In this document: one piece after another, positions 1 to 64,000 of the stretch | Position numbering within the stretch: position 1 is the first letter of the stretch | How the letters are laid out: each line of letters starts with the position of its first letter | Source: an uncultured Dongia sp. | GTDB taxonomy: Bacteria; Pseudomonadota; Alphaproteobacteria; Dongiales; Dongiaceae | Length of the DNA: 64,000 nucleotides | Reading direction: 5' to 3' | NCBI RefSeq assembly: GCF_936916975.1 | Contig: NZ_CAKZGO010000019.1 | Coordinates: 1-64,000 of the forward strand | Made by a program: the position numbers and the translations under genes | Notes under the pieces: generated by a model | What the model saw: only the letters and a program-made list of their open reading frames with translations | The model's database searches: none | Told to the model about the DNA's origin: nothing

Positions 1-140
1 GGGCCGCGGGGGGGCCCGGGGCCTGGGCTGGGGGTGCGCGGGTCAGGGCGATCGCCCGCCGCCCCCCCCCCGGGCCCCCCCGGGGTCTCCCTCCCTTTAA
101 TTAACCCCCCCACCCCCGGGCTTCACCCGGGGATCTCGAG
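1..140. other. Low-complexity G/C homopolymer stretch, probable poor contig end
   Basis: The first 140 bases are long runs of G and C, repeated CCCGGG words and a TTAATTAA/CTCGAG-like tail, unlike any other part of the window. No reading frame, RNA or repeat family is recognisable. The stretch stops abruptly about 45 bases before phbB. The most economical reading is unreliable consensus at a contig edge; a genuine GC-rich intergenic region is possible but less likely. Confidence 0.55.
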
Positions 141-185
141 CCCAAATAAAACTGCAAATCAAAAAAACGAACCAGGGAGGCATTT

Positions 186-908
186 ATGAAACGAGTGGCG
201 GTGGTGACCGGCGGGACGCGCGGGATTGGCGAGGCGATCAGCCTTGCCTTGAAGGATGCCGGCTACAAGGTCGCGGCGATCTATGGCGGCGATGAGGCCA
301 AGGCCAAGGCCTTCACGCATGCGACCGATATTCCTGCCTACAAGATCGACGTCTCCGACTTCAAACAAGTGAAGGACGGCATCGCCAAGATCACCGCCGA
401 TCTCGGCCCCGTTGACGTTGTGGTGAACAATGCCGGCATCACCCGCGACGGCACGCTCCACAAGATGACGCCGGAGCAATGGGAGGCGGTCATCCACACC
501 AACCTCTCCTCCTGCTTCAACACGTGCCGCGCGGTGATCGACAGCATGCGCGAGCGCAGCTTCGGCCGCATCGTCAATATCGGCTCGATCAACGGCCAGG
601 CCGGGCAATATGGCCAGGTCAATTACGCCGCCGCCAAATCCGGCATCCACGGTTTCACCAAGGCGCTGGCGCAGGAAGGTGCTGGCAAGGGCATCACCGT
701 GAATGCGATCGCGCCGGGTTATATCGACACCGAGATGGTGCGGGCCGTGCCGCCGCAGGTGCTGGAAAAGATCGTCGCCAAGATCCCGGTCGGCCGCCTC
801 GGCCAGGCATCGGAGATCGCGCGCGGTGTCCTGTTCCTGGTGGGCGATGACGCCGGCTTCATCACCGGCTCGACGCTCTCCATCAATGGCGGCCAGCATA
901 TGTACTAA
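186..908 (+). CDS. phbB: Acetoacetyl-CoA reductase
   Basis: A 240-residue short-chain dehydrogenase that reduces acetoacetyl-CoA to (R)-3-hydroxybutyryl-CoA with NADPH, the second step of polyhydroxybutyrate synthesis. The N-terminal nucleotide-binding motif is TGGTRGIG (residues 8-15). NNAG lies near residue 82, the catalytic Ser in the NIGSINGQAGQYGQ stretch, and YAAAK supplies the Tyr and Lys. The C-terminus SINGGQHMY is typical of PhbB. The ATG has a strong GGGAGG ribosome site just upstream. The usual partner phbA is not visible because the window begins here. A perfect hairpin follows the gene. Confidence 0.93.
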   Translation: MKRVAVVTGGTRGIGEAISLALKDAGYKVAAIYGGDEAKAKAFTHATDIPAYKIDVSDFKQVKDGIAKITADLGPVDVVVNNAGITRDGTLHKMTPEQWEAVIHTNLSSCFNTCRAVIDSMRERSFGRIVNIGSINGQAGQYGQVNYAAAKSGIHGFTKALAQEGAGKGITVNAIAPGYIDTEMVRAVPPQVLEKIVAKIPVGRLGQASEIARGVLFLVGDDAGFITGSTLSINGGQHMY

Positions 909-944
909 GGTTATATTCCTGATCGTAACAGATTGATCTGACAA

Positions 945-984
945 GAAAACCGGCCCGGACGCGCAAAATCTGGGGCCGGTTTTC
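945..984 (+). terminator. Rho-independent terminator after phbB
   Basis: A perfect 12-bp stem, GAAAACCGGCCC paired with GGGCCGGTTTTC, encloses a 16-base loop 37 bases past the phbB stop codon. The T4 tract lies inside the 3' arm, so the structure could work on either strand, but only the plus strand has a gene ending here. Confidence 0.7.
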
Positions 985-1049
985 CATTTCTCCACCCCTT
1001 GTTAACCATTAGCTGCCTAGAATTCAGGCAGTCATGGAGAGACACGGAT

Positions 1050-1538
1050 ATGGCGAAAGCTGCCAAAGAAGTCGAAACCGAGGAAGAGGAGTTGCTGGTC
1101 GTCGAGCCCAGCGAACTCGACGAACTCACCCACGCCGAGATGCTGGAACTCTACCGCGCCTCGACCTACCAGATTCAATTCGCCAAGCACCAGCAATGGG
1201 GCACGCTGGCCGGCGCCATGGCGCTCTACGTGCTGCTCGGCCTCATCGGCAACTACGCCTCGAAGAGCGGCTTCCTGTTCAAGCTCAGCCTGATCACCAG
1301 CCTGCTGGTCTCGGTCGGTGCCATCTATTCGCTGATCATCTATCAGTTCTGGCAGAACTCGGAACGCGAGAAGCTCAGCCTCATGGCGTCCCGCCTCTCC
1401 AATCTCACCCGCCAGGTGCGCGGCGTGGTGTCGGAGCGGGAGCGCAACATGCACCGCTATGTGCTGCTGTTCTTCATGGTGATGACCCTCATCCTCGCCA
1501 ATTGGATCCTCATCGTCTTCCTCTCGCCGAAGACGTAG
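1050..1538 (+). CDS. Small membrane protein of unknown function
   Basis: A 162-residue protein that I do not recognise. An acidic N-terminal tail (a run of Glu around residues 9-13) is followed by a helical cytosolic stretch, two hydrophobic segments near residues 55-70 and 78-98, a basic and polar linker of about 40 residues, and a last membrane segment near residues 135-157 ending in SPKT. The total is three likely transmembrane helices. The ATG at 1050 is chosen because GGAGAGACACGG sits just upstream; an in-frame upstream ATG at 999 would add 17 residues. No neighbour suggests a role. Confidence 0.75.
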   Translation: MAKAAKEVETEEEELLVVEPSELDELTHAEMLELYRASTYQIQFAKHQQWGTLAGAMALYVLLGLIGNYASKSGFLFKLSLITSLLVSVGAIYSLIIYQFWQNSEREKLSLMASRLSNLTRQVRGVVSERERNMHRYVLLFFMVMTLILANWILIVFLSPKT

Positions 1539-1588
1539 GCAGCCGCCTGGCTTGACGATTCGCGCATGCCTTGCGATATCGAGCGGGC

Positions 1589-2512
1589 ATGACAACGCCC
1601 GCACAGACTGCCACCCGCCGCGCCACGATGATCGGTTCCATTGCCGTCCTGCTCTGGGCGACACTGGCGCTGTTCACGTCATCGACCGGCGCCGTCCCGC
1701 CCTTCCAGCTGATGGCGATGACCTTTGCCATCGCCTTCCTCTTCGCCGCACTTAAATGGATGCGGGATGCGAGCCTGCAGGGCCGCAGCGCCTTTGCGTT
1801 TTTGCGCCAGCCCTGGCCGGTCTGGGCGATCGGCATCGGCGGCCTCTTTCTCTATCACTTGTTCTATTTCGTGGCGCTCGATCATGCGCCCGCGGTGGAG
1901 GCAAGCCTCATCGCCTATCTGTGGCCGCTGCTCATCGTGCTGTTCTCAGCCTTGTTGCCGGGCGAGAAACTTTACTGGCAACACGTCGTCGGCGCGCTCA
2001 TCGGCATGGGTGGCGCTGTGGTGCTGCTGGTCTACCGCACGCCAAGCGACGGACTAGATGCGTCGCAGCCGGTGGGCGACATGCTGGGCTATGGTGCCGC
2101 TGTCGCCTGCGCCTTCACCTGGTCGATCTATTCGGTGCTGTCGCGCCGCTTCGGCTCGGCGCCGACGGATCTGGTGGGTGCCTTCTGCGGTGTCACCGCC
2201 CTCCTCGGCTTCATCAGCCATCTCCTGGTCGAGACCACTGTGTGGCCGGCCGATCTGTGGGAATGGCTCGCCATCCTGGCGCTCGGCCTCGGACCCGTGG
2301 GGGCAGCGTTCTTCGTCTGGGATTACGGCGTCAAGAAGGGCGATATCAAGGCGCTGGGCGCCATCTCCTACGCCTCGCCGCTGATCTCGACCCTACTGCT
2401 GATTCTGACCGGCAAGGCGGAGGGCACCTTCGCCATCCTGCTCGGCTGCCTCGCCATCGTCGGCGGCGCTGTCCTGGCGGCGCGCGATCTCTATCTGAAG
2501 CGTTCGCGGTGA
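1589..2512 (+). CDS. DMT-superfamily transporter, EamA family (YddG-like)
   Basis: A 307-residue inner-membrane protein with about ten hydrophobic helices arranged as two EamA repeats, the standard length for the drug/metabolite transporter superfamily. The opening, with MIGSIAVLLWATLALFTS, and the HAPAVEASLIAYLWPLLIVL block of the first repeat resemble YddG-type aromatic amino acid or metabolite exporters. The substrate cannot be read from sequence. The ATG at 1589 is preferred over a TTG six codons upstream. The gene runs convergently into the GST gene. Confidence 0.85.
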   Translation: MTTPAQTATRRATMIGSIAVLLWATLALFTSSTGAVPPFQLMAMTFAIAFLFAALKWMRDASLQGRSAFAFLRQPWPVWAIGIGGLFLYHLFYFVALDHAPAVEASLIAYLWPLLIVLFSALLPGEKLYWQHVVGALIGMGGAVVLLVYRTPSDGLDASQPVGDMLGYGAAVACAFTWSIYSVLSRRFGSAPTDLVGAFCGVTALLGFISHLLVETTVWPADLWEWLAILALGLGPVGAAFFVWDYGVKKGDIKALGAISYASPLISTLLLILTGKAEGTFAILLGCLAIVGGAVLAARDLYLKRSR

Positions 2513-2519
2513 AGACGCG

Positions 2520-3125
2520 CTAGTCGTGCGGCAGCGTGGTCTTGAGGGCCGGCCGCGCCGAGATCGCTTCATGCCATTTGGCGAGCGTCGGGCATTTGTC
2601 GCGCCAGGGTTCCGCGCCGAAGCGGAAGTCGAAATAATCGAGCACGATGGCGACGGTCAGCAGGCCGATATCAAGCACCGGGGCGAAGTGATGCGCCTCC
2701 TGCTCGAGTGCCGCCAAGCCCTGGTCCATCTTCAACTTCTGGCGCTGGATCCAGGCGGGCGATTGCTCGCCGGCCGGGCGGCGGATTTCCATCATGCGCA
2801 GGACGCCCGCATCGGCCATGCCGCCTGCAAGCGCCTCGCGCCGCAGCGCGTTCCAGCGCGCCGGGCCGGTGGACGGGAACATCTTCACGCCGTTATGGCG
2901 GGAATCCAGAAACTCGCAGATGACATGGGAGTCATAGAGCGCGGAGCCATCTTCCAGTATTAAAGCCGGCACCTTGTTCAAGGGATTGTCCTTGCCAATA
3001 TCGCAAGTGGGGTCGGCGGTCACGGTCTTGATCAACTCGATATCCTGGTCTTGCCCGGTCTCGATAGCGACCACGCGCACCTTGCGCACGAAGGGGCTGG
3101 TCGATGAGTAACGCAGCTTGAACAT
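2520..3125 (-). CDS. Glutathione S-transferase family protein
   Basis: A 201-residue cytosolic protein with a thioredoxin-like GST N-domain (MFKLRYSSTSPFVRKVRV, with Ser/Thr residues in the usual glutathione-activating position), the cis-proline element KVPALILEDGSALYDS near residues 50-66 and an all-alpha C-domain. It is closest in layout to the single-domain bacterial GSTs related to E. coli YibF. The start is the ATG at 3125, since the frame upstream overlaps purD and lacks GST homology. The substrate is unknown. Its start is 13 bases from the end of purD, so the two may be co-transcribed. Confidence 0.85.
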   Translation of the reverse strand: MFKLRYSSTSPFVRKVRVVAIETGQDQDIELIKTVTADPTCDIGKDNPLNKVPALILEDGSALYDSHVICEFLDSRHNGVKMFPSTGPARWNALRREALAGGMADAGVLRMMEIRRPAGEQSPAWIQRQKLKMDQGLAALEQEAHHFAPVLDIGLLTVAIVLDYFDFRFGAEPWRDKCPTLAKWHEAISARPALKTTLPHD

Positions 3126-3138
3126 CGGAAAACTCCTG

Positions 3139-4416
3139 TCAGGGACGCGCAATCGCGCGATGGGCAATATCGCGGCGGCAGAAACCGCCCGGCCAGTCGA
3201 TCGCATCGACGGCCTGATAGGCGCGCTGCTGGGCAAGCTTCACATCCACGCCCGTGGCCGAGACCGCCAGCACACGCCCGCCGGCAGCGATAATTTCGCC
3301 TGCATCGTTGAGCTTGGTGCCGGCATGGAATACGGCGACGTCGGCGAGCTTCGCCGCGGCATCGAGATTGCGGATGACGGTGCCGGTTTCCGGCTTGCCG
3401 GGATAGCCGTTGGCCGCCATTACCACGGTGACTGCCGCCGCATCGAACCAGCGCAGGTCGAAATTCTTGAGGCCACCATCGCGCGCGGCCATCAAGGCCG
3501 GCAGGACATCGGATTTCAGGCGCAGCATCAGGACCTCGCATTCGGGGTCGCCGAAGCGGCAGTTGAACTCGATCAGCTTCGGCCCGTCCTTGGTCACCAT
3601 GATGCCAGCGAACAGCACGCCCTTGAACGGCCGCCCTTCCGCAGCCATGCCGGCGACCGTCGGCAGGATGATCTCGGCCATGATGCGGCGCTCGATCTCC
3701 GGTGTCGAAATGGGTGCCGGAGAATAGGCGCCCATGCCACCGGTATTGGGACCGGTATCGCCATCGCCGACCTGCTTGTGGTCCTGGGCTGATGCCAAGG
3801 GCACCGCATGCGTGCCGTCGCACAACGCGAAGAAGGACAACTCTTCGCCGGTCATGAATTCTTCCACCACCAGCTCCGCCCCAGCCTCGCCAAAATGGCG
3901 GTCGAGCATCATGGCATCGATGGCGGCATTTGCTTCCGTGTGTGTCTGAGCAATGACCACGCCCTTGCCGGCCGCAAGCCCATCCGCCTTCACGACGACC
4001 GGCACCGGCAAAGTCGCGGCAAAGGCCTTCGCGGCGGCGGCATCACGGAAGCGCTGATAGGCCGCGGTTGGCACATGATATTTGGCGGCAAGGTCCTTCA
4101 TGAAGCCCTTGGAGCCTTCGAGTTCGGCCGCCTTGGCGCTCGGGCCGAAAGTGGCAATGCCCGCTGCCTCCAGCGCGTCGGCGAGGCCCTTCACCAGCGG
4201 GCCTTCCGGTCCCACCACTACAAAATCGATCTTTTCTGTCTGGGCAAAAGCGACCAGTGCCGGGATATCCTCAGCATTGATGGGGACACATTCGGCATCC
4301 GCCGCGATACCAGCATTGCCCGGCGCGCAATACAGCTTGTCGCACAGCGGCGAGGCCGCGATTTTCCAGCAAAGGGCGTGTTCGCGACCGCCCGACCCCA
4401 CCACCAGAATACGCAT
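3139..4416 (-). CDS. purD: Phosphoribosylamine-glycine ligase (GARS)
   Basis: A 425-residue ATP-grasp enzyme joining glycine to 5-phosphoribosylamine, the second step of de novo purine synthesis. It begins [18 protein letters not shown], the hallmark PurD N-terminus. The ATP-grasp core shows [17 protein letters not shown] near residue 145 and [19 protein letters not shown] near residue 285, and [14 protein letters not shown] is the PurD signature. Length is typical. The ATG at 4416 is taken; a TTG three codons upstream is unlikely. It diverges from xseA, with 59 bases between the two starts, so the promoters must overlap. Confidence 0.97.
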
Positions 4417-4475
4417 CGATTTCAATCCAATTTCGCTTATCTTATGGCGCCTGCGATACCATAGAATAGTTCATC

Positions 4476-5990
4476 ATGACAGACATCGATTCGGATCCCC
4501 TGGACGGGCCGGCCGGCCTCCCCGGCACCGGCCATAATGCGGCGGAAATCACCGTCAGCGAGCTTTCCCAGGCCATCAAGCGCACGCTGGAGGGCCGCTT
4601 CGACCGTGTGCGGGTCAAGGGCGAGATTTCCGGCTTCAAGCGAGCGGCTTCCGGGCACCTGTATTTGATGCTGAAGGACGAGAACGCGGCCCTCAAATCC
4701 GTCTGCTGGAAAGGGAATGCCGCGCGCCTTGGCATCGTGCCCGAAGACGGCATGGAAGTGATCGCCACCGGGCGCATCACCACCTATGGCGACCGCTCGG
4801 AATACCAGCTGGTGATCGAGCGGCTGGAACTGGCCGGCATCGGCGCACTGCTGCGGATGATCGAGGAGCGGAAGAAGAAGCTCGCAGCCGAAGGCCTGTT
4901 CGACCCGGCGCGCAAGCGTGCGCTGCCGACCCTGCCGGCTGTGATCGGTATCGTCACCTCGCCCACGGGTGCGGTCCTCCGCGACATTCTCCATCGCCTC
5001 GCCGATCGCTTTCCGCGCCATGTGCTGGTTTGGCCGGTGCTGGTCCAGGGCGAGGGTGCCGCCCCGCAGATCGCCGCCGCCATCCGCGGCTTCAATGCGC
5101 TGGAGGTCGGCGGCAGCGTGCCGCGCCCCGATCTCCTCATCGTCGCCCGTGGCGGCGGCAGCATCGAAGATCTGATGGCTTTCAACGAGGAAAGCGTGGT
5201 GCGCGCCGCCGCCGAAAGTACCATCCCGCTCATCTCCGCCGTGGGGCATGAGACGGATACGACGCTCATCGATTTCGCCTCAGACCGCCGGGCGCCCACG
5301 CCAACGGCGGCAGCCGAAATGGCCGTTCCCGTGCGCGCCGAGCTGGTGGCGCAGATCGGTGAGATCGGCCACCGCATGGCGGGCGGCATGAACCGGCGCC
5401 TCGGCGAAGCGCGCCTCACCCTCGACGGGTTGTCGCGCGGCCTGCCGGAACCGATGCGCCTCATCCAGGAGAAGGCGCAGCAGCTCGACCAATGGCTGGA
5501 GCGCTGGGCCAATGCGCGCCTGCCCTATTTCCGCGGTCGGCAGGATCGCCTGTCGCAGTTGCGCGCCGAGCTGAAGACGCCGCATCAGCAATTGGCCGAG
5601 GTACGCAACGCCATCGATCTCACGGCCAACAAATTGGGGGCTGCCTTCCATCTCGCGCTGGAACGGCAGCATCGCGGGTTGGAGCGGATCGGCAATGGGC
5701 TGGCGCCAAGGCTATTGGCTGACCTCGTCACAAGGAAGCGCGTAGCGCTCGATCATCTGGGCCAGCTGCTCGACAGCTACTCCTATGAAAAGGTTCTGGA
5801 ACGCGGCTTCGCTTTGGTGCGGGACGCAGCCGGCAAGCCGGTCCTGACCGCGGCCGGTGTCGGCGGTGGCGATACGCTGACGATCCAGTTCCGCGACGGC
5901 ACTGTCGATGCCGTGGCAGGCGGGACGCCGTCGGAGAAACCGAAGAAGCGGCAGACGCCGCCCGCTGCCCCGCAAGGATCACTGCTGTGA
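4476..5990 (+). CDS. xseA: Exodeoxyribonuclease VII large subunit
   Basis: A 504-residue subunit of ExoVII, which degrades single-stranded DNA in both directions to oligonucleotides. An N-terminal OB-fold occupies roughly residues 25-120 (VRVKGEISGFKRAASGHLYL). The catalytic domain contains GIVTSPTGAVLRDILHRLADR, the RGGGSIEDLMAFNEE motif near residue 228, and SAVGHETDTTLIDFASDRRAPTP cut into the usual GHETD block. A long coiled-coil region follows to residue 450. The C-terminus is Lys/Pro rich. The small subunit xseB is not adjacent. The stop overlaps the start of the next gene by four bases (GTGA). Confidence 0.96.
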   Translation: MTDIDSDPLDGPAGLPGTGHNAAEITVSELSQAIKRTLEGRFDRVRVKGEISGFKRAASGHLYLMLKDENAALKSVCWKGNAARLGIVPEDGMEVIATGRITTYGDRSEYQLVIERLELAGIGALLRMIEERKKKLAAEGLFDPARKRALPTLPAVIGIVTSPTGAVLRDILHRLADRFPRHVLVWPVLVQGEGAAPQIAAAIRGFNALEVGGSVPRPDLLIVARGGGSIEDLMAFNEESVVRAAAESTIPLISAVGHETDTTLIDFASDRRAPTPTAAAEMAVPVRAELVAQIGEIGHRMAGGMNRRLGEARLTLDGLSRGLPEPMRLIQEKAQQLDQWLERWANARLPYFRGRQDRLSQLRAELKTPHQQLAEVRNAIDLTANKLGAAFHLALERQHRGLERIGNGLAPRLLADLVTRKRVALDHLGQLLDSYSYEKVLERGFALVRDAAGKPVLTAAGVGGGDTLTIQFRDGTVDAVAGGTPSEKPKKRQTPPAAPQGSLL

Positions 5991-6799
5991 TCCTGCGGAC
6001 GCTTGCCATCCTGCTGGCCTTGACGGCACCGGCCTCGGCCATCGAGCTCAAGGGCCATCTGCAGCCCGGCGGCTTTGCGGTCGGCACGGTCGAACCAGGC
6101 GCCACGGTTCTACTGGGCGACAATCCGGTGATGGTCGGCAGCGACGGGACCTTCGTGATCGGCTTTGGCCGCGACCAGGGGCCGGAGCAGCAGATCACCA
6201 TCATTCATGCCGATGGCAAGCCCGAGCAGCAGATGCTCTCCATCGCGCCGCGCGATTATGAGATCCAGCGTATCGACAAGCTGGATCAGAACATGGTGAC
6301 GCCGGACCCAGCGACCGAGGTGCGCATCAAATCCGACCAGGCCAAGGTCAGAGCCGCACGCGCAACGCCATCGGATCGCCGCGATTTCCTGACGAGTTTC
6401 ATCTGGCCGGTCACGGGGCCGATCAGCGGCGTCTATGGCAGCCAGCGCATCCTGAACGGCGTACCCAAGGCGCCGCATTTCGGGACCGATATCGCCGCAC
6501 CCGAGGGCAGCCAGATCGTGGCGCCGGCCGATGGCGTGGTGCGCTTTGCCGAAACCGATCTCTATCTCACCGGCGGGACGGTGATCCTCGACCATGGCTT
6601 CGGGATCTACTCCAGCTACCTCCATATGAGCCGCCTCGATGTGACCGTGGGCGATGTCCTGCGCCAGGGCCAGCCGATCGGCGCGGTGGGGAAGACCGGC
6701 CGCGCCACGGGCCCGCATCTGCATTGGGGGCTGAACTGGAACGAAACCCGGCTGGATCCGGCCCTGCTCGTGCCACCGATGGTGGCAACGGCGCCATGA
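5987..6799 (+). CDS. Secreted M23-family metallopeptidase
   Basis: A 270-residue envelope peptidase of the LytM/M23 family, which cuts peptidoglycan cross-bridges or activates amidases. A signal peptide ends near ALTAPASA (residue 18). The M23 domain fills the C-terminal half: HFGTDIAAPEGSQIVAPADG carries the first zinc ligands (HxxxD), and GPHLHWGLN near residue 243 carries the HxH ligand pair. All zinc ligands are present, so it should be active, unlike EnvC-type proteins. The GTG start overlaps the xseA stop, so translational coupling is likely. Confidence 0.92.
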   Translation: MILRTLAILLALTAPASAIELKGHLQPGGFAVGTVEPGATVLLGDNPVMVGSDGTFVIGFGRDQGPEQQITIIHADGKPEQQMLSIAPRDYEIQRIDKLDQNMVTPDPATEVRIKSDQAKVRAARATPSDRRDFLTSFIWPVTGPISGVYGSQRILNGVPKAPHFGTDIAAPEGSQIVAPADGVVRFAETDLYLTGGTVILDHGFGIYSSYLHMSRLDVTVGDVLRQGQPIGAVGKTGRATGPHLHWGLNWNETRLDPALLVPPMVATAP

Positions 6800-6881
6800 T
6801 TTGCGCAATACTTTTGGATCGCTTGACGACTCGGGTTGCGGCCCCATACTTGCCGCCGAGACAAGAACAGGTAGCCGCCAG

Positions 6882-8081
6882 ATGAACGAGATCGACGAAT
6901 TGGTAGACTGGATTTCTAATCCGCCGATCAACCGCGGCATGGTGCCCTATGTCCTGGTCCTCAACCTTGAGGAATTCACGCGGAACAAGGAAGGCATCGA
7001 GTTCCTCAAAGCCTTCGCCGACCGGCTCGACGAGTATTTTTCGGGGCGCGGTTGCCGACTTTACCGGCTGAGCCTTGCCAGCCTGGTGATGACGGTGGCG
7101 GATCAGGAGGTGCTGGTTTCCGGCATTCTCTCTGATACCAAGCTGCAGCTGCTGCGGATGATCGGCCGGCAATTGCCGGATTATTTCGGCGCCGTCGACG
7201 TCAACCGCATGACCCAGATCATCGACCTGCGCCGCGACCGACCGCGCGCGCTCGAAACGGTGCGCCGCCTGGGGGCACAGGCCGCCAATGTCGACCAGGT
7301 GTCCAACATGATGGACATGCTGCTTCTCGAACACATCACCAAGATCGAGAGCGCCTATAAGCAGCTGGGCGATGCGCGCTTTGCCGATCTGTTCCTGCGC
7401 AGCCAGCAGATCGCCATTCATGAAGAGGGCAAGCCACTCCACCCCGTCATGAGCGAGTTCTTTGCCAGCATGGCGGCCTTGCGCCAGCATGTGCTGATCG
7501 GCGTCGATATGCGCCACAACAAGAACGTCTTCAACCAGATGACGGTGACGCTGGATCGCATCATCCTGAAGGCGATCGAGGGCATCAAGCGCCCGGAGCA
7601 GCGCGCCTCGCTCAACATCAACATCGAAAGCGTGTTCTCGAGCGATTTCGAGACCTTCGAGAAGCGCTCGCTGAACTCGCTCCGCCGCTTCAATTTCGAG
7701 TTCCGCATCGGCGACATCATGCAGAACTTCAACGAATTCCTGGCGGCGCGCGATCTCATCCAGGGCCGCGGCGGTACGGTCGCCATCGATGGGTTGCTGC
7801 CCTCGATCATCAACGTGATCGACCTCTCGCAGTTGAACCCGAACATGATCAAGGTGTTCTGGCAGCCGGGGCTCGGCCCCGAACTGCTGCGTCGCCGCGC
7901 CCATTTCGACCGCCTGCGCCAATCGGGCGTGGTGCTGGCGCTGGCCCGCGTCGATGACGAAGACGGCTATGTCACCGGCCGCGATCTCGGCTTCGGCATG
8001 TTCCAGGGCTATCACATCGACAAGCTGCTGAGCACGCCGGCCCCGGTGCCACTGTCGGAATATCGTGGGGTTGGGCGGTAA
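6882..8081 (+). CDS. Degenerate EAL-fold protein, probably catalytically inactive
   Basis: A 399-residue cytosolic protein. The C-terminal ~140 residues follow the secondary-structure layout of a c-di-GMP phosphodiesterase EAL domain: LNINIESVFSSDFETF matches the VNLS strand, GTVAIDGLLPS sits where DDFGTG would be, NPNMIKVFW corresponds to the IKID strand, and GRDLGFGMFQGYHIDKLL is the classic LG...QGY end. Key residues are lost: no EAL triplet, the ELTE glutamate is absent and the DD pair is ID-G. The N-terminal 230 residues are not recognised. The ATG at 6882 follows a 27-codon open stretch with no support. It is possibly a c-di-GMP or protein-binding scaffold. Confidence 0.7.
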   Translation: MNEIDELVDWISNPPINRGMVPYVLVLNLEEFTRNKEGIEFLKAFADRLDEYFSGRGCRLYRLSLASLVMTVADQEVLVSGILSDTKLQLLRMIGRQLPDYFGAVDVNRMTQIIDLRRDRPRALETVRRLGAQAANVDQVSNMMDMLLLEHITKIESAYKQLGDARFADLFLRSQQIAIHEEGKPLHPVMSEFFASMAALRQHVLIGVDMRHNKNVFNQMTVTLDRIILKAIEGIKRPEQRASLNINIESVFSSDFETFEKRSLNSLRRFNFEFRIGDIMQNFNEFLAARDLIQGRGGTVAIDGLLPSIINVIDLSQLNPNMIKVFWQPGLGPELLRRRAHFDRLRQSGVVLALARVDDEDGYVTGRDLGFGMFQGYHIDKLLSTPAPVPLSEYRGVGR

Positions 8082-8084
8082 GGC

Positions 8085-8801
8085 CTACCCCGCCAAATTC
8101 GCCGTCAGCAACTCGTCGAACCGGGCACCGGGCTGGTAGCCGCTGAGGCCCTTGGGAAATCCGACGCCGGCCTTCAGCAGCGGGTCAGCAACCGGGTCGC
8201 CCACCACCTGCATGATCGGAATAACCCCGGCCCAGACGTCGAGCGCGTAATCCGGCTCGTCATCCTTGGGCGGGCCGGTGCGGATCTTGGCTGATGCTTC
8301 CTCAATCTCCATGGCGATAACGGTAGTGCCTTTCAACTCTTGCTTCTCGTTGGGGCGGAGCTCGGCGCGGCGGCCGGGATAGAGCCGGTCGACGAAGAGG
8401 TCGAGCTGATCGGATTCCTCAGCCGGGTCATCGACCAGCTTGGCGACACCGAACGCCATCACCGAGCGGTAGTTGATTGAGTGATGAAAGCCGGAGCGCG
8501 CCAGCACCAATCCATCCAAATGTGTCACCGCAACACAGGCCGGCACACCGGCTTCCTGGAAGCGCAGCATGCGGCTGGCGGCCGAGCCGTGCCAGTAAAG
8601 TGTCCGGCCCTGGCGCCAGAAAGCGGTCGGCGTCACGAAGGGCTGGCCATCGATGACATAGGCGATATGGGCGATGAAGGCTGCATCCAGAATCGGGAAG
8701 ATCGTCGCCTCGTCATACTTGCCGCGCTCATGCAGGCGTTTCACCTTGCTGCGGCTGGTCGGCGTAAAGCTGGCACCCTGGGGCTGGCTGTCATCGGGCA
8801 T
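8085..8801 (-). CDS. Pyridoxamine 5'-phosphate oxidase-like flavin-binding protein
   Basis: A 238-residue protein of the split-barrel FMN-binding fold (PNPOx-like/NimA-related). The recognisable features are TFPT-region equivalents around PFVTPTAFWRQGRTLYWHGS, the SRMLRF helix and the HHSINYRSVMAFGVAKLVDD strand pair typical of this family. It is larger than minimal PNPOx-like proteins (about 150 residues) because of a C-terminal extension ending QPGARFDELLTANLAG. It is transcribed divergently from a MocR/PdxR-type regulator, which suggests that the regulator controls it and that it acts in B6 or related cofactor or antibiotic metabolism. The exact substrate is unknown. Confidence 0.82.
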   Translation of the reverse strand: MPDDSQPQGASFTPTSRSKVKRLHERGKYDEATIFPILDAAFIAHIAYVIDGQPFVTPTAFWRQGRTLYWHGSAASRMLRFQEAGVPACVAVTHLDGLVLARSGFHHSINYRSVMAFGVAKLVDDPAEESDQLDLFVDRLYPGRRAELRPNEKQELKGTTVIAMEIEEASAKIRTGPPKDDEPDYALDVWAGVIPIMQVVGDPVADPLLKAGVGFPKGLSGYQPGARFDELLTANLAG

Positions 8802-8860
8802 GGCTGATCTCGCTCTGAAATGAGGATATTGGCGTTGGCGTGACTATCGCCAGAAAGCGG

Positions 8861-8889
8861 TTCTGTCAAAAGATCCGATATCATATAAT
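8861..8889 (+). promoter_or_regulatory. Possible sigma-70 promoter of the mocR gene
   Basis: A TATAAT hexamer at 8884-8889 is preceded at 17 bases by TTCTGT, a weak -35 match. Transcription would begin about 18 bases before the ATG at 8915, where GGAGA provides the ribosome site. The site lies in the 113-base divergent region with the PNPOx-like gene, where MocR autoregulation would be expected. Confidence 0.4.
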
Positions 8890-8914
8890 CTATGGATCCA
8901 CTTTGGAGACCCGC

Positions 8915-10414
8915 ATGCCGCGCCTCGCTGGAATCGGCTCGCTGCTTCATATCACCCTCGACCCATTGGGGCCTGAGCCGCTGTTCCGCCAGCTTTACGG
9001 CGAGCTGCGCCAGGCGATCCTGGGCGGACGGCTGCGTCCCGGCGACCGGTTGCCGGCCAGTCGCGCGCTGGCCGATGAACTCAACATCTCGCGCAACACG
9101 GTGCTGGGCGCTTTCGAGCAGTTGCTGAGCGAAGGCTATCTGGTGATGCGTGGCGGTTCCGGCACCTATGTCGCCGGCGACCTTCCCGACCTCACGCCGG
9201 AAGCGATCAAGCCGCACGGGTCGATCGGCGCTGCACCCCGGATTGCGCGGCGCGGCACCAGTCTGCTGAACGCACCTCGCACCCGCATCCCCGTCCCATC
9301 CAGCGTGCACACCCCCTGCTTCACCCCGGGCTGGGTCGATAGTAGCGATTTTCCTTTCGCCCTGTGGTCGCGCCTCCTCGCCAAGACCTGGCGTCATCCG
9401 CCGCGCGCGATCATCGACGGCGGCGATCCCGGCGGCTACCCTCCGCTTCGCGAAGCTATCGCCGACTATCTGCGCCAGGCGCGCGGCATCGATTGCGCGC
9501 CAGAGGACGTGCTGATCGTGAGCGGCATTCGCCAGGCGGTCGACCTCACCTGCCGGCTGCTGCTCGATCCCGGCGACAAGGTCTGGGTCGAGCGGCCAGG
9601 CTTTCCCGGCATCGGTGCGGCCATCGGGGCCGCCGGCGGCAGCCTAGTGCATGTCGCGGTCGACGAGGAAGGTCTTGATGTAGCAGCGGGTCTACGCCAG
9701 GCGCCGGACGCCCGCATCGCCTGTGTTGCCCCCTCGCATCAATATCCGCTAGGTGTCGTGATGTCGCTGCAGCGCCGCCTTGCCCTTCTCGCCTGGGCGC
9801 GGGAGGCCAGGGCCTGGGTGCTGGAAGACGATTACGACAGCGAGTTCCGTTACACGGGCCGGCCTTTGGCGGCGTTGCGCAGCCTCGATGAGGATGGCCG
9901 CGTCATCTATGTGGGCACGCTCTCGAAGCTGCTGTTTCCGTCGCTCAGGGTAGGCTATCTGGTGGCACCACGTGCGCTCTCCGCCGCCTTTCGCAGCGCC
10001 CGCGCGGTGGTCGACGATCAGCCGGCCATGGCGACGCAGCCAGTGTTGGCAGAGTTCTTCAAAAGCGGACATCTCGCCGCCCATGTCCGACGCATGCGCA
10101 AGCGCTATGCGCGGCGCCAGCAATTGCTGCTGCGGGCGGCCGCCCAGCATTTGGGCGGCCAGATCGTGTTGCGGCCCGACGCAGCCGGGCTCCATCTGGT
10201 CGGGCAGCTCGCCGACCCATCGCTCCGCGACCAGGGGGATGCCAAAATCGCCGAAAAAATCGCCGCAGCGGGCGTGACGGTGTCGCCACTCTCCGCCTAT
10301 GATGTGGTCGGCAAGCACAAGCGCCAAGGCCTGATGTTCGGCTATGCTGCGGTCCCCGATGCCAGGATCGCACCCGGCATCAAGGCCATCGCGGCTGCGC
10401 TGCGTCTACGATGA
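8915..10414 (+). CDS. MocR/PdxR-family transcriptional regulator (GntR HTH fused to aminotransferase fold)
   Basis: A 499-residue regulator with a winged-helix GntR domain at residues 15-80 (PLFRQLYGELRQAILGGRLR, then LPASRALADELNISRNTV) joined to a type I aminotransferase-like PLP domain. The PLP lysine sits in GTLSKLLFPSLRVGYL near residue 337, preceded by VLEDDYDSEFRY. Members sense pyridoxal phosphate or PLP-amino acid adducts and usually control a divergent gene, here the PNPOx-like gene. The ATG at 8915 follows GGAGA. Its TGA overlaps the next ATG (ATGA). Confidence 0.92.
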   Translation: MPRLAGIGSLLHITLDPLGPEPLFRQLYGELRQAILGGRLRPGDRLPASRALADELNISRNTVLGAFEQLLSEGYLVMRGGSGTYVAGDLPDLTPEAIKPHGSIGAAPRIARRGTSLLNAPRTRIPVPSSVHTPCFTPGWVDSSDFPFALWSRLLAKTWRHPPRAIIDGGDPGGYPPLREAIADYLRQARGIDCAPEDVLIVSGIRQAVDLTCRLLLDPGDKVWVERPGFPGIGAAIGAAGGSLVHVAVDEEGLDVAAGLRQAPDARIACVAPSHQYPLGVVMSLQRRLALLAWAREARAWVLEDDYDSEFRYTGRPLAALRSLDEDGRVIYVGTLSKLLFPSLRVGYLVAPRALSAAFRSARAVVDDQPAMATQPVLAEFFKSGHLAAHVRRMRKRYARRQQLLLRAAAQHLGGQIVLRPDAAGLHLVGQLADPSLRDQGDAKIAEKIAAAGVTVSPLSAYDVVGKHKRQGLMFGYAAVPDARIAPGIKAIAAALRLR

Positions 10415-11316
10415 AGGTTGTCATGAACAGAGGACACAACATGCAGGCAGTCAAAACCGGTCTCGCGGCCCTGCTGGCCCTTTCGCTGGGTGCCTGCTCC
10501 GGCAGCAGCATGTCCCTGCCGGGCACGGCGACGGCCTTGCCGCAGGAAGAACCCGGGCAGACTGCGGCGGCGCCAGCCGCTCCCGCCATAGCCGCTGCGA
10601 CACCGGCGCCGGTTCCGGAACCGGTCGCCCCAGCCCCGCAGCCCGCGGCAGCAACACCGAAGAAACCGGCGGAATGGGCGGCGCTGTTCGTCGCCGGTGA
10701 TGATTCCATCAAGGTGTTCGACAATGCGACGCGGCGCTTCTACAGCATCCTCGACAACAAGCCGGATGTGAACCTGCGCCGCCTCACCTCCGACCCCAGC
10801 ATCGCGCCCAGCGCCGAAGACGTGGCGGATACCGGCACGATCGACCAATCGCTGGGCTTCATCACCAAATCGCAGCAGGAAAAATGCCTGGTGTTCATGA
10901 CCTCGCATGGCACCAAGGATGGCTTCTATCTGTCCCGCGCGAATGGCAGTGGCGGCTTGCTGCCGCCGGATATCCTCGATCACTGGCTGGACAATTACTG
11001 TGGATTGCGCCCGACCGTGGTCATCGTCTCGGCCTGCTACAGCGGCATCTTCCTCGAACAGGGGATGGCGCAGCCCAACCGCATCATCCTCACCGCGGCC
11101 CGCGCTGACCGTCCGTCGTTCGGCTGTGGCGCTGGCGAGACCTATACCTATTACGACAAGTGCCTGCTGGATTCCTGGACCTGGGTCTACACATGGCAGG
11201 AACTGTTCGACCGCACCAAGGCCTGCGTCGCCGAACGTGAGGCGGAATTGGGCGCAAGACCATCGGAACCACAGGCTTATTTCGGCCCGGAAGTTGCCGA
11301 TCTGAAAATGCCGTGA
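10411..11316 (+). CDS. Lipoprotein with C13/caspase-like cysteine peptidase domain
   Basis: A 301-residue predicted lipoprotein. A signal sequence ends in the lipobox LGAC (Cys near residue 29), followed by an Ala/Pro-rich linker of about 45 residues. The globular domain carries the clan CD catalytic pair: CLVFMTSHGTKDGFYL (His) and VVIVSACYSGIFLEQG (Cys), the arrangement of peptidase family C13 (legumain-like). The ATG at 10411 overlaps the mocR stop; an alternative ATG at 10441 follows AGAGGA and would leave a cleaner signal peptide. It probably acts at the inner face of the outer membrane or in the periplasm. The substrate is unknown. Confidence 0.82.
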   Translation: MKVVMNRGHNMQAVKTGLAALLALSLGACSGSSMSLPGTATALPQEEPGQTAAAPAAPAIAAATPAPVPEPVAPAPQPAAATPKKPAEWAALFVAGDDSIKVFDNATRRFYSILDNKPDVNLRRLTSDPSIAPSAEDVADTGTIDQSLGFITKSQQEKCLVFMTSHGTKDGFYLSRANGSGGLLPPDILDHWLDNYCGLRPTVVIVSACYSGIFLEQGMAQPNRIILTAARADRPSFGCGAGETYTYYDKCLLDSWTWVYTWQELFDRTKACVAEREAELGARPSEPQAYFGPEVADLKMP

Positions 11317-11320
11317 TGGG

Positions 11321-11797
11321 TCACGCGCGCTCGATGCGGCACTGATAGCAATTGTTGGCGCCGGAGCGCGCATGCACATAAGCAACGTCGTCGCGTGAGA
11401 GGATTGATGCCGCGGCGGCGCTGAGGTCGGCCGGTGCCACCAATTGTCCGGTGCCATAGACGATGCGATCGGCCGCATTGTACCCCTTAAGCAGGAACAG
11501 CTTGCGGATTGCGATGACCGGCGGCAGTTCCGCCACTTCCGGATAGCGCGGGCATTCCTTCGCATGCAGAAAGATCGGGCCGGTCTCCGCATATGGCTGC
11601 GGTGCCGGAAACGGGCGGTAGTTGAGGATGAGATAGGGCTCACCCGCCCCCACATCCTGCTGGCAATGCCGGCAAGGGATCCCGTCCCCATCCGAGATAT
11701 GCCGCTCCGGCACTTGGCCATTGGCATCCGGCGCGCCGGCCTGATAGGCGCGCGCGATGTCGGTCGGCATGGACACGAATTTGAGGGCGTTTGCCAT
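11321..11797 (-). CDS. DUF1203-family protein
   Basis: A 158-residue protein matching the DUF1203 layout: a central CxxC (GIPCRHCQQDV), the GEPYLILNYRPFP block, AETGPIFLHAKECPRY, and a C-terminal ARSGANNCYQCRIERA stretch with a second Cys pair. The four-cysteine pattern suggests metal or redox use, but no function is established for the family. It is divergent from an AraC regulator, with 165 bases between, which may control it. Confidence 0.85.
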   Translation of the reverse strand: MANALKFVSMPTDIARAYQAGAPDANGQVPERHISDGDGIPCRHCQQDVGAGEPYLILNYRPFPAPQPYAETGPIFLHAKECPRYPEVAELPPVIAIRKLFLLKGYNAADRIVYGTGQLVAPADLSAAAASILSRDDVAYVHARSGANNCYQCRIERA

Positions 11798-11962
11798 GAG
11801 TTTTCTCCCGGTCTGTTGATGTTGCCAGCATGACGGCGAGCACGGAAGCCGGCTATCCGGGGCTTGCGGTCAGCGTCAGAAAAGCAAGACTGATCAAACC
11901 ACCGCTGGCACGGTCAGGCATTCAGAGGGCGGCCACGAAAGACGCCATATGAGACAGCATCC

Positions 11963-12796
11963 ATGAAACCGGTCGACAAAGCCCTGTGGTTCATCGAAAG
12001 CCATTTCGCCGAGACATTATCGCTCGACGACATCGCGGATCATGCCGGGGCTTCACGCTTTTACCTGTCGCACGCCTTCCAGGCGGCAACCGGTCATTCC
12101 GTGATCGGCTATCTGCGCGCCCGTCGCCTCACCGAGGCAGCGCGCGCGCTGGCGGATGGATCGCCCGACATCCTCAGTGTTGCCCTGGATGCCGGCTATG
12201 GCTCCCACGAGGCCTTCACCCGTGCCTTCCGCGATCTCTTCGGCCTCACGCCGGAACAGGTGCGCGCCCGGCACTCGATCGACAACCTGCCTTTCGTGGA
12301 GCCCCTGCGCATGGACCAGATCAACTTCGTCCCCCTCGACCCACCGCGTTTCGAAAACGGCAAGGCGATGCTCATCGCCGGCCTCTCGGAACGGTTCGAT
12401 TGCGCCAATCCCAGCGGCATTCCCGCTCTGTGGCAGCGCTTCAATCCCCATGTCGGCCATGTGCCGCATGAGACCGGGAAGGCCAGCTATGGCATCTGCT
12501 ACAATACCGACGATGCCGGGAACATGGATTATCTGGTCGGCGTCGAAGTGACCGACTATTCCGACCTGCCACCCGAACTGCAGCGCCTGCGCCTCCCCGC
12601 ACAGCGCTATGCCGTCTTCACGCATCGCGACCACGTCGCCACGATCCGCAGCACGCTGCACACCATCTTCAGTCAGTGGCTGCCCAGCTCAGGTCATACC
12701 TTGGCGGACTCACCGGTGCTGGAACGCTACGACGCCCGCTTCAGCCCGCTGACCGGCATGGGCGGGTTTGAGATCTGGATGCCGTTGAAAGGGTGA
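11963..12796 (+). CDS. AraC-family regulator with GyrI-like effector domain
   Basis: A 277-residue regulator with an N-terminal AraC/XylS double HTH (residues 5-105: LSLDDIADHAGASRFYLSHAF, cut in the usual place, and ILSVALDAGYGSHEAFTRAFRDLFG) followed by a GyrI/BmrR-like small-molecule-binding domain (residues 120-277, ending TGMGGFEIWMPLKG). This is the Rob/TetD layout, associated with binding hydrophobic drugs. The HTH is N-terminal, unlike classic AraC. The adjacent divergent DUF1203 gene is the obvious candidate target. Confidence 0.9.
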   Translation: MKPVDKALWFIESHFAETLSLDDIADHAGASRFYLSHAFQAATGHSVIGYLRARRLTEAARALADGSPDILSVALDAGYGSHEAFTRAFRDLFGLTPEQVRARHSIDNLPFVEPLRMDQINFVPLDPPRFENGKAMLIAGLSERFDCANPSGIPALWQRFNPHVGHVPHETGKASYGICYNTDDAGNMDYLVGVEVTDYSDLPPELQRLRLPAQRYAVFTHRDHVATIRSTLHTIFSQWLPSSGHTLADSPVLERYDARFSPLTGMGGFEIWMPLKG

Positions 12797-12870
12797 GGCA
12801 ACCCGGGACTCGCCGCGAATCACCCACCATGCAATAGTCCCCCGGCAATCAAGGATGCGGGGGCTCGGCG

Positions 12871-13874
<1,004 letters not shown>

Positions 13875-13878
<4 letters not shown>

Positions 13879-14669
13879 GACGCGCGCTGAAGGCGGTCGG
13901 GGCGACCTTTGCCGCCGGCTATGCCAGCTATACGCAATACCGTGCGGAATTCGTGCTCTATATGCTGGCCGGCACGGCGCCGCTCATCATGATGTTCGCC
14001 TGGATGTCGCTATCCGAAGCCGGCGCCACAGGCGATGTCGACAAGGCGTGGTTCGCCGCCTATTTCCTGGTCATCTTCGCGACGAGGCAGATGAGTCCGA
14101 TCTGGCTCATCCGCCACATGGACGAGCAGGTGAGGCTCGGGCATTTATCACGACACCTACTGAAGCCAGTGCCGTTCTATTGGCGGCTGATCGGTCTGCA
14201 ACTATCCGACAACGCCATTCGCCTGCCGATCGTGCTCGTCTTTGTGCCGCTGGGGCTGTGGGCCCTCGACGCATTTCCGCTCCTTCATGCCGACCGATTG
14301 CCGCTCTATATCCTATCGCTGCTGTTGGGGATGCTGGTTCATTTCCATCTGGAGCTTGCCTTTGGACTGGCGGCCTTCTGGACCGACCAATCCCTGGCGC
14401 TGGAAAATTTCTATACGACGGCCTTCCTTCTGCTGACGGGCTTGACGGTTCCGATAGCCATGTTTCCCGCCAGCGTCGGCAACGTCATTTCCTATCTGCC
14501 TTGGCGCTATATCTTTGGGTTGCCGGCCGAGATTTTGGTCGGCGAGCATGACGGCGCGGCCCTCCTCCATCTGCTGGGCATCCAGCTCCTGTGGGTTATC
14601 GCTTTGGCCAGCTTTGCCAGGTGGCTTTGGCGCCGCGGGCTGCGACGTTACACGGCGGCCGGATCATGA
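13875..14669 (+). CDS. ABC-2 family permease, first subunit
   Basis: A 264-residue integral membrane protein with about six hydrophobic helices. It belongs to the DUF990-like ABC-2 permease family by its N-terminal ASYTQYRAEFVLYMLAGTAPLIMM pattern (shortened here to the helix start) and by its position between an ABC ATPase and a second permease. It probably pairs with the next gene product as a heterodimer. Both ends overlap neighbours by four bases, showing tight translational coupling. Confidence 0.88.
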
Positions 14670-15451
14670 ACCGGCACGGCCGCCTGTTGGGCCAGTTCAT
14701 GGCCAACTCTGTTCAGCAGGATCTGGAATATCGGACGAGTTTCGTCATCAACATGGTCAACAGCCTGATCGGCCTCGGTGCCACCGCCATTATTCTCTAC
14801 GCGATGTTCGAGCGCAGCGACACGGTGGGCGGCTGGGATTTCAACGCCGTCATCGTGCTGCTGGGCGTCTTTGCCATCGCCGACGCCGTCACCGGATTGG
14901 TGTTCCGCCCGAGCCTCCACAAGGTTGCCGAGTATATCGAGCAGGGCAGCATGGATTACATGCTGCTGAAGCCGGTCAATCTGCAATTCACGGTCTCGCT
15001 CCGCGCCTGGAGCATCTGGCATGTGCCGAATCTGCTGATCGGATTTGCACTTGTCGTCTACGGCATGGCAGAGGCGGGCACGTTGACATGGGACCATGCG
15101 ATAATGGCGCTGATAGCGCTTGGTGCCGGCCTCATCACGCTCTATGCGCTATGGGCGATCGTGACGGTCTCGGCCTTCTGGTTCGTCCGGATCAGCAATG
15201 CCCAGATGATCCTTTATGCCCTGATGGGCGCCAGCCGATTTCCAGTCACCATCTATCCCACCTGGCTGCGGCTGATGTTCACCTTCGTCCTGCCGATTGC
15301 CTTCATCACCAATGTCCCCGCCGAGGCAGCGGTGCGGCATGCCACATGGGCGTTGGTCGGCGGCAGCGTGGCGGTGGCCATGATAAGCTTTGCCCTGTCC
15401 GTCGCCGCCTGGCGGATCGCCGTGCGGTATTACACGAGTGCGAGTAGTTGA
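14666..15451 (+). CDS. ABC-2 family permease, second subunit
   Basis: A 261-residue membrane protein, about six helices, related to the preceding permease (both open with a basic segment then YRxxFVxxM). The start is the ATG at 14666 that overlaps the upstream stop. HKVAEYIEQGSMDYMLLKPV is a family-conserved cytosolic loop. It ends the exporter operon; an inverted repeat element lies 18 bases downstream, between it and the convergent nrdJ. Confidence 0.88.
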   Translation: MNRHGRLLGQFMANSVQQDLEYRTSFVINMVNSLIGLGATAIILYAMFERSDTVGGWDFNAVIVLLGVFAIADAVTGLVFRPSLHKVAEYIEQGSMDYMLLKPVNLQFTVSLRAWSIWHVPNLLIGFALVVYGMAEAGTLTWDHAIMALIALGAGLITLYALWAIVTVSAFWFVRISNAQMILYALMGASRFPVTIYPTWLRLMFTFVLPIAFITNVPAEAAVRHATWALVGGSVAVAMISFALSVAAWRIAVRYYTSASS

Positions 15452-15468
15452 GCCGATCTCGCTCTCAT

Positions 15469-15561
15469 CGTCATGCCTGGACTTGATCCGGGCATCTGCG
15501 CGCAAGCGATCGCTGGCGAACCAAGTCGCTCAAGATCCCCGGGTCAAGCCCGGGGATGACG
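15469..15561. repeat. Intergenic inverted repeat, family A copy 1
   Basis: The element begins CGTCATGCCTGG and ends CCGGGGATGACG, with internal arms CTTGATCCGGGCATC and CCCCGGGTCAAGCCCGG that can fold into a long hairpin. It lies between the convergent ABC permease and nrdJ. The same ends and inner arms recur at 57793-57871. It is possibly also a bidirectional terminator. Confidence 0.8.
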
Positions 15562-15603
15562 AGGTAATTTTGATCAACCGACAGTGCAGTTAGAGCAGCT
15601 ACC

Positions 15604-17985
15604 TCACCCGCACTTGCTGTAACCGCACGACGTGCACATGTCGCAGCCTTCCTGGCGGATGAGCGAGGGAGAGTTGCATTTGGGGCAATGGGCGAGCTTG
15701 CGCCCCCCCGCATCGCCATTGCCTTGGCCGTCGGCAAGATTGGCGACCTTGCGGGCAACCATGTGTTCGAGCTCGGCCCGCTCCACCGCCGGGTCGGGCA
15801 GGAAGCCGATGGCGATGAGGTGGCGCTCGATCACTTCGCCGATCGCTGCCAGCAGCGAAGGCACATAGCGGCCATTGACCCAGGACCCGCCCCGAGGGTC
15901 GAACACGGCCTTCAATTCCTCGACCACGAAGGAGATGTCGCCGCCGCGGCGGAACACGGCCGAGATCATGCGGGTGAGGCCGACCGTCCAGGCGTAATGC
16001 TCCATGTTTTTCGAGTTGATGAACACCTCGAACGGCCGGCGACGGCCATCCTGGATCACGTCGTTGATGGTGATGTAGATGGCGTGGTCGCTTTCCGGCC
16101 AGCGCACCTTGTAGGTAGCACCCGGCAAAGCTTCCGGCCGGTCCAAAGGCTGGGTCATGTAAACGACGCCGCCCGCCTCATAGACATCCTGGGGCTTGGG
16201 TGCATCGAGGCGCACGGCATCCGATTGCTGGCTGGAGCGTGGCGAGACCAAAGGCAGTTCGACCTGGCTCTTGGGCGCTTCCTTGGGCTTCACTTCCAGC
16301 ACCGAGCCGGTGACGTCGTTCGGCCGGTAGGTGGTGCAGCCCTTGCAGCCCAGTTCATAAGCCTCAAGATAGACGCTCTTGAACTCCTCGAAATTGAGGT
16401 CGACCGGGCAGTTGATGGTCTTGGAGATCGAGCTGTCGATATACTTCTGCACCGTCGCCTGCATCACGACATGGTCGTGGGGGTTGAGCGATTGGGCATC
16501 GACGAAATAGTCCGGCAATACCGCGTCCTCACCACGCAGGCGATGGAACAGTCGATACGCATAATCCGTCACCTCTTCCGCCTGACGGGTACCGTCCGGC
16601 ATGAGGACATGACGGGTGTATTTGAAGCTGAAGACCGGCTCCAGCCCGGAGGAGACATTGTCGGCAAAGAGCGAGATCGTGCCGGTGGGAGCGATCGAGG
16701 TCAGCAACGCGTTGCGGATGCCGTGCTTGGCAATCGCATCCTGAACGTCCTGGTCCAGGGTCTTCACCGTCTCGGAGGCCAGGAACTTCTCCCGGTCGAA
16801 CAGCGGGAACGCCCCCTTCTCCTGGGCGAGTTCGGTCGAGGCGAGATAGGCCGAGCGGGCGATGGCCGCCATCCAGGTCTCGGTCAGCTTGATTGCCTTC
16901 GGCGCCCCATAACGCGCCTCGCACATGATGAGCGCGTCGGCCAAGCCGGTGACGCCGAGGCCGATGCGGCGCTTGGCCTTGGCTTCGCCCAGCTGCTGCT
17001 CAAGTGGGAAGTTGGAGACGTCGATGGTGTTGTCCATCATGCGGATCGACATCCTGACCAAACGGTCAAGCGCCGCCATGTCCAGCTTGGCGTCCGGCGT
17101 GAACGGATCGGAGACCAACGTCGTGAGATTGACCGAGCCCAGCAGGCAGGCGCCATAGGGCGGCAAGGGCTGCTCGCCGCAGGGATTGGTGGCCGAGATC
17201 GTCTCGCAGTAATGGAGGTTGTTCTTCTTGTTGATGCGGTCGATGAAGATCACACCCGGCTCGGCATAGGCATAGGTCGCGCGCATGATGCGCTCCCACA
17301 GCTCGCGTGCCTGCACGACCCGGTAGGTCGTCTCCTTGAACTTCAACTCCCACGGTTCATCGTTCTTCACCGCCGCCATGAAGGCGTCGCTGACGAGGAC
17401 CGAGAGGTTGAACATGCGCAACCGGCCGGCGACCTGCTTTGCATCAATAAATGCTTCAATATCAGGATGATCACAGCGCAAAGTCGCCATCATGGCGCCG
17501 CGCCGGTGGCCAGCCGACATGATCGTACGGCACATCGCGTCCCACACATCCATGAAGGAGAGGGGGCCCGAGGCGTCGGCGCCCACGCCCTTGACCGGCG
17601 CACCCTTGGGGCGGAGCGTCGAGAAGTCATAGCCGATGCCGCCACCCTGCTGCATGGTCAGGGCCGCTTCACGGAGATGGGCAAAGATGCCGCCCATATC
17701 GTCGGGGACCGTGCCCATGACGAAGCAGTTGAACAGGGTGACGCTGCGCTTGGCGCCAGCGCCGGCCAGGATGCGGCCGGCTGGCAGGAACTTGAAATCG
17801 CTGAGCGCTTCGAAGAACTGGTCCGACCAGGCCGTCCGGGATTCCGGCGCTTCCGCCTCGGCCAAGGCATCCGCCACCCGGCGCCAGCTATCCTCGATGG
17901 TCTTGTCCACAGGCGCGCCGTCCAGCGACTTCAGCCGGTATTTCATGTCCCAGATCTGCTGGGAAATCGCGGCAACCTGGGCCAT
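15604..17985 (-). CDS. nrdJ: Vitamin B12-dependent (class II) ribonucleotide reductase
   Basis: A 793-residue adenosylcobalamin-dependent enzyme making deoxyribonucleotides. The radical-site barrel motif ATNPCGEQPLPPYGACLLGS is present near residue 275, and PTGTISLFADNVSSGLEP near residue 440. A C-terminal zinc ribbon has CPKC...CDMCTSCGYSKCG, the redox-active tail. There is no class I nrdAB here. No B12 riboswitch is seen upstream; instead a DnaA-box cluster lies in the promoter region. The opposite strand also stays open over the whole gene, which is a codon-bias shadow. Confidence 0.96.
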   Translation of the reverse strand: MAQVAAISQQIWDMKYRLKSLDGAPVDKTIEDSWRRVADALAEAEAPESRTAWSDQFFEALSDFKFLPAGRILAGAGAKRSVTLFNCFVMGTVPDDMGGIFAHLREAALTMQQGGGIGYDFSTLRPKGAPVKGVGADASGPLSFMDVWDAMCRTIMSAGHRRGAMMATLRCDHPDIEAFIDAKQVAGRLRMFNLSVLVSDAFMAAVKNDEPWELKFKETTYRVVQARELWERIMRATYAYAEPGVIFIDRINKKNNLHYCETISATNPCGEQPLPPYGACLLGSVNLTTLVSDPFTPDAKLDMAALDRLVRMSIRMMDNTIDVSNFPLEQQLGEAKAKRRIGLGVTGLADALIMCEARYGAPKAIKLTETWMAAIARSAYLASTELAQEKGAFPLFDREKFLASETVKTLDQDVQDAIAKHGIRNALLTSIAPTGTISLFADNVSSGLEPVFSFKYTRHVLMPDGTRQAEEVTDYAYRLFHRLRGEDAVLPDYFVDAQSLNPHDHVVMQATVQKYIDSSISKTINCPVDLNFEEFKSVYLEAYELGCKGCTTYRPNDVTGSVLEVKPKEAPKSQVELPLVSPRSSQQSDAVRLDAPKPQDVYEAGGVVYMTQPLDRPEALPGATYKVRWPESDHAIYITINDVIQDGRRRPFEVFINSKNMEHYAWTVGLTRMISAVFRRGGDISFVVEELKAVFDPRGGSWVNGRYVPSLLAAIGEVIERHLIAIGFLPDPAVERAELEHMVARKVANLADGQGNGDAGGRKLAHCPKCNSPSLIRQEGCDMCTSCGYSKCG

Positions 17986-18078
17986 TTTTAGTCCATCCTC
18001 ATGCGTAAAATCGAGGCGTCAGTTAACCACTTTCAGCGCCGTTTCGTCAACGCTTGTTCTATCTTTATTCTCCCGAAC

Positions 18079-18171
18079 TTACCCACAAGATCAATCTCAC
18101 ATATCATTGATTATTAAATATAAAATTGAACTACACACAGACAATACAGGCTGTGGATAAAGTTATCCACC
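18079..18171. promoter_or_regulatory. DnaA-box cluster upstream of nrdJ
   Basis: TGTGGATAA (18152-18160, a perfect inverted DnaA box) and TTATCCACC (18163-18171, one mismatch to TTATCCACA) form a two-box inverted repeat. TTACCCACA (18079-18087, one mismatch) lies about 70 bases away, and the DNA between is strongly AT rich. The cluster occupies the region upstream of nrdJ. DnaA control of ribonucleotide reductase genes is established for E. coli nrdAB; its use here is inferred. Confidence 0.6.
18117..18144 (-). promoter_or_regulatory. Possible nrdJ promoter
   Basis: On the minus strand TTGTCT (18144-18139) and TATATT (18122-18117) are separated by 16 bases, a fair sigma-70 match, between the DnaA boxes and the nrdJ start. 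Transcription would begin about 125 bases upstream of the start codon. Confidence 0.35.
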
Positions 18172-19002
18172 TTATCTCGGCGCCATGCTCGTTTGAGTGC
18201 CGTCAAGACCCGCCAAAAACGCCAGCACCCGCTCCGGCATGCCGTACTGCATGAGATCGTTATGGCCGGCCTCTTTGGGGAAGAAGCCCTGCTTCGGCTC
18301 GCGCGCCGCGGCGAACAGGCGCCGGCCGAACTGCGCCGGCGTGGTGCGGTCGAGATCGCCGTGAATCACGAGCAGCGGCTTCCCCACACGAGCGATCTTC
18401 CCCAGATTGTCGAACTTGTCGCGCACCAGCCAGTCGAAGATGAAGAACTTGTAGCGCTGACGGGCTGAATAGAGGATCGACGCGAACGGCGCCTCCAGCA
18501 CCAGGGCGCGCGCCGGACGCTCAAGGGCCATCTGGGTGGCGACCGCCGCCCCCAGTGACTCACCAAACAGGATCAACTGATCCGGCTTAACACCCTGACC
18601 TTGCAGAAAATCCAGTGCCGCCCGCGCATCGTCATACAGCCCGGCCTCGCTCGGCATGCCGGGATTGCCGCCATAGCCGCGATAGCCGACCAGCAGCGCG
18701 CCGTAGCCTGCGGCGGCATAGGGGAGGATGCGCGGCACGCGGCCGGCATAGTGGCCGGCATTGCCGTGGAAATAGGCGATCACCTGACCATCGGCGCGGG
18801 TCGGCGGTAGATACCAGGAGGTGATCGCCAATCCGTCGCTGGACGGCAAGCTGACCTCGTGCATGCCGGCAGGCGCCTCGGTTTCGGCAAGGGCCGGGCG
18901 CGTGGGGTCGGGTCTGAAAACGATACCGCGCTGGGCCGAGAACAGCAGGAGAAGGACCGCCACGTAGGCGACGGCCAGACCGATCACGATACCCAGCACC
19001 AT
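18172..19002 (-). CDS. Membrane-anchored alpha/beta hydrolase
   Basis: A 276-residue serine hydrolase of the BEM46/ABHD13-like group. One N-terminal membrane anchor (VLGIVIGLAVAYVAVLLLLF) is followed by the oxyanion element YFHGNAGHY, the nucleophile elbow FGESLGAAV, the Asp in HGDLDRTTP and the His in KEAGHNDLM. The full triad is visible. The start at ATG 19002 is preferred for a GGGGG ribosome site; a GTG at 19044 would add 14 residues. The substrate is unknown. It reads toward nrdJ, with the DnaA-box region between. Confidence 0.88.
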   Translation of the reverse strand: MVLGIVIGLAVAYVAVLLLLFSAQRGIVFRPDPTRPALAETEAPAGMHEVSLPSSDGLAITSWYLPPTRADGQVIAYFHGNAGHYAGRVPRILPYAAAGYGALLVGYRGYGGNPGMPSEAGLYDDARAALDFLQGQGVKPDQLILFGESLGAAVATQMALERPARALVLEAPFASILYSARQRYKFFIFDWLVRDKFDNLGKIARVGKPLLVIHGDLDRTTPAQFGRRLFAAAREPKQGFFPKEAGHNDLMQYGMPERVLAFLAGLDGTQTSMAPR

Positions 19003-19098
19003 GTTGACAACCCCCGGAAGCAGACGCGACAACGCACAACTCACTTCGCAGCGTTACGCTGCAATCATCTGAAATTCAAGCAAAGTAACTGTGAAAAC

Positions 19099-19470
19099 TC
19101 ACGGCAGATGGCGGGTTCGGAAATAGGCCGTAAAGCGTGCCACCGCCTCCGCCCCCTCGGTCCCACACCAAGCCTTCTGCCCCGACAGACCACGATCCTG
19201 ATACTCGTATTCGACCGCGGTAATGGCGTCGATCCGGGCCCGGCGATCTTCCTCGCGCCGGACATTGCCGCGCGCCAGCTGGTCGTTGCGCAACAGGGCG
19301 TAGCCGTTATGGACCGGCATATTAACCAGCCCGCAATACTCCACCACGCCGTAGTCATAATAGGTACGCATCAGTTCGGGATGCGGATTGAGGGGAGTCA
19401 CCTCCTCCGCCACTGCGTTCCCCGGCAGCAACCCAATCACCCAGATCCATCGCCATCGCCCGGTCGCCAT
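19099..19470 (-). CDS. Small secreted protein of unknown function
   Basis: A 123-residue protein I do not recognise. The N-terminus MATGRWRWIWVIGLLPGNAVA looks like a short signal peptide cleaved after AVA. The mature part is polar, with two Cys residues (YCGLVN and AWCGTEG) that could form a periplasmic disulfide, and Tyr/Arg-rich helices. It is divergent from the desaturase-like gene. Confidence 0.6.
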   Translation of the reverse strand: MATGRWRWIWVIGLLPGNAVAEEVTPLNPHPELMRTYYDYGVVEYCGLVNMPVHNGYALLRNDQLARGNVRREEDRRARIDAITAVEYEYQDRGLSGQKAWCGTEGAEAVARFTAYFRTRHLP

Positions 19471-19538
19471 CGGCCACCTTTCACCGTTGCGTCACAAAGG
19501 ACGTTGCCAGTTCCAACGTCTTGCGTCATCAAAAGGTC

Positions 19539-20513
19539 ATGACGGAATTAGCCTCAACCACTGGCGAAGCTGCCCGCTACCAGAACCTTAACAAGGTCCT
19601 GCTGGTCGGCTATGCCGGGTCGAGCCTTGTCGCCTATTTCGTCCTGCCGGTTCTCGCCCGCCTGGCGTCGGCTGATTGGATCTGGGGCTTGTTGCCGCTC
19701 GCCCTCGTCGCCAACGGCTATTGGGCGACGCTACATGAGGCGATCCACGGTCAGCTTCTGACCCGCGCCGACAGCAACCGCCATGCCGGCCGGCTGCTGG
19801 CGATCCTGTGGGGCTCGTCCTTCAGGCTACTGCGCTTCGGCCACCTGATGCACCACCGCTTCAACCGTCACAAGCTTGACCGACCGGACAGCTACGACCC
19901 CGCTACGACCAGCCCACTCACCGCCCGCCTCCGCTTTTATGGCGAGGCGCTGGGTGGTCTCTATGTGGTCGAGCTGCTGACGCCGCTCCTCTATCTGATG
20001 CCTCAGCCCCGGGTGCGCGCGCTGGTGCTGAAACTCTATGCCGGCAATACGGCGCCGATGCCGCGGCTGCGCCTGCTGGCCGACCAGGCGCTCGCCGGCG
20101 CCAAAGGCATGGCCGAGATCCGCCAGGACGCGATCCTCGCCTGGGCTCTGCTGATCGCGGGGCTGATCGCCTGGGGGCCTTACTGGCCAGCCTTCCTCGG
20201 CTTCGTTCTCGGCCGCGGCCTGCTCGTCTCGGCACTCGACAATGTCTATCACTTCAGGACGCCGCTCGATCAGGTCGATTACGCCTATAACCTCAGCCTG
20301 CCCCGACCATTGCAGTCCCTGTTCCTCAACATGAACATGCACCGCGTGCACCACCGCAGGATGCATCTGCCCTGGTGGCAGCTGCCCGGCCAATTCACGG
20401 CGGATCGTGAGCAATTCGATGGCTCGCTGGCTCTTGGAGCGTTGCGGCAGCTTGCCGGGCCAGCGCCAATGACACCCACGCCCACGCGTGAAACGGCGGC
20501 GCGCTTTTCTTAA
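19539..20513 (+). CDS. Fatty acid desaturase-like di-iron membrane protein
   Basis: A 324-residue membrane protein with the three histidine boxes of the desaturase superfamily: HEAIH near residue 68, HLMHH near residue 105 and HRVHH near residue 272. About four to five hydrophobic segments surround them. Enzymes of this fold desaturate or hydroxylate lipids or carotenoids, and which one applies is not clear. The ATG at 19539 has AAAAGG just upstream; a TTG six codons earlier is less likely. Confidence 0.85.
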   Translation: MTELASTTGEAARYQNLNKVLLVGYAGSSLVAYFVLPVLARLASADWIWGLLPLALVANGYWATLHEAIHGQLLTRADSNRHAGRLLAILWGSSFRLLRFGHLMHHRFNRHKLDRPDSYDPATTSPLTARLRFYGEALGGLYVVELLTPLLYLMPQPRVRALVLKLYAGNTAPMPRLRLLADQALAGAKGMAEIRQDAILAWALLIAGLIAWGPYWPAFLGFVLGRGLLVSALDNVYHFRTPLDQVDYAYNLSLPRPLQSLFLNMNMHRVHHRRMHLPWWQLPGQFTADREQFDGSLALGALRQLAGPAPMTPTPTRETAARFS

Positions 20514-20673
20514 CACGGTGCAACAAGAACTGGCGGAAAGCGTATTACCAGTCTTGCAATTCCGTTTTCGCCAGCCCATTCTGAATACGGCTTTTCGGCA
20601 TGACCCGCTCATCCTCGATTGGCGGTCGTGGTGTTGGGCCTTATCTCTGTTCCTGATTTTCAAGAGCGCACTC

Positions 20674-21096
20674 ATGACTGACCAGTACCAGTCCTCCGGC
20701 GGTAGCGAGCTCAGGGGGAAGATCAAGTGGTTCAATCCAGAGAAGGGCTTCGGCTTCGTGACGCCGGCGGATGGCTCTTCTGATGTGTTCCTGCATATTT
20801 CGGCGTTGAAGGACGCCGGCCTGCAGGATGCGCCCGAAGGCTCCACCATTACCTGTGAAGTGGGCCAGGGACGCAAGGGGATCCAGGTCCTCCGTGTGAT
20901 CAACCTGGACACGTCGACAGCTGCACCGGCAAAACCGGCAGCACCACGCCGTCCGTTCGGTGGCGGTGGTGGCGGTGCCGGTCGTCGCGATTTCGGCGGC
21001 GGTGGCGGTGGTGGTTACGGCGGTGGCGGAGATCGCGGCGGCGGCGACCGGGGCGGTGGCTATGGCCGCAGCCCACGGCATCATCACGACGACTGA
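20674..21096 (+). CDS. Cold-shock domain protein with Gly/Arg-rich tail
   Basis: A 140-residue protein. Residues 12-80 form one CSD with RNP1 KGFGFVTP and RNP2 VFLHIS. Residues ~95-135 are a glycine-rich tail with RGGG repeats, ending RSPRHHHDD. This is twice the usual CspA length; such RGG tails promote RNA binding and condensation in other proteins. The start is the ATG directly before the TDQYQSSGG leader. A hairpin pair with a T6 tract follows. Confidence 0.93.
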   Translation: MTDQYQSSGGSELRGKIKWFNPEKGFGFVTPADGSSDVFLHISALKDAGLQDAPEGSTITCEVGQGRKGIQVLRVINLDTSTAAPAKPAAPRRPFGGGGGGAGRRDFGGGGGGGYGGGGDRGGGDRGGGYGRSPRHHHDD

Positions 21097-21126
21097 GGTT
21101 TCGCCGGCTGCCCATTCTGCTTGAGT

Positions 21127-21190
21127 GCGGCGACCTCCCGAAGAGGTCGCCGTCAGAAGTGCGCCCACCCATCGCGGTGGGCTTTTTTGT
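21127..21190 (+). terminator. Tandem hairpins, rho-independent terminator after the cold-shock gene
   Basis: A first hairpin pairs GCGACCTC with GAGGTCGC (about 21129-21150). A second pairs GCCCACC with GGTGGGC and is followed by TTTTTT (about 21164-21189). The T tract marks plus-strand termination of the cold-shock gene. Confidence 0.8.
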
Positions 21191-21225
21191 GCGTCACTGC
21201 TACGCCGCCAACTAGATGCGCGGCG

Positions 21226-21723
21226 TTACCCCTTCGGATAGGTAATCCGCGTCACCTCAAGCTCCAGGTTGCCGATCGGGCGCTTCCAGATGACGACATC
21301 GCCGACCTTGGCATCCTTGAGCGCCAAAGCGAACGGGGACACCCAGGAGAGTTTCCCGGCGGTGGGGTCGGCTTCGTCCTCGCCGACGATCTGGAAATGG
21401 CGCTTCTCATCATTCTCGTCGACCGTGTCCACGATCGCGCCGAAATCGACGCTATCGCGGGGCTGGGCATCGACATCCACCACGATCGCCTTGGCGATAC
21501 GTTCCTGCACATAACGCAGATCGCGTTCGACGACGAGCTGCTGCTCCTTGTCGAGCAATTGCTCATCGGCCATCAGGCGGCTGCGATGCTCCTCCAGCTG
21601 CTCTTCCTGCTGCTTGAGGAGGTCCAGCCCATGGGACGTCACAAAATTGGGGTGCGGGCTTTGCGGCCGCTCCGGCAATTCCGTCGCCTGATCGTCATTC
21701 TCTTTTACAAACGCTCTGCTCAT
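21226..21723 (-). CDS. GreA/GreB-family transcription elongation factor-like protein
   Basis: A 165-residue protein with the GreB-like opening MSRAFVKENDD...LPERPQSPHPNFVT, an N-terminal coiled coil (residues 30-80) with acidic and basic residues, and a C-terminal FKBP-like domain (DTVDENDEKRHFQIVGEDEAD; GDVVIWKRP). These factors enter the RNA polymerase secondary channel and stimulate cleavage of backtracked RNA. The coiled-coil tip here is RSRLMADEQLLDKEQQ, without the usual paired acidic tip, so activity may differ from GreA. Confidence 0.88.
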   Translation of the reverse strand: MSRAFVKENDDQATELPERPQSPHPNFVTSHGLDLLKQQEEQLEEHRSRLMADEQLLDKEQQLVVERDLRYVQERIAKAIVVDVDAQPRDSVDFGAIVDTVDENDEKRHFQIVGEDEADPTAGKLSWVSPFALALKDAKVGDVVIWKRPIGNLELEVTRITYPKG

Positions 21724-21962
21724 AACGGTACTCGACTCATAACGTGCAACCCTGTCGCCTTAAGCTAGGCCGAAGTGCCGCGCCGTCAAGGTCAAAGGCG
21801 TAAGTTAAATGTGGTAAAGGTCCCGATTGCGCGGGCCACAGTCGGCGGTCCCAGCCGGTCTCAGCCCTTCGGCCAAGGGGTGTGGACCGGCGCCGGGCCA
21901 CCGCTTATAACGGGCGCGGACCGGCGCTTTGTGCCGGTCTTCAGGACTTGGCCCAGGAATAC

Positions 21963-23150
21963 GTGATCGCACAGATGCAAAGCTTCGACGTCGTCATCAT
22001 CGGTGGTGGGGTGGTCGGTTCCTCGGCCGCCTATTTCCTCAGCGCGCAACCCGATTTCAACGGCACGATCGCCGTCATCGAGAAGGACTCGACCTATGCC
22101 GAGGCGGCGACGCCGCGCTCGGCCGGCGGTGTCCGCCTGCAATTCTCGACAGCCGAGAACGTGCTCATTTCGGCCTTCGGCGCCGCCTTCATCAAATCGG
22201 CCGACGAGCATCTCACCGTCGGCAATGAAGGGGCGGGCGTCGAGTTCCGCGAGAACGGCTATCTGTTCCTGGCGACCGGCGCGGGGCTCAAGGTTCTGCT
22301 CAACAATCAGCGCCTGCAGCATGAATTGGGGGCTGCGACACAGCTCCTCAACCCGCGCGAGCTGGAAGAATCCTTCCCCTGGCTGAACACCACGGATCTT
22401 GCCGGCGGCAGCTTCGGCCCCGTCAATGAAGGCTGGACCGACCCCTACAGTTTGCTGCAGGCCTTCAAGCGCAAGGCACGCTCGCTGGGCGTCACCTATA
22501 TCAACAACACGGTGACCGGCCTGAACTGCGACAATCGCCGCATCACCGGCGTCACGCTGGCATCGGGCGAGAGCATCGCCTGTGGTGCCGCCATCAACAC
22601 GGCGGGCACCCAGGGCCGCACCATCGCCGCCATGGCAGGCATCGATCTGCCGGTGCATTCCAGGAAGCGCTTCATCTATGTGTTCGACTGCCGCGACGAG
22701 ATCGAGAAGGTGCCGCTCACCGTCGATCCGACCGGCGTCTGGTTCCGCCCCGAAGGCACGCAGTTCATCTGCGGCGTCTCGCCGGAGGAACATGACGATC
22801 CTGACAGCTTCGATTTCGAACTGGACTATCGCTTGTTCGAAGAACTGATCTGGCCGACGCTGGCACACCGTGTCCCCTCTTTCGAGGCGATCAAGCTGGT
22901 CCGCGCCTGGGCCGGTCATTACGATTACAATGTGTTCGACCAGAATGCGATCGTGGGCCTGGCGCCCGGTTATGACAATTTCCTGCTGGCCAACGGCTTT
23001 TCGGGCCATGGCCTGCAGCAGTCGCCGGCGATCGGCCGCGCCTTGAGTGAGCTGGTGACGTTCGGCCAATATCGCAGCCTCGATCTGCGGCGTTTCGGCT
23101 TTGAGCGCCTGCTGACGGGCAGCGCTTTGCGCGAAGTGAACATCGTCTAA
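21963..23150 (+). CDS. DAO-family FAD-dependent oxidoreductase
   Basis: A 395-residue flavoenzyme of the D-amino-acid oxidase/sarcosine-dimethylglycine oxidase fold. The FAD motif is VVIIGGGVVGSSAAYF, followed by EKDSTYAEAATPRSAGGVRLQFS. The C-terminal ANGFSGHGLQQSPAIGRALSEL is the usual flavin-covering segment. The GTG at 21963 is chosen because AGGA lies just upstream; an ATG at 21975 is an alternative. The substrate is probably a secondary or tertiary amine amino acid. The downstream ACT protein and GlxA-type regulator suggest a methyl-glycine or glycine-betaine catabolic context (inference). Confidence 0.85.
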   Translation: MIAQMQSFDVVIIGGGVVGSSAAYFLSAQPDFNGTIAVIEKDSTYAEAATPRSAGGVRLQFSTAENVLISAFGAAFIKSADEHLTVGNEGAGVEFRENGYLFLATGAGLKVLLNNQRLQHELGAATQLLNPRELEESFPWLNTTDLAGGSFGPVNEGWTDPYSLLQAFKRKARSLGVTYINNTVTGLNCDNRRITGVTLASGESIACGAAINTAGTQGRTIAAMAGIDLPVHSRKRFIYVFDCRDEIEKVPLTVDPTGVWFRPEGTQFICGVSPEEHDDPDSFDFELDYRLFEELIWPTLAHRVPSFEAIKLVRAWAGHYDYNVFDQNAIVGLAPGYDNFLLANGFSGHGLQQSPAIGRALSELVTFGQYRSLDLRRFGFERLLTGSALREVNIV

Positions 23151-23200
23151 AAAAGAAACTGCTAAACAAGAAACTGATAACAAATCTGGGAGCCGGTTAC

Positions 23201-23728
23201 ATGAGCACCACTGCCCTCATTTCGATTCATTGCGAGGATCATGCCGGCCTGATCGCCGAGGTGACGGGCCGCCTGTTCGATCTCGGCGTCAATCTCGGCG
23301 ACACCAGCTTTGCCGTGCTCAGCGGCAGTGCCGAAATGAGCATGGTGGCGGTGCTGCCCCAGGGCGTCGGCCTGAATGACGTTGAAAAGGAACTGAAGTC
23401 ATTGGAGTTGTTGAAGGACGCCAAGCTCGGCGTCTCGCTGTTCCAATATAACGAGGTGCGGACGGAGCAGGCGCATGTCACGCACCGGGTCGAGATCACC
23501 GGTGACGACAGTCCCGGGCTCATCGCGCGCCTCTCCGAAGCCCTGCCGAGTTTCGGCGCCAACATCGTGCGCCTGAATTCGGAATCCGTGCCATCGGATT
23601 CCGGCGCTCGCTTCCTGCTCAGCATGGCGATCTCGGTACCGCCGGCGAAGGCGGCGACCTGCATGGCGACCGTTGGTAACACCGCCTCGCAGCTCAACCT
23701 CAAATGCCATTGGCAGCAGGTCGGCTGA
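23201..23728 (+). CDS. GcvR-like ACT-domain protein
   Basis: A 175-residue protein with two ACT domains: residues 5-80 (LISIHCEDHAGLIAEVTGRL) and 92-170 (VEITGDDSPGLIARLSEALP). This is the layout of GcvR, the glycine cleavage repressor partner, which binds glycine and modulates GcvA. GGGAG precedes the ATG. It lies between a DAO enzyme and a GlxA-type regulator, with which it may be co-transcribed, consistent with sensing glycine released by methyl-glycine oxidation (inference). Confidence 0.85.
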   Translation: MSTTALISIHCEDHAGLIAEVTGRLFDLGVNLGDTSFAVLSGSAEMSMVAVLPQGVGLNDVEKELKSLELLKDAKLGVSLFQYNEVRTEQAHVTHRVEITGDDSPGLIARLSEALPSFGANIVRLNSESVPSDSGARFLLSMAISVPPAKAATCMATVGNTASQLNLKCHWQQVG

Positions 23729-23738
23729 TCCTGTTCCG

Positions 23739-24689
23739 ATGAGCGAAACGGGTACACGGCAGATCGGCATCGTCCTGGTGCCGACCTTTGCCCTGGCGTC
23801 TTTTTCCATGATCATCGAGCCGATCCGTATCGCCAACCGGCTTTCTGGCAAGGCACTCTATGAATGGACGTTGCTGTCTGGTGATGGCGGGCCGGTCGCC
23901 TCCAGTGCCGGGATCGACCTGCAAACGCAAGCTGTCGCCGACCTACGCGACAAGGTGTTCGATCTGGCGATGGTCTGTGCCGGCTTTCATGCCGACCGCT
24001 ATCGCCATGCCGGCATCCTCAACTGGCTGCGGCGGCATCGGCGCCTGGGCAAGGATGTGGGCGCCGTCTCCACCGGCACCTTCATCCTGGCCCGCGCCGG
24101 ATTGCTCGACGACCAGCGCTGCACCGTGCATTGGGACTATCGCGGTGCGCTCGCCGAACTTTATCCCGATCTCAATCTGGTCGACGCCTTATTCGTGATT
24201 GATCGCGGCATCGTCACGTCGGGCGGCTCGATTGCAGCACTCGATCTGATGCTGCGGCTGATTGCCGATCAGCACGGACTGGCCTTTTCAAAGGCGGTGG
24301 GCGAACAATTTGTCCACAGCGGTGCCCGCGTGCCATCCGAACATCAGCGCGGCGACCTCATCCACCGCCTGGGGACGGCAAAGCCGGTGCTGATCGAAGC
24401 GGTGAAGCGCATGGAAGGCACCCTCGACCGCGCCCTCTCACCCGCCGACATCGCCGACGAGCTCGGCATTTCCCAGCGTCAGCTGGAGCGCCAGTTCCGC
24501 AACCAGCTGGGCCGGACGCCCGTCGCCTATCACCGCGACCTGCGCCTCGACCACGCCAAGCGCCTGCTCTCGCAGACCGCCCTGCCGGTGACCGAGATCG
24601 CCCTCTCCTGCGGCTTCGGCTCCGCCTCGCATTTCGCGCTGCTCTATCGGCAGAGATTTGGGAGATTGCCGAATTCGGATCGGGGTTGA
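23739..24689 (+). CDS. GlxA-family AraC regulator with DJ-1/PfpI-like domain
   Basis: A 316-residue regulator. Residues 8-180 form a class I amidotransferase-like (DJ-1/PfpI) sensor domain lacking an obvious catalytic Cys; GTFILARAGLLDDQRCTVHW is the family core. Residues 210-316 carry the AraC double HTH (ADIADELGISQRQLERQF; VTEIALSCGFGSASHFALLY). GbdR, CdhR and GlxA of this family regulate choline, betaine, carnitine and amine catabolism. The start is the ATG 10 bases after the ACT gene, so they form a unit. Confidence 0.9.
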   Translation: MSETGTRQIGIVLVPTFALASFSMIIEPIRIANRLSGKALYEWTLLSGDGGPVASSAGIDLQTQAVADLRDKVFDLAMVCAGFHADRYRHAGILNWLRRHRRLGKDVGAVSTGTFILARAGLLDDQRCTVHWDYRGALAELYPDLNLVDALFVIDRGIVTSGGSIAALDLMLRLIADQHGLAFSKAVGEQFVHSGARVPSEHQRGDLIHRLGTAKPVLIEAVKRMEGTLDRALSPADIADELGISQRQLERQFRNQLGRTPVAYHRDLRLDHAKRLLSQTALPVTEIALSCGFGSASHFALLYRQRFGRLPNSDRG

Positions 24690-24778
24690 GCCCCGTCATC
24701 ACCTTGTCGCGCCGCTGACTCATAACTGACTCGGCTCCGCCTGCATCATCGTCATCGATCATCCGTAAATCTGTCAGG

Positions 24779-26386
24779 ATGATATCGCGCCGCAAGTTCC
24801 TCATCACGACCGGCTCGACGCTGGCGGGCGTCGCGGTTTCCAGCAGCGGCTTTGCCAATTTCGCGCCGTTCTATGCCCACGGCACCAGCCGCAATCCGCT
24901 GGCCTCACAGGACGATCCATTCACGCTGGGTGTCGCCTCAGGTAGTCCGGCCGACGACGGTTTCGTGCTGTGGACACGCCTTGCCCCGCATCCGCTCTCG
25001 ACCGACCCCAATGCCCCCGGCGGAATACCGTTGAGCGATCATGGCGACGGTATCGCCCTTGATTACGAGATCGCGCTCGACCCTGCGATGCGCCGCATTG
25101 TGCGCCAAGGCCGTGCGCTGGCCGATGCCGCCTATGCCTTCTCCGTCCATCTTGAGGTCGCCGGCCTCACCTCAGCGACGCCCTATTGGTATCGCTTCCG
25201 CCTCGGCGATCAGGTGAGTGCCACCGGGCGTGCCGTCACTCTGCCGCGTGCCGGACGACCGGCGGACCGCCTGCGCCTCGGCTTCACCTCCTGCGCCAAT
25301 TACGAACGCGGTCATTTCGCCGCCTATCGCCATCTCGCGGCCGACGCGCCCGATCTGGTGCTGATGCTGGGCGACTATATCTACGAACAGGTCGAGCAGA
25401 ACCGGCCGGTGCTGCGCCGCCATAGCGATGCTGCCGTGCCGACAACCCTCGACGGCTACCGTCGCCGCTACGCGCAATATCGCACCGACCCGGATCTCCA
25501 ATTGCTGCATGCCACCGTACCCACGCTGGTCACCTGGGATGACCATGAGGTTGAGAACGACTATGCCGGTGCCTGGTCGGAGAACCTCACCGACCCCGCA
25601 ATCTTTCTGCGCCGCAGGCAAGCGGCCTATCAGGCATTCTACGAGCACATGCCGTTGCGCAGGCACCCAGCCGCGGATGGGTTGCGCATCCATGACAGCG
25701 TCACCATCGGCGACCTCGCGCGCATCTCGTTGCTTGATGGTCGGCAGTATCGCGCGCGTGGCGCTTGCTACGGCGCGCCCGACCGTGGTGGCGGGCATCA
25801 GGTCGACAGCATGAGCTGCCCGGAACTGGTCGATCCCGCCCGCAGCATGCTGGGTTTCGACCAGGAGAGGTGGCTGCAGGGCAATCTTGCGACCTCCCCT
25901 GCGCGCTGGAACCTGCTGGCGCAGAACGTCATCATGGCACAACTGGGTGATCAGCAGGCGGACGGCAAGCTCACCGCCTGGACCGATGCCTGGGACGGGT
26001 ATCCCGCGGCGCGTTCACGTCTGCTGCAGCACCTGGCGCAGGCGCGCAATCCGGTGGTGTTCGGCGGCGACATTCATTCCTTCTGGAACAACGACCTCAA
26101 ACTCGATTTCAGCGACAGGGCGCCCACCATCGCGACCGAGTTCATCACCTCGTCCATTACCTCGGACGGGCCGCCACAGGATCATCTTGACGGCAAGCGC
26201 GCCAAACATGCGCATATCCGTTACGCCGAGAGCCGCCATCGCGGCTATGCCAGGGTCGAGATCGTGGCCGGTCGCCTCACCACCGACTTCCGCAGTATCA
26301 GCGATGTCACGGACCCCAATGCCACCGTCTCGACGCTCAAGAGCTTCGTCATCGAAGATGGCGTGGCTGGCGCAGTCGCTGCCTAG
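24779..26386 (+). CDS. phoD: PhoD-family alkaline phosphatase/phosphodiesterase, Tat-exported
   Basis: A 535-residue exported phosphatase. The N-terminus has a twin-arginine motif, SRRKFLI, followed by a hydrophobic stretch ending near GFA. The metal-site motifs are LGFTSCANYERGHF, MLGDYIYEQ, TWDDHEVENDY, LDGRQYR and VFGGDIHSFWNN. PhoD uses Fe3+ and Ca2+ and cleaves phosphomonoesters and diesters in the periplasm. Length is typical. The last four bases overlap the convergent small membrane-protein gene. No Pho box was identified upstream. Confidence 0.93.
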   Translation: MISRRKFLITTGSTLAGVAVSSSGFANFAPFYAHGTSRNPLASQDDPFTLGVASGSPADDGFVLWTRLAPHPLSTDPNAPGGIPLSDHGDGIALDYEIALDPAMRRIVRQGRALADAAYAFSVHLEVAGLTSATPYWYRFRLGDQVSATGRAVTLPRAGRPADRLRLGFTSCANYERGHFAAYRHLAADAPDLVLMLGDYIYEQVEQNRPVLRRHSDAAVPTTLDGYRRRYAQYRTDPDLQLLHATVPTLVTWDDHEVENDYAGAWSENLTDPAIFLRRRQAAYQAFYEHMPLRRHPAADGLRIHDSVTIGDLARISLLDGRQYRARGACYGAPDRGGGHQVDSMSCPELVDPARSMLGFDQERWLQGNLATSPARWNLLAQNVIMAQLGDQQADGKLTAWTDAWDGYPAARSRLLQHLAQARNPVVFGGDIHSFWNNDLKLDFSDRAPTIATEFITSSITSDGPPQDHLDGKRAKHAHIRYAESRHRGYARVEIVAGRLTTDFRSISDVTDPNATVSTLKSFVIEDGVAGAVAA

Positions 26387-26685
26387 CGCAGCATGATCTC
26401 CTCGGCCAGCAGCGTGCCGCCGATGAGGAGTGCCGGCAGCAGACAGGCGATGAACGGCTTGCGCGCCGACAGGTTCTTGGCGAGCGCGCGAACCAGCAGG
26501 AAGAGATTGACGACAAAGAAGCCGAGCGACGCCAGCGCCCAGACGATGATTCCAAACATCATGCCGCCGCCGGCATCAGGCCCGCCTGGGCCGCCTGCTT
26601 CCAGCAGCAGTGCGAGGGGCAGCAGGACCACCACAAAGGCGGCATAAGCCAGATTACGGCGCCCGATCTTTTCCACCCAGTTCAT
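26383..26685 (-). CDS. Small membrane protein of unknown function
   Basis: A 100-residue protein with three hydrophobic segments, near residues 12-30, 40-62 and 72-92, separated by a Gly/Pro-rich loop (EAGGPGGPDAGGG) and a basic loop (AKNLSARKPF). The ATG at 26685 is chosen because GGGGA lies five bases upstream; an ATG at 26697 is possible. It overlaps the end of phoD by four bases, tail to tail. No family is recognised with confidence. Confidence 0.65.
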   Translation of the reverse strand: MNWVEKIGRRNLAYAAFVVVLLPLALLLEAGGPGGPDAGGGMMFGIIVWALASLGFFVVNLFLLVRALAKNLSARKPFIACLLPALLIGGTLLAEEIMLR

Positions 26686-26776
26686 GCGATTCCCCATTTC
26701 CCCGTTATCGCAACACCTTACAGTTATTTCGGCGCATCGGAAGCCACCACCGGACGTCGAATATCTGTCGTCATGT

Positions 26777-26796
26777 GTCGATTATACGATATCGAC
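26777..26796. promoter_or_regulatory. Inverted repeat upstream of the DAO gene, possible operator
   Basis: GTCGAT and ATCGAC flank TATACGAT, a 20-base inverted repeat 63 bases before the DAO start codon. The central TATACGATAT stands out as AT rich. It could bind the nearby GntR/FCD regulator, but no second copy was found by eye at the gmaS promoter. Confidence 0.3.
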
Positions 26797-26858
26797 CGGA
26801 TCGGCTCGGGCGCAATCTCACCGCCAGTGACATTCTCAAAACTCGGAGCATCCGTCCC

Positions 26859-28199
26859 ATGGCCCTTCCCGCCCACGTCAAATATGTCGTCATCGGTGCC
26901 GGCATCCACGGCCTCTCTTCGGCCTGGCATCTTGCCGAAAACCTCCGCAAGACCGGCAAGGGATCGGGCGCTGACGTGCTCATCATCGATAAGACGGCCA
27001 TCGCGGCGGGTGCCTCGGGCATCGCCTGCGGCGTCGTGCGCAACAACTACTTCCAGCCGGCCATGCGGCGCCTGATGGCGCATTCGGTCGGTGTATGGGA
27101 GAGCGATCCGGAGGCCTTCTCGTATCACTCGGTCGGCTACATGCAGATCAGCCCGGAAATCATGCACAGCGACGTGGCCTCGATCTACGCCCAGCAGAAG
27201 GAGATCGGCTATACCTCGACCTTCATCGAGGGCGAGAAGGATTGCATGACCTATATGAAGGGCATCTTCGACGATTGGCAGGCCAAGGGCATCACCTCGG
27301 TCCTCCATGAGAAGAAGGGGGGCTATGCCAACAACACCGCTGCCATGTATGGCCTGGCCAAGAAAGCCGAGGCCGAGGGTGTGCGCATCGTCACCGGCGT
27401 CGAGCTGAAGGGGCTGAAGCGCGACGCTAAGGGCGCCGTCACCGCAGTCGAGACCAACCAAGGCGACATCAAGTGCGACTACGTCATCGCCGGCATGGGT
27501 CCCTGGGTGCGCTCAGTCTGGAAGATGCTCGATCTGCCTGACGCAATCTCGATCAAGGGCAAGGACGGCAAGGTGCACGACAACGTGCCGATGTGGGTCT
27601 ATTGGTCGCTGCAGGAAGGCACGCTCGGCGTCGATCCCGACCATCAGAAGACCAATGACGGCAAGATGCCGCCCGTAATCCATGTCGACACAGACGCGCC
27701 GCTTTACTCCGACGAGGACGGCTCGCTCATCACCGACAAGCTCTGGGGCATCTATTACAAGCCCGACTTCCATTTCGGCGGCATCCAGGGCGGCGCCATG
27801 CCGTTCAAGGTGCCGACCGCGCTCGACAAGGTGCGCGTCGACCCCTACGGCCCGGACAGCCCGGAATTCATCGTCGGCGACGATTTTGCGCATATGTGGG
27901 TGTCGGCTTTGGCCTTCTGCCAGAAGCGTTTCATGGGCACCATGCCGAAATACAAGAAAGAACCCTCGGGCGGCATCGGGTGCTTCACGGCCGACAGCTT
28001 CCCGGTCTTCGACAAATTTGCCGAGAACGTCTACATCATCGCCGATTCGAACCACGGCTATAAGATGATCGGCGTCGGCAAGCTGGTGGCGGACGATATC
28101 TGTGGCATGGGCGACGAGCTGCTGCGCCCGTTCCGCTTCTCGCGCTTCGCCGAGGGCAAGCTGCATCCGACCTCGAACTCGCCGTTCCCGTGGAGCTGA
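26859..28199 (+). CDS. DAO-family FAD oxidoreductase of the methylamine island
   Basis: A 446-residue single-chain flavoprotein related to sarcosine oxidase subunit beta and MgdA. The FAD motif is YVVIGAGIHGLSSAWHL, followed by IIDKTAIAAGASGIACGVVR. The C-terminus has GCFTADSFPVFDKFAENVYI and DSNHGYKMIGVGKLVA, the typical DAO cover. Two inserts (around residues 220-260 and 290-310) make it longer than SoxB (about 415). It lies beside the ligase and MgsABC-type genes but has no SoxDAG partners here, so it may act alone on N-methylglutamate or another N-methyl amino acid (inference). The start is ATG 26859 with GGAG upstream. Confidence 0.85.
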   Translation: MALPAHVKYVVIGAGIHGLSSAWHLAENLRKTGKGSGADVLIIDKTAIAAGASGIACGVVRNNYFQPAMRRLMAHSVGVWESDPEAFSYHSVGYMQISPEIMHSDVASIYAQQKEIGYTSTFIEGEKDCMTYMKGIFDDWQAKGITSVLHEKKGGYANNTAAMYGLAKKAEAEGVRIVTGVELKGLKRDAKGAVTAVETNQGDIKCDYVIAGMGPWVRSVWKMLDLPDAISIKGKDGKVHDNVPMWVYWSLQEGTLGVDPDHQKTNDGKMPPVIHVDTDAPLYSDEDGSLITDKLWGIYYKPDFHFGGIQGGAMPFKVPTALDKVRVDPYGPDSPEFIVGDDFAHMWVSALAFCQKRFMGTMPKYKKEPSGGIGCFTADSFPVFDKFAENVYIIADSNHGYKMIGVGKLVADDICGMGDELLRPFRFSRFAEGKLHPTSNSPFPWS

Positions 28200-28221
28200 G
28201 TTAGCAACCGCACGCCCTATC

Positions 28222-28311
28222 CGTCATGGTCGGCGAAGGCCGACCACCCACGAGTTTCTATGCGTTGGAAGAAAGCAACTCGTGGGTCCTCCGCCTTCGC
28301 GGAGGATGACG
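28222..28311. repeat. Intergenic inverted repeat, family B copy 1
   Basis: The element starts CGTCATGGTC and ends GGATGACG. An inner pair, ACCCACGAGTT and AACTCGTGGGT, is a perfect 11-bp inverted repeat. It separates the convergent DAO and gntR genes. A related copy is at 56122-56220 and a short form at 34615-34644. Confidence 0.8.
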
Positions 28312-28317
28312 ACTGGG

Positions 28318-29085
28318 TCACGCCCCCTCGATCCCCATCAACTGCCGCCGGGCAAAGTGGAGGTGGCTCGTCACCATCGCGGCCGCACCTTCGACATCGC
28401 GGCTGGCAATGGCACCGAGCAGCGCCCGGTGCTGGCGGTTGTATTCGGCGATGCGCGCCGGGGTCAGCACCTTGTCGCGCATCGAGGCCCATTGATCGTG
28501 TGAGCGGATCTCGTTCACATGCTGGTAAAGCCAGAGGATGAGTCGGTTATGGCTCGCCTCCGCCAGCAGCAGGTGGAACTGCGTGTCCCATTCTGTCCAC
28601 ACCGCCGCGTCATCGCCGGCCGCCTCTGCCTGCTCGATCGCCTCGCTCATCTTTTCGAGATCGCGGTTGCTGGCATTGAGGACGGCAAGCCGCGTCATAT
28701 GCGGTTCGATGCCAAGGCGCGCCTCGATGAGTTCCAGCGGTGAGGTCGAATCGGCGATGTTGTCGAGTTCAGAAACTTGCCGGTGATTGACGAAGGTGCC
28801 GCTGCCGACCCGGCGCGTCACCAACCGTTCCTGTTCCAATTGATCGAGGGCGAGGCGCACGGTGGTGCGGCTTGCATCGAACGCATCTGCGAGATGCCGT
28901 TCCGCCGGCAGCTTCTCACCATGCTGATAAGTCCCGGCCACAATCGCCTGCCGCAATTGCCCGGCGATCCAGACCGAGCCACGGTTGGAATCGACCGGCA
29001 ACGTACCGGCATCAACAGCAGATGTACCAATTCGGCCCAATTGTGATCCTTTGAAAAAATTGGTTGGCAGCCTTAGGACCACCAT
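28318..29085 (-). CDS. GntR-family regulator, FadR/FCD type
   Basis: A 255-residue repressor. The winged helix is at residues 38-100 (GQLRQAIVAGTYQHGEKLPA; LADAFDASRTTVRLALDQL), and an FCD ligand domain follows (residues 115-245) with metal-ligand positions in EWDTQFHLL, NRQHRALL and TSHLHFARR. FCD regulators respond to carboxylic or amino acids. It is divergent from the ligase/mgs operon, with 269 bases between, and convergent with the DAO gene, so it is the natural island regulator. The first ~33 residues lack family similarity and the true start may be further in. Confidence 0.88.
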   Translation of the reverse strand: MVVLRLPTNFFKGSQLGRIGTSAVDAGTLPVDSNRGSVWIAGQLRQAIVAGTYQHGEKLPAERHLADAFDASRTTVRLALDQLEQERLVTRRVGSGTFVNHRQVSELDNIADSTSPLELIEARLGIEPHMTRLAVLNASNRDLEKMSEAIEQAEAAGDDAAVWTEWDTQFHLLLAEASHNRLILWLYQHVNEIRSHDQWASMRDKVLTPARIAEYNRQHRALLGAIASRDVEGAAAMVTSHLHFARRQLMGIEGA

Positions 29086-29354
29086 GCAAGACTGGATTAT
29101 GCGAGTGGGGTAGCCAACCGGTCAATCGCCGACAGTCAAACCCGCCAGCCTGATAACCACGACTGTCGAAGACGGAGAGCGCGAAAGACACAAGGCCCAT
29201 TCCCCATCGCCCGCGAAGGATCCCTGAGCTGACCATCAAGATCAGCCAGGCGAACAAGAAGAGTTGTTGCAGCAACGAACTGACGCGGTATGCCGGGACC
29301 GTCCCGGCATCGATCAACGGCGGCTGAGGCTCTGCCGTTTTTGGGAGGGTGGTT

Positions 29355-30821
29355 ATGACTGACCTTGAGGCACACGTCGCACAAAAAGGGCGCAAAGAAC
29401 TCGTCAAGCAAGTACGCGCCCAGATCAACGCACTCGGTATCAAATACATCTACTATCAATTCGTTTCGGTGACCGGCCGCATCGTCGGCAAGGGCGTTCC
29501 CGCAGATCATTGGGAAACCGTCGCCGAAAAAGGCTTTCAGCTGGTCTATGGCTCGACAGCCAATCTCTTCGTCGACCGTCGCAAGAATTACATCGGCTAC
29601 GGCCCGGAAGCATCCGAACTGGTCGGCATTCCCGATCCGGAAACTTTCGTGCAACTGCCCTGGGACAAGCGCGTGGCGCGCGTCTTTTGCACCTGCTTCC
29701 GCAATCGCGAGGAGCGCGAGGATCCGGGCGCGCATTTGAGCTCCGATTGCCGCGGCAATCTCCGCATCATCCATGACGAGTTCAAGAAGAAGCATAAGGG
29801 CCTGCATCTACGGCACGGTTGCGAGCCGGAAATGATGTGGCTGAAGAAGGGCGAGAACGGCTTGCCCGATGGCGGCTTCTCCAAGCCCAATTGCTATCAC
29901 ATCGACCAGTTCGAAAGCCTGCGCCCGGTCTTCATGAAGGTGATCGAATACGCCCAGGCCATGGGTCTCGACATGATCCAGGGCGATCATGAGGATGCAC
30001 CCGGTCAGCTAGAGCTGAACTGGATGTATGATGATTGCCTGCGTACAGCCGACCGCCTGACGACCTATCGTCAGATCTGCGCCCAGGTCGCCCGCGAAAA
30101 CAATCTCATCGCCTGCTTCATGCCAAAGCCCTTCATGGGCGTCTCGGCTTCCGGCTGCCATCACAACCTGTCGCTCTGGACCGGTGGCGAAGACACCATC
30201 AACACGCTCCATCAAGACAAGCTGCCCGGCCAGAAGGACGTGTTCACCTACCGGAAGGGTGGCGTCAACACCTTCATGCCGCCCAAAGCCCACGGCAAGC
30301 CGGGCCAGATCGGCCTCTATTCCATCGGCGGCGTGATCAAGCATCTCAATGCGCTGACCGCGATCGGTTCCTCGACGGTGAACTCCTATCGCCGCCTGTG
30401 GGATACCGGCTTCTGGGCACCGGTCTTTGCCGATTGGGGCTATCAGAACCGCACCTGCGCGCTGCGCATCTCGGCGCCGGGCCGCTTCGAATACCGCTCG
30501 GTCGACGCCGCGGTAAACCCGTATCTCATGGCCGGCGCTTTGCTCAAGGCCTTCGACGACGGCATCACCAACAAGATCGATCCGGGCGAACCGGAAGAGC
30601 GCAACATGTATGAGGCAATTGCGGCCGGCAAGAAGGTCAAGAAATTGCCGATGAGCCTCGGCGAAGCGCTCGATCATCTGGAGAACGACAAGGTCATCAA
30701 CTCGGCACTGCCGGGCGACATGATGCGCGTCTTCATGCACTACAAACGTGACGAACATGAAAAATTCATGGCCACCGTCACCGATTGGGATCTGGAGCAA
30801 TACTGGGACATCCTGCCCTAA
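29355..30821 (+). CDS. Glutamine synthetase-like ligase, likely gamma-glutamylamide synthetase
   Basis: A 488-residue member of the glutamine synthetase superfamily. The N-terminal beta-grasp region contains IKYIYYQFVSVTGRIVGKGVP, and the catalytic part contains CEPEMMWL, GDHEDAPGQLELNW, SASGCHHNLSLW and RISAPGRFEYRSVDAAVNPYL shortened to its core, carrying the metal and ATP ligands. By context with MgsABC-type genes and Tmm/Tdm it probably makes gamma-glutamylmethylamide (GmaS role), but it is longer than typical GmaS (about 450) and differs in sequence, so another amine substrate is possible. The ATG follows GGGAGGG. First gene of a five-gene operon. Confidence 0.82.
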   Translation: MTDLEAHVAQKGRKELVKQVRAQINALGIKYIYYQFVSVTGRIVGKGVPADHWETVAEKGFQLVYGSTANLFVDRRKNYIGYGPEASELVGIPDPETFVQLPWDKRVARVFCTCFRNREEREDPGAHLSSDCRGNLRIIHDEFKKKHKGLHLRHGCEPEMMWLKKGENGLPDGGFSKPNCYHIDQFESLRPVFMKVIEYAQAMGLDMIQGDHEDAPGQLELNWMYDDCLRTADRLTTYRQICAQVARENNLIACFMPKPFMGVSASGCHHNLSLWTGGEDTINTLHQDKLPGQKDVFTYRKGGVNTFMPPKAHGKPGQIGLYSIGGVIKHLNALTAIGSSTVNSYRRLWDTGFWAPVFADWGYQNRTCALRISAPGRFEYRSVDAAVNPYLMAGALLKAFDDGITNKIDPGEPEERNMYEAIAAGKKVKKLPMSLGEALDHLENDKVINSALPGDMMRVFMHYKRDEHEKFMATVTDWDLEQYWDILP

Positions 30822-30869
30822 CGGGCAGGGTTACCCCCTTCTCCAGCGGATAAACTAAGGAGAACGACA

Positions 30870-31805
30870 ATGTGTGGGATCGCAGGATTGATCCACCGCG
30901 GCACGACCGGCGACATCGGGACAGAGATGACTGCCATGCTGCAAAGCCTGAAGCATCGCGGGCCGGATTCGACCGGCTTTGCGCTCTATGGCAGCCCAAA
31001 GGGCAATACCTTGATCATGCGCTTCAAGGTTGCCGAGCAGGAGGACATGAAGCACGGTTTCAAGATCAACGATCAGGTCATTGAACGCCGCGCTGAAGTC
31101 GACAAGCGTTTGAAGGAACTGGGCGCTACTATCGTCCAGGCCGAGAACGCAACCGACTACGCCTTCCGCTACACCCTCGATTTCGGCGGCGACAAGAAAA
31201 AGCTCGCCAACTATATCGAGGACATTGAGGGTGCCGAGATCTTGTCGCTGGGCTATGGCCTGGAACTGATCAAGGATCTGGGCGATGCCGCCGACGTTTC
31301 CGGCGCCTATTCGCTGAAGGGCTTCAAGGGCAGCCATGCGCTGGGTCACACGCGCATGGCGACCGAATCGGATGTCGATATCCGCTCGGCCCATCCTTAT
31401 TGGGCCTATCCCTTCGCCGATGTCTCAGTCGTCCATAACGGCCAGCTCACCAATTACTGGACAGGCCGGCGTGGCTTGGAGCGCCGCGGCCACCGCTTCA
31501 TGTCGAATTGTGATAGCGAGCTCATTGCCGTCTATCTCGCCGACAAGATGCAGCAGGGCGCCGATCTCAAGGACGCGATGACGGATTCCATCGAGGAGTT
31601 GGACGGCGTCTTCACCTATCTGGTGGCGACCGCCGACAGCTTGGGCATGGCCAAGGACGTCATGGCTGCAAAGCCCATGGTGCTTTACGAGAGCGACGAC
31701 TTCATCGGCCTTGCTTCCGAGGAAGTCGCCATCCGCAGCGTATTCCCGCACGAGATCGACACCTTCGACCCCTATGAGGGCGAAGTGCGGGTCTGGAAGC
31801 GGTAG
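30870..31805 (+). CDS. mgsA: Class II glutamine amidotransferase subunit (MgsA/GlxB type)
   Basis: A 311-residue Ntn-hydrolase resembling the amidotransferase domain of glutamate synthase. Cys2 of MCGIAGLIHRG is the nucleophile, with LGHTRMATESD, SVVHNGQLTNYW and MSNCDSELIAVYL providing the glutamine site. In N-methylglutamate synthase this subunit would release the amine from a gamma-glutamyl amide, but GlxB proteins look alike. AAGGAG precedes the ATG; 48 bases separate it from the ligase. The symbol is assigned by context. Confidence 0.85.
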   Translation: MCGIAGLIHRGTTGDIGTEMTAMLQSLKHRGPDSTGFALYGSPKGNTLIMRFKVAEQEDMKHGFKINDQVIERRAEVDKRLKELGATIVQAENATDYAFRYTLDFGGDKKKLANYIEDIEGAEILSLGYGLELIKDLGDAADVSGAYSLKGFKGSHALGHTRMATESDVDIRSAHPYWAYPFADVSVVHNGQLTNYWTGRRGLERRGHRFMSNCDSELIAVYLADKMQQGADLKDAMTDSIEELDGVFTYLVATADSLGMAKDVMAAKPMVLYESDDFIGLASEEVAIRSVFPHEIDTFDPYEGEVRVWKR

Positions 31806-31836
31806 TTGGATCAATAGAGAGAGCCAGGAGCCGAAC

Positions 31837-32673
31837 ATGGCGCTTCGCACCCAGTCACATGAAATGGGCATGCATACCGAGAAACTCTCGGGCCGCACCC
31901 AGCAACGCTTCTTCTCACCCTCGGAAGAAGAGAACTTCACCTATCCCGGCGCCTATGACGTCGATTTCAACAAGCGCGCAGAGTTCGACGCCGACAAGCT
32001 CTCGACCTCGGAGATCAATCTCAAGATCCGCGACCTGATGAAACAGGGCTACGGCACGATCGTCATGCGCAATCCCGGCGCCAAGCATGCGATCGCCGTC
32101 GGCATTCTCAACAAGCTCAATCTGCAGATCGAAGGCAGCCTCGGCTATTTCGGCTGCGGCTTGGTCGACGGTCCCAATATTCATATCAAAGGACGTGTCG
32201 GCTGGTCCTGCGCCGAAAACATGTTAGCCGGCACGGTGGTCATCGAGAAGAACGCCGGCTCCACTTTCGGCGCCGCCATTCGCGGCGGCGATCTGGTGTG
32301 CAAGGGCGATGTCGGCGCGCGCATGGGCATCGACCAGAAGGGTGGCACGATCATCGTCGGTGGCCGCTGCGGCGCCTTCTGCGGCTTCATGATGCAGCGT
32401 GGCCGCATGGTCGTGCTCGGCGATGCCGGCAAGAACCTCGGCGATTCCATGTATGACGGCACCATCTATGTCGGTGGCAAGATCGCCGGCCTCGGCGTCG
32501 ATGCCGTGCCGGGCGAGATGAACGACCTCGACTGCCAGTGGATGGAAGCCAAGCTCAAGCTCTACGGCATGAAGGCGCCGAACGGGGTCAAGAACATGAC
32601 CAAGATCGTTGCCGGCAAGCAGCTGTGGAATTACGACAACCTCGAGCCTTCGGAAAAGAAGCTGATCCTGTAA
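31837..32673 (+). CDS. mgsB: Glutamate synthase GXGXG-domain subunit (MgsB/GlxC type)
   Basis: A 278-residue protein consisting of a right-handed beta-helix as in the C-terminal domain of GltB, with repeated turns such as GSLGYFGCGLVDGPNIHIKG, GRVGWSCAENMLAG, GGDLVCKGDVGARMG and GGTIIVGGRCGAFCG. In the holoenzyme it structurally links amidotransferase and FMN domains. A long polar N-terminus (residues 1-50) is extra. The start is the ATG after AGGAG, not earlier ATGs inside mgsA. Confidence 0.85.
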   Translation: MALRTQSHEMGMHTEKLSGRTQQRFFSPSEEENFTYPGAYDVDFNKRAEFDADKLSTSEINLKIRDLMKQGYGTIVMRNPGAKHAIAVGILNKLNLQIEGSLGYFGCGLVDGPNIHIKGRVGWSCAENMLAGTVVIEKNAGSTFGAAIRGGDLVCKGDVGARMGIDQKGGTIIVGGRCGAFCGFMMQRGRMVVLGDAGKNLGDSMYDGTIYVGGKIAGLGVDAVPGEMNDLDCQWMEAKLKLYGMKAPNGVKNMTKIVAGKQLWNYDNLEPSEKKLIL

Positions 32674-32729
32674 CGCGCACAACACGCGCTCATCGTTTCA
32701 GCCTTATCCGCCAGACAAGGAATAGCCAG

Positions 32730-34112
32730 ATGGCAAAAGAGAAGAAGGCTCCGGCCACCGAACCGAAAACCAAGAAGCCGCTGTCGCGCGACACCTCGCG
32801 CCTGGGCAACAGCTTCATGTTCCCGCCGACCGTCATCGACGACATCCATATCAAATCCGAACTCGGCCGCTATCGCATGCGCGGCTTCTCGCTGTTCAAG
32901 AAGATCCCGAGCTGGGACGACCTCACCTTCCTGCCCGGCACCCTCACCCGCTTCGTCATCGAGGGCTACCGCGAGAAGTGCGAGACCAAGACCATCATCG
33001 GCCCGAAATGCAAGCGGCCGCTGGTGCTCGACATCCCGGTCTATGTCACCGGCATGAGCTTCGGCGCGCTCTCCTTCGAAGCCAAGATCGCGCTCGCGCG
33101 CGGTGCCACCATGGCCGGCACCGCGACCTGCTCCGGCGAAGGCGGCATGATCCCAGACGAGCGCCGCTTCAGCTCGAAATGGTTCTATCAATGCATCCAG
33201 TCGCGCTACGGCTTCAACCCGCACCATCTGCAATTGGCGGATGCCTGCGAATTCTTCATCGGCCAGGGTTGCAAGGTCGGCCTCGGCGGCCATCTCATGG
33301 GCCAGAAAGTGACCGATCAGGTTGCCGAAATGCGCTCCCTGCCTGCCGGTATCGATCAGCGCTCGCCGGCCCGTCATCCCGATTGGCTGGGGCCTGACGA
33401 TCTTGCGCTGAAGATTCAGGAAATCCGCGAAGCCACCAATTGGGAAATCCCCATCCAGCTGAAGCTGGGTGCAGCCCGCGTCTATGACGACGTGCGCATG
33501 GCGGCGAAGACCGGTCCGGACAGCATCTATATCGACGGCATGGAAGGCGGCACCGGTGCCGGCCCGCACATCGCCACCGAGGAAACCGGCGTTCCCGGCA
33601 TCGCCGCCATCCGCCAGGCGCGCAAGGCGCTCGACGATGTGGGCAAGACCGGCGAGATCAGCCTGGTTTATGCCGGCGGTATCCGCAATGGCGGCGACGT
33701 GGCGAAGGCGCTGGCACTCGGCGCCGATGCCGTCGCCATCGGTCACTCGGCGCTGATGGCCTTGAACTGCAACAAGGACATCCCGGAAGCCGACTTCCCC
33801 AAGGAGATCGGCTGCGAGGCGGGCTATTGCTATCATTGCCATACCGGCCGCTGCCCGGTCGGCGTCGCAACGCAGGATCCGATCCTGCGCAAGCGTCTCG
33901 ATCCCGATGAAGCGGCGGAGCGGGTCTATAACTTCCTGCACTGCCTCACCATCGAAGCTCAGATGATGGCGCGTGCCTGCGGCAAGACCAATGTGCATTC
34001 CCTGGAACCCGAGGATCTCGCGGCCCTCACCATGGAAGCCTCGGCCCTGGCTCAGGTCCCGCTCGCCGGTTCGCAACACACTGTCGGCCGTCCCGACATG
34101 ACCCGTTACTAA
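32730..34112 (+). CDS. mgsC: FMN-binding glutamate synthase-like subunit (MgsC/GlxD type)
   Basis: A 460-residue TIM-barrel flavoprotein related to the FMN/[3Fe-4S] domain of glutamate synthase. GMSFGALSFEAKIALARGA, GEGGMIPDER, DGMEGGTGAGP and VYAGGIRNGGDVAKALALGADAV carry the FMN and 2-oxoglutarate/substrate elements. The Cys cluster CGYCYHCHTGRCPVGVAT-like region (EAGYCYHCHTGRCPVG) supplies the iron-sulfur ligands. It starts at the ATG after AAGGA with a Lys-rich leader. It would make N-methylglutamate in the MgsABC complex (inference from context). Confidence 0.86.
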   Translation: MAKEKKAPATEPKTKKPLSRDTSRLGNSFMFPPTVIDDIHIKSELGRYRMRGFSLFKKIPSWDDLTFLPGTLTRFVIEGYREKCETKTIIGPKCKRPLVLDIPVYVTGMSFGALSFEAKIALARGATMAGTATCSGEGGMIPDERRFSSKWFYQCIQSRYGFNPHHLQLADACEFFIGQGCKVGLGGHLMGQKVTDQVAEMRSLPAGIDQRSPARHPDWLGPDDLALKIQEIREATNWEIPIQLKLGAARVYDDVRMAAKTGPDSIYIDGMEGGTGAGPHIATEETGVPGIAAIRQARKALDDVGKTGEISLVYAGGIRNGGDVAKALALGADAVAIGHSALMALNCNKDIPEADFPKEIGCEAGYCYHCHTGRCPVGVATQDPILRKRLDPDEAAERVYNFLHCLTIEAQMMARACGKTNVHSLEPEDLAALTMEASALAQVPLAGSQHTVGRPDMTRY

Positions 34113-34122
34113 GGAGGCACCG

Positions 34123-34539
34123 ATGGCAGAGAAGAAAGCTGCAGCCAAGCCGGCCGGTAAGGAAGACGTCGACAAGTATCTGAAGGGCGATGGGCTCGAT
34201 TCATCTCGCGAGAAGGAAATCGGCCAGCACATCGGCTATCGCTACGACGTCAACCTCGTGCCCGATTACGCGCGCCTCACCCCGTTCCTGAAGAAGTATC
34301 TGGAAACGATGGGCTGGGATGACCTCAACTGGCTCGAAGATGTCCATATGGGTTACGAGGAAGGCCGCGCCGCGGTGTTCGACCGCAACATCAACGGCTG
34401 GGTCACGGTGCCCCAGGACCTCAAGCTGCCCGACAACCAGCAGGACCGCGACATGATCGCGCGCGAATTGCTGATCAAATTCCAGATGTCGAAGAAGCAC
34501 CCGATGGTCGACCTCAACAAGGCCTATCGGAAGTTCTAG
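34123..34539 (+). CDS. Uncharacterised 138-residue protein co-transcribed with mgsABC
   Basis: Not a family I recognise. It has a Lys/Ala-rich start (MAEKKAAAKPAGKED) that resembles the Lys-rich leader of the preceding MgsC-like protein. A soluble helical body follows, with Trp and Asp (METMGWDDLNWLEDVHMGY) and a basic end, NKAYRKF. There is no signal peptide, membrane helix or Cys. It begins 10 bases after mgsC behind a perfect AAGGAGG, and a strong terminator follows it, so it is the last gene of the ligase-mgsABC operon. A fourth subunit or assembly factor is plausible. Confidence 0.8.
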   Translation: MAEKKAAAKPAGKEDVDKYLKGDGLDSSREKEIGQHIGYRYDVNLVPDYARLTPFLKKYLETMGWDDLNWLEDVHMGYEEGRAAVFDRNINGWVTVPQDLKLPDNQQDRDMIARELLIKFQMSKKHPMVDLNKAYRKF

Positions 34540-34567
34540 TTCCGCAACATTGAGAGCTCAAGGTCCT

Positions 34568-34599
34568 GCCCCGCCATGGCAACATGGCGGGGCTTTTTT
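34568..34599 (+). terminator. Rho-independent terminator of the ligase-mgsABC operon
   Basis: CCCCGCCATG and CATGGCGGGG flank the tetraloop GCAA and are followed by CTTTTTT. This is a near-ideal terminator 30 bases after the small last gene, and it defines the operon's 3' end. Confidence 0.9.
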
Positions 34600-34614
34600 G
34601 TGCCCTGCAAGTAT

Positions 34615-34644
34615 CGTCATGGTCCACGAAGGCGGACCATGACG
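34615..34644. repeat. Short palindrome, family B mini copy
   Basis: CGTCATGGTCC and GGACCATGACG form perfect 11-bp arms around ACGAAGGC. These are the outer ends of the family B element without its central insert. Confidence 0.75.
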
Positions 34645-34651
34645 AGCGAGG

Positions 34652-35254
34652 TTACTCCTCCTCCTCAAACCCGCTCGCTCCTTCGCTCCTGCCCCAATCC
34701 GGTGCGAACGACAGGATGCGCACGCCGGCCGGAATATTCGGGTTGAACATGCGGTTATGCCAATAGGTCGATTGATAGAGCAGGTCATGCTCGGAAAGCT
34801 CCGTGACCTTGCACAGCAGCCGGAAGCGCTGGCTGAGCTCGGCAAATTCCAGATTGATCTTGCCGTGATTGAGCAGTTGGTCGACCAGCGGCGATGCCGG
34901 CCCGAACAAGGCCGTGAGCGTGTCATCAAAATCGCGATAGCGCTGGAAATAGCCGGCGGCCATGTGCTCGGTCGCCTTCTCCCAGCGCTCCACCGGGTCC
35001 TGGGTCTTCAGCACCTGATGGCGAAAGAACGCCGTCGAGTCTTCCGTCTCCGCCTTGTGCAGCAGCACGACCGTGGCGCCGGCGAGCTGCTGGTCATCGC
35101 GCGAGAAGATGAGCGGGCGCATGCCGGCACTCGGCCGGCCGCCGCCTTCGCGCATCGCCATCTGTCGCAGACGGCATTGCCAATGCAGAAAATCTTCGCG
35201 CAAAGCGGCCGCCGCCTCGCCAATCAGGACCACCTTGTCAGCACCCTTCGCCAT
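34652..35254 (-). CDS. Conserved-looking protein of unknown function
   Basis: A 200-residue cytosolic protein, mostly helical, unrecognised. The features are REGGGRPSAGMRPLIF near residue 35, a DSTAFFRHQVLKTQDPVERWEKATEHMAA helix, here truncated in quotation, and a C-terminus ending in four Glu (GFEEEE). It has no signal sequence or membrane helix. It converges on the ligase-mgs operon with the mini repeat between. An upstream region of about 450 bases separates it from the permease gene, so the two are divergent. Confidence 0.7.
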   Translation of the reverse strand: MAKGADKVVLIGEAAAALREDFLHWQCRLRQMAMREGGGRPSAGMRPLIFSRDDQQLAGATVVLLHKAETEDSTAFFRHQVLKTQDPVERWEKATEHMAAGYFQRYRDFDDTLTALFGPASPLVDQLLNHGKINLEFAELSQRFRLLCKVTELSEHDLLYQSTYWHNRMFNPNIPAGVRILSFAPDWGRSEGASGFEEEE

Positions 35255-35708
35255 GCTCGCCTCGCACTATACCCTTGCCATTACGATATCGCGCCGCAGC
35301 GGCGACAGCAACCAATCCTGGGCCACCGCTCCTCAAATTGTGCTGGATTGGGTGAAGCTATTATCGCATCATCATAGGAGTTGATTCAGTAGCGACGCGT
35401 GACCGGCGAGGGGGAAATTCGCTTGGGATTGCAGCGTTTGATGCCAAAAATCACTGAACAGCCTGCGGCCGAGCCATCGGCCCCCGGGTCCGTTTCTGCG
35501 CCCCATGCGGCACGCACGCCACTGCTGGCGAATATCGATGTAGAGACCAATCGCAACCAAAGCCGCTGGCGACAAGCCGTCGGTCAACGAGGTGACGCAT
35601 ATTGAAATTGGTCGGCGGCAACGGGGGCTGCACGATCGCTGTATGAGCACAGCACGGAAAATACCCCGCATCGCAAACTGATAATCAATAGTGAGGGGAA
35701 CTAAAGAT
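35255..35708. other. 454-base divergent intergenic region
   Basis: It lies between the minus-strand 200-residue gene and the plus-strand permease. No convincing gene, RNA or repeat was seen. One 68-codon open frame (35399-35605) has no ribosome site or recognisable content. The promoter and operator of the permease must lie here; GAGGGGA at about 35691-35697 is its ribosome-binding site. Confidence 0.5.
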
Positions 35709-37424
35709 ATGTCTGCGGAAACGATGTCGGGCCCTGCCAAGGGCGAATTGGTACGCTCCATTGATTGGCGCGGTGCCTTCTGGGTAGCGAGCGGCGTTCC
35801 GGCCCTCGTCCTGTTCTCGATCGGCGGCATTGCCGGCACAGTCGGCAACATCGCGTTCGCCATCTGGGCCGTCTCGATGCTGATGGGCTTCGTACAATCC
35901 TTCACCTATGCCGAAATCGCTGGCCTGTTCCCGAACAAATCGGGCGGTGCGTCGGTCTATGGCGCCGCCGCCTGGCTGAAATACGGCAAGTTCATCGCGC
36001 CACTTTCGGTGTGGTGCAACTGGTACGCCTGGACGCCTGTGCTCTCACTCGGCAGCGTCATTGCCGCCGGCTATATCCTGGGCATTGTCGAACCAGGACC
36101 GGCGGCCGAAGCCGTTGCCGCCAAGATTGCCGAAGCAGCGGCCGCTGGCAATGTGATGGATGAAGCGACCGCCACAGCAGAATTGATGTGGATCCACAAT
36201 GCACTGAATGACTGGTACTTCGGCATTTCAATACCCTTCACCGAGGCGATCGTCACGCTTTCCTTCAACACGACCTTCTTCATCGGCGCCATTCTGATGC
36301 TGGTCGCTTTCTTCATTCAGCATCGCGGTATCCTTGGCACTGCCAAGGTGCAAACAGTGGTTGGCCTGGTCATCATCATCACACTGTTTGTGGTGGGTGT
36401 GGTGCCGTTCTTCAACGGCAACTTCAACAGCGCGAACTTCTCGCCCTTCGTGCCGTTGGCGGTACCCTATGCACCGGAACCTGGCACCTGGAATGTTGCC
36501 GGCTGGACCCTGGTTCTCGCTGGCATGTTCATCGCCGCATGGTCGACCTATGGCTTTGAAACCGCGATCTGCTACACCAGCGAGTTCAAGAATCCGGCCA
36601 CGGATACCTTCAAGGCCATCTTCTATTCCGGCCTGCTGTGTCTGGTGCTGTTCATCCTGGTGCCGATCACCTTCCAGGGCTATCTCGGCCTGGGCGGCAT
36701 GTTGGAAACCGGCATCGTCGACGGCTCCGGCGTTGCCAACGCGATGGCCCTGATGGTCGGCGGCGGCGCTGTCGTCAACAAGATCTTCGTGATTTTGATG
36801 ATCGCTTCCTTGATGCTCATCATCATCACGGCGATGGCCGGCTCATCCCGCACGCTCTATCAGGGCTCCGTCGATGGCTGGTTACCGAAGTTCCTCAGCC
36901 ATGTGAACCATAACGGTGCCCCGACAGGTGCCATGTGGACCGATCTTGTCGTGAACTTGGTCTTGCTGGCGATTGCCGCCACCGATGCGACGTCGTACTT
37001 CTTCATCCTCGCGGTGTCGAATTGCGGCTACATCATCTTCAACTTCCTCAACCTCAATTCCGGCTGGATCCATCGGATCGATAACGGCCATATCCATCGT
37101 CCCTACAAGGCGCCGACGATCATCCTGGCGATCGGCACCATCCTCGCCTTCGTCAACGCCGTGTTCATGGGCGCTGGCGCCAAGATCTGGAATCCCTATG
37201 CTCTGTGGTGTGGCATCGGCTTTGCCGCGGTCATCATTCCAGTCTTCTGGTTCCGCCATCATGTCACCGACAAGGGTCAGTTCCCGCGTCGCATGCTGGA
37301 AGATCTCGGCATCCGCGACATCGGGCATCTTGGTGAAAAGAAAGCCGGCATGCTGCCCTATATCACCCTGGCGGCCGGCGTGATCGTGGTCCTTGTCTCG
37401 AACGTGATCTTCACGCTCGAATAA
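35709..37424 (+). CDS. APC-superfamily amino acid/amine permease
   Basis: A 571-residue inner-membrane transporter with about 12-14 helices. The first helix, GAFWVASGVPALVLFSIGGIAG split over the unwound segment, and IGGIAGTVGNIAF are typical of the APC fold. An unusual Ala/Glu-rich extracytoplasmic loop (around residues 120-170) and a C-terminal extra helix are present. Amino acid and polyamine permeases of this type are H+ or Na+ driven. Its position beside Tmm, Tdm and Mgs genes suggests uptake of a methylated amine or related nitrogen compound (inference). A perfect hairpin terminator follows. Confidence 0.87.
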   Translation: MSAETMSGPAKGELVRSIDWRGAFWVASGVPALVLFSIGGIAGTVGNIAFAIWAVSMLMGFVQSFTYAEIAGLFPNKSGGASVYGAAAWLKYGKFIAPLSVWCNWYAWTPVLSLGSVIAAGYILGIVEPGPAAEAVAAKIAEAAAAGNVMDEATATAELMWIHNALNDWYFGISIPFTEAIVTLSFNTTFFIGAILMLVAFFIQHRGILGTAKVQTVVGLVIIITLFVVGVVPFFNGNFNSANFSPFVPLAVPYAPEPGTWNVAGWTLVLAGMFIAAWSTYGFETAICYTSEFKNPATDTFKAIFYSGLLCLVLFILVPITFQGYLGLGGMLETGIVDGSGVANAMALMVGGGAVVNKIFVILMIASLMLIIITAMAGSSRTLYQGSVDGWLPKFLSHVNHNGAPTGAMWTDLVVNLVLLAIAATDATSYFFILAVSNCGYIIFNFLNLNSGWIHRIDNGHIHRPYKAPTIILAIGTILAFVNAVFMGAGAKIWNPYALWCGIGFAAVIIPVFWFRHHVTDKGQFPRRMLEDLGIRDIGHLGEKKAGMLPYITLAAGVIVVLVSNVIFTLE

Positions 37425-37440
37425 ATGACGGAAGGCAAGA

Positions 37441-37468
37441 GGGCGGGGTCTCACCACCCCGCCCTTTT
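37441..37468 (+). terminator. Rho-independent terminator after the permease
   Basis: GGGCGGGG and CCCCGCCC form a perfect 8-bp stem around TCTCACCA, followed by TTTT. It ends only 7 bases before the next start codon, so the PhyH gene either depends on read-through or starts from a very short leader. Confidence 0.85.
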
Positions 37469-37475
37469 CCTTTGA

Positions 37476-38321
37476 ATGCATATGCCTGATCTGCTCAACG
37501 CCAATACCATCGACACCTTCCGCCGCGACGGTTTCGTCATCATCCGCGGCCTGCTTTCCGCGGCTGAGGTCGAAACGGCCCGCGCCCGCATCGAACCCCT
37601 GTTTCAGGGAAAATTCGAGACCGGACTTTATCCTGACGAATGGAACTGGCAGGAAGGCCGCGATCCCGCCGATCGCACACGCCAGATCTGCAATGGCTGG
37701 AAATCCGACCGGACGCTTGCCCGCATCATCCTGTCGGCCAAAGTCGGCGAGCTTTGCGCAAGGCTGGGTGACTGGCCCGGCGCGCGCCTCGGCCAGGACA
37801 ATGTGCTGTGGAAACCTCCCGGCGCCAAATCATTGGGCTTTCACCAGGACGACAGCTATTGCCATTGGGTCGTGCCCGCCGGCTACATCACCTGTTGGAT
37901 GCCGCTCGATGCAACACGCGCCGATGGCGGCACCATCGAATATGCACGCGGCTCACATCTGTGGCCGCTCTCTGTGCCCAAGGGCAAGTTCCACGCGCCC
38001 GATGATTACCGCGCCACCTTGCGCGATGCAGCGGCGGAAGTGGGTGGCACAATCGATATCGTGCCCATTGAAGTGGCGGCAGGTGACGCCGTGATCCATC
38101 ACGGCCATGTCTGGCACGGCTCCGGCGCCAACAGTGCCACCGTCCCGCGCCGCGCTCTCGTCTCACACTGCATCTCGTCGGACTGCCAGTTTCATCCCAC
38201 CGAGATCAGCTACATTTACAGCCGCTATCGTCGCCGTGACGACCTCACCATGGATGAGAGTTTTTTCCCGATCCTCTGGCGACGCGACGGCTACCGCACA
38301 GCCTGGCTTGATGCGCAGTGA
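37476..38321 (+). CDS. Phytanoyl-CoA dioxygenase (PhyH)-family oxygenase
   Basis: A 281-residue Fe(II)/2-oxoglutarate-dependent oxygenase. The iron triad is visible: HQD in LGFHQDDSYCHW near residue 128 and the distal His in HHGHVWHGSGAN near residue 210, with Arg in VPRRALVSHC for 2-oxoglutarate. The WMPLDATRADGGTIEYARGSH core (quoted in part) is typical. The substrate is unknown; family members hydroxylate lipids, betaine-like compounds and ectoine. It lies between the permease and tmm. Starts at ATG 37476 or 37482 lack a ribosome site. Confidence 0.87.
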   Translation: MHMPDLLNANTIDTFRRDGFVIIRGLLSAAEVETARARIEPLFQGKFETGLYPDEWNWQEGRDPADRTRQICNGWKSDRTLARIILSAKVGELCARLGDWPGARLGQDNVLWKPPGAKSLGFHQDDSYCHWVVPAGYITCWMPLDATRADGGTIEYARGSHLWPLSVPKGKFHAPDDYRATLRDAAAEVGGTIDIVPIEVAAGDAVIHHGHVWHGSGANSATVPRRALVSHCISSDCQFHPTEISYIYSRYRRRDDLTMDESFFPILWRRDGYRTAWLDAQ

Positions 38322-38468
38322 GCCGAGTTGGGATAATTGGTACGACTTTGGTTGAAATATGTTTGCTTTTGGTAACGAGCGCATTGAAAGCCCGTAATTC
38401 TATGGGTACCTTTCGACGTCAGATCGTGCGTACCGCTTGAAAGAACAGGCCAGCTACAGGGAGCCCAC

Positions 38469-39812
38469 ATGAAAAAGCGCGTTGCCGTCATCGGCGCAGG
38501 CCCATCCGGAACCGCCGTGTTGCGAGCCTTCCAATCCGCCGCCGCCAAGGGTGCCGAGATCCCCGAGGTTGTATGCTTCGAAAAGCAGGAAGATTGGGGC
38601 GGCCTGTGGAACTACACGTGGCGCACCGGGCTCGACGAATTCGGCGAGCCGGTCCATGGCAGCATGTACCGTTATCTGTGGTCGAACGGCCCAAAGGAAT
38701 GCCTCGAATTCGCCGACTATACGTTCGAGGAACATTTCGGCCGCCCGATCGCCTCCTATCCGCCTCGCGCCGTGCTGTGGGATTACATCAAGGGCCGTGT
38801 CGAGAAGGCGGGCGTCCGTAAATGGGTCCGCTTCCGCACGGCCGTACGCCACCTCTCCTATGACGACAAAACCGGCAAGTTTACGATCGAGGCCCACGAC
38901 CTCGCCAACGACAAGGTGACGGCCGAGGAGTTCGACCATGTCATCGTCGCCTCCGGCCATTTTTCGGTGCCGAACGTGCCCGAATTCCCGGGCTTCCGCA
39001 ATTTCAACGGCCGAATCCTGCACTCCCACGATTTCCGCGACGCGGTCGAGTTCAAGGGCAAAGACATCCTGATCATCGGCCGCTCCTATTCGGCTGAGGA
39101 TGTGGGCTCGCAATGCTACAAATACGGGGCCAAATCGATCACCAGTTCCTATCGCAGCAAGCCGATGGGCTTCAAATGGCCGGCCAATTGGGAGGAGAAG
39201 CCGCTCCTCCAACGCGTTGAGAACAAGACAGCCTTCTTCAAGGACGGCAGCACCAAGGAAGTTGACGCGATCATCCTGTGCACCGGCTATCTCCACCACT
39301 TCCCCTTCATCGAGGACAAGCTGCGCCTGCGCACGGCCAACCGCATGTGGCCGCTGGGTCTCTATCGCGGCGTGGTGTGGGAGAACAATCCGAAGCTGCA
39401 TTACATCGGCATGCAGGACCAGTTTTATACCTTCAACATGTTCGACGCTCAGGCCTGGTACTCGCGTGACGTCATCCTCGGCCGGGAGCCTCTGCCTGCC
39501 AAGGCCGAGATGCAGAAGCACAGCGCCGCCTGGCGGGCGCGAGAAGAGACGCTTGAAGATGCCGAGCAGATGATCTGGTTCCAGGGCGATTATGTGAAGG
39601 AGCTGATCAGCCTCACCGACTATCCGAGCTTCGACATCGAGACAGTCAACAAGACCTTCATGGAGTGGGAACACCACAAGGCCGAAAACATCATGGGCTT
39701 CCGCGACAACTCCTACCGCTCGGTCATGACCGGCACGATGTCGCCCGCCCATCACACGCCTTGGCTGAAGGCGATGGATGACTCACTGGAGAGCTATCTG
39801 AAGGCAAAATGA
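38469..39812 (+). CDS. tmm: Trimethylamine monooxygenase (flavin-containing monooxygenase)
   Basis: A 447-residue FMO that oxidises trimethylamine to TMAO with NADPH and O2. The FAD motif is [12 protein letters not shown] and the NADPH motif [10 protein letters not shown]. The FMO signature [11 protein letters not shown] fits FxGxxxHxxxF exactly. [26 protein letters not shown] and [13 protein letters not shown]-like [17 protein letters not shown] are the stretches I know from characterised bacterial Tmm, so I am confident. AGGGAG precedes the ATG. Tdm lies 0.8 kb away on the other strand. Confidence 0.94.
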
Positions 39813-39898
39813 GGCTTCTTCGCATCTGCGGGATTACCATTTGTTTACCAGCCCAGGCTAATTTTCCCGTCATCGGTCCATTTTCCTAAGGCAGCGTG

Positions 39899-40645
39899 AT
39901 GGCCATGACTTTGGATGAATCAGGGAACGCCATGATCGACGAGACGATGTCAGGAGACGGATTCAGTCCGGATAGAGCCGTCGATGAACGGTTGGCGGCA
40001 CTTCTCAGCATCACCGGGCGGATGGACGGCTTCCTCTATCGCTGCCGCAACGACCCCAGCTACACGATGCTCTATATCAGCGAAGGCATCCTGGGCATGA
40101 GCGGCTATCCGCCCAGCGATTTCATCGGCAACAAGGTGCGCGGCTACAGCACCATCACCTATCCCGACGATCTGGGCGCCGTCGATGCAGCCGTCGGCAA
40201 GGCGCTCGAAACGCACAGCAATTGGACCATCGACTATCGCATTGTGCCGCGCCAGGGCGATCCCATTTGGGTGCATGAAATCGGCGGCGGCGTCTTCAAC
40301 GATGCCGGCGAGCTTGAGTTTCTCGAAGGCTTCATCATCGACATCACCGAAAGGAAGCAGCTCGAGGAAAAAAATCGTACCCTTATCGATCGCGTCGCGG
40401 GCATTTCCGAACACATCGTCAAGGACACCAGCAACATCCTCGAAGTGCTGCGTGCCCTGAAGATGCTGGCCTTGAACGCCCGCATCGAGGCCGCCCGCGC
40501 CGGCGAGCAGGGCATGGGCTTCGCCGTAGTGGCGCAGGAGATCAAGACGCTGGCCACAACCTCGGGCGCCTCGGCGGAACGCATCACCAGATTGATGAGC
40601 GAGCTGCAGGAAGTGCTCGCAGTGCCGGGCGGTAAGGGGCATTAA
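39899..40645 (+). CDS. Soluble PAS protein with a short MCP-like signalling segment
   Basis: A 248-residue cytosolic protein. Residues 30-150 are a PAS fold (YTMLYISEGILGMSGYPPSD; GGVFNDAGELEFLEGFIIDITERKQ in part). After a coiled coil comes ALNARIEAARAGEQGMGFAVVAQE, the methyl-accepting chemotaxis tip, but the protein ends about 40 residues later, so only a short hairpin is possible. There are no membrane segments. The ATG at 39899 follows AAGG. Its last four bases overlap tdm tail to tail. A role in sensing methylamine redox state is conjecture. Confidence 0.85.
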   Translation: MAMTLDESGNAMIDETMSGDGFSPDRAVDERLAALLSITGRMDGFLYRCRNDPSYTMLYISEGILGMSGYPPSDFIGNKVRGYSTITYPDDLGAVDAAVGKALETHSNWTIDYRIVPRQGDPIWVHEIGGGVFNDAGELEFLEGFIIDITERKQLEEKNRTLIDRVAGISEHIVKDTSNILEVLRALKMLALNARIEAARAGEQGMGFAVVAQEIKTLATTSGASAERITRLMSELQEVLAVPGGKGH

Positions 40646-43032
40646 CTCCGCGGCTTCAGTTTCTCCGGATCGTAGAACGGGAACTTCACCACGCGGGCTG
40701 GCAGTCGTTTCTGCTGACCGTCGATCTTGCCAATCTCGACTTCGGTGCCAAGCGCGGCATAGGTCACATCGATGCGGCAGAGCGCGATGTTCTTGCCCAA
40801 ACCGGGTGAAATGCACCCGGACGTGACCACACCGACCTGCGCGCGGCCGACATGCACACAATCGCCGTGGCCGACCGCCTGCTTGGCGTCGATTTCCAAT
40901 CCCACCAGCACGCGTTGCGCATGTTCCTTGCGGCGGATGATCGCCTCGCGGCCGACGAACTCCTCATTCCCCTTCAAGGCCACGGTGAAGCCAATGCCGG
41001 CTTCATAGGGATCAGTCTGGTCGTTGAATTCGTAATTGGCAAAAACCAATCCCGCTTCGATGCGCAGGATATCGAGCGCCTCCAGCCCCAACGGCAAAAG
41101 CCCATGCGGTTGCCCCGCGGCCCACACCGCGTCCCAGACCGCCGGTGCATCCTTGGGATGGCAGAAAATCTCGTAACCCAACTCACCGGAATAGCCGGTG
41201 CGCGAGACTACCACGGCAACACCGTTATAGTCACCGATCCGCCCCACCGTGAAATTGAACCACTGGATCTCATCGACCCGCGACCGCGCCGGCGGCGTCC
41301 AGATGATTTCTTTCAGGATGTCGCGACTCTTTGGCCCCTGAACCGCAATGTTATGAAGCTGGTCAGTCGCCGACTTCACCCAGACCTGTTTCAACCCGCG
41401 CTTCTCGGCCAGGTCGCGCAGCCATTTGCCGCCGAACTCGTCACCGCCGATCCAGCGATAGCGGTCCTGCCCCAGGCGGAACACTGTCCCGTCATCGACC
41501 ATGCCGCCATGCTCATAGCACATCGCGGTATAGACCACCTGCCCGTCGCTGAGCTTCCTTATGTTGCGCGTGCAGGCGATCTGCAGCAGATCCTCGGCAT
41601 CCGCCCCCAATACCTCGAACTTGCGCAAGGGTGAGAGATCCATCACCACGGCGGCTTCACGCGCCGCCCAATATTCCGCCGTCGGTCCGGCATTGTTGAA
41701 ACGATTGGGCAGCCAGAAGCCGCGATACTCCGTGAAGTTGCGCGTCAGCGCAGAGGTGCGCGGATGAAAGCCGGTCTCGCGGGTGAGGATCGGCTCAGAT
41801 TCTGGGGTCATGCGATACGCCATGGCTCGGGAGAAACTGTTCTTCGCATCATAGATGCGAACATGAATGTCGGTGGGGTTCCAGGCATTGGTGGCGTCGA
41901 TATCGTCCGGGCAGGCGGATGAGCCGCACACCAGATCCTTCATTGCCTTCATCAGCACGTAATCGCCCGGCCGTGACCAGGGGTCGTCGAGGAAGATCGC
42001 ATTCGCCGCATTGACGCCGGTGTTGTAGAAGAGATTGACCGCCTGCCAGCCGCGCCGCGTCTCCAAACCAAACTTCTCCAGGGCGAAGTTGAAGTTCTCC
42101 GAACAGCTGGGATGGCCTGGGTAACCGGCATCTTCATAGAATCGCGGCGTACATGCGAGCCCGAACGTATCGTGCCGCCCGCAGGTATCGCGCACCACCT
42201 CGACCAGCGCCTGCATGTCGACATCGAAGAATTTGGAGGCAAGGCCCGGCCCGGGATAGATCGCGCCAAGCATGGTCCGCGTCGTTGTCATGTCGATACC
42301 GCGCTCGCGCCCCGCGGCCAACTGCCTTGCATCGAAGGCGACGAAATCAGAGCACTGACGGCCGGCCACATCGATAATCTGAATGAACTGGCCTTGCCTA
42401 ACCTCGTAGGACAGCGCTGTGCATTTATCGACCCTGTACTCCGCCACCATCTCGCCCAAAGGTGCAGGCAATGGCGGCATCAGCAGGGGCGACGGATTGG
42501 CCCGCCGTACCACGACGCTAAGGTCGGTGGGTGGCATCTGATCCTCCGGCAGCATCTCGCTGCCCGGCGCATGCAAGACGACGATCACGGGCCGCTCGGC
42601 CTGCATCTTTGCCGTGTCGCCAGGCCGCGTGTCGCCGGTCAGCACGCGCGCGGCATCGTCGACACCCTTGGGCATGTGCCACTGCGCCAGTTGATGACGC
42701 AGCTGGATGATCTCGTCGGGATTGCCATGCGCGAGCGGCCTGCCGGCCAGGATTTGCGTGATGCCCGCCGACGGACCATCGCCCTTCAGCCCCAGCGCAC
42801 CCAAATCCGGCCGCGGCGTTTCATGATGCTGTGCGCCAGGCCCGGTGAAGGCGGCGATCTCGCAGGCCTGCCGCCCTTCCCGATCTGTGATCTCAAGATG
42901 GTCGCCGCTTTCGAGCCGCAGAATCAGCGCACCCTGCCCTGCCAACCGGTAGCGCTCAACGGCCGGGTCCCAGCGCGGCAGGCCGGGCTCGATCACCCGC
43001 GGTCGCGACTGGCTGCGTTCCATGACGGTCAT
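40642..43032 (-). CDS. tdm: TMAO demethylase-like DUF1989-GcvT fusion
   Basis: A 796-residue two-domain protein. Residues ~30-390 are the DUF1989 unit, a zinc site region with Cys-rich GHPSCSENFNF and CGSSACPDD. Residues ~420-790 are an aminomethyltransferase (GcvT) tetrahydrofolate domain (LSPLRKFEVLGADAEDLL; TGYSGELGYEIF; LRIEAGL). This is the layout of Tdm, which splits TMAO into dimethylamine and formaldehyde, with the GcvT part receiving formaldehyde on THF. Proximity to tmm supports the call. AGGA precedes the ATG. A DUF1989-GcvT enzyme of other specificity remains possible. Confidence 0.9.
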   Translation of the reverse strand: MTVMERSQSRPRVIEPGLPRWDPAVERYRLAGQGALILRLESGDHLEITDREGRQACEIAAFTGPGAQHHETPRPDLGALGLKGDGPSAGITQILAGRPLAHGNPDEIIQLRHQLAQWHMPKGVDDAARVLTGDTRPGDTAKMQAERPVIVVLHAPGSEMLPEDQMPPTDLSVVVRRANPSPLLMPPLPAPLGEMVAEYRVDKCTALSYEVRQGQFIQIIDVAGRQCSDFVAFDARQLAAGRERGIDMTTTRTMLGAIYPGPGLASKFFDVDMQALVEVVRDTCGRHDTFGLACTPRFYEDAGYPGHPSCSENFNFALEKFGLETRRGWQAVNLFYNTGVNAANAIFLDDPWSRPGDYVLMKAMKDLVCGSSACPDDIDATNAWNPTDIHVRIYDAKNSFSRAMAYRMTPESEPILTRETGFHPRTSALTRNFTEYRGFWLPNRFNNAGPTAEYWAAREAAVVMDLSPLRKFEVLGADAEDLLQIACTRNIRKLSDGQVVYTAMCYEHGGMVDDGTVFRLGQDRYRWIGGDEFGGKWLRDLAEKRGLKQVWVKSATDQLHNIAVQGPKSRDILKEIIWTPPARSRVDEIQWFNFTVGRIGDYNGVAVVVSRTGYSGELGYEIFCHPKDAPAVWDAVWAAGQPHGLLPLGLEALDILRIEAGLVFANYEFNDQTDPYEAGIGFTVALKGNEEFVGREAIIRRKEHAQRVLVGLEIDAKQAVGHGDCVHVGRAQVGVVTSGCISPGLGKNIALCRIDVTYAALGTEVEIGKIDGQQKRLPARVVKFPFYDPEKLKPRS

Positions 43033-43146
43033 GCGAATCCTAAGGCTGCAGCGGAACCTGAAGAGAGCAATCTTTGCGATGATAGACCGGTCGCGAACGC
43101 CCCCTCAAGCGCTCAATCGACGCTTAAGCGCGGTTTTCCCGCAGCC

Positions 43147-43872
43147 TCACCGGAGACCAGCCCGAGTGACCGCGGCTGCAACTTCCGCATTGCCGCAGAC
43201 ATGGCTGATATAGCTGTATTCTTCTGCCGTATCGATGGAGAGCTGGGTTTTATTGCGCTTGCGCAGGAAGGACTCGATAGCGCCTTCGATGGCGGTCCGC
43301 ATCAGCTTGTCGGCATCGCGTTCTGCCTGGGCCTGGTTTTGTGCAAAATGGGTCCGCGCAATCTTGCGGACGATCGATGGCCTGATTGTATCTGCGAGAC
43401 GGGGGAAAATCGTCTGGTCGATTTTCACATGCTTGGCCTCATGCTTCATCGTTTCAGTCCAGAGGCAAGAACCCTTCACCGCTTCCGTCGCAATATAAAC
43501 CTTTGTGTGGACCTTGACTGTGATCTGCAGCCTCTCCACTTTCCAGCACAGGGTACCGTCGCTGCGCGTGCGCGTCGAAAAAGTAGTCTCCCATTGCGGA
43601 TTTGATGCCATCGCCGTCGTACCCAGCGTGTATTTGAACTCCGGCAGATGCCGAGGAGCGACGCTATTGCCGTCGGCCGACAATTGCGCAATGCCGCGGG
43701 TGAAATCATAAGAAGCCGGGTTGATCTCCGCACGCACCGAGACCACCGGCGGGGCCGCCGACTGCTCGCAAGAATTGGCCAGCGCATCGCCGCCCGGCAT
43801 GCTGAGCCACAGCATCCCCACGCCCAGCGAGATTACCCAGCGCGCTCGCCCCAAGCTAGATCTCGCTATCAT
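43147..43872 (-). CDS. Secreted HExxH protein, DUF922-like putative zinc protease (copy 1)
   Basis: A 241-residue exported protein. The signal peptide ends near GGDALA (residue 32). The mature part has a beta-rich segment and MKHEAKHVKID near residue 145, an HExxH zinc-binding motif typical of DUF922 proteins. LCWKVERLQITVKVHTKVYI precedes it. Cys pairs (SCEQ, CWKV, SCLW, VCGN) probably form disulfides. It is paralogous to the protein at 44513-45298: both share the order CWxV...GSCxW...HExKHV...DRK/IRPxI. Its end reads toward tdm's start region. Confidence 0.8.
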   Translation of the reverse strand: MIARSSLGRARWVISLGVGMLWLSMPGGDALANSCEQSAAPPVVSVRAEINPASYDFTRGIAQLSADGNSVAPRHLPEFKYTLGTTAMASNPQWETTFSTRTRSDGTLCWKVERLQITVKVHTKVYIATEAVKGSCLWTETMKHEAKHVKIDQTIFPRLADTIRPSIVRKIARTHFAQNQAQAERDADKLMRTAIEGAIESFLRKRNKTQLSIDTAEEYSYISHVCGNAEVAAAVTRAGLR

Positions 43873-44419
43873 CCAGTTTCTGCTTGATCACTTTCAGATT
43901 TTCCATGGCCGGCACATTGAGTGGATAGAGCGCCAGCACACGCTCGAATGCATCGCGTGCGGCCGTGTCATGATCCTGCGCCATGTTGACGACGCCGAGG
44001 CCGGAGATGGCGCCGAAATGCCGCGGCTCCAATTCCAGCACATGCTCGATATCGTCGAGCGACGCCGCATAATCGCCGCGCAGGTAATACATCGTGGCAC
44101 GCCGGTTCCAGCCCTCGGCATAATCCGGCTTCCTGGCGATGACCGCCGTGAAGCGCGCCTCCGCGGTCGCGAAATCCTCAGCCGCCATCGCGGCCTCGCC
44201 TTCCTTCATCAGGCGGTCGAGATCCGGCGCACCGGTCTCTCCCCAGATCTGCCAGATCATGAACTCGGTGAGCCGCGCAATGTTGGGACTGTCGGTGTCA
44301 TGAAGCCGCTGGAACAAGGCCGGTAGGCGCGGATCGGTCTGGTCGGCCTCAACCCGTGCCATCGTCAGGCCACTCATCAGCAAACCCAGCGCGAGCATTT
44401 TCAGTGCTTTGGCACACAT
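43856..44419 (-). CDS. Secreted TPR-repeat protein
   Basis: A 187-residue protein with a signal peptide (ending near TMARVEA) and at least three tetratricopeptide repeats from residue 75 (AMAAEDFATAEARFTAVIAR; WNRRATMYYLRGDYAASLDD; ALYPLN). TPRs bind peptides, so it may scaffold the neighbouring HExxH proteins. It overlaps copy 1 by 17 bases, suggesting one operon. Confidence 0.85.
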   Translation of the reverse strand: MCAKALKMLALGLLMSGLTMARVEADQTDPRLPALFQRLHDTDSPNIARLTEFMIWQIWGETGAPDLDRLMKEGEAAMAAEDFATAEARFTAVIARKPDYAEGWNRRATMYYLRGDYAASLDDIEHVLELEPRHFGAISGLGVVNMAQDHDTAARDAFERVLALYPLNVPAMENLKVIKQKLDDSEI

Positions 44420-44512
44420 CCCTGCACCCCGCCCATAACCCTGCGCGACAATCGCCGTCCGGCAATCCTACCACCAATGGCGCGAACACGTCAGAGCACT
44501 TGCTCGGCGCGG

Positions 44513-45298
44513 CTATTGCAGGCCGGCTTTCTTGAAAATCGCTGCCCATTCCGCGTCACTGCAAGCGTCGTCGACCCGTTGATATTCCGCCGGGGTATCG
44601 ATTTTGGACAATTGCTGCTTCTCGCGATGGGCAATGAAGTCCTTGAGCGCGCGGTTGATGGCAGCGCGTGCGTCGGCCTGCAGGATGGCCAGAGCTTTCT
44701 TGCCATCCTTGGCGACCACTGTCTTCCGGAGCGCAGGCTCGATTTTTGGCCGCACCATAACGTCCAGTCCCGCCAGCAACTTCCGATCCAGATTCACATG
44801 CTTGTGTTCGTGATCGACGACCTGTTTCCAGGCGCAGCTGCCGCGCGGAATTTCCTTGGCAATGAAGACGGTTGTATCCAGCTTGAACCTCATGCTGAGT
44901 GACACCACGGACCAGCAATAAGTGTCGCGGTCGAGGGGCCGACCCGTCAGTTCCAGCTTGGCATCGCTTTTCCATTGCGCGGCGGTCAAGCCCATGCTGT
45001 AGATTTTGCCCGTTGCCGGCAGCGCTTTGTCCGCCGCGGCCTTTTTGGTCAGCGCCGTCAACCCTTCGCGCGCGTCATAGGCTACCTCACTGGATGTTGT
45101 CTCGAGCTTTATGACCGGCTTGACGAACGGCCGCGCGCATTCCTCCGCCATTACCGGGCGCGGCAGCAAACTGGTCAGCAACAGCAGGCATGCGGCAACC
45201 AGATAGAGTAGCCGGCAAAGGTGCTCGACCATACTCAAATGCATCCCCATCATCCGCTGTTCCAAAGGTGCCGCGCCCATCCGATTGATTGCGCTCAT
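44513..45298 (-). CDS. Secreted HExxH protein, DUF922-like putative zinc protease (copy 2)
   Basis: A 261-residue exported protein paralogous to 43147-43872. The signal sequence is MVEHLCRLLYLVAACLLLLT starting at residue 23 and ending near RPVMA; the true start may therefore be the ATG at 45232. The zinc motif is VVDHEHKHVNLD (HExxH). It shares the CWSV, GSCAW and DxCSDAEWAA elements with copy 1. With the TPR gene between them it forms a duplicated cluster. The function is unknown. Confidence 0.8.
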   Translation of the reverse strand: MSAINRMGAAPLEQRMMGMHLSMVEHLCRLLYLVAACLLLLTSLLPRPVMAEECARPFVKPVIKLETTSSEVAYDAREGLTALTKKAAADKALPATGKIYSMGLTAAQWKSDAKLELTGRPLDRDTYCWSVVSLSMRFKLDTTVFIAKEIPRGSCAWKQVVDHEHKHVNLDRKLLAGLDVMVRPKIEPALRKTVVAKDGKKALAILQADARAAINRALKDFIAHREKQQLSKIDTPAEYQRVDDACSDAEWAAIFKKAGLQ

Positions 45299-45516
45299 CG
45301 CCCGCCGAACCGGCCAAAAGGCCGAATTTTGAAGGGTTCCGAAGCTTCAGCATGCTTCTATAATACGCCCTGGATTAACAGCTGGTTTACTTGGCGGGTG
45401 AAACTACCCGCCCAGCGCAGATCCCTATGCAAATCCCGTGTGAGGTCGGACGGGGGACATCCTTGGTCGCTCGATGAAAGGGTTGACCCAGTCATAGCAA
45501 GCCGGTCGCAGCAAAC

Positions 45517-46290
45517 TCAGCTGCGCTTGGCCATGCAGTGCTGCAATCGGTCTCGCGCCGCCAATCCGCTGTGATAGTCGAGATTAGCCACAGACCTTCC
45601 CTGGATTGACACATCCAGACCGAGCGTATCCGTGAGCCCCGCCACAGCCGCCTCAGCCTCGGGCACTGCGAAAAAGATGGCGCCGTAATCGGGCCAACCC
45701 GGCATGGCTGTGTTGAACGCACGCACCGTTTGCGGGGCCGGCGAGTCCGATTGCGCCAATGTGACCTCGATCTGGCTTAACGCCTGTGGCCGCGGAATGT
45801 TGGGGCCGAAGAAGACAAGGAAGGCGCCGTCATACCCGCCGCCAGGTCCCATCAAGGCAAGGCCGACGCCCTCCTTCGTGAAGATGGCGGAGCAGAACTC
45901 GCCCGGCGTCAATTTGCTTTCGGCAAATTCCCACGACCCCTTGGCATATTCCTGAAAGCCGGGATCGCTCGCCAACTGGTCCAGCTCGCCCTTCACCGTC
46001 GACAGGATGCCGACGAAACCACCGATGGCCGACCCCATGCCGGCGCCGGAATCGTCATAGCTCTCTTCTTGCGGAGCCTCCTCTTCACCGCCACCATCGT
46101 CCATCGGCCCCATCGGCGCGCATCCTTCCCAACCGGCATTGCCGCCACCGATCGGAAAGAAGCCGTCCGGACAATTGCCCTCCGCGCGAGCCTCCACCGA
46201 ATAGGAAAGGCAGGCCAAAGCGGCGCAAACAACAACCCCCGCGCGCAAGGCATTCGGCCCTGCCGCGTCGATCAGTCGAATAATCCACAC
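45517..46290 (-). CDS. Secreted protein of unknown function
   Basis: A 257-residue protein. Starting from the GTG at 46290, with GGAG eight bases upstream, it has a good signal peptide ending VEARA. The mature part opens with EGNCPDGFFPIGGG, a Cys/Gly segment that recurs at the start of several alphaproteobacterial exported proteins, then an acidic linker (DDGGGEEEAPQEES) and an unknown globular domain with LTPGEFCSAIF. An upstream TTG at 46389 is a weaker start. It is the fourth exported protein in this region. Confidence 0.7.
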   Translation of the reverse strand: MWIIRLIDAAGPNALRAGVVVCAALACLSYSVEARAEGNCPDGFFPIGGGNAGWEGCAPMGPMDDGGGEEEAPQEESYDDSGAGMGSAIGGFVGILSTVKGELDQLASDPGFQEYAKGSWEFAESKLTPGEFCSAIFTKEGVGLALMGPGGGYDGAFLVFFGPNIPRPQALSQIEVTLAQSDSPAPQTVRAFNTAMPGWPDYGAIFFAVPEAEAAVAGLTDTLGLDVSIQGRSVANLDYHSGLAARDRLQHCMAKRS

Positions 46291-46527
46291 TTGGATAACT
46301 CCACGCGCACTTAATTCGGTTCGTCTCCCGCCGGAGAATCGAGCCGACCGTCCCCGATGCAAAGCTACAGACACAATGCAGCTTTGCAAGCTGCCGTCGG
46401 AAAATCCGCTACAGATTCTGAACTGGACGAGAGATGGCTTCCCTATTAATCTGCTATGTCAGTCAATATTAGAAGATTATTGTTTTAATAATCACAAAAT
46501 ATCCTGATCCGGTGCACGGAGTGTAAC

Positions 46528-47694
46528 ATGGACGAAGCCCAGGCCTTGTCCTCGACCATCGAGCAGATCTATGACGCGGCGACCCAGCCCGATCTGTGGC
46601 CGCAGTCGCTCGCGACCATCGCCGGCTTCGTCAACGGACACAGCGCCGCCATCTTCTCGAAAACTTCGCACCCAATCGAGGGGACCGTGTTTCATCACGA
46701 TGGCCGCATCGGCGACAGTCATCGCCAGACCTATTTCAACCACTACAACAGACTGGACCCGGCCAACGCGCTGACAGATTTCGCCGGGATCGAACAGCCG
46801 GTCAGCGTCTCCAGTCTCGTCGCGCCGGAAAAGTTCACAGACAGCCGCTTCTTTCGCGAATGGGCCGGCCCCCAGGGACTGGTCGATTTCGTCACCGTGG
46901 CATTGGAAAGATCCGCGACCTCGGTGGCTCTGTTCGGCGTGTTCCGCCACGAGGCTCAGGGCATTGCCGACGAGACGATGCTGCGTCGCATGGGCCTGCT
47001 GGCACCCCATGTGCGGCGCGCGGTGTTCATCGGCAGCACTATCGATCGGCAATCCGCGAAGATGGCCGCATTGGAAGACACGCTCGACGGCCTCAGTGGC
47101 GCACTCGTCTTGGTCGATGCTACGGCGCGCATCGTGCACGCAAATGCCGTCGCCTATCATGCTTTGGCGCAAGAGGATCTCATCCTTGCGCGGAGCGGCC
47201 GCCTTGCCTTCATCGACCGCAATGCCGATGAGGCGCTACGTACTTTCATCTGCCGGCATTCCGCACCGTCAACACAAGACAACACTGTCATCTCGCTCGG
47301 CCGCAAGGATGGCGAGCGCTTCATGGCGCATATCCTGCCCCTCACCTTTGGGAGCGATCGACCCCGCGCAACGTCATCGGCGGTCGCGGCGATCTATGTA
47401 CAACGGGCGGCCCTTGACCTCGATTCGGCACCGGCCGTCATCGCGCTCGCCTATGGCCTGACGCCGAGCGAACTTCGCGTGCTGCTGGCGATCGTCGAGA
47501 TCGGCGGCGGGCCCGACGTCGCGAATTCTCTTGGCATCGGTGAAGGCACGGTGAAGACCCATCTGCGGCACATCTTCGCCAAGACCGGCACCACAAGGCA
47601 GGCCGATCTCGTGAAGCTGGTGGCGGTGCACACCTCGCCCATCGGCGGTCGCCGGCATGCCGAAAAATATCTCGCGGCCACTGCCGCGGAGTAG
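46528..47694 (+). CDS. LuxR-family transcriptional regulator
   Basis: A 388-residue regulator with a C-terminal LuxR HTH (residues 315-375: LTPSELRVLLAIVEIGGGPD, GIGEGTVKTHLRHIFAKTGT). The N-terminal 290 residues look like a PAS/GAF-type sensor, with ALVLVDATARIVHANAVAYH as a PAS core near residue 195. There is no response-regulator phospho-acceptor domain. It is convergent with glcF, 19 bases between the stops, so control of glcDEF is not implied by promoter position. An AT-rich region lies upstream. Confidence 0.88.
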   Translation: MDEAQALSSTIEQIYDAATQPDLWPQSLATIAGFVNGHSAAIFSKTSHPIEGTVFHHDGRIGDSHRQTYFNHYNRLDPANALTDFAGIEQPVSVSSLVAPEKFTDSRFFREWAGPQGLVDFVTVALERSATSVALFGVFRHEAQGIADETMLRRMGLLAPHVRRAVFIGSTIDRQSAKMAALEDTLDGLSGALVLVDATARIVHANAVAYHALAQEDLILARSGRLAFIDRNADEALRTFICRHSAPSTQDNTVISLGRKDGERFMAHILPLTFGSDRPRATSSAVAAIYVQRAALDLDSAPAVIALAYGLTPSELRVLLAIVEIGGGPDVANSLGIGEGTVKTHLRHIFAKTGTTRQADLVKLVAVHTSPIGGRRHAEKYLAATAAE

Positions 47695-47713
47695 ATCTGG
47701 CGGCACCGGTTCG

Positions 47714-49018
47714 CTATCCGCGCAACCGGTCCAGCCCCACCGGCATCGGCCCGCCATTCGCCCAATCCAGCAACTCAACCGTATGCACGATGGGCTGGTC
47801 GAGCCCACCCTGCAATTGCTGCAGGCAGCCGATATTGCCGGCGGCGACCAATGCCGCGCCGGTCTTCTGGATGTTGCCGATCTTGCGCGCGCGGAGATCA
47901 TTCGCAAATTCGGGCTGCAGCAGATTGTAGGTGCCAGCCGAGCCACAGCAGAGATGCCCCTCCGGCACTTCAGCGACCTCAAATCCCGCGGCACGCAGCA
48001 GATCCTTCGGTGCCTCGCGAATGCGTTGACCATGCTGCAATGAACAGGCGGCGTGATAGGCGATCTTCAGGCCTTGGCCGAACTCGCTGCGCGGCAACGC
48101 ATCCAGCTTTAACAGATACTCGCTGATGTCGAGCGTCCGCCCCGCCACATCCCGTGCCATCGCTGCATCGGGATCATCACGAAAGAGATGGCCGTAATCC
48201 TTGATCGCGGTCCCGCAACCCGATGTCGTGACCAGGATCGCATCCAACCCATCGCCCGCGATCTCGCGCGCCCAGGCATGGAGTGTGCCGCGCGCCGTCT
48301 CAAGCGCATCATGCTCGCGGCCCATATGCTGGGTGAGCGCACCGCAGCAGCCGGCACCCTGCGCCACCACCACCTCGATGCCGAGACGATTGAGCAGCCG
48401 GATCGCCGCCGCATTGATGCTGGGCTTCAAGACCGGCTGCGCGCAGCCAGCGAGCAAGGCGACGCGCCCGCGACGCGGGCCAATCGCCTTGAAGATTCCG
48501 GGCCGATCCGTCTCGGCGGGTGCCGGCAGCGACGCCGGCAGCGCATCGAACAGCGCGCGCAAGCGGCCCTTGAACAGCGCCGGCAGACCGATCGTCCGCG
48601 TGATGCCGCCCATCATCAACGTCGCCCGGAACAGCTTGGGGCGCGGCAGGATATTGGCAAGAAGACCACGCAGAAGGCGATCCAACAACGGCCGGCGATA
48701 CTGCTCCTCGATCCGCACCCGCGCGTGATCGACCAGGTGCATGTAATCGACACCGGACGGACAGGTCGTCATGCAGGAGAGGCAGGTCAGGCACCGGTCG
48801 ACGTGGCGGGTGACGATCGCATCCGCCTGTTCATCATTCTCCAGCATGTTCTTGATGAGATAGATGCGCCCGCGCGGGGAATCGTTCTCATCGCCGGCGA
48901 TCACATAGGTCGGGCAGGTCGCGGTACAGAATCCGCAATGCACGCAGGTCCGCAGAATCCGGTCGGCGGCGGCGATGTCGGGATCGGCAAGCTGGGCCAG
49001 GGAAAAATTGGTCTGCAT
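47714..49018 (-). CDS. glcF: Glycolate oxidase iron-sulfur subunit
   Basis: A 434-residue subunit with two 4Fe-4S ferredoxin sites near the N-terminus (CVHCGFCTATCPTY and CLTCLSCMTTCPSGVDY) and two CCG/cysteine-rich domains (GCGTAIKDYGHLF, AGCCGALTQHMG, HLCCGSAGTYNLL). GlcF passes electrons from GlcD/E to the quinone pool. Length is typical. The start is the ATG 1 base after the glcE stop; an upstream open stretch lies within glcE and is not used. Confidence 0.95.
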   Translation of the reverse strand: MQTNFSLAQLADPDIAAADRILRTCVHCGFCTATCPTYVIAGDENDSPRGRIYLIKNMLENDEQADAIVTRHVDRCLTCLSCMTTCPSGVDYMHLVDHARVRIEEQYRRPLLDRLLRGLLANILPRPKLFRATLMMGGITRTIGLPALFKGRLRALFDALPASLPAPAETDRPGIFKAIGPRRGRVALLAGCAQPVLKPSINAAAIRLLNRLGIEVVVAQGAGCCGALTQHMGREHDALETARGTLHAWAREIAGDGLDAILVTTSGCGTAIKDYGHLFRDDPDAAMARDVAGRTLDISEYLLKLDALPRSEFGQGLKIAYHAACSLQHGQRIREAPKDLLRAAGFEVAEVPEGHLCCGSAGTYNLLQPEFANDLRARKIGNIQKTGAALVAAGNIGCLQQLQGGLDQPIVHTVELLDWANGGPMPVGLDRLRG

Positions 49019-49019
49019 G

Positions 49020-50183
49020 TCAAAGGTCCGAATGCAATCGGCCGCGGTTGAACAGACGCAGTGGATCGAAGGCTGCCCGAACCTTCCGCAGCAGCGCCAC
49101 CGGCACATCGGGCGCGAAGACCCGGTCGCTCTGCCGCCAATCCTCCGGTGCGCGGATCACCGTGGCATGCCCACCCTGCCCCAAATAACGTCGAATGGCC
49201 CGCACGGCTTCGCCGATATCCGTGACGGCATGCGCAAGCCAGATCCGCCCGCCGCCCCAATCAGCGAGATAGCTGCAATCCGGCAAGCCACGCGTCAGCG
49301 CGTCGATATCACCTGGAAACGCCGCCGGCGGGGCTGACAACAACCACAGAATTTGCGATGTGTTGTCTCGAAACGAATGCAGATCACGGACCGATTGCCA
49401 CAAGTCGCGCGATTCTGCTGCCGCCACAACCCGCACCGGCGCACGCAACAGATCGGTCAACACCTGGCATCGATATACGACCGACGGGCCCGACCCCTCC
49501 AACCGAAAAATCGCCTGAGACGCCGATGGCAGATAGGCAGCGGCCGAGGGGTCCGCCGTGCTGCCAAGTGCCACTGTCATCATCTGGCTCGCCGCTGCGG
49601 GCGAGAGTCCATCGACGATGATCGAGCAACTCGTCTCCGGCGCAGGCACGACCTTGATGGTGATTTCCGTCATCGCGACCAGCGTACCGAAAGAGCCGGC
49701 GATGAGTTTAGGAAGATCATAGCCGGTGACGTTCTTCACCACCTTGCCACCTGCTTTGACGATCTCGCCGCGGCCGTTGACGCCGGAAAAGCCCAGGAAG
49801 AAATCGCGCGCCGCGCCGGCAAAGGGTCGCCGTGGACCCGAAAGATTAGTCGCCAGCACGCCGCCGATAGTCGCCTTCTCTGCCGCATGACCGAACAGCG
49901 GCCCCAGATCGGGCGGTTCGAAAGCGAGATGCTGGTTTTCTGCTGCCAGCGCCGCTTTGATCTCGGCCAGCGGCGTCCCGGCACCGGCGGTGAGCACTAG
50001 TTCAGCGGGGGCATAATCGATGATGCCACTGAAACCGCACAGCGAAACATTGCGCTCGAACGAAACGGCACGACCCCAACCTTGCTTCGTACCGTTGCCG
50101 CAAACCGACAACGGCACATCATCGGCCGAAGCCGCCTGGATGATCTCCACCAGTTCCTGTTGGGTACGTGGCAGGAAATCCAT
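49020..50183 (-). CDS. glcE: Glycolate oxidase FAD-binding subunit
   Basis: A 387-residue subunit with one FAD_binding_4 (PCMH) domain (residues 5-170; VCGNGTKQGWGRAV, GGVLATNLSGPRR, VVKNVTGYDLPKLIAGSFGT in part). It lacks the full C-terminal oxidase domain present in GlcD, as expected for GlcE. Its ATG shares one base with the glcD stop (TGATG), so it is translationally coupled. Confidence 0.94.
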   Translation of the reverse strand: MDFLPRTQQELVEIIQAASADDVPLSVCGNGTKQGWGRAVSFERNVSLCGFSGIIDYAPAELVLTAGAGTPLAEIKAALAAENQHLAFEPPDLGPLFGHAAEKATIGGVLATNLSGPRRPFAGAARDFFLGFSGVNGRGEIVKAGGKVVKNVTGYDLPKLIAGSFGTLVAMTEITIKVVPAPETSCSIIVDGLSPAAASQMMTVALGSTADPSAAAYLPSASQAIFRLEGSGPSVVYRCQVLTDLLRAPVRVVAAAESRDLWQSVRDLHSFRDNTSQILWLLSAPPAAFPGDIDALTRGLPDCSYLADWGGGRIWLAHAVTDIGEAVRAIRRYLGQGGHATVIRAPEDWRQSDRVFAPDVPVALLRKVRAAFDPLRLFNRGRLHSDL

Positions 50184-51670
50184 CAGAACCGCGGCAGCTC
50201 GGGATGCGGCAATTGCCCGCCGCGCACATGCATGGCGCCCATCTCGGCGCAGCGCTGCAGGGTCGGGAATACCTTGCCGGGATTGAGCAGATTGCCATCA
50301 TCGAAGGCGCATTTGACGCGCATCTGCTGCTGGAGATCCACCTCGTTGAACATGGTCGGCATGAGATCGCGCTTCTCGACGCCGACGCCATGCTCCCCGG
50401 TCAGCACACCGCCCACCTCGACGCACAGGCGCAGGATGTCAGAGCCGAAGGCCTCGGCCGCCTCAAGCTCACCGGGCTTGTTGGCATCGTAGAGAATGAG
50501 CGGATGCAGATTGCCGTCGCCCGCATGAAACACATTGGCGACGCGCAGATTGTGGAGCGCGGATAATTGCGTCATGCGCGCCAGCACTTCCGGCAGGCGG
50601 CTACGTGGGATCGTGCCGTCCATGCAGTAGTAATCCGGCGAGATGCGACCGATCGCCGGGAACGCCGCCTTGCGCCCGGCCCAGATCAGCAGTCGCTCGG
50701 CTTCACTCTCGCTGATGCGCAATCCCTTGCCGCCATGCGCGACCGCAATCGCACTCACGCGGGCGATGAGATCATCGACCTCGACCTGCGGCCCATCGAG
50801 TTCGACGATGAGCAGGGCTTCCGCATCCAGCGGATAGCCGGCATGGACAAAATCTTCCGCCGCATGGATGGCGGGCCGGTCCATCATCTCCATCCCGGCC
50901 GGAATGATGCCGGCACCGATGACGGCAGCCACCGCAGCACCGGCGGATTCACTGGTGGCAAAGCCCGCGAGCAAGGCGCGCGCCTTTTCCGGTCGGCGCA
51001 GCAATCGCACCGTGACTTCGGTGATGACACCCAGCAACCCTTCCGACCCGGTGAACAACCCCATGAGATCATAGAGTCCGCTGTCGAGATGCTTGCCGCC
51101 CAGACGGATGATCTCGCCATCCATCAGCACGATCTCGAGGCCCAGCAGGTTGTTGGTGGTGAGGCCGTATTTCAGGCAATGCACGCCGCCGGAATTCTCC
51201 GCGACATTGCCGCCGATCGAACAGGCGATCTGGCTCGAGGGATCCGGCGCGTAATAGAAACCGTCGCCCGCCACCGCATGACTGATCGCCAGATTGGTGA
51301 CACCCGGCTGCACCACGGCACAGCGATTTGAAAGATCGATGTCGAGGATCCTGTTGAGCTTCCCCAGACCCAGCAGCAGGCCATCGGCCAAGGGCAGCGC
51401 ACCGCCGGAGAGCGAGGTGCCGGCACCGCGCGGCACCACTTTGATACCGAAGCGATGGGCGATCTTCAACGCCGCCGAAACCTCCGCCGTCGAGCGCGGC
51501 AAGGCAACCGCCAAGGGAATCTGACGATAGGCGGTGAGACCGTCGCTCTCATAGGGGCGCATGGCGCGGGGATCGGACATGACATTGTCCACGCCCAGGA
51601 CATCGCGCAAGGCGGCGACGAATTGCGGGGCAGCTTTGAGCGCTGCTGAATCGGGCGGCGGCATCAGCAT
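50183..51670 (-). CDS. glcD: Glycolate oxidase catalytic FAD subunit
   Basis: A 495-residue flavoenzyme oxidising glycolate (and D-lactate) to glyoxylate. The FAD_binding_4 domain has PRGAGTSLSGGALPL near residue 80 and GGNVAENSGGVHCLKYGLT. The FAD-oxidase C-domain includes NVFHAGDGNLHPLILYD and GVLTGEHGVGVEKRD, with the active-site His. The start is the ATG at 51670 (or 51664): the in-frame TTG at 51727 would place the rpmJ terminator inside the gene. First gene of the minus-strand glcDEF operon. Confidence 0.95.
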   Translation of the reverse strand: MLMPPPDSAALKAAPQFVAALRDVLGVDNVMSDPRAMRPYESDGLTAYRQIPLAVALPRSTAEVSAALKIAHRFGIKVVPRGAGTSLSGGALPLADGLLLGLGKLNRILDIDLSNRCAVVQPGVTNLAISHAVAGDGFYYAPDPSSQIACSIGGNVAENSGGVHCLKYGLTTNNLLGLEIVLMDGEIIRLGGKHLDSGLYDLMGLFTGSEGLLGVITEVTVRLLRRPEKARALLAGFATSESAGAAVAAVIGAGIIPAGMEMMDRPAIHAAEDFVHAGYPLDAEALLIVELDGPQVEVDDLIARVSAIAVAHGGKGLRISESEAERLLIWAGRKAAFPAIGRISPDYYCMDGTIPRSRLPEVLARMTQLSALHNLRVANVFHAGDGNLHPLILYDANKPGELEAAEAFGSDILRLCVEVGGVLTGEHGVGVEKRDLMPTMFNEVDLQQQMRVKCAFDDGNLLNPGKVFPTLQRCAEMGAMHVRGGQLPHPELPRF

Positions 51671-51687
51671 GCCGGAATCTATAGCGC

Positions 51688-51724
51688 AAAAAGAAACCGC
51701 GCGGGGAAGTCCCGGCGCGGTTTC
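51688..51724 (-). terminator. Rho-independent terminator of rpmJ
   Basis: On the minus strand GAAACCGCGC pairs with GCGCGGTTTC around a 12-base loop and is followed by TTTTT. It lies about 90 bases after the rpmJ stop and only 18 bases before the glcD start, so glcDEF must use a promoter overlapping this region, or be expressed by read-through. Confidence 0.8.
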
Positions 51725-51811
51725 CAAATCAGATAGTCGGATCCAGCTCGATCAACGCGCTGGACCGGACAAATGTCTAGCCAGCGTAGCCCAATCCCGA
51801 GTTGAAAGCGC

Positions 51812-51937
51812 TCAACCCTGGCGCGCCTTGAAGCGCGGATTGGTCTTGTTGATCACGTAGACCCGGCCCTTGCGGCGAACGATACGGCAATCCTTGTGCC
51901 GCCCCTTGGCCGACTTCAGCGAATTAACAACCTTCAT
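51812..51937 (-). CDS. rpmJ: 50S ribosomal protein L36
   Basis: A 41-residue protein read directly from the minus strand: [18 protein letters not shown] at the start and [14 protein letters not shown] at the end. It is the zinc-free (C-minus) form, with a single Cys at position 17 instead of the four-ligand zinc site, as is usual in Alphaproteobacteria. L36 is the smallest ribosomal protein and helps organise 23S rRNA near the peptidyl-transferase region. A rho-independent terminator follows. Confidence 0.96.
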
Positions 51938-52060
51938 GGTCCGGTTCCTTGAGAATACAACGAGTCTTGAAATGGTGGCGCAACATAGTGACCAGGGCTG
52001 GGCCTGTCAACCACTGCCAAGCACCACTCAAACGCTTGAATTCTATCGCTTATAACGGCG

Positions 52061-53014
52061 TTACCAGTTCGACATCAGTTTGGTGCCGCCCAGTTTGATG
52101 GCGTAATAGCGCATGACCCTGACGTCGCCCGCGTCAAAGGCTGCGACCCGACGGGTCCAGAGCTGGACTTCCTTGACCACCTCTTCCGGCAAAGCCTTGG
52201 CATGGGCCGCCTTTTCGCCGCCGGCCTGGGTGAATTCCAGCCACCCGTCCATGATCATCTTGCGGTAGCGGTCGGTGATGTCCTCATTGACGCGGAGATC
52301 GAAATTGAGCTCCCGGAACCACTTCACATACTCGGCGCCGGAGGCGAAGAAGGTCTGGTCGGACGGCGACATGCCCAACCCCTGCAGCCGCTGGTCGCCG
52401 ATCTCCAGGGCATCATTGCGGACAAAATCGGTGATTGAGACCTGGCCCCGGGGCTTTAGCGACCACTCGAACTGCTTCAGAATTTTCGCTTTGTCCTCAA
52501 CGAGATAAAGCGTTTCAGAGGACAGTATGCAATCGGTCGAGCCCTGCTTGGGTTCGAAGCCTTCGGGCGAATAGCGGACGATATCCGCCTTCTTCTCAAG
52601 GCCCGCCTTGATTGACAGTTCCTTGCCGGCCTTGGCGATGTCGGCCGTTGGCTCAACACCATTGACCCAGACGCCGAACTCATTGACCAGGGCACGGGTG
52701 CCGCCACCCAGACCTGCGCCGAAATCCATCACTGTGAGCGACGGGTTGAGGCCGAAGGGTTTGGCGAGGCCGAGAATATGTTCCTCACCGCCCGGCTTGT
52801 AATAGCCAGCACCCCAGACCTGCTCCTGAATTCGGATTGCCTCGGTTTCCCAGGGCATTAGCGGGGGAATGGTGATCTGGGGCGGTGGGGCGGCGAGTTT
52901 GGGGCCGCCGCCACCGCTGGGGGCGGCGAGCTCAGGCAGCTGGATTTCCTCGCCTTCCCACCAGGCGCGCAAGCGCAGCCTAAACGGCACTTTCACATCG
53001 GCTCCGGATTTCAT
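52061..53014 (-). CDS. SAM-dependent methyltransferase
   Basis: A 317-residue class I methyltransferase. Motif I is VMDFGAGLGGGTRAL near residue 94, followed by the acidic NGVEPTADI and motif IV ILSSETLYLVEDK. The N-terminal ~60 residues are Pro/Gly rich (PSGGGGPKLAAPPPQITIPP) and probably unstructured. It resembles methyltransferases that act on small amines (sarcosine/dimethylglycine type) or ubiquinone-like rings. The substrate is not assignable. GGGGAA precedes the ATG closely. It is divergent from the MATE exporter gene (94 bases). Confidence 0.82.
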   Translation of the reverse strand: MKSGADVKVPFRLRLRAWWEGEEIQLPELAAPSGGGGPKLAAPPPQITIPPLMPWETEAIRIQEQVWGAGYYKPGGEEHILGLAKPFGLNPSLTVMDFGAGLGGGTRALVNEFGVWVNGVEPTADIAKAGKELSIKAGLEKKADIVRYSPEGFEPKQGSTDCILSSETLYLVEDKAKILKQFEWSLKPRGQVSITDFVRNDALEIGDQRLQGLGMSPSDQTFFASGAEYVKWFRELNFDLRVNEDITDRYRKMIMDGWLEFTQAGGEKAAHAKALPEEVVKEVQLWTRRVAAFDAGDVRVMRYYAIKLGGTKLMSNW

Positions 53015-53108
53015 TTCCCCAAACAGCCCATTGCCGAGTCATGGCAAATCAACTACTTAACTGTAGCTTCCACAGCCCCAAATCGCAAGTTGAGGTCAAT
53101 CGACCGTC

Positions 53109-54500
53109 ATGACGTCGTTTCGCGGGCCAGCGACCGGCGGCGGACCAGAGTCGGTCCCGACTTTGCCGATCGCCTATCATTTCCGGCGCACCATTGCGCT
53201 GGCCCTGCCGGTCATGGCGGCACGGGCCGGGCTGGTCATCATGTTCACAGTTAACGCCGTTTTCTGCGGGTTTCAGGGCACTGGCGCACTTGCCGATCTG
53301 GGTGCTGCCGCCATTCCGCAGGTGACGTTGATGGTGGTTGGGGTCGGTCTTTTGATCGGAACCATCATCCTGACGGCACAGGCGGCAGGCTCCGGCAACC
53401 ATGCCCAATGCGGCGCAGCCCTGCGCGGCGGCCTGACCATCGCCTTCACCATAGGTGTGATTTTCAGCATAATTCTCTTACCGGCTGAAGAACTGCTGCG
53501 CCTGTTCCAGCAACCCGAGTCGACCTTTGCCGGCGGCGGCCGGGCGCTCAACATCCTGGGCTACTCGCTGCCGGCCATCCTGATGTTCAGCGCTTGCTCG
53601 TTTTTCCTGGAAGGCATCAACCGCCCCTTGCCCGGCATGGTCATCGCCCTCACCGGCAATGTCATTAACCTGGTTCTTAACTGGGTCTTCGTCCTGGGAA
53701 ACCTGGGCGCCCCGGAAATGGGTGCCGCGGGATCAGCGCTCGCCACCACCATCACGCGCTGGTGCATGCTCATTGCCATTGCCGGCTATCTGCTGACGAT
53801 GCATGACCGCGCCAAATACGCCGTCATCCCCTGGTTCAGTTTCGATCTGGCGATTCTCCAACGCCTGATGGTCCTCGGCCTGCCGCTCGCCTTTGCCATC
53901 GGCACCGAGACGGCGTGCTTCAATCTGATGATCTATATGGCTGGCTGGCTCGGCACCACCGAACTCGCCACCATGTATGCCACGATCAATTTCACCAGCT
54001 TCGTCTACATGCTGACCCTGGGGCTGTCGACAGCCGCCTCGGTGCGCGTGGGCAACGCCATCGGAAGGCGCAGTGCCGGCGATCTGCGACGTGCCGGCTG
54101 GGTTGCGGTCGCTGTCGAATTTGCCGTGATGTGCCTGATGGCCGGCGTCACCGTATTGCTGGCTCCAAAGATTGCCGGCGCCTATAGCCAGGATCCGCTG
54201 GTGCTGCCCTTGCTCACCGCGGCGCTGTCCCTTACCAGTCTTCTGTTCATCGTCGATGGCCTGCAAGGCGTACTGATGGGCGCCTTGCGTGGTGCTGCAG
54301 ATACCCTGATCCCGACCATCGTCTATGTCGTGAGTTTCGCCGTGGTGGGAATTCCCTTGGGCTATCTCATCGGTTTTCAACAGGGTGCCGGCGTGCCGGC
54401 CCTGATCGGATCGCTGATCGCGGCGTTGGTCGTGGCGACGTTGGGTCTGGGTTGGCGCTTTCATTGGCTCAGCCGGCGACCGGAAGGACTTTGGCGCTAA
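53109..54500 (+). CDS. MATE-family efflux transporter
   Basis: A 463-residue inner-membrane transporter with about 12 helices in two MatE halves. Features include ALPVMAARAGLVIMFTVNAVFCG, the ISxxxIG-like stretch and AASVRVGNAIGRRSAGDLRRA between halves. MATE proteins export cationic drugs or metabolites with Na+ or H+. It is followed 10 bases later by the D-arginine-dehydrogenase-like gene, so the two may form an operon. Confidence 0.92.
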   Translation: MTSFRGPATGGGPESVPTLPIAYHFRRTIALALPVMAARAGLVIMFTVNAVFCGFQGTGALADLGAAAIPQVTLMVVGVGLLIGTIILTAQAAGSGNHAQCGAALRGGLTIAFTIGVIFSIILLPAEELLRLFQQPESTFAGGGRALNILGYSLPAILMFSACSFFLEGINRPLPGMVIALTGNVINLVLNWVFVLGNLGAPEMGAAGSALATTITRWCMLIAIAGYLLTMHDRAKYAVIPWFSFDLAILQRLMVLGLPLAFAIGTETACFNLMIYMAGWLGTTELATMYATINFTSFVYMLTLGLSTAASVRVGNAIGRRSAGDLRRAGWVAVAVEFAVMCLMAGVTVLLAPKIAGAYSQDPLVLPLLTAALSLTSLLFIVDGLQGVLMGALRGAADTLIPTIVYVVSFAVVGIPLGYLIGFQQGAGVPALIGSLIAALVVATLGLGWRFHWLSRRPEGLWR

Positions 54501-54510
54501 GGATGGGGCG

Positions 54511-55641
54511 ATGAGCGAACGCAGTGATTTCCTGATTGTCGGTGCCGGCGTATCCGGTGCCGCGGCCGCGGCTGAACTGGCGCTGGTCGGCAGCAGCACC
54601 ATGATCGAGATGGAGGAGCGCCCGGGCTATCACAGCTCCGGCCGGTCGGCTGCACTCTATACGCCCAATTACGGCCCGGCTTTTGTGCGCACGATCATCG
54701 CCGCCAGCGCCGAATTCTATCGCAATGCGCCGGCGGGCTTCGCCGATCATCCGTTGCTGACCCCGCGCCAGGCGATGACCTTCGTGCCGGCCGGCTTCGA
54801 AGCGAAGATCGAAGAATTCATGGCAGCGGCGACGGCGGAAACGCCGCTCCACGAAATTTCGGCCGACAAGGCCTGCGAGCTGGCACCGCTGTTGCGGCGA
54901 GAGGTCGTATCGCGGGCTGTTCTCGATCCGCATGTCATGGACATGGATGCAACCGCCATTCATCAGGGCTTCCAGAAGCTGTTCAAGGGTCGCGGCGGCA
55001 AGCTGGTGACCGACAGCCGCGTGGTCGGCCTGGAACGCGCCAAAGGCATGTGGCGGGCAACGACATCGATCGGCGCAGTGTTCGAAGCACCCATTCTTAT
55101 CAATGCCGCCGGTGCCTGGGCGGATGAGGTCGGACAGATGGCCGGCTTGAGGCCCGTTGGCCTGCAGCCAATGCGCCGCACGGCCATCATCATCGCGAGT
55201 GACTCGGCCCTTGCCCCTTCGACCATGCCGGCGGTCGATGACGGCGCTACCGAGGCTTACGTGAAGCTTGACGCCGGCCGGTTGATGGCCTCGCTGGGCG
55301 ATGCGACGCCAAGCCCGCCTTGCGATGCGCAGCCGGAAGATCTCGACATGGCGCTGATCGTCGATTGGCTGGAACGCCATACACATCTCAGCGTGCGCCG
55401 CATTGAACATAGCTGGGCGGGCCTGCGCAGTTTTGTGGCCGACCATTGTCCGGTGGTGGGATTTGAGCGCGGAACAGAGGGGTTCTTCTGGCTGGCGGGG
55501 CAAGGTGGCTACGGCATCATGCTGGCGGCAGCCCTTGGCCGCGTCACCCGCGCGCTGGTGACGGAGGGCAAGCTGCCAGCCGATCTCGCCGCCAAGGGAT
55601 TGAGCGAAGCCGCCCTGGCGCCCGATCGCTGCCGCGCATAA
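54511..55641 (+). CDS. D-arginine dehydrogenase-like FAD oxidoreductase
   Basis: A 376-residue DAO-family enzyme. It shows FLIVGAGVSGAAAAAELALV, ERPGYHSSGRSAALYTPNYG, NAAGAWADEVGQMAGLRPVG and TWAGLRSFVAD-like SWAGLRSFVADHCPVVGFE, which I recognise as the D-arginine dehydrogenase (DauA) pattern; the GFFWLAGQGGYGIM end also fits. Such enzymes oxidise D-Arg and other D-amino acids to 2-keto acids. Agmatinase-family and PilZ genes lie downstream. AAGGATGGGG precedes the ATG. Confidence 0.86.
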   Translation: MSERSDFLIVGAGVSGAAAAAELALVGSSTMIEMEERPGYHSSGRSAALYTPNYGPAFVRTIIAASAEFYRNAPAGFADHPLLTPRQAMTFVPAGFEAKIEEFMAAATAETPLHEISADKACELAPLLRREVVSRAVLDPHVMDMDATAIHQGFQKLFKGRGGKLVTDSRVVGLERAKGMWRATTSIGAVFEAPILINAAGAWADEVGQMAGLRPVGLQPMRRTAIIIASDSALAPSTMPAVDDGATEAYVKLDAGRLMASLGDATPSPPCDAQPEDLDMALIVDWLERHTHLSVRRIEHSWAGLRSFVADHCPVVGFERGTEGFFWLAGQGGYGIMLAAALGRVTRALVTEGKLPADLAAKGLSEAALAPDRCRA

Positions 55642-55804
55642 ACGACAGCCGCAAAACATCCTTAACGGGGAAAAAACCGGCAAATGACGTGGTGGCGACG
55701 CCGAAAGGCTTGGCGCTAAAGGGTTATCATGGCAGATTGCCCGACAGGGGAGCCGCGAACCTGAGTAAAGAAGGTCGTGGGAATGGGGAATTGGAACGAG
55801 ACAG

Positions 55805-56101
55805 ATGAGCGATCTGCAAAAAGAAACCGACGATCATGCTGACCGGCGCCGTGCACAACGGTATGTCGTCAACCTGCCGACCGACGTCCTGATCAAGGGC
55901 GCCCGCGTCACCTGCCGGCTGGTCGACATTTCCGAGAATGGCGCGCTGATCGAAACCGCCGGTCCGGTCGCGGTTGGCGACAAGGTCTCGCTGGACCTGC
56001 CCAAGGTCGGCCCGACGATCGCCACGGTCGTTCGCGTCAGCCCCTCGCATATCGCGATGGCCTTCCCGGGCGCGATCATCATTTCCAGCATTGTGCGGTA
56101 A
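55805..56101 (+). CDS. PilZ-domain protein
   Basis: A 98-residue single PilZ domain, a c-di-GMP receptor fold. The RxxxR motif is in DRRRAQRYVV near residue 14, and the D/NxSxxG motif is DISENGALIE near residue 41, so both ligand-binding elements are intact. It is close to a second PilZ gene on the opposite strand, 56236-56583. Confidence 0.9.
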   Translation: MSDLQKETDDHADRRRAQRYVVNLPTDVLIKGARVTCRLVDISENGALIETAGPVAVGDKVSLDLPKVGPTIATVVRVSPSHIAMAFPGAIIISSIVR

Positions 56102-56121
56102 ATAGCCGACCCGGCTCAATT

Positions 56122-56220
56122 CGTCATGGTCCGCGAAGGCGGACCACCCACGAGTTTCTATCCGTCAACCGAGTGGGTGCAGGCAAATTCGTAGGTGGTC
56201 CTCCTTCGCGGACCATGACG
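56122..56220. repeat. Intergenic inverted repeat, family B copy 2
   Basis: The element begins CGTCATGGTCCGCG and ends CGCGGACCATGACG, with 14-bp perfect outer arms, and carries a central insert including CCACCCACGAGTTTCTATCCG that partly matches the copy at 28222. It separates the two convergent PilZ genes. Confidence 0.82.
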
Positions 56221-56235
56221 TATAGGAGCGCGCCC

Positions 56236-56583
56236 TCACCCGACCCTGTTCAGCCGGTCGATCTCTTCCAGAATCTCGGCCACTTCGAATTCGCTGAGCG
56301 CCTGGGCCTGCGGAATTTCGAGGTGCAGCCGGCCGGTGCCCAGATTGACCACCACCGCCTCGCGCTTGCGGCGATAGCGTTCCGGCATCAGGTACATGTG
56401 GTCGCCGAGCGTGAAGCCTTTCACGTCTGGCGTCATGATGCAGGCGCCGCCTTGCGAGATGTTCTGGTAATTGGTGATGGCCAGGGTGCGGCGCTGGTCC
56501 TCGCCGTCGAACACCAGCATCGCGGTGCCGCCGAACTCAAAGCGCCGGTGACGTCGATGGTCCGTCAAATCGTCGGCAGCCAT
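56236..56583 (-). CDS. PilZ-domain protein
   Basis: A 115-residue single PilZ domain. RRHRRFEFGG supplies RxxxR near residue 10, and NISQGGACIM supplies the (D/N)xSxxG motif near residue 41. It ends in a short helical tail (ALSEFEVAEILEEIDRL). Both c-di-GMP contact motifs are intact. It is the second PilZ gene in 0.8 kb. The degenerate EAL protein far upstream (6882) is the only other c-di-GMP-related fold here. Confidence 0.88.
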   Translation of the reverse strand: MAADDLTDHRRHRRFEFGGTAMLVFDGEDQRRTLAITNYQNISQGGACIMTPDVKGFTLGDHMYLMPERYRRKREAVVVNLGTGRLHLEIPQAQALSEFEVAEILEEIDRLNRVG

Positions 56584-56828
56584 GATGGCTATCCTTCCTC
56601 AGCAGCTTTCGCTGGATGAATCGATTGGCTAAGGATACGGGGCCGCCCAGGCAGCGGCAAATCATATCCGCCGAATTCCGAGTCAACGGTCTCGAAGCGG
56701 CGAATCTGCCCATTCTTCAGGCACTTATTGCGGCGCATCATTACCGCGAGGTTAACACTGGCGGCACGAATCCGCTCCGGCTAAGCTCCCGCGCCAGCAT
56801 TTAGGAATCCGCCAGCAAAGGGACCATC

Positions 56829-57782
56829 ATGGCCAACCGCAAAACCGATACCACCGCCATGATGCAGCCACGCTATACCGGCATTCCGACCTTCATGCGC
56901 GTGCCAATGGTGGGCGATTGGGATGCGGTCGATATCGGCCTCATCGGCGTCCCCTATGATGGCGGCGTCACCAACCGCGCCGGCGCCCGCCACGGTCCGC
57001 GCGAGATCCGCAACCAGTCCTCCCTCATGCGCACCTATCATCACGTCACCCGGGTGAGCCCCTATGACCTGGTGAGCGTCGCCGATCTCGGCGATGTGCT
57101 GTTCAAACATCTCCTGGAGCACCCCAAGGCACTGGACGAAATCGAGACGGTGTTTGCCAAGATCAAGGCGCATAACATCATCCCGCTCTCGGCCGGCGGC
57201 GATCACACCATCTCGCTGCCGATCCTGCGCGCGCTCGCGAAGGACGGCCCGGTCGGCATGATCCATATCGATGCGCATACCGACACCTGGGACATGTTCC
57301 AGGGATCGAAATTCTCACACGGCTCGCCGTTCCGTAACGCGACTGAAGAAGGTCTGCTCGACCCCAAGCGCGTCATCCAGATCGGCATCCGTGGGGCGCA
57401 GACCACGGCCGATGGCTGGGACTTCTCCGAAAAAAGCGGCATGCGCGTGGTCTATATGGAGGAGTTCGCCGAGATCGGCGTACCCGCCGTGATCAAAGAA
57501 GCCCGCCGCGTGGTCGGCGACGGTCCGGTCTATCTCAGCTTCGACGTTGACGGCCTCGATCCGATCTACACGCCAGGCACAGGCACGCCCGAGATCGGCG
57601 GTATCACCACCCTGGAAGCCCAGCAATTGCTGCGCGGCCTCCGCCACCTCAACTATATGGGCGCCGACGTGGTCGAAGTGGCGCCGCCCTTCGATCCCAC
57701 CGGCAACACCGCGCTGGTCGCAGCAACGCTGATGTACGAGATTCTGTGCCTGATTGCGGAGAAGATTGCGGCTGGAAGATAG
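56829..57782 (+). CDS. speB: Agmatinase-family ureohydrolase
   Basis: A 317-residue binuclear-manganese enzyme of the arginase/agmatinase family. The metal motifs are SAGGDHTISLP near residue 123, IHIDAHTDTWD near residue 146 and SFDVDGLDPIYTPGTGTPE near residue 240. It would split agmatine to putrescine and urea, or another guanidino compound such as guanidinobutyrate. Proximity of a D-arginine-dehydrogenase-like gene supports an arginine theme. Length and GTPE ending fit SpeB. Confidence 0.88.
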   Translation: MANRKTDTTAMMQPRYTGIPTFMRVPMVGDWDAVDIGLIGVPYDGGVTNRAGARHGPREIRNQSSLMRTYHHVTRVSPYDLVSVADLGDVLFKHLLEHPKALDEIETVFAKIKAHNIIPLSAGGDHTISLPILRALAKDGPVGMIHIDAHTDTWDMFQGSKFSHGSPFRNATEEGLLDPKRVIQIGIRGAQTTADGWDFSEKSGMRVVYMEEFAEIGVPAVIKEARRVVGDGPVYLSFDVDGLDPIYTPGTGTPEIGGITTLEAQQLLRGLRHLNYMGADVVEVAPPFDPTGNTALVAATLMYEILCLIAEKIAAGR

Positions 57783-57792
57783 CTAAAGAAAT

Positions 57793-57871
57793 CGTCATGC
57801 CCGGGCTTGACCCGGGCATCCACGCCTTCCGCGGCACGTGTGGATCCCCGGGTCTGCGCCCGGGGATGACG
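57793..57871. repeat. Intergenic inverted repeat, family A copy 2
   Basis: The element begins CGTCATGCCCGGG and ends CCCGGGGATGACG, with inner arms GGCTTGACCCGGGCATCC and GGATCCCCGGGTCTGCGCC. It lies between the convergent agmatinase and amidohydrolase genes and is the closest match to 15469-15561. Confidence 0.82.
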
Positions 57872-57879
57872 GGTAAGGA

Positions 57880-59523
57880 TTACCCCGCGAACCCTGCCGA
57901 CCGATGCACTTCCTTGCCGCCGAGCAAGGTAAGCTCAACCTCGGTCCCACCGATCTCATAGGGATCAACCGCAAACACATCGCGATCGAGGATAATGACG
58001 TCGGCATATTTACCCGGCGCCAGCGATCCGGTCTCGTCGCTGCGCCACGCGGCAGCTGCGGCGCGTGTGGTATAGCCGCGCACGACCTGCTCCACCGTCA
58101 TGCGCTCTGCTTCCTGGAAGATCGGAAAATCCCGTCGCACATCCGTGGGCTGGCGCGTCACCGCGGTCTGCATGATCGGGAACGGGTTCAAGGTCGAGAC
58201 GCCCCAATCACTGCTGACGGCATAAGGCGCGCCGCTATCGACGATCGTGCGCCAGGGATACATCCAGCGCCCGCGCGCCTCGCCCACCACCGGCAGCGTC
58301 ATTTCGGTGACCGAGGGTTCACAGCGCGCCCAGAGCGGCTGCATGTTGGTGACGACGCCGAGCTCGCGTAAGCGCGGGATGTCGTCGGGATGGATGAGCT
58401 GCACATGTGCCAGCTGATGCAGACTGGGCCAGGCGCCGTTGACCTCCCGCGCAATCTCAATGCGGTCGAGGGCGACGCGGGTAGCGCGATCGCCGATGAC
58501 ATGGATATGCAGCTGGAACCGTGCTGCATCGAACGCCACGAACAGCTCCTTCAGGTGATCCTCGTCGAACATGATCGGCGCATTGCCGCCGATGTTGTCG
58601 GAATAATCCTCGATCATCGCCGCTGTGCGGTTCTCGACCACGCCGTCCAAAAAGAACTTCGCCGAATGTACGGCAATGTTGTCCGAGCGGTAGTCACGCC
58701 GCAACGCTTCCAGCCGGCCCAGCGCATCCTTCACGGATTCGGTCGGGAACACCTTGGCTGTCGCGCACAGGCGCACCGAGAGCTCATCCGCCTCCTCCAG
58801 CGCCCGGTACACCTTCATATGCCGTTCCCAAACCATCGCATCGAGCACACCGGTAATGCCGTGGGTATTGCACAGCTTCTGCCCATATCGGACGCCCGCG
58901 GCATAGACATCGAGATTGCTCTTTGGCATGCGGGCGCGCACCCAATCGATGGCATCTTCGTAGATGAGCCCGGTGGGTGTGTTGTCCGCTTCGCGCACGA
59001 AGGAACCACCGGCCGGATCGGCAATGCTAGAATCGAGCCCCATGATCTCGCAGGCCTTGGTGTTGACGGCCGCGTTGTGACCGTCCGCCGCGAAGATGAA
59101 GACCGGCCGATCCGGCACGGCCGCATCGAGCACTTGGCGATTGAGGTTCTGCGCGCCGAAAATGCCGCTGTACCAGCCGGTGCCTTTCACCCACAATTCA
59201 TTGGTGCTCTTGGCAAACTCGCGCAGGCGCCGCTGCAATTCCTCGACCGTCTTGGCGCCTTCCAGATTGACGCTGCTGGAAAAGCCCGTGCCGCTGTCCT
59301 GCAGATGAATATGCGTGTCCTGAAATCCCGGCAGCACGAGCTTGCCGCCCGCATTGACCGTGCGCGTGCGGCCGTTGCCAAGCGCCTTGATCTCATCGTC
59401 GCTGCCGACCGCAACGATGCGGCCATCTCGCGCGGCCAGCGCCTGGGCGCGTGGCTGCAGCGGATCCATGGTGCGGATATCGCCATTGACGACAAGAAGA
59501 TCCGGCGCGGCGTATTGGGTCAT
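57880..59523 (-). CDS. YtcJ-like amidohydrolase
   Basis: A 547-residue metal-dependent hydrolase of the amidohydrolase superfamily. GFQDTHIHLQDSG near residue 70 provides the first metal His pair, HVIGDRATRVALD near residue 345 and the HLAHVQLIH element the others, and SDWGVSTLNPFPIMQTAVTR near residue 455 contains the catalytic Asp. YtcJ relatives act on amides or N-acyl compounds; the physiological substrate is unknown. No signal peptide. It starts at MTQYAAPDLL. Confidence 0.88.
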   Translation of the reverse strand: MTQYAAPDLLVVNGDIRTMDPLQPRAQALAARDGRIVAVGSDDEIKALGNGRTRTVNAGGKLVLPGFQDTHIHLQDSGTGFSSSVNLEGAKTVEELQRRLREFAKSTNELWVKGTGWYSGIFGAQNLNRQVLDAAVPDRPVFIFAADGHNAAVNTKACEIMGLDSSIADPAGGSFVREADNTPTGLIYEDAIDWVRARMPKSNLDVYAAGVRYGQKLCNTHGITGVLDAMVWERHMKVYRALEEADELSVRLCATAKVFPTESVKDALGRLEALRRDYRSDNIAVHSAKFFLDGVVENRTAAMIEDYSDNIGGNAPIMFDEDHLKELFVAFDAARFQLHIHVIGDRATRVALDRIEIAREVNGAWPSLHQLAHVQLIHPDDIPRLRELGVVTNMQPLWARCEPSVTEMTLPVVGEARGRWMYPWRTIVDSGAPYAVSSDWGVSTLNPFPIMQTAVTRQPTDVRRDFPIFQEAERMTVEQVVRGYTTRAAAAAWRSDETGSLAPGKYADVIILDRDVFAVDPYEIGGTEVELTLLGGKEVHRSAGFAG

Positions 59524-59603
59524 GATCCTGCCTGTTATACATGCGCATAAGAAGGCGGGATCAAATCAGGTCGGCCGCTGAAAGACAATCCCCAGGGCGG
59601 AGA

Positions 59604-59846
59604 TCAGTGCGTGCGATGGTCGTCGCGATCAGCGAGCACTTCACGCGCGAGGCAAGTCAGCATCTCCGCCGCGCGCTGATGGCCATAGGCGCCGACCAGC
59701 CGCGGCATCAACTCCACCAGCAGAACGGCAGTCAGCGTTTCCGTCGGCACGGCCGCGCGTTCGCCGCGATCCAACGCAGCCGTAATCATCTGTCGCGCGG
59801 TCGAGAATAGCGGTGGCAGTTGCAGATCGTCAGTCAGCAGTTTCAT
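59604..59846 (-). CDS. Small protein of unknown function
   Basis: An 80-residue protein rich in Leu/Ala/Arg helices (LLVELMPRLVGAYGHQRAAE), Asp/His-rich at the C-terminus (LADRDDHRTH), with a Cys in MLTCLAREV. It is not recognised. It lies 81 bases downstream of metF on the same strand, in a gap holding a perfect palindrome, so it may have its own regulated promoter. Confidence 0.55.
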   Translation of the reverse strand: MKLLTDDLQLPPLFSTARQMITAALDRGERAAVPTETLTAVLLVELMPRLVGAYGHQRAAEMLTCLAREVLADRDDHRTH

Positions 59847-59868
59847 CGTCGCCTCGTTTTTAGTATGT

Positions 59869-59882
59869 TATGTTATAACATA
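59869..59882. promoter_or_regulatory. Perfect palindrome upstream of the 80-residue gene, possible operator
   Basis: TATGTTATAACATA is a 14-base perfect palindrome 23 bases before the start codon. It is overlapped by a partial repeat (TATGTTATGTTAT) that resembles a TATGTTTATGTTAT stretch upstream of metF. Confidence 0.4.
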
Positions 59883-59927
59883 TCTATCACGAAAGGCAAG
59901 CTGATTGCAGCTGTTAAGCGGCAAGGC

Positions 59928-60869
59928 TTACCGATGCCGGGCGACGTTCGCGCCGATGCCGATTTCGGCGCAGATGTCCCGCACCAGATCGGCGCGGTTG
60001 AGCGTGTAGAAGTGGAAATGGCGCACGCCCGCTTTCGCCAGCGCGTTGCATTGCTCGACGGCGATCTCAACAGCGATGCGCGCGGCGGTATCTTCGTCGC
60101 GACCCGCCAGCTTCGCGCGGATGCTGTCCGGGATCTGCGCGCCGCAGGCGGCGGCAATGTTCGCGGTCTTCTCCAAGCTGCGGATGGGCAGGATGCCGGG
60201 GATGATCGGTACGTCGATGCCAGCGCGCGCGGCCCGGTCGAGGAAGCGCTTGTAGCAATCGACATCGAAGAAGAACTGCGTGATGGCGCGGCTGGCGCCC
60301 GCATCGATCTTGCGCTTCAGGTGATCGAGATCGGCCTGTGGGCTCTGCGCCTGCGGATGCGTTTCGGGGTATGCCGCGACGCTGATGTCAAAGGGATGCA
60401 GGCGGCGGAGCCCCGCCACCAGATCATCGGCATAGGCATAGCCATCGGGTGAAGGCGTGTAGCCCGCCGCGATCCCGGCCGCCGGGTCGCCGCGCAAGGC
60501 GACAAGGCGGTTGATGCCGGCCTGCCAATAAGAATCGGCGATGGCATCGATTTCCGTGCGGCTGGCACCGACACAGGTGAGGTGCGCTGCCGCCGGCACA
60601 CCGGAACGCGCCTGGATTTCCGAGACAAGAGCGCGGGTCTGGTCGCGGGTCGAGCCGCCGGCACCATAGGTGACCGAAACGAAACGGGGGCCAATCGCGG
60701 CCAGATCATCGGCCGCTTCCCAGAAGGCATGGGCCAGCGCCGGCTGCTTGGGCGGGAAGAACTCGAAGCTGACGGTCAGGCGCGGGTCACTCATCTGGCG
60801 GGCCTCGTAACGTAACCGCGCGACCTGCTCAAAGTGGTCCTGCGGCGCGCGGCGATCCATCATGTTCAT
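59928..60869 (-). CDS. metF: 5,10-methylenetetrahydrofolate reductase
   Basis: A 313-residue FAD-dependent TIM-barrel enzyme reducing methylene-THF to methyl-THF for methionine synthesis. VSFEFFPPK near residue 34, SVTYGAGGSTRDQT near residue 65, AHLTCVGASRTEID and LRGDPAAG are MetF hallmarks. The start is uncertain: MNMMDRRAP at 60869 or MSDPRLTV at 60794. It lies upstream of a possible operon with the 80-residue gene. An 11-bp inverted repeat lies upstream. Confidence 0.94.
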   Translation of the reverse strand: MNMMDRRAPQDHFEQVARLRYEARQMSDPRLTVSFEFFPPKQPALAHAFWEAADDLAAIGPRFVSVTYGAGGSTRDQTRALVSEIQARSGVPAAAHLTCVGASRTEIDAIADSYWQAGINRLVALRGDPAAGIAAGYTPSPDGYAYADDLVAGLRRLHPFDISVAAYPETHPQAQSPQADLDHLKRKIDAGASRAITQFFFDVDCYKRFLDRAARAGIDVPIIPGILPIRSLEKTANIAAACGAQIPDSIRAKLAGRDEDTAARIAVEIAVEQCNALAKAGVRHFHFYTLNRADLVRDICAEIGIGANVARHR

Positions 60870-60924
60870 GCTGGCGGCTCCAGGTTGAGATGAGCAACAC
60901 GGAAGTCAGCATAACAGATTCGAG

Positions 60925-60969
60925 ATATAATGATATGTTTATGTTATTTGCACAGCCGTATCATTATAT
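60925..60969. promoter_or_regulatory. Inverted repeat in the metF upstream region, possible operator
   Basis: ATATAATGATA at 60925-60935 and TATCATTATAT at 60959-60969 form a perfect 11-bp inverted repeat with 23 bases between. The region sits between the divergent starts of metF (60869) and the end of cobL (60992). ArsR-type SahR or MetR-like factors control metF in other Alphaproteobacteria; I infer only that a dimeric regulator may bind. Confidence 0.4.
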
Positions 60970-60991
60970 GGAATTTCGTGATTAGTTTCAG

Positions 60992-62203
60992 TTACTTGGA
61001 TTTATAGCCCACGAAGACCGTGACCGGCAGGGCCGCCCGCCAGGCATCAAAATCACCCAGCGGCTTGGCCTGGGAGACGCTGATCCGGGTCAGCTCGCCC
61101 CCGATCTTGCCCTGCCAGGCGACCAGCAGCATCTCGCTCTGGACCGTGACTGCATTGGCGACCAGCCGCCCGCCTGGCTTCAGCGCTGCCCAGCAGAGAT
61201 CGAGGACACCCGGCTCCGTCACCCCACCACCGATGAAGATCGCATCCGGCGCGGGCAATCCGTCGAGCGCCGCCGGTGCAGCCCCAGCGACGAGCTCAAG
61301 ACCCGGCACGCCCAGAGCAAGACTGTTGGCGCGGATCAGCTGCTGCCGGCCGGTGTCCGCCTCGATCGCGATGGCGCGGCAGGCAGGATGCGCGCGCATC
61401 CATTCGATGCCGATCGAGCCGCAGCCGGCGCCGACATCCCATAGCAATTCGCCGGGACAAGGTGCCAAGCGCGCCAAGGTCACCGCGCGCACATCGCGCT
61501 TGGTGAGCTGGCCGTCGTTCTGATAGGCGTCGTCAGGCAGGCCCGCCAGCGTCGAGAGCGCCCGCGCATCCGCATCGGCAATGCATTTGACGGCGACAAG
61601 GTTGAGCGCTGCCACCTCCGACGTTGACCACGTAGAAGCGAGGCCGTCGACACGATGTTCCTTCGGCCCGCCCAGATGTTCGAGTGCTGTCAATTCGCTG
61701 CGGCCGAAACCACGCGCCCCGAGCAGCTTTGCAACCGCCGCCGGCGAACCACCATCATGGCTGAGAATGAGCAACCGCGCGCCATCATGGAGATGGCTGT
61801 TGAGACCCTCCAGTGGCCGGCCATGAATCGTGAGCAGTGCCGCATCCTGCAACGCCCAACCCATCCGCGCGGCGGCGAGCGAGAAGGATGACGGCGCCGG
61901 GATCACATGCATCTCCTCCGCCGGCACCAGGCGGCTGAGGCTGGCGCCCATCCCGTAGAACATCGGATCGCCGCTCGCCAGCACGCAGACCGGAGTGCCT
62001 TTCAGCGCCATGACCTGGTCATAGGCCGCGGCAAAGGGCACCGGCCAGGGCCGGCGCTCAGCGGTGAAATCCGGCGGCAGAAGGCCTAGATGCCGCTCGC
62101 CGCCAAAGACGATCCGGGCAGCCTTGAGCGCTGCACGCGCCGTGGCGCCCAGCCCATCCATGCCGTCTTCGCCGATACCGATCACGGTGAGCCAGGCTGC
62201 CAT
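60992..62203 (-). CDS. cobL: Precorrin-6Y C5,15-methyltransferase (decarboxylating)
   Basis: A 403-residue fusion of CbiE and CbiT. The N-terminal half ([39 protein letters not shown]) is the corrin C5 methyltransferase, and the C-terminal half contains [20 protein letters not shown], the C15 methyltransferase/decarboxylase. Length is as for CobL. It is divergent from the riboswitch-controlled cobG. Confidence 0.95.
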
Positions 62204-62339
62204 GCCGTATATCTCTTTGAAAAAGGGGCCGCTTTTGCGCCTGAATACGGCATGGGGCGCGGCGCGGCAAGTGGCCCCACCACCTGAAACCCGCCGAAAA
62301 TCCGCTTCCGCTGCCCTGCCCGCTCCTATAGAAGAGGCC

Positions 62340-62510
62340 CATTCATCGGTGCCCTTCGGGGCCTAAGAGGGAACGTGGGAGGGGATGCTTCCCCCAGCCA
62401 TGGCTGCCCCCGCAACTGTGAGCGGCGAGCCTCGCGCAATCGGCCACTGGATATGATCCGGGAAGGCGGCGCCAGGTAAAGACCCGCGAGCCAGGAGACC
62501 TGCCGATGAA
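62340..62510 (+). ncRNA. Cobalamin riboswitch
   Basis: About 170 bases immediately before cobG contain the core of the AdoCbl riboswitch: AGAGGGAACGTGGGAGG near 62367, GCTGCCCCCGCAACTGTGAGC near 62403 (in 20-base pieces), GGGAAGGCGG near 62459 and the B12 box AGCCAGGAGACCTGCC at 62489-62504. When cobalamin binds, the riboswitch should turn off the downstream gene cobG. It ends about 22 bases before the assigned start. Confidence 0.92.
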
Positions 62511-62525
62511 CGGGGTTGCGGTTGG

Positions 62526-63995
62526 ATGCATCGGTCGGGGCGTATCGATGCTGTGGCGGGTCACGCGTGTAAGGTGATCCACCCATTCACCGCGATGGTG
62601 TTTGCCGGTGACGACGTGACCGACCGCTTGGCGTCCAGTGCGGATCTATCCTGTGAGATTGAGGGCGATGGCAGCTCCAATCGCCGCTTCGCATGCCCAG
62701 GCCTGTTCCGCATCGTGCCCTCGCGCGATGGAGGCATCTGCCGCATCAAGCTGCCGCGCGGCGTCGTGACCTCGGCACAACTGCGCGTGATCGCCACCGC
62801 GGCCGACAAATTCGCCGGTGCGGTGGAGGCCACCAACCGCAGCAATATCCAGATCCGCGGTGTCCGTGCCGGTTGCGAGGACGCGCTGATCGCGGCACTG
62901 GTCGATGCTGGCCTCGGCCCCCGCACGACCGGCGCCGACGATGTGCGCAATGTGATGGTGAGCCCCACCGCCGGCCTCGATGCGGCGGCAATTGTCGACG
63001 TCACCCCGCTCGCCGACCGAATCCTGGCGCGCCTCGAAGCGGAAGCCAGATATCACGCCCTCTCGCCGAAATTCTCGATCCAGATCGACGGTGGCGAAAG
63101 TGTTGCCATGCTGGCACATCCCAACGACATCTGGTTCGCCGCAATTGATGACGCACATTTCGCCTTCGGATTTGCCGGCTGCCTCGGTGAAAGGCCGGTG
63201 GGCCTTGTCGCCGCGCCGGACGTTGAGGCGGCCTTGTTTGCCTTGGTGGACCTGTTCGGGGCCGAAATCGGCAAGACCAACGCGAACGGTGACAAGATCA
63301 CGCGCATGCGACACCTGCTGGTGGCGCGACATGCCCAAGAATTGGCATCTGCCCTGCCCTGCCCGGTCGACACGATCACCGACTGGCGGCGGGAATTGCC
63401 GATGCAACTTGGCCATATCGGTGCACGTGAGCAGACGGACGGACGCTTTGCGATGGGCGCCGTGCCACCGCTGGGGCGCATCGAAACGTCGATGCTACGC
63501 GGCCTTGCTGATCTGGCGGATTTGGTCTCGGCCGGGGAAATCCGCATGACGCCGTGGCAGAGCGTGCTGCTGCCAAACATCGTTGAAGATGCGCTCATGG
63601 ATGCGGTGGTGCAGCTGGACGACCTTGGCTTCATTACACAGCCCGACCGGACCCTGGCCGCAACAATCACCTGCGCCGGCAGTGCTGGCTGCAAATCGGG
63701 CCTCGCCGACACCAAGGCGGATGCACTGTCCTTGGCGGACAAGATCGACGGATCTGGTGCCAGCGTCTTCGGCCTGCACCTCACCGGCTGCAGCAAATCC
63801 TGTGCTTCGCCCCGCCCTGCCCCGGTGACCTTGCTGGGGATTTCACCCGGTCATTACGACGTCTTCGTGCGAAACGATTTCTGCGCGCAAAATGAGGGGC
63901 AAACGGCGGGATTCGGCAAGCAGATCGCGGCCGACCTCACTATCGAACAGGCAGCCACCTTGCTGGCCGACAAATCTTTGCGGGTTCCGGAGTAG
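62526..63995 (+). CDS. cobG: Precorrin-3B synthase
   Basis: A 489-residue oxygen-dependent enzyme related to sulfite/nitrite reductases, converting precorrin-3A to precorrin-3B with a [4Fe-4S] cluster. The duplicated reductase half motif includes FRIVPSRDGGICRIKLP and EATNRSNIQIRG near residue 115. The cluster cysteines lie in TCAGSAGCKSG and CSKSCASP near residues 380-425. The first ATG after the riboswitch, 62526, is used; the first ~20 residues lack family similarity, and a GTG at 62574 is possible. It ends 5 bases before the window edge. Confidence 0.94.
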   Translation: MHRSGRIDAVAGHACKVIHPFTAMVFAGDDVTDRLASSADLSCEIEGDGSSNRRFACPGLFRIVPSRDGGICRIKLPRGVVTSAQLRVIATAADKFAGAVEATNRSNIQIRGVRAGCEDALIAALVDAGLGPRTTGADDVRNVMVSPTAGLDAAAIVDVTPLADRILARLEAEARYHALSPKFSIQIDGGESVAMLAHPNDIWFAAIDDAHFAFGFAGCLGERPVGLVAAPDVEAALFALVDLFGAEIGKTNANGDKITRMRHLLVARHAQELASALPCPVDTITDWRRELPMQLGHIGAREQTDGRFAMGAVPPLGRIETSMLRGLADLADLVSAGEIRMTPWQSVLLPNIVEDALMDAVVQLDDLGFITQPDRTLAATITCAGSAGCKSGLADTKADALSLADKIDGSGASVFGLHLTGCSKSCASPRPAPVTLLGISPGHYDVFVRNDFCAQNEGQTAGFGKQIAADLTIEQAATLLADKSLRVPE

Positions 63996-64000
63996 AGTGA

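Follow-up and report, generated by a model that had tools for sequence, protein, structure and literature searches.

A second gamma-glutamyl gene module near tmm and tdm as a candidate for the dimethylamine step in bacteria

In the window analysed here, a stretch of 64,000 nucleotides of DNA from an uncultured Dongia sp., genes for TMA and TMAO use lie beside a second set of genes of the gamma-glutamyl type. This set comprises a ligase (LIG2), an Mgs-like complex (MgsA2, MgsB2 and MgsC2, or Mgs2) and a stand-alone flavoenzyme (DAO). The best explanation, which we hold to be somewhat probable, is that LIG2 captures dimethylamine (DMA), Mgs2 converts it to N,N-dimethylglutamate, and DAO and Mgd carry out the demethylations. 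We infer DMA as the substrate, and every intermediate of the route, from the genomic evidence below. More tentatively, an undescribed, ATP-driven and oxygenase-free DMA route might take the place of DMA monooxygenase (Dmm) in many lineages, among them SAR11 and Thioglobus-type gammaproteobacteria, and so end the DMA bottleneck postulated for the surface ocean. If so, ocean DMA sinks have been undercounted, as dmm has served as the marker gene, LIG2 would be needed as a second marker, and the gamma-glutamyl strategy would be newly applied to a secondary amine.

Gene content of the island

All the genes named in the original prediction were found with Pfam and NCBIfam models where it had placed them (Table 1). 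The TMA/TMAO island that it had described is confirmed, since Tmm and Tdm both exceed the cut-offs of their NCBIfam equivalogs (855.2 against 675 for NF058570 and 1170.4 against 1100 for NF053776), as does the TMAO permease (828.7 against 690 for NF053774). In the PDB, Tmm matches FMO/Tmm entries with E-values down to 1e-233, and Tdm matches 9q59 (E = 7.7e-268). The coupling of a glutamine-synthetase-like ligase and an MgsABC-type complex to Tmm and Tdm also holds, with Gln-synt_C, GATase_6/7, GXGXG and Glu_synthase domains present, and matching Pfam domains were found for each of DAO, the GntR/FCD regulator, the APC permease, PhyH and the PAS-MCP-like protein. The genes for the 138-aa and 200-aa proteins also belong to the stretch; they had been omitted from the earlier list.

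Table 1. Features of the island, with positions in the window
Feature	Position	Strand	Family or domain
DAO, 446 aa, stand-alone FAD amine oxidase/dehydrogenase, SoxB/dimethylglycine-oxidase fold	26859..28199	+	PF01266
GntR/FCD regulator, transcribed divergently from LIG2	28318..29085	-	PF07729, PF00392
LIG2, 488 aa, predicted glutamine-synthetase-like gamma-glutamyl-amine ligase, distinct from GmaS	29355..30821	+	PF00120 (Gln-synt_C)
MgsA2, class II glutamine amidotransferase	30870..31805	+	PF13522/PF13537 (GATase_6/7)
MgsC2, GXGXG subunit	31837..32673	+	PF01493
MgsB2, FMN glutamate-synthase-domain subunit	32730..34112	+	PF01645 (Glu_synthase)
Conserved protein of 138 aa, encoded at the end of the core operon	34123..34539	+	no Pfam/NCBIfam match
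U200, 200-aa conserved hypothetical protein	34652..35254	-	no Pfam/NCBIfam match
TMAO permease, APC family	35709..37424	+	NF053774; AA_permease_2
PhyH-family Fe(II)/2-oxoglutarate oxygenase	37476..38321	+	PF05721
Tmm, trimethylamine monooxygenase	38469..39812	+	NF058570
Short PAS-MCP-domain protein	39899..40645	+	PF08447 (PAS_3), PF00015 (MCPsignal)
Tdm, TMAO demethylase, DUF1989 + GCV_T	40642..43032	-	NF053776; Pfam

A ligase and Mgs set distinct from GmaS-Mgs

The ligase and MgsABC genes had been taken for the methylamine GmaS-Mgs pathway, an assignment that is not sustained. LIG2 scores 313.1 and falls below the TIGR03105 (GmaS) cut-off of 469.6; the GmaS of the genome that exceeds it (674.4) lies outside the window, on contig C3, together with mgs- and mgd-like genes. 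Nor is there support for a full or near-full methylamine locus, as had been supposed; mgdABCD is missing from the cluster. Elsewhere in the genome, which is 100% complete, mgd-like genes were found on C3, and PF11927 and DmmA gave no match.

LIG2, MgsA2, MgsC2 and MgsB2 are about 29, 33, 35 and 53% identical to the canonical set of the same genome (53-54% for MgsB2 against MgsB1, 35% for MgsC2 against MgsC1). In a tree of 58 rows, LIG2, LIG3 and plasmid rows were separated from 11 GmaS rows with a split support of 100/99, although long branches were flagged at that split. The plasmid relatives have different neighbours and were placed outside the LIG2 clade. The possibility that LIG2 is a divergent GmaS was rejected in view of the TIGR03105 cut-off, the low identity, the separate clade and the presence of GmaS itself.

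LIG2 keeps the catalytic residues of GmaS and most of those that contact the amine, as judged by mapping by eye, on the alignment, the RhGmaS catalytic residues Asp177, Glu186 and Arg312 and the MMA contacts given in the available part of PMC7948447. The positions of Tyr147, Gln175, Asp177, Glu179, Glu186, Asn188 and Arg312 (RhGmaS numbering) are invariant in 20 of 20 LIG2 sequences, with Lys30' lying outside the alignment. As in GmaS, the DHEDA(N/P)GQxExN motif is conserved and a Trp is found at the Glu-flap position. Beside the amine-contact residues, LIG2 differs from GmaS (Tyr to Ile, Asn to Gly, Asn to Pro, Phe to Leu and Met to Leu), in a comparison whose rows are not all independent, some loci being the same contig.

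The Mgs2 subunits also have recognizable features. In MgsA2, the Cys nucleophile directly follows Met1, and the N-terminus is MCG in all 100 alignments starting at residue 1, rows that are partly non-independent because the same contig was obtained twice for some loci. MgsB2 retains a GltS-type Cys cluster, CHTGxCP, in 86 of 86 complete rows, a cluster absent from 14 of 18 canonical MgsB rows (six cut-off MgsB2 alignments were excluded, and the rows are not all independent). Overall, the module shares with GmaS-MgsABC-MgdABCD a glutamine-synthetase-like ligase, three kinds of subunit (a class II amidotransferase, a GXGXG subunit and one with an FMN glutamate-synthase domain) and linkage with Mgd, but adds DAO and the 138-aa protein.

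DAO matches SoxB, DMGO and MSOX in PDB profile searches and 3ad9_B in Foldseek (E = 1.2e-23). It shares its fold and FAD domain with SoxB, dimethylglycine oxidase and MgdA, but has no GcvT domain of its own. Its identification as MgdA was ruled out by a score of 66.3 against TIGR01373 (heterotetrameric sarcosine oxidase beta/MgdA; cut-off 529.45), by an identity of 23% to the MgdA of the same genome over the FAD domain, and by the separate mgd-like genes on C3. A plasmid search with DAO gave no close relatives.

Distribution of the module relative to Tdm and Dmm

In a sample of 387 genomes of the host's class, a full-length Tdm is encoded by 36 (32 over the NF053776 cut-off and four full-length below it, in G175, G283, G038 and G018). 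LIG2 was called at E<=1e-100, and a contig-end fragment in G038 (E = 9e-92), which falls below this cut, was re-added manually. Among these 36 genomes, 27 have LIG2, seven have a strong Dmm-family PF11927 protein, none has both, and two, G283 and the draft G216, have neither (Fisher p = 4.3e-6, kinship ignored). Counted by family, the exclusion is 12 against 6 with none shared (p = 2.6e-4). In all 387 genomes, the module was found in 37 and PF11927 at E<=1e-40 in 47, with no overlap when G223 is set aside; G223 and the like-type G315 were removed post hoc, after their neighbourhood was seen. G223 was discarded as an exception because its LIG2 match is a paralogue (65%) that has another glutamine-synthetase-like gene and PhyH beside it, and no Mgs2. 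Weak matches to a distant PF11927 protein (51-59 bits) in G025, G216 and G285 were excluded from the Dmm count, and thus SAR11-like genomes are not fully free of PF11927. No GTDB family in the sample contains both module and Dmm types, and the exclusion may reflect lineage. What the original prediction had called an unusual composition is something that it had not proposed, namely a second, conserved module, which did not co-occur with a strong Dmm-family protein in the genomes searched.

Tdm is present in 27 of the 37 module genomes, compared with 9 of the 350 others; two of the ten module genomes that lack it in full length have Tdm fragments at contig ends. DAO, in turn, is found in 25 of 27 Tdm genomes with LIG2 (it was missed in G062 and G310) against one of nine without LIG2, and G133 has DAO together with Dmm and no LIG2.

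These distributions bear on the view that the module provides another pathway for MMA, in which GmaS-MgsABC isoenzymes would have another affinity or regulation and DAO would be an alternative N-methylglutamate oxidase. Such a view agrees with the shared enzyme classes, with the catalytic and most of the MMA-contact residues being kept by LIG2 and with the finding that some genomes have DAO close to Mgd or GmaS. In addition, no canonical Mgs1 genes appeared in the stretches covered of G175 (60 kb) and G347 (39 kb), where Mgs2 may serve GmaS. Nevertheless, it is unlikely, as a GmaS over the cut-off is already present in 26 of the 27 Tdm genomes with LIG2, so that the module is no substitute for GmaS. 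Even the small SAR11-like genomes G025 and G285 retain both sets, and the exclusion of Dmm would be left unexplained.

Conservation and neighbourhood of the module

The order and strand of the genes for LIG2, MgsA2, MgsC2, MgsB2 and the 138-aa protein are identical in 35 of 37 genomes, the remaining two being interrupted by contig ends. Because this five-gene order is found again so often, the clustering is far from random. MgsA2, MgsB2 and MgsC2 are present in 36 of the 37 module stretches and the 138-aa gene in 35, while the GntR/FCD gene (at >=35% identity) occurs in 31 and U200 (at >=29%) in 23. The regulator is 34% identical to a GntR protein near tmm in G133 and had no match in the six other Dmm-type stretches tried; TmoR of R. 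pomeroyi is described, in the part of PMC13390433 available, as a GntR regulator with DMA as its main effector. The 138-aa protein was modelled with a pLDDT of 76.5 (AF2), its fold found nothing in the PDB at E<=0.001, and its profile gave a best match among PDB sequences (E = 0.0055) that is not credible.

Linkage with Mgd is seen in several genomes. In G164 and G372, the Mgd genes and the module form a single run on the same strand, and in G288, G350, G006 and G162 the Mgd genes adjoin the module. Where DAO is unlinked, in G362, G234, G308 and G147, it is found no more than about 3 kb away from MgdA and MgdC. Among the best 80 of at least 538 relatives, one cyanobacterial LIG2 adjoins tmm and another shares its stretch with a tdm fragment. 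In at least ten cyanobacterial loci and in the proteobacterial L263, the latter with full flanks, LIG2 has none of Mgs2, DAO and the 138-aa gene in its vicinity; consequently, the steps after LIG2 are not shared by all.

In the proposed route, the front end is the standard one for TMA and TMAO, made up of the TMAO permease, Tmm, which oxidizes TMA to TMAO, and Tdm, which converts TMAO to DMA and formaldehyde. The second gamma-glutamyl module would then consume DMA, replacing Dmm. With ATP, LIG2 would join DMA and glutamate into gamma-glutamyl-dimethylamide, from which MgsA2 would free DMA within the complex for its reductive addition to 2-oxoglutarate by MgsB2 and MgsC2, yielding N,N-dimethylglutamate. 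DAO would remove one methyl group to give N-methylglutamate, and MgdABCD, encoded on C3 here and adjacent in several relatives, would remove the second and regenerate glutamate. MMA of other origin would enter the separate canonical GmaS-Mgs-Mgd set.

Alternatively, LIG2 could capture DMA and PhyH could remove the first methyl group oxidatively, turning gamma-glutamyl-dimethylamide into gamma-glutamylmethylamide for MgsABC, with Mgs2 and DAO acting later or in parallel. A PhyH gene lies inside the window, and homologues (42-64% identity) adjoin LIG2 or its paralogue in 11 compared loci, which were preselected in that an earlier look had already shown a PhyH match. Three of them are cyanobacterial and have neither Mgs2 nor DAO, and in L263 LIG2 and PhyH lie beside Mgd, canonical Mgs1 and GmaS, without Mgs2. 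This alternative is improbable, PhyH occurring in only 4 of the 37 module stretches, against 36 for MgsA2, MgsB2 and MgsC2. Glutamine-synthetase-like ligases act on many different amines and a full-length Tdm is missing from ten of the 37 genomes with the module, yet action on another small amine (for example, ethylamine or one from choline or betaine breakdown), with Tdm as a mere metabolic neighbour, is quite improbable given the Tdm association and the exclusion between LIG2 and Dmm.

Known dimethylamine systems and SAR11

The capture of DMA by LIG2 would place the module in the slot after Tdm that is assigned to DmmDABC in R. pomeroyi and M. silvestris (PMC5520151, available sections), with the difference that its proposed core has no oxygenase. 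The Tmm, Tdm and TMAO permease of Methylocella silvestris all have equivalogs over the cut-off in this island; unlike the proposed route, DMA use in M. silvestris requires dmmABC (Msil_3607-3609), according to the same sections.

In SAR11, tmm, tdm and gmaS have been reported and dmmDABC described as absent in the sections available of PMC5520151 and PMC8918994. In those of the former, Lidbury et al. (2017) regarded the absence of Dmm as a metabolic bottleneck that may account for DMA in marine aerosol, DMA oxidation by SAR11 being then without evidence. In the corresponding sections of the latter (2022), strain HTCC1062 grows on TMAO as sole nitrogen source, an unidentified DmmDABC isoenzyme is proposed for it, and TMAO up-regulates its gmaS. 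Such induction would be compatible both with a step from DMA to MMA and with co-regulation. The LIG2 module may be the missing DMA step in SAR11 and other bacteria, and it is a concrete candidate: among the loci listed, the 19 labelled Pelagibacter have Mgs2 in 19 cases, DAO in 18, Tdm nearby in 16, GmaS in 15 and canonical MgsA1 in 9.

TMA/TMAO front end of the island

All of the genes named for the island in the original prediction were recovered by gene calling and by Pfam and NCBIfam profile searches. Tmm (TMA to TMAO), Tdm (TMAO to DMA and formaldehyde) and the permease are equivalogs, each above its curated cut-off, and the permease belongs specifically to the TMAO permease family. Tdm aligns with the solved TMAO demethylase 9q59 from residue 21 to the end, and Tmm aligns over nearly its full length with solved bacterial FMO/Tmm enzymes. 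The window covers bases 1 to 64,000 of contig C19, which has 190,306 bases, and the genome (5.48 Mb in 47 contigs) is 100% complete.

Features in the window and on contig C30 of the same genome
Feature	Location	Strand	Observation
DAO-family oxidase, ACT-domain protein, GbdR-like AraC regulator	21882-24689		Upstream; may serve a further step on an N-methyl amino acid or betaine
DAO	26859-28199	+	Stand-alone FAD amine oxidase
GntR	28318-29085	-	GntR/FCD regulator
LIG2	29355-30821	+	GS-like ligase
138-aa protein	34123-34539		Many invariant positions over 29 rows
PAS-MCP protein	39899-40645		Short; between tmm and tdm, its end overlapping that of tdm by 4 bases; 47% homologue also by tmm in a Dmm-type genome (G366, L182)
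Putative exported protein	43147-43872		HExKH-like motif; no NCBIfam or Pfam match
Putative exported protein	44513-45298		Similar to the preceding one; HExKH-like motif; no NCBIfam match
Two adjacent DMGO-like genes (L029)	C30, 18.6-23.7 kb		DAO + GcvT; further demethylation capacity of this genome

Two ligase-synthase sets in one genome

The ligase and MgsABC-type genes of the window had been taken for the methylamine (MMA) set, a reading that did not hold: a canonical gmaS set lies on contig C3, and the window set diverges from it. A search of the genome with LIG2 gave a top paralogue of 32%, on C3, where an 18-kb locus (L026) with its genes all on one strand carries gmaS (TIGR03105 score 674, above 469.6), homologues of mgsB, mgsC and mgsA, and PuuR-like and GbdR-like regulators. 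The mgd-like genes to be looked for elsewhere in the genome are also found here. The place of mgdD is held by a gene with no NCBIfam match, and those of mgdC, mgdB and mgdA by SoxA-, SoxD- and SoxB-like genes that fall below the sarcosine-oxidase cut-offs (844 vs. 1164, 65.5 vs. 116.5, and 499 vs. 529), as would be expected if they are Mgd and not Sox. A separate set on contig C21 has SoxA and SoxB above cut-off. Identity between the window and C3 proteins is 29% for the ligase, 33% for MgsA, 35% for MgsC, 53-54% for MgsB, and 23% for DAO and MgdA. In a 58-row tree, LIG2 and its paralogues separate from GmaS with a support of 100/99, at a point where, according to the tool's warning, long branches meet.

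Conservation of the operon

The order LIG2-MgsA2-MgsC2-MgsB2-138-aa gene is kept on one strand in 35 of 37 genomes with the module, which contig ends interrupt in the other two (G244 and G038). The 138-aa gene closes the core operon in all 35 complete cases. Its product, for which Pfam, NCBIfam, and PDB fold and profile searches gave no family or fold match, is possibly a new Mgs2 subunit or a helper of that complex.

Of the 37 module stretches fetched, 31 have GntR and 28 have DAO, which in 26 lies at most 2 kb from LIG2. In G164 and G372 the module runs on into MgdA-B-C-D on the same strand, and Mgd genes adjoin it in G288, G350, G006, and G162. Where DAO is remote from LIG2, it lies about 3 kb or less from MgdA and MgdC in G362, G234, G308, and G147, with MgdB additionally matched in the last two, and near gmaS in G301. 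No query gene was found around DAO in G350, G154 (contig end), and G133.

Mutual exclusion with Dmm

A dmm set elsewhere in the genome had also been proposed as a check. Profile searches of the genome gave no match to the DmmA model or to PF11927, which we take to be an HODM-type family that includes a Dmm (DMA monooxygenase) subunit. The profile was then drawn over 387 genomes of the host's class, evenly sampled and each at least 90% complete. Full-length Tdm is present in 36 (32 above cut-off), and it is accompanied by LIG2 in 27 (71-100% identity; one a fragment) and by a strong PF11927 gene in seven; none of the 36 has both and two have neither. This exclusion gives a Fisher p of 4.3e-6 by genome and of 2.6e-4 by family (12 vs. 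6 families, one with neither), both values ignoring kinship. GmaS is above cut-off in 33 of the 36, including 26 of the 27 with LIG2, while DAO occurs in 25 of these 27 vs. one of the other nine. In five of the seven (G238, G353, G212, G366, and G262), about 12 kb or less separate the PF11927 gene from tdm or gmaS, which supports its reading as Dmm; in G133 and G018 no such proximity is seen.

Over all 387 genomes, LIG2 (E ≤ 1e-100) is found in 38 and PF11927 (E ≤ 1e-40) in 47, with G223 as the sole overlap. G223 was rejected as a true overlap, as it has, like G315, another type of neighbourhood: PhyH and a second GS-like gene accompany the LIG2-like gene, and both Mgs2 and the 138-aa gene are missing. 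With both set aside after this inspection and the fragment genome G038 included, the count is 37 module genomes and the overlap is zero (p 0.014, ignoring kinship). A tally by eye of the two sets of matches gives 18 families with the module, 24 with strong PF11927, and none with both. Full-length Tdm occurs in 27/37 module genomes vs. 9/350 others, and a Tdm fragment stands at a contig end in two further module genomes (G064 and G327).

A candidate route for DMA

Mgs converts an amide-bound amine to an N-methyl amino acid, and compounds of this kind are the substrates of flavin amine oxidases with the SoxB/DMGO fold. If DMA were to enter a ligase and synthase in place of MMA, the product would be N,N-dimethylglutamate, which would require one further N-demethylation before Mgd; the extra DAO could supply it. 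From this pathway argument and the exclusion with Dmm, we lean towards LIG2-Mgs2-DAO being a route for DMA, its chemistry being deduced from the genes.

In PMC5520151 and PMC8918994, the DMA step is stated as missing. The latter also reports that TMAO induces gmaS in HTCC1062, which counts against the DMA route. So do G175 and G347, genomes of 1.2 Mb each, whose fetched stretches of 60 and 39 kb showed no canonical Mgs1. By title or start of abstract, in a search mostly outside subscription papers and preprints, neither gamma-glutamyl-dimethylamide nor N,N-dimethylglutamate appeared in bacterial amine metabolism; the three 'dimethylglutamate' papers all concerned mammalian tissue by title. For SAR11, PMC3160333 assigns one glxBCD and one glnT to methylamine, and describes SAR11_1304, without a role, as encoding a monomeric sarcosine oxidase, with genes for an aminomethyltransferase and a transporter next to it. 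This described place fits that of DAO beside Tdm here.

Residues and predicted structure

RhGmaS residues, as given in PMC7948447, were mapped by hand onto the LIG2 alignment (offset 20 for the solved chain). At the positions equivalent to Tyr147, Gln175, Asp177, Glu179, Glu186, Asn188, and Arg312 (RhGmaS numbering), 20 LIG2 sequences show no variation, and the Glu-flap Trp is retained. Among the sites conserved within but differing between GmaS (28) and LIG2 (109), Y to I, N to G, N to P, F to L, and M to L sit beside the amine site, and the LIG2 pocket may have more room, for a second methyl group. MgsA2 starts with Met-Cys-Gly in 100 of 100 alignments that begin at residue 1. The cluster cysteines of the glutamate-synthase type are kept in 86/86 complete MgsB2 rows vs. 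4/18 canonical MgsB rows; thus, the electron supply of MgsB2 may differ from the canonical one. The DAO model (AF2 pLDDT 74, pTM 0.80) is predicted to have a fold like SoxB and dimethylglycine oxidase (Foldseek TM 0.68/0.76 to 3ad9_B).

Wider distribution

Scanning genome contigs with the LIG2 alignment gave at least 538 relatives, the best 80 of which were analysed with identity cut-offs; many of these loci are cut by contig ends. They come from Pelagibacteraceae single cells, Thioglobus and other gammaproteobacteria, cyanobacteria, a Gemmatimonadetes MAG, and an Acidobacteria MAG. MgsA2 is present in 66, MgsC2 in 62, MgsB2 in 58, the 138-aa gene in 48, DAO in 44, and Tdm in 26, and two PF11927 queries gave no match in these 80, often truncated, loci. 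Among them, 19 labelled Pelagibacter, Pelagibacteraceae or Pelagibacterales all have MgsA2, MgsB2, and MgsC2, together with the 138-aa gene (18), DAO (18), Tdm (16), GmaS (15), and canonical MgsA1 (9) and MgsB1 (8). The LIG2 row of L284, labelled Flavobacteriales, falls inside the SAR11-type rows of the tree, pointing to misbinning of a SAR11 contig.

Loci with LIG2 and without Mgs2 or DAO nearby argue against the DMA route. Ten cyanobacterial loci among the best 80 lack Mgs2, DAO, and the 138-aa gene, as does the proteobacterial L263, which has PhyH, Mgd, canonical Mgs1, and GmaS in its vicinity. Seven of the ten were inspected gene by gene: PhyH is common to three, and four share a protein adjoining LIG2, which is SBP_bac_3 in the two tested. 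L254 has tmm immediately upstream, and L268 a tdm fragment within the same 9.6 kb. The cyanobacterial loci without Mgs2 or DAO nearby (L236, L268, L271, L240, and L254), some with PhyH and SBP_bac_3, possibly use another downstream route; L236 also has an acyl-CoA-dehydrogenase-like protein, an ammonium transporter, and an APC permease.

Paralogue-type loci (L188, L200, and L205-L208; 57-67% to LIG2) have a second GS-like gene (25-30%) beside the ligase, PhyH in five of six, and no Mgs2-138-aa operon. Plasmid relatives neighbour an aldehyde dehydrogenase and a gamma-Glu-GABA hydrolase in Paracoccus sp. TOH, and a P450 and an ABC transporter in Ruegeria sp. SCSIO 43209. Ligases of these paralogue and plasmid types perhaps act on another amine.
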